From a bacterium (GTDB lineage: Bacteria; Patescibacteriota; Minisyncoccia; UBA6257; Colwellbacteraceae), in contig JAJYME010000004.1 in assembly GCA_021787205.1 (NCBI GenBank), positions 1-39,062 on the forward strand: DNA of 39,062 bases, given 5' to 3'. Each line of letters opens with the position of its first letter. Position 1 is the first letter of the stretch. Position numbers and translations under genes: made by a program. Below the pieces are notes generated by a model that was not told where the DNA came from, made no database searches, and was given only the letters and a program-made list of their open reading frames with translations. Of the stretch, positions 1 through 39,062 are shown in pieces.

Positions 1-180
1 GAGCGAGAAACGGGACGCTTCGCTATCTCACGTCGCGATAATCGCTCCCGCGAAACTTCCGTTTCGCGAGCTTCCAACACGGAAGGGATACTTTCGTCTC
101 CCTTCCGGCCCATCCCTTTTCGATTCCCGCTCCCAAATAAAAAATCCTCTTTCGAGGATTATTGGAGCGAGAAACGGGAA
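1..180 (-). repeat. tRNA-Gly 3'-end duplication with hairpin module
   Basis: GAGCGAGAAACGGGA at 1-15 repeats 165-179. Between them: hairpin 81-106, GNRA-capped hairpin 49-68 (CGCGAAAC-GGAA-GTTTCGCG on minus strand), GTGAGAT at 25-31. Confidence 0.75.
139..163 (-). terminator. Intrinsic terminator after tRNA-Gly
   Basis: Reverse strand AATCCTC-GAAA-GAGGATTTTTTATTT. Confidence 0.7.
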
Positions 181-237
181 TCGAACCCGCATATTCTGCT
201 TGGAAGGCAGATGCACTAGCCATTGTGCTATTCTCGC
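163..237 (-). tRNA. tRNA-Gly(TCC), CCA encoded
   Basis: Reverse strand GCGAGAA...CTTCCAA anticodon loop...GGTTCGATTCC...TTCTCGC-T-CCA; 7-bp acceptor stem closes. Confidence 0.95.
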
Positions 238-286
238 ATTTATTAGCTAAATAATAGCTAATAATTTCAATAAAGGCAAGTTTTGC

Positions 287-475
287 CTACATTTTTGGCG
301 GTTGGCTCGTTGGCCCCTTAACGTAAGGAGCGGTTTGCGGATTCTTGAATTCTTCCAGGTTTGTCGGCGTTTTTTTGGGAGTAACGTAGTTTAGAATAAG
401 ACCGGTAATGACTCCCAAAAGGAAGAAGGTGAGATACGGCCAATATGATAAGATCTTTTTTGTTTTTTCCTTCAT
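287..475 (-). CDS. Small single-TM protein, unknown function
   Basis: 62-aa ORF with hydrophobic segment YWPYLTFFLLGVITGLILNYV. Confidence 0.5.
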   Translation of the reverse strand: MKEKTKKILSYWPYLTFFLLGVITGLILNYVTPKKTPTNLEEFKNPQTAPYVKGPTSQPPKM

Positions 476-527
476 GTTTTTTTCCTTGATTATTTGGCTA
501 AAATGTGATAATATTATAAAACAAGTT

Positions 528-599
528 GCCTCTGTCGTTCAATGGATAGGACGCGAGATTGCGGATCTCGTAATTGAGGTTCGAGTCCCCACGGAGGCA
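528..599 (+). tRNA. tRNA-Arg(GCG)
   Basis: GCCTCTG...CGAGA-TTGCGGA-TCTCG...GGTTCGAGTCC...CGGAGGC-A; no encoded CCA. Confidence 0.92.
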
Positions 600-853
600 C
601 AAGTAAAGTCACCTGAACAAGGTGGCTTTTTATTTGAAGACAAATTTCAAGGACTCGAACCGAAAAGGGGTTGGGAAAAACTGCATAGCGGTTTTTCCCA
701 TAGTGGAGGTACTGGAACCGCAAGGTTTCAGAAATTTTTGATTTAAAAATTTGTGAGATGTCCCCACGGAGGCACAAGTAAAGTCACCTGAACAAGGTGG
801 CTTTTTATTTGAAGACAAATTTCAAGGACTCGAACCGAAAGAGGGTCGGGAAA
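585..853 (+). repeat. tRNA-Arg 3'-end duplication: two ~94-bp direct repeats (585-678 and 760-853) flanking a hairpin core
   Basis: GTCCCCACGGAGGCACAAGTAAAGTCACCTGAACAAGGTGGCTTTTTATTTGAAGACAAATTTCAAGGACTCGAACCGAAA present twice, shift 175. Core hairpins at 673-699, 712-731 and 732-752. Confidence 0.93.
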
Positions 854-890
854 TGTAACTATTTAAGCCCGTCATCGTTTTAAAGAAGGA

Positions 891-2351
891 ATGATCGTCG
901 TTAAGAAGCTAAGCTATAATGTTCAGAATCAATCCCTTTTTTCCGGGGTTGATTTTGCGATCAACAAAGGAGAGCATATCGGCTTAGTTGGCACTAACGG
1001 ATCCGGTAAGTCGACTTTATTAAAAATTATATCAAGGGAACTCCGGCAGGAGGAAGGTCAGGTAATGACTGACGGGGAGAGGATTGGTTATTTGCCACAA
1101 AGCATGAACTTTGAGGAGGGGGAGACAATCGGCGACTTTTTAAAAGCCAACTTAAACAGCATCATAACCAAGGAAATTCTTCAATCGCTTGAACTTGGTC
1201 ACCTTAGCTCGGATACGAAAATAGCCAGTCTGAGCGGAGGCCAGCAAACCCGACTTATGCTTGCTCGCCTGGTGCTTAATCGACCGACAGCCTTATTGCT
1301 TGACGAGCCGACGAACCATTTGGATTATGACGGTCTTGAATTGCTCGAGGATTTTATAAATGACTTTCCGGGGATAGTCTTAGTAATTTCTCACGATAGA
1401 AGGTTCTTAGACAATACCGTCACCCAAATATTTGAGCTCGACAAGACAAACCAGGTTTTTAACAAATATGCCGGCGGTTATACCGATTACGCCATAGAAA
1501 AAGCGCGCAGAACAAAATCCCTTGAGGAAGAGCGTGAAAGAAAAGAAAAGCTCAGAAAAAAGATGGAGAACTGGATCGCTCTCAAAAAACAAGAGGCGAG
1601 CATCTATGATGATCCCAGAAAGGGGAAGCAGATAAGAGCGATGGAGAAGAGATTGGAACGCGAGGTTCTGAACAGCGGGGCCTTGAATCATAAGAAGACC
1701 AAAACAATCAAACCTCAAATTCAGGGAGTAGCCGATCACTCGAAACTGATTATCAGGGCAGTTGATCTTTGCAAAAGTTTTGGAAAATACCCGCTGATTT
1801 ACGAAGCGAACTTTGAAATAAGAGGCAGTGAGCGCGTGGGATTGTTCGGCAAGAACGGATCCGGCAAATCGACAGTCCTAAAAATGTTAATCGGGGAAAT
1901 CAAACCTGATTATGGCGAAATAAAAATAGGCAATGATATCAATATTGGATATCTCGCTCAGCATCAGGAAGGGTTAGACCCCGAGGCTACCGTAATCCAA
2001 GAGTTTTTAAGAACTGAAGGGCTGATCAATCTGGATATGGATCCAAAAAAAGTGCTTGGCGGGTTTCTTTTTTCGGGTAATGAGATAATGAAAAAAGTTG
2101 GCAGCTTAAGCTATGGAGAACGGGTCAGACTTTCAATCGCAAAGCTGGTAAATCAAAAAAATGAACTATTGATATTGGATGAACCGACGAATCATCTGGA
2201 TATCGATTCGCGAGAGGCGATTGAAGATGCTTTGTTGGATTATAAAGGTTCGCTGCTCGTCGTATCCCACGACCGTTATTTTATCGAGAAGATAAAGCCG
2301 GAAAGGACTCTTTACATCGAAGATGGTTTTCTAAAAGAAGTCTGGCAGTAA
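891..2351 (+). CDS. ABC-F family ATP-binding cassette protein
   Basis: Two ABC domains: Walker A GTNGSGKST and GKNGSGKST; signatures LSGGQQ and LSYGERVRLS; LLLDEPTNHLD and LILDEPTNHLD. Confidence 0.95.
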   Translation: MIVVKKLSYNVQNQSLFSGVDFAINKGEHIGLVGTNGSGKSTLLKIISRELRQEEGQVMTDGERIGYLPQSMNFEEGETIGDFLKANLNSIITKEILQSLELGHLSSDTKIASLSGGQQTRLMLARLVLNRPTALLLDEPTNHLDYDGLELLEDFINDFPGIVLVISHDRRFLDNTVTQIFELDKTNQVFNKYAGGYTDYAIEKARRTKSLEEERERKEKLRKKMENWIALKKQEASIYDDPRKGKQIRAMEKRLEREVLNSGALNHKKTKTIKPQIQGVADHSKLIIRAVDLCKSFGKYPLIYEANFEIRGSERVGLFGKNGSGKSTVLKMLIGEIKPDYGEIKIGNDINIGYLAQHQEGLDPEATVIQEFLRTEGLINLDMDPKKVLGGFLFSGNEIMKKVGSLSYGERVRLSIAKLVNQKNELLILDEPTNHLDIDSREAIEDALLDYKGSLLVVSHDRYFIEKIKPERTLYIEDGFLKEVWQ

Positions 2352-2402
2352 TAATCCAGGGGAAACAATCGCGTTCCCAATCATTTGTGTTTCCGTATAC
2401 AC

Positions 2403-2433
2403 AAAAATCACCCTGACAGCAGGGTGATTTTTT
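2403..2433 (+). terminator. Intrinsic terminator
   Basis: AAAATCACCCT-GACAGC-AGGGTGATTTTTT. Confidence 0.85.
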
Positions 2434-3259
2434 AGTCTCGTTTGAATTTGAAATCGATGGGAAGGGAATTCTGGGCGGCGATTTCTCTTATCTTCTTTTC
2501 TTCGGACTCGTAGAATTTATTGAAAGAATCTTCTTCAAAAAGGATATTCTTCATCTTTGGGGCAAGCTTCGGATAAAACTTCTGAAGGATCCTTTCAACT
2601 CCGTTAAAATTATCTCTTTTAGTATTGACGCTCTCGGTAAAGAGAGATCTGGCGCCAAGGTGCTTTACGAGGGGAATAAGCTTTTCGGCGTCAGAAACAT
2701 ACGGCCACCACGGCCCCATCATAACGCAAACATCAACGCCATTATCACTGAGCCTCTTTATCGCATCCAATCTTTTATTAAGGGAGGATGCCTTAGGCTC
2801 AGTAAGCATCGTCCACTTTTCGTTAAGGTTATTGACGGTAACGTTGACTCCTATATTGGGGTTGGCTTTGATGATATCCAAATCCCTCAAGACGAGATGA
2901 GACTTAGTCATAATCCTTACCTTATTTTCAATCCCTCCTAAAATCTCGAGGATCTTTCGGGTGAGTTTGTAGAACTTTTCAATCGGCTGGTAGGGGTCGG
3001 TAGCGGTGCCTAGGTAGATGACCTTATCCTTGCTCCTAAGTTTCTTGACTTCGTCGGCAAGGACATCAGCAATGTTTGTTTTGATGTCGATGAAAGAGCC
3101 CCAATCACCCTCGTGTGTCGTGAATCTTTTCATAAAGCGAGCGTAGCAGTAAACGCAAGCGTGGGAACAGCCAATATAAGGGTTGATCGACAACTCTCCA
3201 TTAAAACTGCCTCTCGTTAAGGCGTGCGCGCATTTTACCTCCTTGATGACGACACTCAT
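2432..3259 (-). CDS. Radical SAM protein, SPL/Rv2578c-like
   Basis: INPYIGCSHACVYCYARFMKR (CX3CX2C) and YLGTATDPYQPIEK, typical of the spore-photolyase-like radical SAM group. Confidence 0.85.
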   Translation of the reverse strand: MSVVIKEVKCAHALTRGSFNGELSINPYIGCSHACVYCYARFMKRFTTHEGDWGSFIDIKTNIADVLADEVKKLRSKDKVIYLGTATDPYQPIEKFYKLTRKILEILGGIENKVRIMTKSHLVLRDLDIIKANPNIGVNVTVNNLNEKWTMLTEPKASSLNKRLDAIKRLSDNGVDVCVMMGPWWPYVSDAEKLIPLVKHLGARSLFTESVNTKRDNFNGVERILQKFYPKLAPKMKNILFEEDSFNKFYESEEKKIREIAAQNSLPIDFKFKRD

Positions 3260-3316
3260 ACGGGTTTAATTATAGCAGAACATTTTTAAAATTCATTGAC
3301 AAAGAAATCAAAAATG

Positions 3317-4087
3317 TTAATCCAATCCGATGCCAAGAGGGCAGTGGTCGGATCCTTTTATCTCAGTTTCGATAAAGGCTGATTTTAGCTTATTCTTCAA
3401 GGCCGATGAGACAAAGAAGTAATCGATTCTCCAGCCGATATTCTTAGCCCTGGCGCCAGAGCGGTTTGTCCACCAAGTGAACTTCTGTTCATCTGGGTGA
3501 AGGAATCTGAAGGAATCAATAAAACCCAAATCTAACAGCGAATCGATCTTGCCCCGCTCTTCGGGAAGAAATCCTTTGTTTTTGCGGTTGTCTTTAGGTC
3601 GGGCAAGATCTATTTCGGCGTGAGCGACATTGAAATCTCCGGTTAAGACGATCTTTTCCTTTCGATTCTTGGCAAAATAGTCGAGCAGAAAATTATAAGC
3701 AGCCATCTTATACTCCATGTCCTTGAATTTGCCATTATCCAGTTTTTCGCCGCCGTTTACCATGTAAAAATTAAAGAGGGTCAAGCCGTCAAAAACCATC
3801 TTAATAACCCGACCTTCACTATCGAATCTTTCCAAACCAAGACTATATTCAACCTTTTTCGGCTTTATCTTGGTAAAAATAGCGGTTCCGGCATAACCCT
3901 TTCGGCTGCCGAAATTATAATAGGAGACGAAGCCGGCGGGATTTATCATCGAGGGTTCAAGATCATTCTCTTGAAGTTTTATTTCCTGAAGGCAGACGAT
4001 GTCGGCGTCGGTATTCTCCAAGAATTCGGGAAGGCTTTTTTTGTAAGCGGCGCGCAAACCGTTGATATTCCAGGAAATTATTTTCAT
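3317..4087 (-). CDS. xth: Exodeoxyribonuclease III
   Basis: MKIISWNINGLRAA, DIVCLQEIKLQ, LTGDFNVAH, WRIDYFF and GSDHCPLG motifs. Start placed at internal Met (4087). Confidence 0.93.
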   Translation of the reverse strand: MKIISWNINGLRAAYKKSLPEFLENTDADIVCLQEIKLQENDLEPSMINPAGFVSYYNFGSRKGYAGTAIFTKIKPKKVEYSLGLERFDSEGRVIKMVFDGLTLFNFYMVNGGEKLDNGKFKDMEYKMAAYNFLLDYFAKNRKEKIVLTGDFNVAHAEIDLARPKDNRKNKGFLPEERGKIDSLLDLGFIDSFRFLHPDEQKFTWWTNRSGARAKNIGWRIDYFFVSSALKNKLKSAFIETEIKGSDHCPLGIGLD

Positions 4088-4140
4088 AAGATAATTGTAT
4101 AAAAAAAGACGACTGTTGTCAGTCGTCAATGCATAATGAT

Positions 4141-4641
4141 CTATTTTTTTATCATACTTGTCGGAAGGGCGTAGACAACCTCTCCGCTGCCGACGATATT
4201 CGGCATAAAACCAAGACTGGTCGAGCGTCGGTCGTTGGTCACAAAGGTGTTTATCTCCAGCGCCTTCGTTCTTTGATGGATATCAAGGATGAGAAGGCTT
4301 GAGATTTCATCCGAAACCGCAGCGACCAGAAGTCCGATGGAGAAGCGGGCATTGCAAACACAAGCAGCGACAAAACCTCTTCCGAAGACGTAAGCGACTT
4401 TTTTCATTTTTCCCCAACCGCCCTCAGAGATAATCGGAGGAAAAACGAAGAGGGCGATCGCACCCAAAGTATCCGAACTCTCTGAGTCGCAAGCTTCAAA
4501 GATAAGAAGTTTTTTTTCAGCATACATCCTCATTATGTCTTTAGCTTCGGATAGACACCACGGGGAAGCAACCTTCGAACCGGCGGCGAAGCGAAGAAAC
4601 TCCTTTGCTGAGATTTTCCTTCCGGTCATTATTTCTGACAT
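4141..4641 (-). CDS. Hypothetical protein
   Basis: Open frame; start at 4641 chosen for the upstream AAAGGAG Shine-Dalgarno. No family recognised. Confidence 0.6.
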   Translation of the reverse strand: MSEIMTGRKISAKEFLRFAAGSKVASPWCLSEAKDIMRMYAEKKLLIFEACDSESSDTLGAIALFVFPPIISEGGWGKMKKVAYVFGRGFVAACVCNARFSIGLLVAAVSDEISSLLILDIHQRTKALEINTFVTNDRRSTSLGFMPNIVGSGEVVYALPTSMIKK

Positions 4642-4768
4642 AAGACCAGCTCCTTTGGCAGCCTGGACAAGTACCACTAAGAATCTGCCTGAATTGTGAT
4701 ATTTTTCTAGATTTTTGTCAAATCTGATTTTAATATTTCCGAATGATTGATATAATTAATACAAGCGC

Positions 4769-5413
4769 GTGGCATTCGAAGATAATAAAAAGAGAAAGAG
4801 ATTTTTCTATTTCTTTATAGCACTGATTCTTATCTTTACCGGAGCAGCTATCACCCTCCTTCGAGGAGGGGACATCGGAAGGCGCGAATCCTCTCGCCAA
4901 ACACAACAAAAATCCATGTTGCAAAACAAAACATTAAAAATAGCCTCCATTGATTTTCCGGACGGAGGAAAGATCCCGACGAGATTTACCTGCGATGCCG
5001 GAAAAAGCGTTCCTAATCCTGAATTTACAATAGAAGGAGTTCCTGACGGAACAAAAACTTTTGTGATGGTGATGGATGATGCCGATATTCCACAGCTGAT
5101 CAAGGAGAAGATTGGCAAACCGAAATACAATCATTGGGTCCTATACAACATCCCTGGGGATTTAAGAAAAATCGCTTCAGACAATATCTTTGGAACAATC
5201 GGCAAGAATGATGCCGGGGGGGCGGGTTATGACGGTCCTTGTCCGCCAGACAACTTGGAGCCTTATGAACACAGATATGTTTTCAGATTATACGCTTTGC
5301 CGGAGATATTGAACTTTGAAAAGGAGCCAACTCTGGACGAGGTGGAGACTGTTGCTAAAGAAAAGGCGACCGACGTGGCGACTTATACAGGTACTTACAA
5401 CAGGAGAAAGTAG
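4769..5413 (+). CDS. YbhB/YbcL-type PEBP (Raf kinase inhibitor-like), membrane-anchored
   Basis: N-terminal TM; FPDGGKIPTRFTCDAGKSVPNPEF, MVMDDADIP, NHWVLYNIPG, GYDGPCPP, HRYVFRLYAL. GTG start. Confidence 0.9.
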   Translation: MAFEDNKKRKRFFYFFIALILIFTGAAITLLRGGDIGRRESSRQTQQKSMLQNKTLKIASIDFPDGGKIPTRFTCDAGKSVPNPEFTIEGVPDGTKTFVMVMDDADIPQLIKEKIGKPKYNHWVLYNIPGDLRKIASDNIFGTIGKNDAGGAGYDGPCPPDNLEPYEHRYVFRLYALPEILNFEKEPTLDEVETVAKEKATDVATYTGTYNRRK

Positions 5414-5455
5414 ATTTTGAAAAGAGGAAGATAAAGAGAATATATTTTAAAAATA

Positions 5456-5487
5456 ATAAACCGCCGCAAATCTGCGGCGGTTTATTA
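5456..5487. terminator. Bidirectional terminator between PEBP gene and tRNA-Ser
   Basis: AAACCGCCGCA-AATC-TGCGGCGGTTT. Confidence 0.85.
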
Positions 5488-5489
5488 TT

Positions 5490-5579
5490 TGGCGGAGAGG
5501 CAGGGATTCGAACCCTGGAGGCCCTTTCGAGCCTAACACGTTAGCACCGTGTCCTATTCGACCGCTCTAGCACCTCTCC
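5490..5579 (-). tRNA. tRNA-Ser(GCT), CCA encoded
   Basis: Reverse strand GGAGAGG...ACACG-GTGCTAA-CGTGT...long variable arm...GGTTCGAATCC...CCTCTCC-G-CCA. Confidence 0.95.
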
Positions 5580-5655
5580 AATAGTGTTCATAATACTAGA
5601 AAAAACGGGTTTGCACAAATCGATTTGACAGTTTGTTGCCAGTGTTTCTTATTCA

Positions 5656-5683
5656 TTGACGAGGGGGCTGTGTATGCTACAAT
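5656..5683 (+). promoter_or_regulatory. Sigma70-like promoter
   Basis: TTGACG - 16 bp - TACAAT upstream of the SD-led gene at 5734. Confidence 0.65.
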
Positions 5684-5733
5684 TGGCGCATCAGAACCTT
5701 GGTAACTTACAATTTGGAAAGGAGTTGAAAGAT

Positions 5734-6396
5734 ATGCCTGTCAGACAGCATGGTGAAAATCCCAGGACGGGCAAGAAGTTGATCCCGTCGTATGAGGAAA
5801 TCGCGAAAATCGTCGCCGCCCAGAAAACCCTTGGAAAAGTGATCGTCTTTCTTTCCGGAACCTGGGACTTGCTTCACATCGGACATTGCCGGTATTTCCA
5901 TTCAGCCATCGAGGCGGCCGTCGAATCCGCTGCCAAGACTTTCGGCAGGGTGATAGCCGAAGAAGATGTCATCCTGGTTGTCGGCGTCGACAACGATGCC
6001 GAGGTCAAAGTGAGAAAGGGCGAGTTCCGCCCGATCGTTCCCCAAGAGGAACGGATAGAGATGCTGACTTACCTGGAAGACGTCGATTATGTCGTCTTGA
6101 AGCAGGAAACCCAGCAGAGCTGGGCTTTGGCGGAGCTTCTCCACCCGGACTATCTGATTCTCTCGGAGAGTACGACAGTCGTCGGTTCGGACCGGGAGAC
6201 GATGATCGCAGATATCAAGAAGTGGGCGGGCGAAGTACTCGTCCTCCCGGCCCAGGCGACAACCTCGACTACCGGAAAGATCAGAACGCTGCTAACCGGG
6301 ACGGTGGCTAACATCCGCGGGGAATTTGACAAGCTCATTGATACCATTACCCGGGAGTTCCATTCTTCCCTCGACAAGCTTTCCGGAGGTGATTAG
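5734..6396 (+). CDS. Cytidylyltransferase-like (nucleotidyltransferase) protein
   Basis: VIVFLSGTWDLLHIGHCRYF (HIGH-type motif) and TTSTTGKIR. AAAGGAG SD before ATG 5734. Confidence 0.8.
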   Translation: MPVRQHGENPRTGKKLIPSYEEIAKIVAAQKTLGKVIVFLSGTWDLLHIGHCRYFHSAIEAAVESAAKTFGRVIAEEDVILVVGVDNDAEVKVRKGEFRPIVPQEERIEMLTYLEDVDYVVLKQETQQSWALAELLHPDYLILSESTTVVGSDRETMIADIKKWAGEVLVLPAQATTSTTGKIRTLLTGTVANIRGEFDKLIDTITREFHSSLDKLSGGD

Positions 6397-7234
6397 AACG
6401 AGAAGGATATTGATCGCACACATCCCCGTCTTGCACCAGGGGTATCTATCCCTGATTGACAAGCGGCCGGCGGAAACGCTCTGGATCCCTGGCGATGAAC
6501 TGCTCTCTTCGGTGGAGTATCTCTCTAGGGATATGAGGGCCTTGAATCCTCAAGATATAGCGGAGGCCATCAAGACTCTCAGGGTTATCTCGGTAAAGGT
6601 CGCCGGAATCGGCGACCTTGTCTCCCTTCCGCCAACAACGGAAGTTTTCATGCCGGAAGAAGATATCTCCTTCAAGATCGCGGAACTTTTGCCAAAGGGC
6701 GTGAAGGTCACCTTCATCCCGGTTTTTCTCAGGTGGAATAACTTCAACGTCTTGAATCAAGGAGTGGAATTCTGGGATCGGGTGATTGACGGAGATGATT
6801 TCCTATCATCAATCGTCGCCCTTACACGGGCAGAAGCCGATAAGTCTTCCGATTGGTGGAGGCAGGTGGGAGCGGCGGTTTTCCGCGACGGGGAAATAAT
6901 CCTTGTCGCTCACAATCACCATTTGCCAACCCCGCTTGAACCCTACTATTCGGGAGACCCGAGAACGGTTTTTAAGCAGGGCCAGTCAATCGAGTATTCT
7001 TCGGCAATCCATGCCGAGGCAGCAATCGTAGCTCAAGCTGCGAAGTCTGGCATCAGCCTTTCCGGGGCGGAAATGTTCGTCACCACCTATCCTTGTCCTC
7101 CTTGCGCCAATCTGATTTCCCAGATTGGCATCAGAACCTTATATGTTGCCGACGGGTATTCACGGCTGGACGCAAAAAAAATATTTGCGGCTGCCGGAAT
7201 CGAAGTCATCAAAATAAACAAGCCCTCATCCTAG
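6389..7234 (+). CDS. dCMP/cytidine deaminase-like protein with N-terminal extension
   Basis: HAEAAIVAQAA...TTYPCPPCANLISQIGIRTLYVADGY zinc deaminase motif (HAE, PCxxC). Start uncertain (GTG 6389 proposed). Confidence 0.8.
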   Translation: MIRTRRILIAHIPVLHQGYLSLIDKRPAETLWIPGDELLSSVEYLSRDMRALNPQDIAEAIKTLRVISVKVAGIGDLVSLPPTTEVFMPEEDISFKIAELLPKGVKVTFIPVFLRWNNFNVLNQGVEFWDRVIDGDDFLSSIVALTRAEADKSSDWWRQVGAAVFRDGEIILVAHNHHLPTPLEPYYSGDPRTVFKQGQSIEYSSAIHAEAAIVAQAAKSGISLSGAEMFVTTYPCPPCANLISQIGIRTLYVADGYSRLDAKKIFAAAGIEVIKINKPSS

Positions 7235-7251
7235 GATGAGGGCTTTTTCCT
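7219..7251. terminator. Palindromic bidirectional terminator carrying both convergent stop codons
   Basis: AAGCCCTCATCCTAGGATGAGGGCTTTTT. Confidence 0.85.
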
Positions 7252-8214
7252 GTCGATCCAGAAAATAAGCGGGTCGCTTTTTTCGGGATCGGGTTCGAGG
7301 ATGTGAAAGTGAAGATGGTTTACGGAGGCGCCGTTGCCGGAAGGATTTCCGAAGCGCATACAGATAGCACCGCAATTGATGCCGAGCTCTTTCTCAATGT
7401 AATGAGCGATTTCCATAAGCTCGGCACCGGCTTCTACCGGCAGGTCGGCCAGCTTTTCGGCATGAACGATCGAGATCGCCAGCAGGTGACGTTTGGCGGC
7501 GGGATAGGGCCATTGGTTCTCGGTCAGAAGCCAGTGAGCGCCCTTGAAGAGGATCGGTTTGCTATGATTCTTCTGGAGATTGTCTCCGCAGAAGGGGCAA
7601 TATCCTCCTTCGTTTATACGCCTCATGGTTTCTTGCTGATCAGAGTTCCTGGCGTTATCGAGGTTGCAAAAACCATTCCCGCTGGAACCCGTTCCGATGG
7701 GCTTGATATTTTGCACGTGATGCAGCTCCCTGACAGTGAAGCCAAATTGGTTGTTGCCGCCGATTTGGGTGAAGCGGTCAACCTCTTCCCAATCGGGTTC
7801 ATTCCATTCAGGAAAGAAGGCGTCGCCGCCATCAATCTCAACATCGACTTCGGTAAGAAACATGACATTGGCTGATTGGATGACAGCTTTGTAAATCTCA
7901 GCGCCACCGATGATGAAGAGTTTGCCCGTCCCCTTGGACGAGGCCAGCGAGATCGCTTCAGACAAACTGGTAACAACGATGCAACCAAGGGCCTTGAGCT
8001 CCTTGTCTCGGGTGAGAACGATGTTGTCTCTTTGAGGAAGGGGATGGCCGATTGATTCGAAAGTCTTCCGACCCATAAGGACGGGATGTCCTTTGGTCAG
8101 CTTGGCAAAGTTTTTGAGATCATCGGGAAGATGCCAAGGCATCTTCCCGCCCTTGCCAATGACTCCGTTTTTGGAAACGGCGGCGATGACAATGATCTCT
8201 AAGTCGGCGTCCAT
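7231..8214 (-). CDS. Dihydrofolate reductase fused to C-terminal HIT-like domain
   Basis: DHFR: IAAVSKNGVIGKGGKMPWHLPDDLKNF, PVLMGRKTFESIG, LFIIGGAEIY. HIT: CPFC and NHLHFHIL (HxHxH). Confidence 0.9.
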   Translation of the reverse strand: MDADLEIIVIAAVSKNGVIGKGGKMPWHLPDDLKNFAKLTKGHPVLMGRKTFESIGHPLPQRDNIVLTRDKELKALGCIVVTSLSEAISLASSKGTGKLFIIGGAEIYKAVIQSANVMFLTEVDVEIDGGDAFFPEWNEPDWEEVDRFTQIGGNNQFGFTVRELHHVQNIKPIGTGSSGNGFCNLDNARNSDQQETMRRINEGGYCPFCGDNLQKNHSKPILFKGAHWLLTENQWPYPAAKRHLLAISIVHAEKLADLPVEAGAELMEIAHYIEKELGINCGAICMRFGNPSGNGASVNHLHFHILEPDPEKSDPLIFWIDRKKPSS

Positions 8215-9254
8215 ATCTTCTTCCTCCCTGCAGCCGGTCTGTAACCGATGACTTCGAAGTCCGTGTGGCGGAAAGCGAAGATGTCGGTTATCTTCTCGGT
8301 ATGATCGGCAACCCTGAGGTCATCGGAAAAGCATTCCAGCCCGGCAATCGGGCTTGTGATGAGCCGGTCCTTGATGACCAGGTCAGGGAAGGTCCCGATT
8401 CTGGTCTTAAGAAGGGCTTTCACGTCAGCCACCTGGCTATCGTAGATGTGGGCGTCGGAGATGGTGTAGACCAGCTCCTTTGCTTTGTAGCCGGTCACTT
8501 GAGCCACCATTAACAACAAGGCGGAGTATTGGACAAGGTTAAAGACGACACCGACCGGAACGTCTCCGCTCCGTTGGACGTGGTGCAGCGACAGTTCGCG
8601 GGACACCGTATCAACTTGGAAGTGGAGGACGGTACCATGACAAGGGGCGACAGCGACTTCTCTTCTCTTGCCGGATCCTCGCCCAGCGTACTGGGGAATC
8701 CAGGTGGTCATGAGGTGGGTCCTGAGATGGGGGAGTTCGATAATCTGTTCAACTACATGCTTCAGCTGGTTGAAGGGAATCCCTTCAGCGGTCGGGAAAT
8801 GATGGAAGCCGGCGCCGTATGATCCGGGGCCAAGGTCTCCCTCTTTGAGGTGAAACAACTCGCAATGATCGAGTTGTTCTCGCGTAGTCCATCTTTTCCA
8901 CCAGGTGCAGCCATACCGGCTCAACTCTTCATGGGTAGTCGCGCCGTTCATAAAAGCGGTCAGTTCGGCGATGGTGGCGTGGACTCCGGACAGGCTGTTC
9001 TTGGAGGGGGCGGTAAGGATATCCCTTTCGGTAATGATCGGGGCACCGTTACTGAGGTCAAACCTCATCTGAGCGCCGATAATCCTTAAGGCGCCTTCTC
9101 CTTGGGGCGTCGTCACCGGGGTTCCTTCTTTCAGGATCTTCTCCAGGAGCTGGCGATACTGAATGTCTTTGGTCCGCAGCTCAAGGATCTTCCGGATGAA
9201 GTTGCCGACGTAGAAGTCAATGAAGTTGACCAGGGCGATCATAAAAGCAATCAT
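8199..9254 (-). CDS. thyA: Thymidylate synthase
   Basis: APCHGTVLHFQV active-site Cys context; QRSGDVPVGVVFNLVQYSALLLMVAQVTG; ISDAHIYDSQ. ATG at 9254 preceded by AAGGAG. Confidence 0.93.
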   Translation of the reverse strand: MIAFMIALVNFIDFYVGNFIRKILELRTKDIQYRQLLEKILKEGTPVTTPQGEGALRIIGAQMRFDLSNGAPIITERDILTAPSKNSLSGVHATIAELTAFMNGATTHEELSRYGCTWWKRWTTREQLDHCELFHLKEGDLGPGSYGAGFHHFPTAEGIPFNQLKHVVEQIIELPHLRTHLMTTWIPQYAGRGSGKRREVAVAPCHGTVLHFQVDTVSRELSLHHVQRSGDVPVGVVFNLVQYSALLLMVAQVTGYKAKELVYTISDAHIYDSQVADVKALLKTRIGTFPDLVIKDRLITSPIAGLECFSDDLRVADHTEKITDIFAFRHTDFEVIGYRPAAGRKKIWTPT

Positions 9255-9501
9255 CAGATTCACACTCCTTATTGAATTGTAGGTTGCTTGGTAACTGGCT
9301 AAATAATCGTACTTTTTAAGAGTTACGTCAAGAAAGTCTTTCGAGCCGGAAAAATCGGTTTTACAGGAACAATACGTGTCTGCAATCGGGATGGGGGCAG
9401 TAGATTCTCCGGCCGGAAAGCCTGATTTTTGTTGCGAATCCTGTTTTTTCCTTGTTTTTTTAGGATTTTTGTGGTATTTTTTAGCTACAAAATAAATATA
9501 T

Positions 9502-10932
9502 ATGGCGGAAAATAATATACAATTGAAAAAAAGACCGCCGGTTGTTGTCGTTTTAGGACACGTCGACCATGGAAAGACTTCCTTGCTTGACTACATTCGC
9601 AAATCACGTGTGGCAGAAAGAGAAGCTGGAGGAATAACCCAATCCGTGGGAGCTTACGAGATAGTTCATAACAATGGTGAAAAAATAACCTTTATAGACA
9701 CGCCCGGACATGAGGCATTCAAAGCGATGAGGCAGCGCGGAGCGCAATTTGCCGATATTGCCGTTTTGGTAGTTGCGGCTGATGACGGCCCTAAGCCTCA
9801 GACTGAGGAATCGGTAAGAATCTTGGAGGAAAGCAATACTCCCTATGTGGTCGCGATCACAAAATCGGATTCTCCGAGAGCTGATGTCGACAAGGTCAAA
9901 AATGAATTGATGTCCATCAATGTCTTTCTTGAGGGCTACGGCGGAGACATCTCTTGGCAGGCGGTTTCTTCAAAAACAGGAGAGGGCGTCTCTGAACTTC
10001 TTGACCTGATCTTGCTTTTGGCGGAAGTCTCTGACTTCAAATACGACGAATCAGCTCCGGCGAGAGGCTACGTTCTTGAGTGCCGAAAGGATTCAAGAAA
10101 GGGAAACTTGATTTCCCTTGTCCTTAAAAATGGCAAGATAAAGCAGGGAGATGAAATAAAGACAGTCTCCGTTTCCGGAAAGATAAAGATATTGGAAGAC
10201 TTTACCGGCAAGACCGTTAAGGAATTGGTTCCTTCGGCCCCGGCGGTAGTCATCGGATTTGAGAACCTGCCGAATGTTGGCGAAGAATTTGTCTCGGGTT
10301 CGGGAGAAATTGAAGTTATCCAGAGACCGAAGGTTGAAAAACAATCAAAACCGAAAGAGGGAGAAGTCATAATCCCGGTTATTTTGAAAGCTGACACGTC
10401 CGGATCGCTGGAAGTCTTGAAAGACGTTCTCGCCGATATTACAAAAGTAATCGATGCTTCAGCCGGGGATATTACCGACGGAGATGTCAAAAGCGCGGCG
10501 GCTTCAAACGCTTACATCGTTTCTTATAGGACGAAGTTTAACAGCAAGATGGTGGAAAACTTCGCCAAGGCTCAGAGCGTTTCCGTTTTCTCATCGGAAA
10601 TCATTTATGAACTTATTGAGACCATAGAAAAATATATAGAATCAATCTCGGCTCCAAAGCTCGATGGAAAAATGGAAGTCCTGGCCACATTCGGCAAGAA
10701 GGACGATAAACAAATCATCGGAGGCAAGGTGCTAGAGGGAGATATCAAACTCGGAAAAAAGATAGAGATAAGAAGAAGGGGGATCTTAGTCGGAGACGGC
10801 AAGATCGTCAATCTTCAAATGAACAAGATGGATGCGAAGGAGGTTCCGGCCGGAAACGAATGCGGACTCCTCGTCGATTCTTTGGCAACTATAAAAATAG
10901 GAGATGAATTATCGCAAGCAACAATTAAATAG
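9502..10932 (+). CDS. infB: Translation initiation factor IF-2 (short, lacks long N-terminal region)
   Basis: [43 protein letters not shown]; 476 aa. Confidence 0.97.
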
Positions 10933-11233
10933 CTTGATCAGAAATGAGTTGGCGAATATCATCCAGCGGGAAATAGAATTTCCCGCTGGAGTTTTGGCAA
11001 CTCTGACGAAAGTCGAGGTGGGCAACGACTTGGAGGCGGCGACAGTATTTATCTCCGTCTTTCCATCGAATGGAAAGGATGAAGTTTTAGACATCTTAAA
11101 ATCAAGAAGAGGTGAGATCCAGAACCTGCTTTATAAGAGAGTGAATAGAATCATGCTTCCGCCCATAAAGTTCGAATACGATCCAGGCGCGGAGAAATCA
11201 GGAGCGATTGAAAAAATCTCGATTGAAGGTTAA
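10904..11233 (+). CDS. rbfA: Ribosome-binding factor A
   Basis: 109 aa, overlaps infB end; typical C-terminal ...LLYKRVNRIMLPPIKFEYDPGAEK. Confidence 0.85.
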   Translation: MNYRKQQLNSLIRNELANIIQREIEFPAGVLATLTKVEVGNDLEAATVFISVFPSNGKDEVLDILKSRRGEIQNLLYKRVNRIMLPPIKFEYDPGAEKSGAIEKISIEG

Positions 11234-11261
11234 TATAGTCTGAGGCAATATTCCGATGCAC

Positions 11262-11333
11262 GGCCTGGTAGCCAAGTGGTAAGGTCAGGGTCTGCAAAAC
11301 CCTTATGCGCGAGTTCGATTCTCGCCCAGGCCT
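11262..11333 (+). tRNA. tRNA-Cys(GCA)
   Basis: GGCCTGG...GGTCTGCAAAACC...GTTCGATTC...CCAGGCC-T. Confidence 0.93.
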
Positions 11334-11348
11334 CAGAATATTGTTTGC

Positions 11349-11432
11349 GCTCGGGTGGTGGAATGGTAGACACGAGAGACTTAAAATCTCTTATCCATTA
11401 AGGGTGTGCGGGTTCGAGTCCCGCCTCGAGCA
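11349..11432 (+). tRNA. tRNA-Leu(TAA)
   Basis: GCTCGGG...AGAGA-CTTAAAA-TCTCT, long variable arm, GCGGG-TTCGAGT-CCCGC, CTCGAGC-A. Confidence 0.94.
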
Positions 11433-11656
11433 CAAAAAACGCCGTGAGGCGTTTTTTTAGTGCTCATGGGGCTCGAACGGAAAGGGGGTCGGGGAAAACT
11501 GCATAGCGGTTTTCCCTGTATAGGATTTTCATAAAACCGAGAGGTTTTATGGGAGCTAGGCGACGTGAGATGTCCCGCCTCGAGCACAAAAAAACGCCGT
11601 GAGGCGTTTTTTTAGTGCTCATGGGGCTCGAACGGAAAGGGGGTTGGGGAAAACTG
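11418..11656 (+). repeat. tRNA-Leu 3'-end duplication: direct repeats (11418-11501 and 11572-11656) flanking a hairpin core
   Basis: GTCCCGCCTCGAGCACAAAAAA(A)CGCCGTGAGGCGTTTTTTTAGTGCTCATGGGGCTCGAACGGAAAGGGGGTYGGGGAAAACTG twice. Hairpins at 11492-11516 and 11530-11551. Confidence 0.93.
11433..11459 (+). terminator. Intrinsic terminator after tRNA-Leu (second copy ~11587-11614)
   Basis: AAAAAACGCC-GTGA-GGCGTTTTTTT. Confidence 0.85.
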
Positions 11657-11665
11657 AATAACCGT

Positions 11666-11698
11666 AAATAAAAACCGCCATATGGCGGTTTTTATTTA
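11666..11698. terminator. Bidirectional terminator
   Basis: AAATAAAAACCGCCATATGGCGGTTTTTATTT. Confidence 0.85.
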
Positions 11699-13039
11699 CT
11701 ATACCAATCCCTGGGCGATCATAGCGTCGGCGACTCGGACGAAACCGGCGATATTCGCACCCTTAACATAGTTTACCGAATTGTCGTGAGCGCCATATTT
11801 AACAGCGCTTGAATGGATATTGCGCATAATTTCCTTTAGCTTGCTGTCGACTTCTTCCGCGGTCCAATTAAGCCGGATGCTGTTCTGGGTCATCTCAAGA
11901 CCCGAAACTGCCACGCCGCCGGCGTTAGAGGCTTTTCCGGGGGCAAACAAAACTGAGTTATCGTGGAAGAGGGCGACCGCCTCTGGCGTCGAAGGCATAT
12001 TCGCTCCTTCAACGACGCAGCGAAGGCCATTATCAATCAAGGTCTTAGCGTCGCTTTCATCGATCTCATTCTGGGTGGCGGCGGGGAAGGCGATGTCAGC
12101 CGGCACTCCCCAGGGCTTCTTTGAAGCGGTGTAGACAAGGTTGAAGCGATCGGCGTACTCCTTGATCCTGCCATGTCTTTCGTTCTTAAGCTCCTTCAAG
12201 AAGGCTAGTTTTTCCATATCCATTCCTGAATTATCAAGGACAAATCCATCAGAGTCGGAGACGGTTAATAATTTTCCTCCGAGTTGGATTATCTTTTCCG
12301 CAATGCCCTGGGCGACATTACCGGAGCCCGATAATAAGATCTTTTTGCCCTCGATCTTTTCTCCGATCCGTTCAAGCATAGCCTCAGCAAAATAGACCGC
12401 TCCAAATCCGGTTGCTTCCGGTCGTATAAGAGAACCTCCCCAGCCAAAGCCCTTTCCGGTCAGGACGCCGGAGTATTCGCCAACGATGCGCTTGTATTGG
12501 CCGAAGAGATAGCCGATTTCTCGAGCGCCAACACCGATATCTCCAGCAGGGACATCGATATCCGAACCGATGTGACGATAAAGTTCCGTCATGAAGGATT
12601 GGGTAAAGCGCATTACTTCCGCATCGCTTTTCCCTTTGGGATCAAAATCAGATCCGCCTTTGCCGCCTCCTAAGGGCAACGTTGTCAGAGCATTCTTAAA
12701 AACCTGTTCAAACCCCAAGAACTTAAGGATAGAGAGATTGACGGTGGGGTGGAAACGAAGCCCGCCTTTATAAGGACCGATGGCGCTGTTAAACTGCACC
12801 CTGTATCCTTTCTGGATCTGTATCTCGCCGCCATCGTCTATCCAAGGAACACGGAAAGAAACAGTCCTTTCCGGTTCGATCATTCTTTCCAATATTTTTC
12901 CGGCCTGGTATTTGGGATTTTCCTCGATAAACGGCAGGACTTCCGAAACAACTTCGTGAACCGCCTGATGGAATTCCGGTTCGTGCGGATTTCGCTTTTG
13001 AACCATATCCATGAACGATCCGATATTGGTATTTGTCAT
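11699..13039 (-). CDS. gdhA: Glutamate dehydrogenase
   Basis: GGLRFHPTVNLSILKFLGFEQVFKNALTTLPLGGGKGGSDFDPKGKSDAEVMRF; LSGSGNVAQ. Start at 13039. Confidence 0.96.
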   Translation of the reverse strand: MTNTNIGSFMDMVQKRNPHEPEFHQAVHEVVSEVLPFIEENPKYQAGKILERMIEPERTVSFRVPWIDDGGEIQIQKGYRVQFNSAIGPYKGGLRFHPTVNLSILKFLGFEQVFKNALTTLPLGGGKGGSDFDPKGKSDAEVMRFTQSFMTELYRHIGSDIDVPAGDIGVGAREIGYLFGQYKRIVGEYSGVLTGKGFGWGGSLIRPEATGFGAVYFAEAMLERIGEKIEGKKILLSGSGNVAQGIAEKIIQLGGKLLTVSDSDGFVLDNSGMDMEKLAFLKELKNERHGRIKEYADRFNLVYTASKKPWGVPADIAFPAATQNEIDESDAKTLIDNGLRCVVEGANMPSTPEAVALFHDNSVLFAPGKASNAGGVAVSGLEMTQNSIRLNWTAEEVDSKLKEIMRNIHSSAVKYGAHDNSVNYVKGANIAGFVRVADAMIAQGLV

Positions 13040-13134
13040 AGTACGATTATATTGCTCTGAAGTTGGAGAAACAAGTTGACGAAAACGGATAAAATCCACA
13101 AGACATTAAAATGATGTTTTTGTATAATACGTCT

Positions 13135-13446
13135 ATGAACAATAAGATTGTCGCAATCCTTATAATAATCGCCGCTGTAGCCTACGGTTCGTATATCTTT
13201 ATCCAGAACCAATCGGGAGTCATAAGCCAAGCGGAGCTGGAAAATCTGAGAGGGGACCCTGATTATTATAAGTTAGTGACAAAATGCGAGGCCGACCCAG
13301 AGACAAAGACTTGCTGTCTGAAGTCACTCAAGGCTATCAAGGATGGGGGTTATGCAATCCTCAAAGACCAATCCTGCGGCGAGGGTGAAAAAACCGATTC
13401 CTTAAAATGTTCCGGGAGCTATAAATGGTGCATACCGGCAATATAA
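13135..13446 (+). CDS. Membrane-anchored small Cys-containing protein, unknown function
   Basis: N-terminal TM plus five cysteines; TATAAT 13123-13128 directly upstream. Confidence 0.65.
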   Translation: MNNKIVAILIIIAAVAYGSYIFIQNQSGVISQAELENLRGDPDYYKLVTKCEADPETKTCCLKSLKAIKDGGYAILKDQSCGEGEKTDSLKCSGSYKWCIPAI

Positions 13447-13452
13447 GAAACA

Positions 13453-13602
13453 ATGAAAAGAACTATAATAATTATCCTGGCCGTTACCGCCGTCATTCTC
13501 TTGACGTGGTATCTGGGAACAAGGATTTACAACCAATCAGGGGAGAGGAGCTACGACGCAATCCGACAATTTAACGGAGACTCGCCTCGAAAGCAGGACT
13601 AA
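13453..13602 (+). CDS. 49-aa small membrane protein
   Basis: MKRTIIIILAVTAVILLTWYLGTRIYNQSGERSYDAIRQFNGDSPRKQD; below the ORF-track length cutoff; same strand as the previous gene. Confidence 0.5.
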   Translation: MKRTIIIILAVTAVILLTWYLGTRIYNQSGERSYDAIRQFNGDSPRKQD

Positions 13603-13609
13603 GAAACAA

Positions 13610-13636
13610 AAAACGCCGGTTGCCCGGCGCTTTTAA
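13610..13636. terminator. Terminator hairpin
   Basis: AAACGCCGG-TTGC-CCGGCGCTTTT. Confidence 0.7.
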
Positions 13637-13639
13637 TTC

Positions 13640-14020
13640 TTAAGATTTGATTTTGATCTTTCTTGATTTGCCTTTGTTAAGTTTTGGAAGGGTGACTCTT
13701 AGGACGCCCTGTTTGAATTCGGCTTGCGCCTCATCGGGGTCAACTTCTTGGGGGAGAATGACGGAACGGGAGAATCTTCCCCAATAACATTCCTGATAAA
13801 GATAATTGTCCTCGGACACCTCGGAGACCTTCTTTCTTTCACCTCTTATGGTAATCGAGTCAGCGCTGATATCAATATCGATATCGTCCGGATCAACTCC
13901 GGCGACGGTCGATTCGATAACTATAGCTTCGTCAGTCTGGTAAACATCAATTGCAAGCTGGCCTTCGTTATCCTCTTTCAAGAATTCCTCTTCTTCACTT
14001 ATTATATTTTTTTCTCGCAT
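13640..14020 (-). CDS. Hsp20/alpha-crystallin family small heat shock protein
   Basis: ITIRGERKK and GVLRVTLPKLNK motifs. Confidence 0.93.
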   Translation of the reverse strand: MREKNIISEEEEFLKEDNEGQLAIDVYQTDEAIVIESTVAGVDPDDIDIDISADSITIRGERKKVSEVSEDNYLYQECYWGRFSRSVILPQEVDPDEAQAEFKQGVLRVTLPKLNKGKSRKIKIKS

Positions 14021-14708
14021 GATAACGTGCTTTTATTTTATCAAAATCCCGGAATAAGATAAAGGTGATTATACACAGGAAGATGACGGGGTAGAGCTCC
14101 GGTCCGAATCCTAAAATCAGGACATTGAAAACAAAATGGATAAGGGTGGCGGTTATGATTCCCAAGATTATCTCTTTTCTGGCCCAGTAATAGCCTAAGG
14201 TGCCGGAGGTAGCGGCGTGCATCAGGGTGGCCCCTGTGAAACGGAGGATGATGATAGTCAAGAAATCGGAGGTGTTGCCGGCGGTTGTCATAAAAAAGAT
14301 ATTTTCGGCCGTGGCGAACCCAAGCCCCGAAACTATCATGTAAATCATCCTGTCGACCGGCTCATCAAAGTATTTCGAGGCCGAAATGAAGACGAAGACG
14401 ACAGCGAACTTGATGAACTCTTCGATGAATGAATTTCCGAGAAGCGAGGGGAAAGAGTAAGCCGACAAGGAGGAATAGGATTGAAGCAGGGAAGTGAATA
14501 TCTTTTCGGCGCCGATAGCCGAGAAGGCGGCCACGACTCCGAGGAGAAAAGTTCCCAGGATCATCTTTATAGGTTCCGGATCCTTATTGTCTTCAAGCAT
14601 AAAAAAGCTTAACCAGACGGAGGAAATGGCGATGCCGACAATAACAACGGTAGGAATGAGATGGGCGGTAAAAAACGGCTGGATGAAGGCTTCTAGAGTT
14701 TGAAACAT
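13995..14708 (-). CDS. PrsW-type intramembrane metalloprotease
   Basis: Multi-TM; NSFIEEFIKF, GLGFATAENI, MHAATSGTLGYYWA. Confidence 0.85.
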   Translation of the reverse strand: MFQTLEAFIQPFFTAHLIPTVVIVGIAISSVWLSFFMLEDNKDPEPIKMILGTFLLGVVAAFSAIGAEKIFTSLLQSYSSLSAYSFPSLLGNSFIEEFIKFAVVFVFISASKYFDEPVDRMIYMIVSGLGFATAENIFFMTTAGNTSDFLTIIILRFTGATLMHAATSGTLGYYWARKEIILGIITATLIHFVFNVLILGFGPELYPVIFLCIITFILFRDFDKIKARYHARKKYNK

Positions 14709-14730
14709 TAGAGAAATTTTAACATTTAAT

Positions 14731-14760
14731 TAAAAAAACCGCTAATGGAGCGGTTTCTTT
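14731..14760 (-). terminator. Terminator hairpin
   Basis: AAAAAACCGCT-AATGG-AGCGGTTTCTTT. Confidence 0.65.
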
Positions 14761-14762
14761 AA

Positions 14763-16940
14763 TTACCAATTCTCAAGCATCAAGAATTCCTTCTTTTTTA
14801 ATTCTTCGGGAAGTTCCCGGTAGACCGCCTCGGTAACGTAAGGCATGAACGGGTGCAACAGTTTTAATGATCCGGAAAGGATGGTAGTCAGAACGGTCTG
14901 GGCGGCCAGCCTGTTTTCCTTATCGGCATTTTCTCTCAGGCGATTTTTCAAATCCTCAATGATTATGTCCGCAAAGGTGTGCCAGAAATAATGATAGGCA
15001 ATCTCTCCAGCCCGATTCAGATCAAATTTGTCCAATGATTTGGTTATCTCATCTTTGGTTTCATCGAACTCCTTGAGATAAGCAAGGTCCTTTTCAGTAA
15101 ACTGGGGTTCGACTCCTTTTTCCGGAGCTTCATAATTCATCAGGACGAAGCGGGAAGCATTCCAGATTTTGGTGGCAAAATTCCTATAGCCTTTCACCTT
15201 GTCTTCGGAAAGCTTGCTGTCATTGCCGGGGGCGGCGCCGATGATAAGGGAAAGACGAACGGCATCGGCTCCGTATTTTGCGATCAAATCCAACGGATCT
15301 GTCACGTTGCCCAACGACTTGGACATCTTCCTTCCTTGACTGTCACGAACGAGTCCGTGAAGGTAAATGTTTTCAAAGGGAATTTCCCCTAAGAGGTAAG
15401 TGCTCATCAAGATCATTCTGGCGACCCAGAAAAAGATGATGTCATAACCCGTCTCGATGACGCTGGTCGGATGATAGTTTTTCAAATCGGCGGTTTCATT
15501 TGGCCAGCCCAAGGTCGAGAAGGTCCAGAGGCCAGAGGAAAACCAGGTATCCAAGGTGTCCTCGTCCTGCGTCCATCCAGCGCCTTCCGGGGCGGTAACG
15601 TCGCAATAGACTTCCTTTCCTTTGTACCAGACGGGGATTTGGTGCCCGTACCAGATCTGACGGGAGATGCACCAATCCCTAAGGTTATCGATCCACTGGA
15701 AGTAGGTCTTATTGAAGCGATCAGGAATAATCTTGATTTGTTCGCTCTCAACAACGTAGCTCATCAATTTTTTCAAAGTGACTTCATCGCCAGAGTTGAT
15801 TCCTTTGATCTTCGAATTTTTAATTTTGAAGGGCTTATTGACGGCTACGAACCACTGCTCTTTGATTTGCGGTTCGATAATGCCACCGCCGCGCATATTG
15901 GTCGCGATCTTATGGACGTAGTTTTCGTCAATTTTCTCAACCAATCCCTTGGATTGAAGTTTTTCAATAATTTGAGGTCTGGCTTTTTTGATGTGCTGGC
16001 CTTTGAATTCGCCGGCGATATCAAGCAACAAACCGCGGTAATCGATAATCTGCTCCTTTTCCAGGTTGTGGCGGGAGGCAATGTCATAATCGGTGGCGTC
16101 GTGCCACGGAGTAATCGTCATCGCTCCGGTTCCAAATTCCATATCGATGCAATCATCTTTGATGACGGTGGCGACAACCTTTCCGTTGATCCATTCCAGC
16201 TCGATCTGGTCTCCATGATTGTATTGACTATATCTCGGGTCTTCGGGGTGGACGACGATATATTTATCGCCGAATTTCGTTTCCGGTCTGGCAGTGGCGA
16301 TCGTGAACGGACCGTATTTCAAGTAATAAAGAGGAGTTTTTTCCTCAATCCATTCTATTTCATCATCGGCGACGGTCGTCTGCATCTTCGGATCCCAATT
16401 CACAAGGCGATATCCCTTATATATGAGTCCATCGTCATACATTCTCTTGAAGGCGGTGCGGACGGCAAAATTTCTTTTCTCATCAAAGGTATAGGCCTCG
16501 CGGGTCCAATCGATTGAGGCACCCATTTTTCGGACTTGCCCGACAATCGTATCGTGGCTTTCAGTCGCAAACTCTTCAATGCGCCTCAACAACTCTTCGC
16601 GTCCCAAATCATGTCTGGTTTTCCCTTCTTTCTTATAGATGATGCCCTCAACTTTTGATTGGGTGGCAATGGCGGCATGGTCGGTTCCCGGGATCCATAA
16701 TGTTTTCTTTCCCTTCATTCTCTCAAATCGGACCATGATGTCTTCGATGGCAATCATAGCAGCATGGCCCATATGCAGGGTGCCAGTGACGTTTGGGGGA
16801 GGGAGGACGATGGAAAAGGTATCCGCGTCGCTCTTTGTAGCTCCCTTATCAACACAAACGTCAGGATTGAAAAAACCTGATTTTTCCCAGGACTCGTAAA
16901 TCTTGTCTTCTTCTGTTTGATGATTAAAACGGCTTTCCAT
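14763..16940 (-). CDS. valS: Valine--tRNA ligase
   Basis: PPPNVTGTLHMGHA, WIPGTDHAAIATQ, GRKMSKSLGNVTDP. Start at 16940. Confidence 0.96.
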   Translation of the reverse strand: MESRFNHQTEEDKIYESWEKSGFFNPDVCVDKGATKSDADTFSIVLPPPNVTGTLHMGHAAMIAIEDIMVRFERMKGKKTLWIPGTDHAAIATQSKVEGIIYKKEGKTRHDLGREELLRRIEEFATESHDTIVGQVRKMGASIDWTREAYTFDEKRNFAVRTAFKRMYDDGLIYKGYRLVNWDPKMQTTVADDEIEWIEEKTPLYYLKYGPFTIATARPETKFGDKYIVVHPEDPRYSQYNHGDQIELEWINGKVVATVIKDDCIDMEFGTGAMTITPWHDATDYDIASRHNLEKEQIIDYRGLLLDIAGEFKGQHIKKARPQIIEKLQSKGLVEKIDENYVHKIATNMRGGGIIEPQIKEQWFVAVNKPFKIKNSKIKGINSGDEVTLKKLMSYVVESEQIKIIPDRFNKTYFQWIDNLRDWCISRQIWYGHQIPVWYKGKEVYCDVTAPEGAGWTQDEDTLDTWFSSGLWTFSTLGWPNETADLKNYHPTSVIETGYDIIFFWVARMILMSTYLLGEIPFENIYLHGLVRDSQGRKMSKSLGNVTDPLDLIAKYGADAVRLSLIIGAAPGNDSKLSEDKVKGYRNFATKIWNASRFVLMNYEAPEKGVEPQFTEKDLAYLKEFDETKDEITKSLDKFDLNRAGEIAYHYFWHTFADIIIEDLKNRLRENADKENRLAAQTVLTTILSGSLKLLHPFMPYVTEAVYRELPEELKKKEFLMLENW

Positions 16941-16998
16941 AATTTCTATAAAAATACAATAAAAACAGGAGTTTGTCACTTTTTGAAAAAATAAAAAC

Positions 16999-17022
16999 GA
17001 CGCCTGATTTGAGGCGTCATTT
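16999..17022 (-). terminator. Terminator hairpin after tsaD
   Basis: Reverse strand GACGCCT-CAAATC-AGGCGTCGTTTTTATTTTT. Confidence 0.75.
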
Positions 17023-18084
17023 AAGATTGAGATTTCCGTTGACTTTATAGGGGCGTCTTATCCCAGCAAGGTGTTCGACGTAAGCGCCGGCGGCGATCAT
17101 GGCGGCGTTATCGGTATTGAAGGTCTTCGATGGCGCAAAGAATTTGATCTTTCTCTTTTTAGTTTGAACTTCAAATTCTTCCCTAAGGGTATTATTGGAG
17201 GCGACACCGCCCGAAATAATAACAGATCTGGCTCCGAACTCGTCGACGGCGCGCATCGTCTTTTTAACCAAGGAATCGATAATGGCCGCTTGGAAGCTGG
17301 CACAAAGGTCGGGGGCATTTTCTGGCAGGGGAGCCAAGGCTCCTTCGATAGCGAGTTTGTTTTCCGATTTCCAGTCCGCTTTATGGGAATCTTTCAAATG
17401 ATAGAGAAGGGAGGTCTTCAGTCCGGAAAAGGAGAAATCGTAATTTTTCTGATTCAACATCGGTCTGGGAAAATCGATAGCGTCCTTATTCCCGAGTTTG
17501 GCCAACTTTTCAATTTCCGGGCCGCCGGGATAGGGAAGTCCTAAGAGGCGGGCGGCTTTATCATAAGTCTCTCCGGCAGCGTCATCTCTGGTTTCGCCAA
17601 GTTTCTTGATTTCGGATAGGCTACTTAACAAAAGGAGAATAGTATGACCGCCAGAAACAATAAGGGCGATACTCGGGAAAAGATCGGGGACATTTTTGGG
17701 ATTATCCAAGAGAAAGCTGTAGAGATGGCCCTTCAAATGATTAGCGGCAACCAAGGAAATGCCTTTTTCAACCGAGAGCCTTTGGGCAAATTCGGCGCCG
17801 ACGTGGAGAGCGGGCTCGAGCCCGGGGCCGACAGTGACGGCGATGGCGTCAATCTTCTCAGCGAGCGTATCTGAAAAGATCTCTTCCGTCAGGATAGGAA
17901 GGATTTTCTCATGTTCTCTTTTAGCGATATTCGGCACGACCCCGCCAAAAGCGCGATGGATGTCTATTTGGGAGGAGACGAGATTTTTCAAAACTTCAAA
18001 ACGGGGGCTCTTAAGGCTCCCAGAGCATTTAACGAGAGCTAACGATGTCTCATCGCAGCTGGTTTCTAGCCCTAAAATTAACAT
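17017..18084 (-). CDS. tsaD: tRNA N6-adenosine threonylcarbamoyltransferase
   Basis: MLILGLETSCDETSLALV; AANHLKGHLYS; VSGGHT; SGGVASNNTLR. Confidence 0.96.
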   Translation of the reverse strand: MLILGLETSCDETSLALVKCSGSLKSPRFEVLKNLVSSQIDIHRAFGGVVPNIAKREHEKILPILTEEIFSDTLAEKIDAIAVTVGPGLEPALHVGAEFAQRLSVEKGISLVAANHLKGHLYSFLLDNPKNVPDLFPSIALIVSGGHTILLLLSSLSEIKKLGETRDDAAGETYDKAARLLGLPYPGGPEIEKLAKLGNKDAIDFPRPMLNQKNYDFSFSGLKTSLLYHLKDSHKADWKSENKLAIEGALAPLPENAPDLCASFQAAIIDSLVKKTMRAVDEFGARSVIISGGVASNNTLREEFEVQTKKRKIKFFAPSKTFNTDNAAMIAAGAYVEHLAGIRRPYKVNGNLNLK

Positions 18085-18188
18085 AAGCTAAGGATAAACC
18101 GAAAAACCAGACAAATCAAAAGATCCAATGATGACATATCCGGCGCAATGATATATATTAAAGTAAAGTTAAAAAACATAGAGAAACA

Positions 18189-18836
18189 ATGGGAAAGATG
18201 ATTTCTACCACTTTTGAAGTGGATACAAAAATTTATCCTATGGAAGCGATTTATTCGGCGGCTTACACTTTCATAGACAGGGCTTATATATATTTGAGCG
18301 GCAATCCAAAAGGGTTGATAAGAGTAAATTTCAAACCGAAGAGCACAGCCTACAACTTCGAAGACGTCAGAGGCGAGTTTATGAATGAGCTTTTGAGTTG
18401 CTCTCTAAGAAATCAGATTTCTGAAAAAAACCACAAGATAAGGGAGTATATCGTCGGCGCCGCCTTATTAGGGGCAAGTGGCGAGATACCCCACCTGGAT
18501 GAGATCGAGAACGAAGGTTCGACTTCCGACAATGATGATGAAGATGATTGCGATTGCGAGTGTGAGTGCGACGATGATTATCATTATGATGAGGAAACTG
18601 ACGCTTTCAAACCCGAAAACAACTCTTGGGAAGATGACCCATTCGGCATAGCAATTCCTTGGGAAGAAAAGTATACGGCTCCGAGCCAAGCCGAGGAGAA
18701 GCCAAAAGAAGAATCTCAGACAAGAATGCAGGAACAGCCTAAAAATACGGAGCCTGAGCTTGTTCCTGGAGAAGATGGAGTCATCGATGTTCCCGAAGAG
18801 GAATTGGCAAAATATGCCAAACCCTGGGACAAATAA
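18189..18836 (+). CDS. hxsD: HxsD-like protein with acidic, Cys-rich C-terminal extension
   Basis: VDTKIYPMEAIYSAAYTFIDRAYIYLSGNPKGLIRVNFKPK...MNELLSCSLRNQISEKNHKIREYIVGAALLGA resembles HxsD, then DNDDEDDCDCECECDDDYHYDEETD tail. Confidence 0.75.
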   Translation: MGKMISTTFEVDTKIYPMEAIYSAAYTFIDRAYIYLSGNPKGLIRVNFKPKSTAYNFEDVRGEFMNELLSCSLRNQISEKNHKIREYIVGAALLGASGEIPHLDEIENEGSTSDNDDEDDCDCECECDDDYHYDEETDAFKPENNSWEDDPFGIAIPWEEKYTAPSQAEEKPKEESQTRMQEQPKNTEPELVPGEDGVIDVPEEELAKYAKPWDK

Positions 18837-18850
18837 TAGGATCCAACCAA

Positions 18851-19057
18851 ATGAAAACAATAGAGTTAAATAAGGACATATACAGATCCGAGGCGATTAT
18901 GTCGGCCATAAGCGGTTTTTCAGAAGCGGGCGAATTCAAGATAAAAGACATCGGAAAATCCTGGATTATAACGATAACTGGAGAAGATGAGGATTTGTTG
19001 CGAGACGAGTTTGCAAATTACTGCTTGGGATTGACCATAGCTAATAAGAAAAATTAA
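18851..19057 (+). CDS. Short HxsD-like protein
   Basis: IELNKDIYRSEAIMSAISGF...LLRDEFANYCLGLTIANKK aligns by eye with the start and middle of the upstream HxsD-like ORF. Confidence 0.6.
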   Translation: MKTIELNKDIYRSEAIMSAISGFSEAGEFKIKDIGKSWIITITGEDEDLLRDEFANYCLGLTIANKKN

Positions 19058-19059
19058 AG

Positions 19060-20529
19060 ATGAAAGACGAAAAAATCGAGAAAATCGAATTAAAGAACGA
19101 CCGATTGAATTTCTTCAGATTCAAAAACATAAAAGACAAGGTTTTGATGACCAATGATTTTGGCAACTATTCTTTTTTGACAAAAGAAGAGTTCAGAAAT
19201 CTTCTTGAAGGAAAGATGGGCGATTCGGAGCCAAAGATGAAGGAATTGAAAGATCGCGGATTCATCAAGACCGATCTTAATGTCGATAAGGCCCTGACCC
19301 TCTATCGAAAAAGAAACGCCTCAATCTTTTATGGTCCCTTCCTCCATATAATGGTCATGACCCTCAGGTGCAATTACAAATGCGTCTATTGCCAAGCTTC
19401 GGCGGTTGATATGAATACCAATAAGTATGACATGACTATCGACGATGCCAAAAAGACAGTCGATTTCATTTTTACGACACCATCTCCGGTCATTACGATT
19501 GAATTCCAGGGAGGGGAGCCGTTAGTCAACTGGCCGGCGGTAAAATTCGTTACCGAATATACCAGGCAAAAGGAAAAAGAAACCGGAAAGAAGGCTTTTC
19601 TAGCCCTCGTCTCCAACCTTTCCTTGATGGATGAGGAAAAATTCAAATTCTTCATGGACAATGGAGTTGGATTGTGCACCTCATTGGACGGACCGGAGGA
19701 ATTGCATAATATGAACAGGCCTTATCCCGGTCAAAACAGTTACAAGGAAACCGTCAAGTGGATCGAAAGGATCAAGGACTGGGAGAAAGAAAAAGCCAAG
19801 GAGGGGATAGACATTTATCTCTTGTCGGCGCTTCTGACAGTCTCGCGAAGATCCCTTAAGTTTTATAAGGAAATCATCGACGAATATTTGAAGCACGGAT
19901 TCAATGGAATCCATCTGAGATCCTTAAGCAACCTTGGATACTCGGCTACCGCCAAAAATACGATCGGCTATTCTACGGAAGAATTTTTGGACTTCTGGAA
20001 GAAGTCGCTGGATTACATAATCGACATCAACAAATCCGGAACTTACTTCATGGAAAGAGGTTCCCAGATCATTCTCAAAAAAATAATCAAGGCGATGGAT
20101 CCCGGATATGTCGATCTCAAGTCTCCTTGCGGAGCGGTAATCGACCAGGTCCTCTATAATTATGACGGCAAGATATTCACTTGCGATGAAGGCAGGATGT
20201 GCGGAGGCGATACTTTCCAGATCGGAAAGATCTCAGGAGAGAATTCGACTAAGAAATATAACGACTTGGCGGAAGGAGACAAGGTAAAGACGATGGTTGT
20301 CGCCTCGACGCTTGATAACACCAGCTGCGACAATTGCGCTTACAAGCCTTATTGCGGAATTTGTCCGATCGTCAATTACATGGAGACGGGAAGCATGACT
20401 CCCCAAATCCAAAATACTTCTTGGTGCAAGAGGCATAAGGCGATGATCGATTATCTTTTTGAAAAGTTGCAAGACCCAGAAATCTACGAGATATTCAAAT
20501 CGTGGACGGAAGATGCAAGAACTGATTAA
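19060..20529 (+). CDS. hxsB: HxsB-like SPASM radical SAM maturase
   Basis: CNYKCVYC; EFQGGEPLVNW; TCDEGRMCGGDTFQIGKI; CDNCAYKPYCGICPIVNY. Adjacent to HxsD-like and HXS-repeat genes. Confidence 0.85.
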   Translation: MKDEKIEKIELKNDRLNFFRFKNIKDKVLMTNDFGNYSFLTKEEFRNLLEGKMGDSEPKMKELKDRGFIKTDLNVDKALTLYRKRNASIFYGPFLHIMVMTLRCNYKCVYCQASAVDMNTNKYDMTIDDAKKTVDFIFTTPSPVITIEFQGGEPLVNWPAVKFVTEYTRQKEKETGKKAFLALVSNLSLMDEEKFKFFMDNGVGLCTSLDGPEELHNMNRPYPGQNSYKETVKWIERIKDWEKEKAKEGIDIYLLSALLTVSRRSLKFYKEIIDEYLKHGFNGIHLRSLSNLGYSATAKNTIGYSTEEFLDFWKKSLDYIIDINKSGTYFMERGSQIILKKIIKAMDPGYVDLKSPCGAVIDQVLYNYDGKIFTCDEGRMCGGDTFQIGKISGENSTKKYNDLAEGDKVKTMVVASTLDNTSCDNCAYKPYCGICPIVNYMETGSMTPQIQNTSWCKRHKAMIDYLFEKLQDPEIYEIFKSWTEDARTD

Positions 20530-20563
20530 AAGATATGCACTTTCGGTTATTCCAACTCTGTAA

Positions 20564-20569
20564 TATAAT
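20564..20569 (+). promoter_or_regulatory. -10 box (TATAAT) for the HXS-repeat gene
   Basis: TATAAT 14 bp upstream of ATG 20584; no strong -35. Confidence 0.5.
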
Positions 20570-20583
20570 TTAAACATTAAGAT

Positions 20584-21165
20584 ATGGACATAAAGGGGAA
20601 GATCCCAAATCTCAAAAAGGAAATAACGGCTTTCATCTCAAGCGAAGAGGGGAGGATCAGCAAGAAAACGGCACTCGAGCTTGGTTTAGGCATAGCCACG
20701 CTTGGTTTTATGCTCTCAAAAAACATAGCGGCCGCCCATTATAGCTATTTTCAGAACGCAGCCGGAGGAGGACAACACTATTCCGGCGATACCGTTCCTC
20801 CCCCACCGTCGACAGCCAACCACTCTTCCAATTTCACAAATGTTTCCGGCGGTGGGCAGCACTCGTCGCACGCGTCTCACGCTTCTCATGGATCCCACGC
20901 CTCCCATGGATCGCATGGCTCCCATGCCTCGCACTCATCCCACGGATCCCATGCGTCACACGGATCTCATACGTCCCATGGATCCCATGGATCCCACGCC
21001 TCCCACGGATCTCATACATCCCATGGCTCCCACTCCTCCCACTCATCCCATGGATCCCATGGATCCCACACGTCTCATGGATCCCACGGATCTCACGGAT
21101 CCCACGGATCCCATGCATCTCATGCCTCGCATTACAATATTACTTGTTGCAAGTGGGTATTTTAG
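20584..21165 (+). CDS. hxsA: His-Xaa-Ser repeat protein (HxsA-like precursor)
   Basis: Hydrophobic N-terminal segment ALELGLGIATLGFML, then 30 contiguous HXS tripeptides, ending YNITCCKWVF. Confidence 0.9.
   Translation: MDIKGKIPNLKKEITAFISSEEGRISKKTALELGLGIATLGFMLSKNIAAAHYSYFQNAAGGGQHYSGDTVPPPPSTANHSSNFTNVSGGGQHSSHASHASHGSHASHGSHGSHASHSSHGSHASHGSHTSHGSHGSHASHGSHTSHGSHSSHSSHGSHGSHTSHGSHGSHGSHGSHASHASHYNITCCKWVF
20860..21129 (+). repeat. 30 x 9-nt coding repeat (HXS)n
   Basis: CAY-NNN-TCN repeated 30 times without interruption; X = G 15, A 8, S 4, T 3. Confidence 0.97.
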
Positions 21166-21167
21166 AG

Positions 21168-21197
21168 AAAAAACTTCGCTTTTGCGAAGTTTTTTTG
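21168..21197 (+). terminator. Strong intrinsic terminator right after hxsA
   Basis: AAAAACTTCGC-TTTT-GCGAAGTTTTTTT. Confidence 0.9.
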
Positions 21198-21217
21198 TTC
21201 AGAATATAATTCCATTA

Positions 21218-22183
21218 ATGAAAAGAGCGCCGATGGTCTCAATAATCTGGGGGTGTAATATGGATTGCTCATATTGCCTAGCCGAGAGCAACAACAATCA
21301 CAAGGCCTTGATGAGCGTATCTGATGCGAAAGCCCTCTTCAATTGGCTTATGAGCCGCGGAGTGGAGACTATCGCCTTGCTTGGAGGGGAGCCGACAATC
21401 CATCCTCACTTCAATGAGATTACCGATATTATCCGCGATTGCGGAATAAAGGCGGGAGTAGCAACAAATGGGTTGTTCAGTTCAGAGAAGAGAGGGGCTT
21501 TTGAGAGAGAGGTTTATAAGAGAGTCTCGGTCCATATTAATGACGAATGGTTTTATAATTCGGACCAGATAGAAAAGCTAAGGGACAACCTTGCTTTCTT
21601 GTCGCAGTCCGGCACTGAGATTGAGACAAGATACGTAGCCCATTCTTCGGGTATCGATACGGATTTCATAAAGGAAATGGCTCGAATATCCGGGTCAAAA
21701 ATAATCAATTTCTCGATTGCCCGGCCGGAAGTCTACGGAGGAACGGCTTATTTGCCAATCAAGTCCGTCCGTCTTTTGTTGTCAAAACTCAAGAGAGTCA
21801 TCGATGGACTGAGGGGAGAGGGGTATATCTCCAACATCATCGCCCTTTATCCAAAATGTATCAAGAGGGGGTATGAGGATCTGTTTGACGGTTATGATGG
21901 CAACTTCTGTTCTTTGGACGACGCTGGACAGTTTGATGTATCATTCATGATCAATCCGGATCTGACTGCCGGTGTCTGTCTCAGTCTTCCTAATATAAGG
22001 ACGGAGAGAAAAGTGGTTGAATTCCTGGACTTGGAAGAAATAAAGGAGAGTTTCAAGGATGAGTTTGAAGCGTTAAGGCGCCAACCAATTTTTGAAGACT
22101 GTCTGAGTTGCCTTGATTTCAATGTCGATTGCCAGGGAGGGTGTCTTGTTTATAAAGATTTTAAAAATGGAACTAGGAAATAG
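21218..22183 (+). CDS. Radical SAM protein with SPASM-like C-terminus
   Basis: WGCNMDCSYCLAE; LLGGEPTIHP; C-terminal CLSCLDFNVDCQGGC. True start 21218, not the 20840 of the ORF track. Confidence 0.85.
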   Translation: MKRAPMVSIIWGCNMDCSYCLAESNNNHKALMSVSDAKALFNWLMSRGVETIALLGGEPTIHPHFNEITDIIRDCGIKAGVATNGLFSSEKRGAFEREVYKRVSVHINDEWFYNSDQIEKLRDNLAFLSQSGTEIETRYVAHSSGIDTDFIKEMARISGSKIINFSIARPEVYGGTAYLPIKSVRLLLSKLKRVIDGLRGEGYISNIIALYPKCIKRGYEDLFDGYDGNFCSLDDAGQFDVSFMINPDLTAGVCLSLPNIRTERKVVEFLDLEEIKESFKDEFEALRRQPIFEDCLSCLDFNVDCQGGCLVYKDFKNGTRK

Positions 22184-23336
22184 GGAAAAAAGAATATTGA
22201 CCGATGAGCTGTATGATGCGGAGAATGACTGTCTGAAGGAGGAGGCTTTATCTCCTCATTTTTTGCTGTTCCTAAACCCGATTCCCAAAATCGATCCCAA
22301 TCAAAAGGTTGTAACCCTTCTTCTGACTACCGAATGCAATGCGGGCTGCGCCTATTGTTATGCCGGCAATTATGGAAAGAAGCAGATGAATTTCGAAACG
22401 GCAAAGATGGCGATAGATACCGCCTTCAGCGATTTTCCCGGAAGAGTCAATTTCGTCTTTTTCGGCGCCGGAGAGCCAACGACCGAAATCGAGCTGATTG
22501 GCGAAATTCTTGATCATCTGGAATATAATTACAAAGGAAAATACGTAGCCGATCTGATGACTAACGGGATGTTTAGCGAGACGGCCTACGAGACAATTAT
22601 GAGAATGGATTCTGTCTGCATTTCCCATGACGGTCTGCCAGCAATCCAGGATAAGATTCGCCCCTTAAAGGGCGGCCAAAAGAGCTCTGATCTGGTTTCA
22701 AGAAATATAAGACACTTTCTTAACAGGAAGCCGGTTTCGATAAGGATGACTGTCACCGGACTGTCGATTGGCCGATTGAAGGAGGCGGTGGATTATTTTT
22801 TCGGACTAGGGGTTAAGAACATCAGCATGTCTCCGTTCTTCACGACGGAAAAATCGAAGAAAAATAACGTCTTGCCGGTTGATGAGAAGGAGTTCGTAGA
22901 CAATTTTTTGGACGCGAAAAAATACGGAGAGGAATTGGGCATGAATATTGCCAGCGAGTATTTACCAATCAAGCCGAGACCGAGCTTTTGTGGTTTTGAG
23001 CAGCCGATGTCGGTCATAACGCCGGGAGGCTTCCTGTCAGCCTGTTGGGAGTGGTGCGAAGTTGGAGAGGGGAGCGAATTTGTTTATGGCAAGATCGGCC
23101 AAAAAGCAAACCCTATTCTTGAAAAAATAAAGAGGAGGACTCCTGAAAATCTGGAAGAATGCGACAAGTGCTTCTTAAGATTCACCTGCGCCGGCGGTTG
23201 CGCGGCGAGACATTATGAAAAGACGGGCGACTTGATGAATCTCGATCAGGAAAGGTGCGAACTTATGAGGTATGCGGTCAAGAAATATTTATTATCAATA
23301 GCAAGGAAATATAAAGATGAAGCAGAAAATAAATGA
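22167..23336 (+). CDS. SPASM radical SAM protein
   Basis: TTECNAGCAYCYAGN; FGAGEPTTE; CDKCFLRFTCAGGCAARHY. Overlaps the previous gene by 17 nt. Confidence 0.9.
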   Translation: MELGNREKRILTDELYDAENDCLKEEALSPHFLLFLNPIPKIDPNQKVVTLLLTTECNAGCAYCYAGNYGKKQMNFETAKMAIDTAFSDFPGRVNFVFFGAGEPTTEIELIGEILDHLEYNYKGKYVADLMTNGMFSETAYETIMRMDSVCISHDGLPAIQDKIRPLKGGQKSSDLVSRNIRHFLNRKPVSIRMTVTGLSIGRLKEAVDYFFGLGVKNISMSPFFTTEKSKKNNVLPVDEKEFVDNFLDAKKYGEELGMNIASEYLPIKPRPSFCGFEQPMSVITPGGFLSACWEWCEVGEGSEFVYGKIGQKANPILEKIKRRTPENLEECDKCFLRFTCAGGCAARHYEKTGDLMNLDQERCELMRYAVKKYLLSIARKYKDEAENK

Positions 23337-23850
23337 GGGCGTATTTATCGCTCTTGCCATAATTTCCCTTTGGGGGATTCTCGAAACCAGATGGTTGCGA
23401 AATTCTCCCGACTACCTTCTGTCCTTTGAAATCTCATTGGCTACCCTGATAATTATGGCGGCAGCCCATCTAATTCTTGCTAATAGGCTTAAGAATGGCA
23501 GGGAGACGGTGGTTTCGGATTTTAAGGATGAGATAAGGAGACTCCCGACAACCGCTCTTAAGGCGGCTTCCGAGGAAATGATTTTCCGAGGAATGATAAC
23601 TTACCTAATCGCCTATGCGGCCGGGCCGTCATACGGGATAGTCTTCGGAACTCTCTTGTTTGCCTTAGTCCATAAGGAAAGTGATCATTTTACTATCGTC
23701 TATTCCATAGCCATGGGTTTGGGGTTAGGTTTTTGCGTCGTTTATGCCAGGGATCTGTTTTTCCCAATCTTGGCGCACATCATTTTTAATGTTTTAGGGG
23801 GATCAATAAAGACGATCAACAAAAAAGAAAAAGATGTTATAATCAAATAA
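23317..23850 (+). CDS. CPBP-family intramembrane glutamic protease
   Basis: SEEMIFRGMITYLIAYA, ALVHKESDH, HIIFNVLGG; multi-TM. Confidence 0.88.
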   Translation: MKQKINEGVFIALAIISLWGILETRWLRNSPDYLLSFEISLATLIIMAAAHLILANRLKNGRETVVSDFKDEIRRLPTTALKAASEEMIFRGMITYLIAYAAGPSYGIVFGTLLFALVHKESDHFTIVYSIAMGLGLGFCVVYARDLFFPILAHIIFNVLGGSIKTINKKEKDVIIK

Positions 23851-23851
23851 A

Positions 23852-24757
23852 ATGGACAGATTAGATGTAAAAGTTGGGTTCCAATGCAATAACAAGTGCG
23901 TCTTCTGCATTCAAGGAGATAAGAGATTTCACTTTCCGGACAGAAGCTATGAGGAGGTAATCGGGTTTCTGGAGCAGGGCAAAAAGGAAAATAGGGATTC
24001 GGTTGTCTTTACTGGAGGGGAGCCGACATTCAGACCAAAAATGCTTTTGGAGTGGGTGAGGTACGCCAAGAAGCTAGGATACGAGTACATCCAGATCCAA
24101 ACCAACGGCAGAATGCTCTCTTATTATGATTATTGCAAATCGCTAGTCGAGGCTGGAGCCAATGAATTTTCGCCGGCAGTACACGGTTCGAAGGCGGAAA
24201 TCCACGACAGATTGACCGGTGTGCCTGGGAGCTTTGAACAGGTGACTCAGGGAATAAGGAATCTTAGGAAGCTTGGACAATACGTTATGACAAACTCGGT
24301 GGTGACCAAAACCAATTATCAGGACTTGCCAAACTTAGCAAGACTGTTGATTGATTTGGGCGTCGACCAATTCCAATTCGCCTTCATCCACATCAACCCG
24401 ATCATCGCTGCTAGCAATGATAAGATAATGGAAATAGTCCCCAACGTGCGTGACGCAATGCCTTATATCAAGCAGGGATTGGATATCGGCCGGAGGGCTG
24501 GTGTCAGATGCATGACGGAGGCGGTGCCTTATTGTCTGATGACGGGATATGAAGATTTTATTGCCGAAAGGATAATTCCAGAGGCCCACGTCTTTGATGC
24601 CGAGGCAGATATCGCCGACTATTCCAATTACAGAAGAAATGAAGGGAAGTCGAAAGGGCCACTGTGCAAGGAATGCAAGATGAATGAAGTTTGCGAGGGA
24701 CCCTGGAGGGAATACCCGGACATTTTTGGTTGGGATGAGTTCAAGCCGATAAAATAA
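23852..24757 (+). CDS. Radical SAM protein, HxsC-like
   Basis: QCNNKCVFC; TGGEPTFRP; AVHGSKAEIHDRLTGVPGSFEQ; C-terminal CKECKMNEVCEGPW. Confidence 0.85.
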   Translation: MDRLDVKVGFQCNNKCVFCIQGDKRFHFPDRSYEEVIGFLEQGKKENRDSVVFTGGEPTFRPKMLLEWVRYAKKLGYEYIQIQTNGRMLSYYDYCKSLVEAGANEFSPAVHGSKAEIHDRLTGVPGSFEQVTQGIRNLRKLGQYVMTNSVVTKTNYQDLPNLARLLIDLGVDQFQFAFIHINPIIAASNDKIMEIVPNVRDAMPYIKQGLDIGRRAGVRCMTEAVPYCLMTGYEDFIAERIIPEAHVFDAEADIADYSNYRRNEGKSKGPLCKECKMNEVCEGPWREYPDIFGWDEFKPIK

Positions 24758-24780
24758 GGGCGGAAACGCCAGACATAAAG

Positions 24781-24809
24781 AAAACAGACCTTTGAGGGCC
24801 TGTTTTTTG
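24781..24809 (+). terminator. Intrinsic terminator
   Basis: AAAACAGACC-TTTGA-GGGCCTGTTTTTTG. Confidence 0.7.
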
Positions 24810-24859
24810 TTAATTTTGAAGAGAGGCAAAAAGGGGGTACAATAAGGACAATAATTGAT

Positions 24860-25816
24860 ATGAGCGAGGGTCAAGCAAAAATGGAAAAGATGTGCATCGT
24901 GATGACCGGATTTTCCTGCAACAATAATTGCATAGTCTGTTCGGTAAAGCCTTTTTCAAAGACTAACAAAGACAAGACGACGGCGGAAATCATCGCCATC
25001 ATGAAAAAGAAAAGGGAATCGGGAGCTGTAAATATCGAGTTTACCGGTGGCGAGCCGACGATGAGGAAGGATATCGTTTTTTTGGTCCAATCTGCTAAAA
25101 AGATGGGTTTTAAGGAGATAGCCGTTTCGACCAACGCAAGACTTTTCAGTTACGAACCTTTTCTGAACGCCATGATAGACGCCGGGTTGACGAGGGTGAC
25201 GGCGACGCTCGACGGGGGCAATGAGAGATTGCATGATGCCATCACAAGAACTCCAGGAGCATTCAAACAGACCACATCGGGGATAAGAAATTTGATCAGC
25301 CGAGGAATTACCACCAGCGTCAATACGGTTTTTACCAAGCTTAACGTCAATAATCTCTCCGAGATAGCGGAGAGGCTGATTGAGATGAGGGTGCCGGTTT
25401 GGGGAGTTTTAGACTTGATCCCGGACGGTAATATAAAGGAGGCATACAAGTCTTCGTGTGTTTCTTTCGCCGAAACTCGGGAGGCCTTAAGGACAATCTA
25501 TTCATATATAGACAGATTAAGCATGATCGAACTTTTTGATTTTCCAGTATGCGCCATACCGCCCGAAATGTATGCTGACAAGGCGAGAGTGATCCATTTT
25601 GACGCTTACGGGAGAATGAATGTGCTCGATCAAGTCGGATATGGTCCGCAGCGATTTGAGGAAAAAGACGGGTTTTTTGAGGATGAACATAAAATAAGAG
25701 TCGAAGCCTGCCAGAAATGCAGCCGGGTAAAGGAGTGCGGGGGAATTTGGAGCCGCCATTACGAAAGGTTTGGCGAAGAGGATATAAGATTCACGGAAAA
25801 TAATTATTTGAAATAA
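24860..25816 (+). CDS. Radical SAM protein, HxsC-like
   Basis: CNNNCIVC; TGGEPTMRK; FDFPVCAIPPEMY; CQKCSRVKECGGIW. Confidence 0.85.
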   Translation: MSEGQAKMEKMCIVMTGFSCNNNCIVCSVKPFSKTNKDKTTAEIIAIMKKKRESGAVNIEFTGGEPTMRKDIVFLVQSAKKMGFKEIAVSTNARLFSYEPFLNAMIDAGLTRVTATLDGGNERLHDAITRTPGAFKQTTSGIRNLISRGITTSVNTVFTKLNVNNLSEIAERLIEMRVPVWGVLDLIPDGNIKEAYKSSCVSFAETREALRTIYSYIDRLSMIELFDFPVCAIPPEMYADKARVIHFDAYGRMNVLDQVGYGPQRFEEKDGFFEDEHKIRVEACQKCSRVKECGGIWSRHYERFGEEDIRFTENNYLK

Positions 25817-25817
25817 A

Positions 25818-26675
25818 ATGGAGAGGTTTTTAAGCCCGTATGTTTACGTGGGGTATCATTGTAATAATAACTGCATTTTTTGCAGCGAATCTGACCAGGA
25901 ATACTTGGCAAGAATCGGCGGGCCCATCCCGGCGGAGCAAGTCAAGTCAGATTTGAAGAAAATAAAAGAGGTTTATAACTCAGTGAGCTTCATGGGAAGG
26001 GAGCCGACAATAAGAAAGGATTTGCCTGAATTGGTTGAATATGCAAAAAACCTGGGATTCGAAAGCATTAACATTGCCTCCAACGGAAGGATTTTTGCTT
26101 ATGAGGATTATGTGAAGAAGCTGATCAAATCCGGGGTTACCCAATTCGGGATGTCTTTTTACAGCTCGATCCCAGAGCATTACGATGAGCAGGCCGGTGT
26201 CAAAGGCGGTTACGACCAAGCAGTCCAAGGAATAAGGAATGTCATAAAGAATAAGCCCAGCCACGTGAGCTTCTTAGTCAATATTCCCTTAAACAACAAG
26301 AACGTAGGCGATCTGGAAGAGACTATAAAATTTCTGCTCTCATTCGGAGTCAAAGAAATAAACATCCTTTTCATAGAACCTCTTTCGAAAAAATCGAATA
26401 CAAAAGAGATAGTCGGCAGGATGAGCGAGCTTGGCAATAAGGCGGCGGCGATTGCCGTGAAATACGGGGGTGAGGCAAAGTTCTGGTTGAACGAATTCTT
26501 GCCCTGTGCCTTGAAGCCAGAATTCAGAGATCTGTTTTTCAACTGTCTCGAGAAAAATGTGAATAAGGTGAGAATCCCACTTTGTGAAAAGTGCAAGTAT
26601 AACGATAGGTGCGACGGTGTGCTCTCAACCTACATCGAGCTTTATGGAGAAGAAGAATTCAATTTAGACGATTAA
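25818..26675 (+). CDS. Radical SAM protein, HxsC-like, with GRE in place of GGE
   Basis: CNNNCIFC; MGREPTIRK; CEKCKYNDRCDGV. Confidence 0.85.
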   Translation: MERFLSPYVYVGYHCNNNCIFCSESDQEYLARIGGPIPAEQVKSDLKKIKEVYNSVSFMGREPTIRKDLPELVEYAKNLGFESINIASNGRIFAYEDYVKKLIKSGVTQFGMSFYSSIPEHYDEQAGVKGGYDQAVQGIRNVIKNKPSHVSFLVNIPLNNKNVGDLEETIKFLLSFGVKEINILFIEPLSKKSNTKEIVGRMSELGNKAAAIAVKYGGEAKFWLNEFLPCALKPEFRDLFFNCLEKNVNKVRIPLCEKCKYNDRCDGVLSTYIELYGEEEFNLDD

Positions 26676-26676
26676 A

Positions 26677-28941
26677 ATGAGCGATATAACAAAAGGGAAA
26701 ACTGTAGAGCATTACGAAGGGGGAGGAAACAAGATCGTCTATATAAACCTAGGCCAGGTCTGCAATCAGAAATGCTCTTTTTGCGTGATAGAGGGGAATG
26801 AGGAAAAGTTTCCTTACATGAAAACCGAAGAAGTCAAAGAAAATATAGCGGGGTTCGCTGAGAGTGGCGGAGAGACGATAATGTTTACCGGCGGCGAGCC
26901 TTCAATGAGGAACGACTTGCCAGAGATAATAGCTTACGCGGAAACCTTTCCAGGGATAATTGACTTATGCATTTTAACAAACGCCACCTTCTTTGATGAT
27001 AAAAAAATAGAGGACGTGCTGGCGGCTGATACGAGAAAGATATTGTCTTTCTCAGTCTCTTTACACGCCAATACCCCAGAAATCTCCAAAAAGCTGACCA
27101 ACGGGGCGGATGAGGACTTTGGAAAAACGGTAACGGCAATCAAAGAGCTTTCAGAAAGGGCCGACAAGGTGACGGTGTATCATATAATCACCAGTGCCAA
27201 TTATGACAAGTTGCCAGACTTTGTCGATTTCATGATAAAAGAAGCGCCAAAAGTGCAACACTTTGTTCTCTCGTATCCATTCACCCAGGGAGCGGCCGAG
27301 AAGAACGATTGGATTTATGCCAAATTTAGCCAGTTGAAACCCTATCTTTTGAAGGCGCTTGAGATGATCAAGATAAGTGGTCGTACCGTGGATATATCGA
27401 CTTGCGGACAATTTCCGTTGTGCGTCATCCCCGGATATGAGGCGGATATTTTAAGAATAATGGATTACTTTTCTGGCAGTCTAATGGGAACATTAGGAGG
27501 GAAGGTCTTCCATGAATTCGAGTGGGCTGACAAGAAGTGGGTTGACGTATATAAGAATAAGACGGAGGCTTGTGAGAAGTGTCTGATTGGCGATGTCTGC
27601 CAGGGATCTTGGAAAAAATACATCGATTTATTCGGTTTTGACGGCATCGAAACGGTCACTAAGGAAAATTTTAAGGGGAATATCGTTGAAACCGAGAATA
27701 TCTTAAGCGAAGATGATGTCTTGCTGGTAAAATCGGGGTTAAAACAAGATATCCTTAATTCAATAATAATTTCCGGAGAAATCTCCAAGGAGAGATTCGA
27801 AGAGATCAAGGAATACGCCCTAGCCAACCACTTTTTTATCTCATTGCATAAGAGTGAGCCGAGCCCTGTCCATGAAGAAAAAATAACCGATAATCTCAAA
27901 CCAATGGTTCCAACATTTGAAGAAAATCACATTCGGGAGCAAATCGACAGGCTTGATAAGAAAGAAGTCGAAGAAGTCTATGACGTCGTAAGGGAGATTG
28001 CCCGCCTGACAGGAGTAAGTTGGGCGGAGGTGTTTGCGGCTTATTACGGCTTAAAGCCGTCTATGGCGGAGGCAAATACGGGAGTGTTTGACGAGGACAC
28101 CGCGAGACGTTTCTCTGAGGCTTCCAAGCTCTGTCAAAGCATCGGAATGACATTTGCCACTTCTACCCATAAATACATTATAAACAGTCCGAAGCTTATC
28201 TTTAAGGAAACGTCTCTTGATGATCCGCAGCCAGGCAACGTGATTGTCGGCATCTCTAGGGATCCAAAGAAGGCAGTCAGCGCCGTAGCCCATTATCACC
28301 TGAAGACAATGGATTCCAAATATGGGCGAAGCTTTGGCGAACTGATGGGATACCCTTCTTGTTGCCTTGATTTTGGTGATTACCTGACGAACAATAAAAG
28401 TGATCCGAATAATTTCGGCTTTAAGAATGCGGCTTTTGAGACCTTGAAAAGATCAGATGAGATTGCTTGGCAACTGAATGTTTTTTCGACCGCCAGTTTC
28501 TTATCCCATTTCTCTTGCAGTTTCACCTGCAAGGAAAGCATCGCTTATATCGACAACTTTTTAAGATTAGTCTCGATAGTCGATCCTGAGGGCGCAAGGG
28601 AAACGATCCATCAGCTAAAAGATTTCGCGTCACTTTACTGGACTTGCGTAGATAAGGTCTCCTTGATTGGAGATTACACGAGAAAAGACAAGTGGTTCAG
28701 GGAAGCGGAGGTCGTCTACGATAACAAGACTCTGGGTTGGGGAGCCGGTTCCGCCAATTATTATCAGGAAAACGATGATGATTTTCTTCAAAAAATAGAG
28801 ATGGCAAAGGCAGCGATAGCAGACGGGGATAGGATTATAACTACTGCCGGAGAGGTCATGATTCTTTCTGGGAAAGACGAGCTTTTGAAATTCAAAAAAG
28901 ATAATGATTTTGTCCCATTGCTGGTAAAACCGACAATCTAA
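26677..28941 (+). CDS. Radical SAM (HxsC-like) fused to a C-terminal GYPxCC-type domain
   Basis: CNQKCSFC; TGGEPSMR; CEKCLIGDVCQGSW; then GRSFGELMGYPSCCLDFG...LSHFSCSFTCKESI (DUF483-like by recollection). Confidence 0.8.
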   Translation: MSDITKGKTVEHYEGGGNKIVYINLGQVCNQKCSFCVIEGNEEKFPYMKTEEVKENIAGFAESGGETIMFTGGEPSMRNDLPEIIAYAETFPGIIDLCILTNATFFDDKKIEDVLAADTRKILSFSVSLHANTPEISKKLTNGADEDFGKTVTAIKELSERADKVTVYHIITSANYDKLPDFVDFMIKEAPKVQHFVLSYPFTQGAAEKNDWIYAKFSQLKPYLLKALEMIKISGRTVDISTCGQFPLCVIPGYEADILRIMDYFSGSLMGTLGGKVFHEFEWADKKWVDVYKNKTEACEKCLIGDVCQGSWKKYIDLFGFDGIETVTKENFKGNIVETENILSEDDVLLVKSGLKQDILNSIIISGEISKERFEEIKEYALANHFFISLHKSEPSPVHEEKITDNLKPMVPTFEENHIREQIDRLDKKEVEEVYDVVREIARLTGVSWAEVFAAYYGLKPSMAEANTGVFDEDTARRFSEASKLCQSIGMTFATSTHKYIINSPKLIFKETSLDDPQPGNVIVGISRDPKKAVSAVAHYHLKTMDSKYGRSFGELMGYPSCCLDFGDYLTNNKSDPNNFGFKNAAFETLKRSDEIAWQLNVFSTASFLSHFSCSFTCKESIAYIDNFLRLVSIVDPEGARETIHQLKDFASLYWTCVDKVSLIGDYTRKDKWFREAEVVYDNKTLGWGAGSANYYQENDDDFLQKIEMAKAAIADGDRIITTAGEVMILSGKDELLKFKKDNDFVPLLVKPTI

Positions 28942-28942
28942 T

Positions 28943-28975
28943 AAAAATGAACCATTTAAAATGGTTCATTTTTTT
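28943..28975 (+). terminator. Intrinsic terminator
   Basis: AAAAATGAACCATTTAAAATGGTTCATTTTTTT. Confidence 0.85.
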
Positions 28976-29001
28976 GATTTGGATTATAATGAACCCAACC
29001 G

Positions 29002-30651
29002 ATGTTATTAAATAACGCATTTTTTATGGCGCTGACTTTTATTCTCGTCCTGATGGGACTATTCTCCGCAGGCTTTTTATTTCCCAAAAAATTGGAATGG
29101 AAAAGATGGCTTATTATAGCCGGAATAATCGTTCTGGTTTTTGCGGCATCCGGTCTCATGAAAAGTGGAGAATTTGTCCCTTCTGACGAGGAATGGGAAG
29201 AGGTTTATCTGGGTAAAACGATCGGAGAAAACAATGATTCTATCTCAAAACAGGCAAGAAGGGGAGCTCTTTACCCCATGCTGATACATTGGACAAATGG
29301 AATCTATGAAGCGGAAAAATCTCCCGTGATCTTAAACAATATCTTCGTGATCCTAAGCGTCTTATTTGTCTTTGGCGCCATTTACAAGCTTGTCGGAAAT
29401 AAGCTCTTCGCTTTCTTAGGATCGTCCCTTCTATTACTAAATCCTATCTGGGAAAAATGGAGTATCATATTAGAAGGATATCCCGCCATGATGGGTTGCT
29501 TATTAGCCGGATGGTCCCTTTTTATGATTGCCTTCATAAGAGAAAAGAAAATTGAGTATTTTTCAGGAATTATCTCATTTTCCGTCCTTTTATCCATGGG
29601 AAAGATCGAATATGCCATATTCCTTGTTCCTGCCATAGTCGTAGCAATCGTTTCTTTTAATAAGAGAAAGATAGGGCAATCAGCGGCAATGATAGCGCTA
29701 TCGGCAATCTCACTTGTCCCAAGCGTTGTTTTTTCTTTAGGACAAAGACGGGGGTCGGTAGGATTTTGCGGATTGGAATCGAGAGTGGGGCTGGTATCAG
29801 ATAAGATAAACAGATTGATAGGACTTCCCGGAATCGATTTTTTGGAAACCATAGTCAAGGCCATAGGGGGATGGAGATTTTCTTTGGCCTACCTTATTGA
29901 TGATATCCCGACCGTCATCGGATTTTGGATGGAAAAAGATCTTATTATGGTGACTGTTTTAGCTCTTATCGGGGTAACGTTTTCATTATTGAAAAAGGAT
30001 AAAGCGGTATGGATAACATTTCTGTCTTTTATCCTGATCATTTCAGTTTATGCTACTGATTGCGCCACGTACGTCCCCAGATATGCTTCCCCCCAAGTAA
30101 TCATCATGACCATACTCGCGACATACGCTTTATATTGCCTTTATGAATCATGGCGCTTGATATGGCCCCAAAAAGGAACAAGAAATAGGCGGATGGGATA
30201 CGGGCTGGCAAGTTTAATTTCCTTAGCGGTCGTCATATCATTTATTCCCGGGATAAAGAAAAATATCAATTATCTTCATCGGGATAGCCCTTATGCGACT
30301 CCAAGCGCTTTGGAGAACGTCCTTAATCGTCTTCCTGACGCAAAAGCGTTTGTTATCGTTCATAGGACCGAAGCAATGGAAATGATGGTCTTCGACAACA
30401 AAAACAGACCAGTAATCATATTAAACGATCTTTTCGACAGACAAAACAAGATAAAAGAGAGCGACGATATATGCGCTTCGGCGAAATCCCTGTGCAAGGA
30501 AGGAACTTATTTTATAAAGACTGAAAGCTGTACTTGGTTTGAAGTGTCAAGAATAGCCTGCAATAAGATGAGCGAAAACGGAAAAATCGTCAAGAGTGAC
30601 GGGGGAATGAGATCCCTGGAAATTTATCAAATGGGAAAAGAAACGAAATGA
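29002..30651 (+). CDS. Polytopic membrane protein, GT39/ArnT-like glycosyltransferase candidate
   Basis: About 10 hydrophobic segments; acidic PSDEEWEE after the second TM; next to B12-radical SAM and GT2 genes. Confidence 0.6.
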   Translation: MLLNNAFFMALTFILVLMGLFSAGFLFPKKLEWKRWLIIAGIIVLVFAASGLMKSGEFVPSDEEWEEVYLGKTIGENNDSISKQARRGALYPMLIHWTNGIYEAEKSPVILNNIFVILSVLFVFGAIYKLVGNKLFAFLGSSLLLLNPIWEKWSIILEGYPAMMGCLLAGWSLFMIAFIREKKIEYFSGIISFSVLLSMGKIEYAIFLVPAIVVAIVSFNKRKIGQSAAMIALSAISLVPSVVFSLGQRRGSVGFCGLESRVGLVSDKINRLIGLPGIDFLETIVKAIGGWRFSLAYLIDDIPTVIGFWMEKDLIMVTVLALIGVTFSLLKKDKAVWITFLSFILIISVYATDCATYVPRYASPQVIIMTILATYALYCLYESWRLIWPQKGTRNRRMGYGLASLISLAVVISFIPGIKKNINYLHRDSPYATPSALENVLNRLPDAKAFVIVHRTEAMEMMVFDNKNRPVIILNDLFDRQNKIKESDDICASAKSLCKEGTYFIKTESCTWFEVSRIACNKMSENGKIVKSDGGMRSLEIYQMGKETK

Positions 30652-32027
30652 AAAAAGTTTACGTAATAAATACCCCCAGTGAGGAAAGAATGACAATCGA
30701 GGGGAGATGCGCACAGAAAGAATCTACCTGGTCCTCTGTCATGCCGCCGTACAGTCTGGCGTCGGTCTCGGCGATTTTCAGAAGAGGGGGGTTTGATGTA
30801 AAATCGATCGACTGCAGGGTTGAAGATATCGATAAGGAAACACTATTGGAACTTCTCTCAGCGGAGGGGGTGGACATCGTTGTAATAAACTCCTCAATTC
30901 CGACATTTGAATTTGACGTGGAGTTCGTCCGTGACCTCAGGGAGAAATGTAAAAATTTGTTGATTATCGTGTTTGGAATAATGCCGCCCCAAGGGGAGAG
31001 GGCGTTCCTTGAGGCTGGCGGAAGCTCGGTTATAAAAGGTGAACCGGAGTTTGGAGCCGAGGAGATTGCGAAGACCATTATTAACGGCGGCGAGGTTGAG
31101 AAAACTTATAGCGGTATGACAAAGGACCTCGACGGGCTGCCTCATCCCGCATGGGATCTATTTGATCTTTCAAAATACACCATTCTAGGGGAGGGGTTCA
31201 AAAGAGCAAGATATCTATTCGTCGTTCCGGCGAGAGGGTGTCCATTCAACTGTTCTTTTTGCAATGCCTTCGTTTATTATGGAAAGGAAGTAAGATATAG
31301 AACCGTCAAAAGCGTCGTTGATGAAATTGAGGACGATATCAATGAATTCGGCATAGTTAACTTTGCAATGTGGACGGAGACGTTCACGTTCAATAGAAAA
31401 TACGTATCAGACTTATGCGACGAAATAATCAAAAGGAAATTAAAAATAGACTGGATAAGCAATAGCCGAGTCGATAGGGTTGATAAAGAATTGCTCGAGA
31501 AGATGAAGGAAGCGGGATGCTGGATGGTGAGTTTCGGAGTCGAATCGGGCAGCCAGGAGATATTAAACAAGGCGCATAAGGGCACTGCGATAGAGGATTC
31601 GATTACCGCCATAAGGACAGCCAACGAGGTCGGACTGATAACCGTCGCCCATACGATTATCGGTCTTGTGGGAGAAACTGAAAAAACTTCCTGGGAGACC
31701 TTAAAGATATTAAACGACGCGAAGGTTGATTTTGCGCAATTCTATTGCGCGGTGCCGATGCCGGAGACGGAGTTATATAAGGAGGCGGTGAAAAACAACT
31801 GGATAAAGGCGGGCGCCAAGTGGAGCGAATTCGAGCAGACCGTCTCAATCATGGATCTGCCCGGATTCGATCACGAGAGGGTGATGAAAGTAAGAAAAAG
31901 AATATATCTGAGATACTACCTTAACCCCTGCAGGCTTCTAAGGATAATAAGAAAATCAGGGATGGGATCCTTGATTCCAATAGCAAGGGAGGGAATTAAT
32001 TTTGTAGGATCAATTTTAAAAAGATGA
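30648..32027 (+). CDS. B12-binding-domain radical SAM protein
   Basis: N-terminal Rossmann-like region (MPPYSLASVSAIFRRGGFDV) and PARGCPFNCSFCNAF. Overlaps previous stop by 4 nt. Confidence 0.9.
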   Translation: MKKVYVINTPSEERMTIEGRCAQKESTWSSVMPPYSLASVSAIFRRGGFDVKSIDCRVEDIDKETLLELLSAEGVDIVVINSSIPTFEFDVEFVRDLREKCKNLLIIVFGIMPPQGERAFLEAGGSSVIKGEPEFGAEEIAKTIINGGEVEKTYSGMTKDLDGLPHPAWDLFDLSKYTILGEGFKRARYLFVVPARGCPFNCSFCNAFVYYGKEVRYRTVKSVVDEIEDDINEFGIVNFAMWTETFTFNRKYVSDLCDEIIKRKLKIDWISNSRVDRVDKELLEKMKEAGCWMVSFGVESGSQEILNKAHKGTAIEDSITAIRTANEVGLITVAHTIIGLVGETEKTSWETLKILNDAKVDFAQFYCAVPMPETELYKEAVKNNWIKAGAKWSEFEQTVSIMDLPGFDHERVMKVRKRIYLRYYLNPCRLLRIIRKSGMGSLIPIAREGINFVGSILKR

Positions 32028-32713
32028 AAAAAATAACAGTAATAGTCCCGGTATTTAACGAAATTGAATATATTGAGGAATGTTTAAATCGTGTTTATAA
32101 GACGGAATACGACAAACAGGTGATAGTGGTTGATAACAGGTCCACTGACGGGACAAGGGAAAAACTTTTGGAGCTGAGAGATAAAATGGGTTTTCTCTTA
32201 TTGTTCCAAGACGAGATGCAAGGAAAGGGGGTTGCTGTAAAAACGGCCCAAAGCCATATTTCCGGCGACGCCGTCATAATCCAAGACGGAGACTTGGAAT
32301 ATGATCCAAATGATTATAAAAAAGTCCTTGAGCCTATTTTAAGAGGACAAGAAAGGATTGTTTACGGTTCGAGAAATTTGGATAAGAATACAAAAAGAGG
32401 CAACTTTGTGTTTTATTGGGGAGGAAGAATGATCTCCTTGATCGCGAGCATCCTATATGGAACAAGATTGACGGATATCAATACTTGTTACAAGGGATTT
32501 GACGCGGAGTTATTTAAAAGTATCCAGCTGACTGATTCAAAATTTGATTTTTGCGAAGAAATAACCGCCAAATGTCTGATGAGGGGAGAAAAGATAAAAG
32601 AGGTTCCGATCAGCTATTATCCAAGGAAGGTGATAGAGGGAAAAAAATTGAAGTTCAGGGACGGATTCCGATCGATAAGAACTCTCGTTAAGTATCGCTT
32701 TTCAAAGAATTAG
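32024..32713 (+). CDS. Family 2 glycosyltransferase (DPM1-like)
   Basis: ITVIVPVFNEIEYIEECL; VVDNRSTDGT; IIQDGDLEYDPNDY. Confidence 0.93.
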   Translation: MKKITVIVPVFNEIEYIEECLNRVYKTEYDKQVIVVDNRSTDGTREKLLELRDKMGFLLLFQDEMQGKGVAVKTAQSHISGDAVIIQDGDLEYDPNDYKKVLEPILRGQERIVYGSRNLDKNTKRGNFVFYWGGRMISLIASILYGTRLTDINTCYKGFDAELFKSIQLTDSKFDFCEEITAKCLMRGEKIKEVPISYYPRKVIEGKKLKFRDGFRSIRTLVKYRFSKN

Positions 32714-32802
32714 GAAGAATAAAAAGTTAAAAAGAACAGGAATTAGAGCCTGTGGAAAACTTTCTAGTTATAAAATCTAATAAATGTTATAATGTAACAA
32801 AC

Positions 32803-33366
32803 ATGGAAAAAGATATTAAGTCAAAAAAGACAATAGTATTAATAGCTGTTTTCGCGATCTCTTTGGTTTTATTGGGAGCGGCTTTGTTCTATTCGCTCAA
32901 GACTCCTGGTAATAATGGAGCTCAAAACCAACCGGCGTCGGGAACCCAATCCCAGGAGCAAGCTGCCGCGACTGAACCTACTGCAACTGCTCCTGACGGT
33001 ACGCCTTTAGTCAATAAAGACGATGTCGTTACTTATAAGGGTCAAACTTTGACAGCTGATAGCAAATATCCCCGAGGTATTTTAGACGGGGTCATTAAAA
33101 AAGTTGACGGCAATGTTGTTACTTTTGAGGTTGAGCTAAAGAGAGTTTTTCCGCAATCTCCTCTAGCCACCAAGACCGTCCAGGTAACCCTGGTTAAGAC
33201 GGCGGAAGTTAATATTATTAGCGCGGATGGAAACAAGACAACCGGGACGATATCAGGATTAAAAGCCGAGGATAGGGCTGGAATGGCCTTGGTTGATGAC
33301 CAGTCCAACAGGACTATCTTTGATAAAGACGCGTTTGACGCAACCAGAATCACCGTTTTTAAATAA
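32803..33366 (+). CDS. Membrane-anchored protein, unknown function
   Basis: N-terminal TM, low-complexity QNQPASGTQSQEQAAATEPTATA linker, beta-rich C-terminal domain. Confidence 0.75.
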   Translation: MEKDIKSKKTIVLIAVFAISLVLLGAALFYSLKTPGNNGAQNQPASGTQSQEQAAATEPTATAPDGTPLVNKDDVVTYKGQTLTADSKYPRGILDGVIKKVDGNVVTFEVELKRVFPQSPLATKTVQVTLVKTAEVNIISADGNKTTGTISGLKAEDRAGMALVDDQSNRTIFDKDAFDATRITVFK

Positions 33367-33379
33367 CAGAAACAAAATA

Positions 33380-33405
33380 AGAGGCGCTTTGCGCTTCTTT
33401 TTTGT
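33380..33405 (+). terminator. Intrinsic terminator
   Basis: GAGGCGC-TTT-GCGCTTCTTTTTT. Confidence 0.7.
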
Positions 33406-33427
33406 TTCGGTATATAATTTGCTCAAG

Positions 33428-34798
33428 ATGAGTCTTCCTGAGGCGGATAAAATAATCTCTGAAAACGAATCATTCTTGAGGAAAGTCTCCGGCAAGAAAC
33501 CCATTTCTGATATCTCCCTATTCTTACACCGGGAAAAGGAGGTGAGGGGAGAGGAGATAAGGAACCTCTGGACGGATTTCGCGAGAAGAAAGAGGCCTGA
33601 GGATACAATCGGGTTTTATACCCACTTTCCTTTTTGCGCCAAAAAATGCAGTTATTGCATCTACGCTTCAAATGAAAATGACGGATCCGAGTCCGATTCG
33701 TATCTTAAGAGAGTTTTTTCGCATTACGAATATTTTAGCGATGTTTTTCAGAACATCAGTTTTACGAACCTGTATTTTGGGGGAGGGACTCCGAACATGA
33801 TGTCCGATGCCCAAATAGACCTTTTGCTCAGAAGATTGTACAGACATTATAAGTTTGATGATGATGGCGAGAAGACATTTGAGGGCAACCCGGCTTTTTC
33901 AACCCCCTCAAAACTGAGGATTCTTAAAGATCATGGCATCAACAGGTTAAGCTTTGGAGTCCAGTCATTTGACGAGGACGTCTTGAGAAGTAACGACAGA
34001 TTCTTCGGAGGGGTCGCGAAGGCGATAGCCGACGCTGTTGAGGTGGGATTTGAAGACATTAATGCCGATCTCATCATCGGACTTCATGGCGACACCGCCG
34101 GGAATGTCATTGATGGATTCAAAAGGCTTTTGGAGCTGGGTGCGACCGCGGTCCATATTTATCCGCTTCAAATGAAGCCGGAGTATGTGGCTAGATATTT
34201 TGGTGGAAACAAAGCGCTAGCGGAAGGACATAAAATGTCGCTGATAGAAGAGGCAATGCCGAAAATAATCGAATTGGCTGACGATAACGGTTTCTGGCAC
34301 AGAAGGTTCCTGGAAGGATTCTACACCCCAGACAACGAGGTCTCGTTCAATTTCGAGAGAGGCGGGAAAAGAGACTATGAAAAGAAAGCTTATTTTTCTT
34401 CCCGTCCCGGCGGACTCAACTCGATCTTCGGCGTCGGCGACTGGAGCAATTCGAATATTTTAGGAAGAAAGGTGAATTATATGATTGAGAAAATATCCGA
34501 GAATCCAGCGGACGACGTATTCAGGGCGACCTTCTTCAGCGAGAGGGAGTGGCTGGCCGATTATATCGAGGGCATATTTTTTGCAAACAGGATCATAAGC
34601 CGATTCGATTTTAGGGAAAAATTCGGTTCCGATATTTACGATTATTTTCCTGAGGAAATGGCTCTATTGGAGCGGGATGGTATGATAAAAGCCGAAGGGG
34701 ATAAAATATTTTTTACATCTCCTGACGGAACGGAGAGGGTAAAATATCTGCTTTCATTTTTTGACAGGAATAAAATAAAAGAATTTGATGGAGAATAA
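33428..34798 (+). CDS. HemN/HemW-like radical SAM protein
   Basis: THFPFCAKKCSYCIYAS; LYFGGGTPNMM; GINRLSFGVQSFDEDVL; ADLIIGLHGDT. Confidence 0.9.
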   Translation: MSLPEADKIISENESFLRKVSGKKPISDISLFLHREKEVRGEEIRNLWTDFARRKRPEDTIGFYTHFPFCAKKCSYCIYASNENDGSESDSYLKRVFSHYEYFSDVFQNISFTNLYFGGGTPNMMSDAQIDLLLRRLYRHYKFDDDGEKTFEGNPAFSTPSKLRILKDHGINRLSFGVQSFDEDVLRSNDRFFGGVAKAIADAVEVGFEDINADLIIGLHGDTAGNVIDGFKRLLELGATAVHIYPLQMKPEYVARYFGGNKALAEGHKMSLIEEAMPKIIELADDNGFWHRRFLEGFYTPDNEVSFNFERGGKRDYEKKAYFSSRPGGLNSIFGVGDWSNSNILGRKVNYMIEKISENPADDVFRATFFSEREWLADYIEGIFFANRIISRFDFREKFGSDIYDYFPEEMALLERDGMIKAEGDKIFFTSPDGTERVKYLLSFFDRNKIKEFDGE

Positions 34799-35726
34799 AA
34801 TAATAAAGAAAACAGTATTGTTTGTCGGCTATCAATGCAATAACCGCTGCCGTTTTTGCATGGAATACGACAAAAGACAGATTCCGCCGAGAAGCTTTGA
34901 GGAAATGAAATATGAAATAGCGGCGGCGAGGGACAGGGGAACGGATTATTTGGAAATTATCGGCGGCGAGGCGATGATAAGGCCGGATATTATTGACGTC
35001 ATAGCCTTTGCTAAAACCAGGGGATTTGAAACGATCATGATGGCAACCAACGGCCGCGCCTTCGCTTACGAAAAGTTGGCGGAGAAAGTGATTGACGCGG
35101 GTCTTAACAGCTTAGTCTTTTCAATCCACGGACCTAATGCGGAAATTCATGATTATCTGACCCAAGTAAAGGGGAGTTTCGATCAATTGACCAAAGGAAT
35201 AGAGAATGTGAAACGAATAGTCGAGAAGAAGGCTATCCCGTTTTCTCTTGGCAGCAACACCTGCATCGTGAAGCCAAACTACAAGTACGCGCCAGAGATC
35301 GGAAGGTTGATAAGGAGCTACGGCATAAATAATTCCGAATTCATCTTCGCCGACCCCAATGAGGGAGGGGTGAAGAATGATTTCGAAACCTTAATGCCGA
35401 GGATATCCGAGGCGGCGCCCTATATCAGGGAGTTGCTTGATATTGGACGAGCGGACAATTGCCTCCATTGGCATATCCGTTACGTTCCTCTTTGCTATTT
35501 CCCTGACCATCTCAATCAGATAAGCGAGCTTATGGAGGTCCAAACCTTCAAAACGGAACACATTGCGCAGGATTTCAAGAACTTCGATGCTTCCGAGGGG
35601 AGGAAAAACAACGGAAGGACAAAAGCCGAAGGCTGCAAGGATTGCAAGCTGAATAACATTTGTGAGGGTATTTGGAAAGGATATGTGGCTAAATACGGGG
35701 ATGATGAGTTAATTCCAATAAGATAA
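34788..35726 (+). CDS. Radical SAM protein, HxsC-like
   Basis: QCNNRCRFC; IGGEAMIRP; VPLCYFPD; CKDCKLNNICEGIW. ATG at 34788 overlaps previous gene. Confidence 0.85.
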   Translation: MENKIIKKTVLFVGYQCNNRCRFCMEYDKRQIPPRSFEEMKYEIAAARDRGTDYLEIIGGEAMIRPDIIDVIAFAKTRGFETIMMATNGRAFAYEKLAEKVIDAGLNSLVFSIHGPNAEIHDYLTQVKGSFDQLTKGIENVKRIVEKKAIPFSLGSNTCIVKPNYKYAPEIGRLIRSYGINNSEFIFADPNEGGVKNDFETLMPRISEAAPYIRELLDIGRADNCLHWHIRYVPLCYFPDHLNQISELMEVQTFKTEHIAQDFKNFDASEGRKNNGRTKAEGCKDCKLNNICEGIWKGYVAKYGDDELIPIR

Positions 35727-35749
35727 AAATATGATATAATTTACTAATT

Positions 35750-35941
35750 ATGAAGGAATACGTAGTCATTTACAGGAGCGAGGAGCACTTCGAGGTCTTG
35801 GGCTGGGTGGCAGCTGAGAATCTCGAGGATGCCAAGAAAGTCGCCCTGACGAAACTTAAAAAAGAATCGGAATATTACGAAGTGGACGAGGCCGAAATAG
35901 TTGAATACGCCAATCCCCAAATTATAAAATTCAAGGAATAA
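35750..35941 (+). CDS. Small 63-aa protein, unknown
   Basis: MKEYVVIYRSEEHFEVLGWVAAENLEDAKKVALTKLKKES...; TATAAT 35735-35740; sits between two radical SAM genes. Confidence 0.75.
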   Translation: MKEYVVIYRSEEHFEVLGWVAAENLEDAKKVALTKLKKESEYYEVDEAEIVEYANPQIIKFKE

Positions 35942-35945
35942 GGAT

Positions 35946-36884
35946 ATGGATATCTGCGTTTGGAACAGATGCAATAACAGGTGCGTGATGTGCACTAATC
36001 CTGAGGGGTTTGGAGACGCGACCAATTCGGAACCGTACTCTTATGAGAACGTGATTTCGAGATTGGACAATGTAAAACAAATAAGGCCGGACTGGGAGAA
36101 CGAGCCCTTTTGCTTAACGGGAGGGGAGCCGACATCTCATCCCCGTTTTTTGGATATAGTCAAAGAATTAAGAAGGAAGTATCCGAAGAACGAGGTGATG
36201 ATAGCCAGCAACGGGAGGATGTTCGCTTACCCTCAGTTCACAAAAGATTTCTTAGCCTACGATCCTTTCAGGATAGAGGTGGCAGTCCACGGATCAGATG
36301 CCCGGAAGCATGATATGATCACCCGAGTCCCAGGAAGCTTTGATCAAACAATGATGGGGCTTCGAAACATCTTGAAATACAAGCAACCCTGGCAGGAGTT
36401 GGAGATCAGAGTAATCCTTTTGAAATTAAACCTGTCTGACGTCGGCAATATCATCGAATTTATCTCGAAGGAATTTCCCGAGGTGGCGAGAGTAGTCTTG
36501 ATTTTCCCGGAGTTCGAAGGGATGGCCGGGGTCAACAAGCATATTGTCGGGGTGAATTATCGCGACATCAAAGAAAATGTAGAGAATCTGGTTAACAGAT
36601 GGAACAGCGACAAGCTTGAAGTGAGACTCTATCACTTTCCCTTGTGCGCCCTGCCTCCAGAACTTTGGAAATACACCTGGAGAACCCTGAGGGAAGGCGA
36701 GGTAACCTTTCTTGAGAGGTGTGAGACCTGTGTCTACAAGAAATACTGCATGGGAGTCCATGTCGAATATCTTGCGGAGGTTGGCGATGAGGAGTTCTTG
36801 CCAATAGAAAAAAAGACGGTTGATATCGAAGAGGAGCTTGATGAAAAACACTTCAAATACCACCCGATAAAAGACATTAAATAA
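35946..36884 (+). CDS. hxsC: Radical SAM protein, best HxsC candidate
   Basis: RCNNRCVMCTNPEG; LTGGEPTSHP; AVHGSDARKHDMITRVPGSFDQT; YHFPLCALPPELWKYTWRTLREGEVTFLERCETCVYKKYCMG. Confidence 0.7.
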   Translation: MDICVWNRCNNRCVMCTNPEGFGDATNSEPYSYENVISRLDNVKQIRPDWENEPFCLTGGEPTSHPRFLDIVKELRRKYPKNEVMIASNGRMFAYPQFTKDFLAYDPFRIEVAVHGSDARKHDMITRVPGSFDQTMMGLRNILKYKQPWQELEIRVILLKLNLSDVGNIIEFISKEFPEVARVVLIFPEFEGMAGVNKHIVGVNYRDIKENVENLVNRWNSDKLEVRLYHFPLCALPPELWKYTWRTLREGEVTFLERCETCVYKKYCMGVHVEYLAEVGDEEFLPIEKKTVDIEEELDEKHFKYHPIKDIK

Positions 36885-38045
36885 ATGAACATCGTTTATT
36901 GGTTATCTGGGGCGGCGCTTTTCATAATCGCCGCCTTCAGTTGCTATACGGATATAAAATACGGAAAAATATCGAATAAGGTTATTTTCTTCGGGGCCGT
37001 TTTCGCGGTCGCGCTCTACGCCTTCCTCTTGTTGCACAACTTCCTTTTTGTCGGCAAAGATTCAAACGTCGATTACGTCCTTAAGATGGCAACCAACGGG
37101 TCGCTCTCTTTAGCCGTCGGTTTCTTCCTTTGGAAGTTCAATTTCTGGTCTGCTGGCGACGCAAAGCTGTTTGCCATCTATTCGGCGATAATGCCACTCG
37201 AGGCTTATTCCAATGGAGCCGTCCAAAACTATCTATCCTTCAATCTTCTGATCAATCTCTTCTTTCCGATCCTGATTGTCTTGCTCTTGAAAGCCGTTCT
37301 TTTTGCCGGGAAAAAAGTTTGGCAAGGACTCAAGGAGAAAACGCTAGCTGATGATATGAAGAAAAGAATGACTATCAAAGGCTTGGGAAAATCAGCCTTA
37401 GCGATTGTCAAAAACTTCACCGATTTCGTGTTTATGTACATATCTTTTTCGTGGATATTTTCATTTCTGGGAATATTCACTGGCGGAAGGTTGAGTTTGG
37501 ACCCGTTCCTAATGTTTTTCCTGATGCTTTATCTCTCGAGCCAATTGAGCAAGCTAAAGGAGAAATTCAAATTCGTAAACGCGATAATATACGCTATCGT
37601 TCCGCTGGATATCGTCTACCTTTTGATAATGCGAAACTTCAGGACGATAAAGAGCATTCTTTTCTTCTCGGCGATATTTATGATCTTGATAGGCCTTACG
37701 AGGCATATCCTCAGGTTGTATGTCGAAGTTGGAGAGACTCAAAGGGTGAAGGTCAGGGATTTGAAAGAGGGGATGGTCATCTACTATGATGAAATCAGCG
37801 CAATTAGGAATTTGGCGGAAGAAAGAGGCCAAAAGGATAAATTCGACTTCCTGGGGCAGGGCGGCGTCAAGGATGACCAGATAAGGATAATTACACAATT
37901 ATTTGAAGGCAGGGAGGAGACGATATTCAGGGTATATAATTCGTTCCCGTTCGCTCCCTTCCTTTCCTTGTCCGCCATTCTGACCTTCGTCACCAAAGCG
38001 TCCTTCCTTAATCTTTTGGCGGCACTGATGAAGCTAAACAAATAA
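36885..38045 (+). CDS. A24 prepilin-peptidase-like membrane protein
   Basis: SCYTDIKYGKISN and FWSAGDAKLFAIYSAIMP (the two Asp motifs of type IV prepilin peptidases); polytopic. Confidence 0.75.
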   Translation: MNIVYWLSGAALFIIAAFSCYTDIKYGKISNKVIFFGAVFAVALYAFLLLHNFLFVGKDSNVDYVLKMATNGSLSLAVGFFLWKFNFWSAGDAKLFAIYSAIMPLEAYSNGAVQNYLSFNLLINLFFPILIVLLLKAVLFAGKKVWQGLKEKTLADDMKKRMTIKGLGKSALAIVKNFTDFVFMYISFSWIFSFLGIFTGGRLSLDPFLMFFLMLYLSSQLSKLKEKFKFVNAIIYAIVPLDIVYLLIMRNFRTIKSILFFSAIFMILIGLTRHILRLYVEVGETQRVKVRDLKEGMVIYYDEISAIRNLAEERGQKDKFDFLGQGGVKDDQIRIITQLFEGREETIFRVYNSFPFAPFLSLSAILTFVTKASFLNLLAALMKLNK

Positions 38046-38051
38046 AGAACA

Positions 38052-38264
38052 ATGAAGATAATATACGATAAAAACAAATGCATGGGTTGTGGTTTATGCT
38101 CCAACCTTGATCCGGAGAACTTCGGCTACGAAGAGGGGAAGGCGACCTTGGTAAACGGCACCGAAAAGTCTGCCGGAATCTTTGAAAAGGCGATAGAGGA
38201 AGCGAAAGAAGAAACCAAGACGGCGGCGGAGGCTTGCCCGGTAATGGCAATAGAAATCAAATAA
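38052..38264 (+). CDS. Single-cluster [4Fe-4S] ferredoxin
   Basis: DKNKCMGCGLCSNLDPENF...AACPVMAIEI pattern (CxxCxxC...CP). Confidence 0.92.
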   Translation: MKIIYDKNKCMGCGLCSNLDPENFGYEEGKATLVNGTEKSAGIFEKAIEEAKEETKTAAEACPVMAIEIK

Positions 38265-38270
38265 TCTTAC

Positions 38271-38300
38271 TTGACAAAATAGCGGTTTGTGTGGTATAAT
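38271..38300 (+). promoter_or_regulatory. Consensus sigma70-like promoter
   Basis: TTGACA - 18 bp - TATAAT. Confidence 0.8.
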
Positions 38301-38344
38301 TGCGTCAGAAACCTGAAAAATCGTTTAAAGGAGAGAGATGTAGA

Positions 38345-38683
38345 ATGGAAGCTTTGATTAGCGTAAAGAAGATGGTCGTCACGACCATGGTAATTGTCGG
38401 AGTGGTTTTTTGCGCGGGGGTGGCCTTGATTATCGCCTTAATGGCGAAAGGGATCGACGGCCACGCCATCAACTGGGTATTTGACCTGGTCTTTATCGGG
38501 GTGGGCGGAATCGAATTTCTGATGGCTCACATACTCGAGAAGATGAACAAGGCGATCGTCAAGACCGCCAGGATGCTAAAGGATAACGGCAGATACACCG
38601 CGGAAGTAGAGCAAGAGCTCACAAGCCTTCTCAGGAAGGAACGTTTCCGCGAGATGATGGCCCAAGTGACCACTATCGAATAA
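38345..38683 (+). CDS. Membrane protein, unknown
   Basis: Two hydrophobic segments; AAAGGAG upstream of ATG 38345. Confidence 0.75.
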   Translation: MEALISVKKMVVTTMVIVGVVFCAGVALIIALMAKGIDGHAINWVFDLVFIGVGGIEFLMAHILEKMNKAIVKTARMLKDNGRYTAEVEQELTSLLRKERFREMMAQVTTIE

Positions 38684-38704
38684 CCTTCGCATCTCCCAAC
38701 CTCC

Positions 38705-38737
38705 AATCCCGCAAGCTTAGGCTGGCGGGATTTTTAT
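38705..38737 (+). terminator. Intrinsic terminator
   Basis: AATCCCGC...GCGGGATTTTTATTT. Confidence 0.8.
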
Positions 38738-38778
38738 TTGATGTCGAGTCGAGAAACAAGATATAATAAAGCGAATAA

Positions 38779-39062
38779 ATGAAAAGGGTTTGGAAACTAA
38801 TTCTAGCAGCTGTCATAATCGTCGCTTCGGTTTTCGCCCTGGTGAGGTTTGGCTTATTTGAGCGATTAGTCGATTACGGAAGAAGTGGCCGAATCGTCAA
38901 AAATACGATTACCGAGGGGCAGGGTGGAAATAACCTCGGAAACTCCGTTGAAGGAGGAGCTGAAGATAGCGCCGGTCAGGCCGGTACCAAGGAAGGGCCT
39001 TATAAGTTCGGGAAATGCACCTTTCCTTTGAAATATCGGATCGGAGAAATAGATCCCAGATT
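38779..39062 (+). CDS. Membrane-anchored protein, truncated by window end
   Basis: MKRVWKLILAAVIIVASVFALVRFGLFERLVDYGRSGR...; TATAAT 38762-38767; open to the last base. Confidence 0.65.
   Translation, partial: MKRVWKLILAAVIIVASVFALVRFGLFERLVDYGRSGRIVKNTITEGQGGNNLGNSVEGGAEDSAGQAGTKEGPYKFGKCTFPLKYRIGEIDPR

Follow-up and report, generated by a model that had tools for sequence, protein, structure and literature searches.

A locus with eleven radical SAM genes

Why should a bacterium with a 616-kb genome keep eleven radical SAM genes, about two thirds of its complement, beside one peptide precursor? Characterised RiPP pathways usually employ one to three radical SAM enzymes, and what Hxs (His-Xaa-Ser) systems make has been an open question since these systems were, reportedly, predicted in 2011 (PubMed 21478363). 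We analysed a 39,062-nucleotide stretch of a Patescibacteria genome (assembly GCA_021787205.1, contig JAJYME010000004.1; hereafter the window), in which an earlier note, made from the sequence alone, had proposed a greatly expanded Hxs locus. The genome assembly (11 contigs) is 96% complete with 0.03% contamination.

Positions 18189–38264 of the window (20.1 kb) contain 21 + strand genes with overlaps or gaps of ≤102 bp between neighbours, next to opposite-strand housekeeping genes, tsaD and valS (identified by eye). Eleven of the 16 radical SAM genes of the whole genome fall inside this segment, a clustering in 20.1 of 616 kb with a binomial P of ~2e-13. The set consists of HxsB and ten further ORFs on the same strand, as the earlier note had claimed, and all 11 carry CX3CX2C and passed the Pfam Radical_SAM cut-off. 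Four proteins (HxsD, HxsD-like, HxsB and HxsA4) exceeded NCBIfam curated cut-offs. The ORF at 20840–22183 has its true start near 21218, its upstream portion being hxsA read out of frame, and improved starts for the next ORFs lie at 22167 and 33428. We consider it likely that the segment forms a single RiPP-type operon, in which the Hxs system is expanded around an HxsA4 precursor. It was filed as an Hxs variant rather than a canonical member because R11, described below, fell short of the HxsC cut-off (TIGR03977).

HxsD, HxsB and the HxsA4 precursor

The first gene of the locus, HxsD (18189–18836), matched TIGR03976 with 72.4 bits (cut-off 50), and it is followed by an HxsD-like gene (18851–19057; NF038315, 62.8 bits, cut-off 41) that adjoins HxsD in most related Patescibacteria loci. 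The AlphaFold model of HxsD (pLDDT 81) does not resemble an RRE, showing a beta-alpha-beta-beta-alpha arrangement and no winged helix; it bore only a weak resemblance to Pcc1/Rpb11-type modules (E 0.06 or worse). The radical SAM/SPASM enzyme HxsB (19060–20529) scored 492.8 bits against TIGR03978 (cut-off 370). Among solved structures, chain 5wgg_A is nearest to HxsB in sequence, and the alignment of HxsB to the CcpM model begins at residue 21. A search of the HxsB N-terminus for PqqD gave no match, and none of the cyclophane maturase models was matched over cut-off. Thus the claims of two HxsD-like ORFs and an HxsB-like SPASM enzyme held, and the lack of HMM support for HxsB and HxsD, which the earlier note had named as refuting its reading, was not found, the support being strong.

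The precursor itself, HxsA4 (20584–21165, + strand), scored 79.1 bits against NF038313 (cut-off 55), so that the claim of an HxS-repeat precursor alongside these genes also held. The protein has 193 residues, comprising a basic leader with the motif K..I..FISSEEGRISKK, a hydrophobic segment ending in AAA, HxS repeats (33 HxS in the protein) and a CCKWVF end. Its 29 repeat units are encoded by 16 different 9-mers, so that recent duplication of the DNA does not by itself account for the triplet, which is kept at the protein level. Directly behind hxsA lies an attenuator-like hairpin with a U run (21167–21196, + strand; RNA fold −15.8 kcal/mol, z −4.1). The possibility of several cryptic peptides, also raised in the earlier note, is unsupported in this genome, where a leader search found a single precursor only.

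The leader motif K..I..FL.SEEG.I.K recurs in the precursors of Patescibacteria and Elusimicrobiota. Across loci the precursors carry 7–54 HxS repeats, and the number of repeats did not correlate with the number of enzymes (Spearman rho −0.32, p 0.37, n=10). In three genomes the repeat is fused to a C-terminal domain of ~300 residues; one of these domains was searched against Pfam and matched no family. One precursor (genome G331), with a Cys-rich repeat that is mostly HSQ, was missed by the HxsA4 model. We infer that HxsA4 is probably exported. The HxsA4 proteins of Myxococcota have a looser leader motif and are mostly without the hydrophobic segment, and therefore export need not be general; their compact HGS-only precursors are simple starting points for study.

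The HxsC family within the locus

The relationships of the remaining radical SAM proteins were analysed in a tree of 121 HxsC-like radical SAM proteins and two canonical HxsC (quick IQ-TREE, LG+G4, with SH-aLRT support only). R11 (35946–36884) grouped with canonical HxsC (SH-aLRT 99), its score against TIGR03977 being 183.8 bits (cut-off 267.9). R10 (34785–35726) belonged to a 12-member clade (SH-aLRT 100) spanning Patescibacteria, Elusimicrobiota and one Woesearchaeota-labelled bin. R5 (24860–25816; SH-aLRT 99) and R6 (25818–26675; SH-aLRT 100) each formed, like R10, an ortholog clade, in their case with proteins of other Patescibacteria loci, and R4 (23852–24757), assigned from its relatives and the tree, fell into a neighbouring set. 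The relatives of R4 are 46–67% identical and occur in Patescibacteria, Elusimicrobiota and Myxococcota. In R7 (26677–28941) the radical SAM part is joined to a DUF483-like domain, in which GYxxCC and CxxxC are invariant; DUF483 was matched by 9/9 aligned members (best E 9e-9), and the two halves are separate genes in the sister genus. A fold search with the model of the DUF483-like part gave no match.

In our judgement R11 is likely to be the HxsC of this system. R4, R5, R6, R7 and R10 are HxsC paralogs, though R4–R7 and R10 scored below both the HxsC and the HxsC4 cut-offs. Towards the end of their radical SAM part, R4–R7, R10 and R11 all contain a CxxCx5C motif preceded by a further Cys, from which we infer that each HxsC-type enzyme probably holds one auxiliary cluster. 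The earlier reading of a multi-enzyme Hxs variant was therefore supported and sharpened to one probable HxsC and five HxsC paralogs.

The other four radical SAM proteins are more diverse. R2 (21218–22183; PF04055, 47.7 bits) has no clear subfamily and a long tree branch, and no counterpart was found in the sister-genus loci. R3 (22167–23336), a radical SAM/SPASM protein, passed the SPASM cut-off and scored 128 bits against the PapB model (cut-off 340). R8 (30648–32027) is a B12-binding radical SAM protein (PF02310 and PF04055 over cut-off), BchE-like with a score below cut-off, and R9 (33428–34798) is HemN/HemW-like (TIGR00539, 136.5 bits, below cut-off) with an ortholog in a sister-genus genome.

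Proteases, membrane proteins and ferredoxin

The locus also encodes a CPBP (Rce1-like) intramembrane protease (23317–23850; PF02517, 49.1 bits against a cut-off of 22.4), a GT2 glycosyltransferase (32024–32713; PF00535, 93.9 bits, passing) and a [4Fe-4S] ferredoxin (38052–38264; Fer4_15, PF13459, 53.7 against 22.4 bits), all three of which had been claimed correctly. The claimed A24-peptidase-like gene (36885–38045), encoding an aspartyl protease-like membrane protein, gave a marginal match (PF01478, 26.0 bits, cut-off 26.5), yet both catalytic Asp motifs, a D before K/R-I/V-x-N and GDAK or GDSK, were present in 14/14 loci compared. A ferredoxin oxidoreductase gene adjoins the locus in a sister genus; it lies 45 kb distant here, had no match in two others and was excluded as a locus member.

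Six features had been missing from the earlier list, namely the B12-binding nature of R8, the HemN/HemW-like nature of R9, the DUF483-like fusion of R7 and three further genes. The first of these three (29002–30651) encodes a polytopic membrane protein that is glycosyltransferase-like by eye only and had no Pfam or NCBIfam match. The second, TM1 (32806–33366), is a one-helix membrane protein with an extracytoplasmic domain and no family match; TM1-like small membrane proteins, judged by eye, are found in several related loci. The third, s63 (35750–35941), lies between R10 and R11 and encodes a conserved 63-residue protein that is 43–51% identical in four other loci, at the same position.

A core shared across phyla

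Among 61 genomes of the window's family and order, HxsB exceeded its cut-off in three, the window's own genome and two of one sister genus; in a third sister-genus member the HxsB copy is truncated by a contig end. The loci of all three sister-genus genomes are syntenic with that of the window. When 84,980 species genomes were scanned for R4, 28 loci were recovered, mainly in Patescibacteria, Elusimicrobiota and Myxococcota. Two short contigs among the results belong to archaeal-labelled bins and are possibly mis-binned.

In Patescibacteria and Elusimicrobiota the core consists of HxsD, HxsB, HxsA4, HxsC (R11), R4, R10 and the A24 protease. The block of R4 ... R11, A24 and R10 is present in both phyla, with R10, R11 and A24 side by side in varying order. 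The number of radical SAM genes with CX3CX2C, counted in well-covered clusters, ranges from 5 to 16 per cluster, with 14 (G405), 13 (G437 and G438), 12 (G440), 11 (the window and G442), 9 (G020), 8 (G439) and 5 (G436), and 16 (G539) and 9 (G543) in Elusimicrobiota. G486 has 20 radical SAM genes over a 59-kb stretch, not necessarily all of one cluster. The minimal locus, G436, contains HxsB, R4, one more HxsC-type protein, R10 and R11. Extra radical SAM genes lay beside HxsA in every Patescibacteria and Elusimicrobiota locus read (those with an HxsA leader and repeat on an adequate contig); the earlier note had held that related genomes with the repeat gene and no such neighbours would refute its reading, which thus survived this check as well.

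Around the core the gene content varies. G438 carries genes for a carbamoyltransferase, TsaD-like, Sua5-like, ATP-grasp and AlaRS-like proteins, G437 for a glycosyltransferase, an aminotransferase and a carbamoyltransferase, and G405 for a peptidyl-arginine deiminase-like protein. These differences suggest that each lineage adds decorations of its own, or that the operon also houses a separate pathway.

The association of R4 with HxsB and HxsA4 does not depend on proximity alone. In 14 genomes picked by R4 alone, HxsB was matched at <1e-40 in 12 (over cut-off in 11) and HxsA4 in 10 (over cut-off in eight). The base rates of HxsB were 3/380 in a Patescibacteria sample and 12/100 in Elusimicrobiota, Myxococcota not being covered, and at a base rate of 12% the enrichment among R4-selected genomes has P ~2e-8. 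In each of the three HxsB genomes of the 380-genome sample, an adjacent HxsA carries the same leader. The genomes of Myxococcota mostly have R4, HxsB and HxsA4 on separate contigs, yet the three genes co-occur, and therefore the link between them is not just one of neighbourhood. HxsB, HxsC, R4, R10, HxsD, HxsA4 and A24 thus make up a small, testable cross-phylum set for finding the Hxs product, and the minimal five-enzyme locus offers a simple starting point.

A working model and its rivals

The gene content, the single precursor, the leader and HxS triplets conserved at the protein level, and the cross-phylum core are shown by these results. At the level of the system, we think it likely that many enzymes act on one HxS-repeat precursor guided by its leader; no sequence result shows any modification, so the many modifications inferred in the earlier note remain an inference. 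The individual steps are likewise inferred from family knowledge, with no product known. Through its leader K..I..FL.SEEG.I.K the precursor would dock on HxsB, on the HxsD pair or on both, and HxsB and the HxsC-type enzymes would modify the His-x-Ser triplets in the cytoplasm, several radical SAM enzymes dividing the work on the repeat. The variable R2, R3 and R5–R9 and the glycosyltransferase may add lineage-specific changes, e.g. methylation and glycosylation, with electrons supplied by the ferredoxin. The A24 and/or CPBP protease would then free the modified repeat at the membrane, to be displayed or secreted, and the hairpin behind hxsA may raise precursor over enzyme transcripts.

For the chemistry, radical SAM/SPASM enzymes are known to forge three-residue cyclophanes by links between positions i and i+2, joining His C2 to Ala Cbeta (HaaB), His C2 to Arg Cbeta (YhhB) or Phe C4 to Ser Cbeta (MscB) (PMC11002830). 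By analogy with this precedent only, a three-residue cyclophane with His C2 joined to Ser Cbeta is the likeliest core chemistry, and we put this forward, for the chemistry alone, as no more than a possibility.

The strongest rival, which we still regard as unlikely, holds that HxsA4 is the substrate of the shared core alone (HxsB, R4, R10, R11, perhaps with DUF483 and s63), and that R2, R3, R5–R9, the glycosyltransferase and the membrane protein belong to another pathway (e.g. for a glycan or lipid) sharing the operon. In its favour, the minimal locus manages with five radical SAM genes, and the variable set differs by lineage (carbamoyltransferases, TsaD-like, ATP-grasp, aminotransferase, glycosyltransferase, peptidyl-arginine deiminase-like). 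However, R5, R6, R7 and R12 are related to HxsC, and in this analysis their orthologs were observed only inside such loci; moreover, core and variable genes are interleaved with tight spacing and overlaps.

A second rival takes the peptide as a scaffold on which a small cofactor or metabolite is built, its residues being cross-linked and then excised as for PQQ or mycofactocin. In its favour, the locus encodes many different tailoring enzymes along with two membrane proteases, and PQQ is made by such a route (PMC8326336). We consider this very unlikely, since the 7–54 HxS, the export-like hydrophobic segment and the 300-residue C-terminal domain in three genomes fit a displayed protein better, and the canonical HxsA examined carries a C-terminal peptidoglycan-binding-like domain (by eye). 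In the third, the HxS repeat stays unmodified and binds metals through its His residues at the cell surface, and the radical SAM genes are unrelated neighbours. This reading has on its side that no modification was shown and that His-rich repeats can bind metals, but it is most improbable, given that HxsB, HxsA4 and R4 occur together across phyla even where they are unlinked and that the core block is conserved between phyla.

We thus favour the leader-guided, multi-enzyme model. A bolder reading, for which the evidence is evenly balanced, is that HxsA4 loci are widespread multi-enzyme radical SAM maturation lines of up to ~16 genes per cluster, maintained even by reduced-genome Patescibacteria, where HxsC paralogs of an old family share out the work on a single exported protein of His-x-Ser repeats. 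If true, the product would be a polymer-like, multiply cross-linked surface peptide of a chemistry not yet described. An operon of this kind in a tiny genome, with relatives in several phyla, points to a conserved and chemically unexplored form of heavy peptide modification.

Comparison with known systems

HxsA4, HxsC4 and HxsD-like are already NCBIfam models, so curators have seen loci of this kind. Our literature search found no paper on HxsA4, HxsC4 or the expanded loci; most subscription journals were outside its scope, and earlier notice is possible. The window precursor passed the HxsA4 model (NF038313). HxsC4 (NF038332) was the best-matching model for R4, R10, R5 and R6, but its cut-off of 500 bits was reached by none of the proteins tested, the best being R4 in the window (168.3 bits) and a relative with 184.5 bits; R4, and its relatives from several phyla, were rejected as HxsC4 on this ground.

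The triceptide systems (XncB, OscB, MscB, HaaB and YhhB) combine, as in the window, a radical SAM/SPASM enzyme with an aromatic-x-acceptor triplet, and different members are known to use either His or Ser as a partner (PMC11002830). The window differs from them in its long repeat, its many enzymes and the absence of HMM membership; the cyclophane proposed here rests on precedent only. A similar idea is seen in the poly-cyclopropylglycine peptide of TvgA/TvgB (PMC9062424), in which many units of a repeat precursor are modified by a radical SAM enzyme; that system differs in having one such enzyme and a Thr-Val-Gly-Gly repeat, and is not an Hxs system.

A further comparison is with canonical Hxs (hxsD-hxsB-hxsC-hxsA; TIGR03976/03978/03977), as on the Aeromonas salmonicida plasmid NC_009349, whose locus contains two radical SAM genes and only a short run of HxS. 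Like it, the window has HxsD, HxsB, an HxS-repeat protein and, in R11, a probable HxsC ortholog. Unlike it, the window has eleven radical SAM genes, a second HxsD-like gene, A24 and CPBP proteases, DUF483, long repeats and a distinct conserved leader.

Other radical SAM genes and a dihydrofolate reductase-like ORF in the window and genome

A twelfth radical SAM gene of the window is located on the opposite strand, outside the locus (2432-3259 (-)). Elsewhere in the genome (G000), two further HxsC-like radical SAM genes were observed on contigs C7 (77441-78118 (-); stretch L042) and C11 (3679-4500 (-); L043), neither adjoining an HxsA-like gene. The window also carries a single ORF (7231-8214 (-)) that, by eye, is an apparent fusion of dihydrofolate reductase-like and HIT-like parts, adjoined by a thymidylate synthase-like gene (8199-9263).

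Genes neighbouring related loci and HxsA variants

In one sister-genus genome, 2-oxoacid:ferredoxin oxidoreductase genes continue from the locus (L045:1750-4162 (-)), and their product is a possible electron source. Genes resembling pilin and PilM, as judged by eye, lie a short way downstream of the locus in L041 (922-4638 (+)). At four Patescibacteria loci, genes for Ig/PKD-type secreted proteins are found directly behind the A24 gene (L100:4332-5372 (-); L104:4193-5287 (-) and 1518-4217 (-); L108/L109; L113); the C-terminal tails of these proteins resemble one another, with the pattern LP-x-W/Y-x-E-x-x-P(F), and may be a sorting signal. Some HxsA proteins carry, after the repeat, a domain of 300 residues with CPFxxxWNGK at its start (L146 from 1503 (-), genome G331; L073; L092:7124-8578), and the G331 repeat is mostly HSQ with abundant cysteine.

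Hxs genes in other phyla

The Elusimicrobiota clusters (L158/L159 in G539, L154-L156 in G486 and L157 in G543) each contain several HxsB-like genes, with up to 16 radical SAM genes within 30 kb. In Myxococcota, the R4, HxsB/HxsD and HxsA4 genes were mostly found on separate contigs (L086-L090 and L121-L129), and we regard them together as a peptide-modification system dispersed to an unusual degree.
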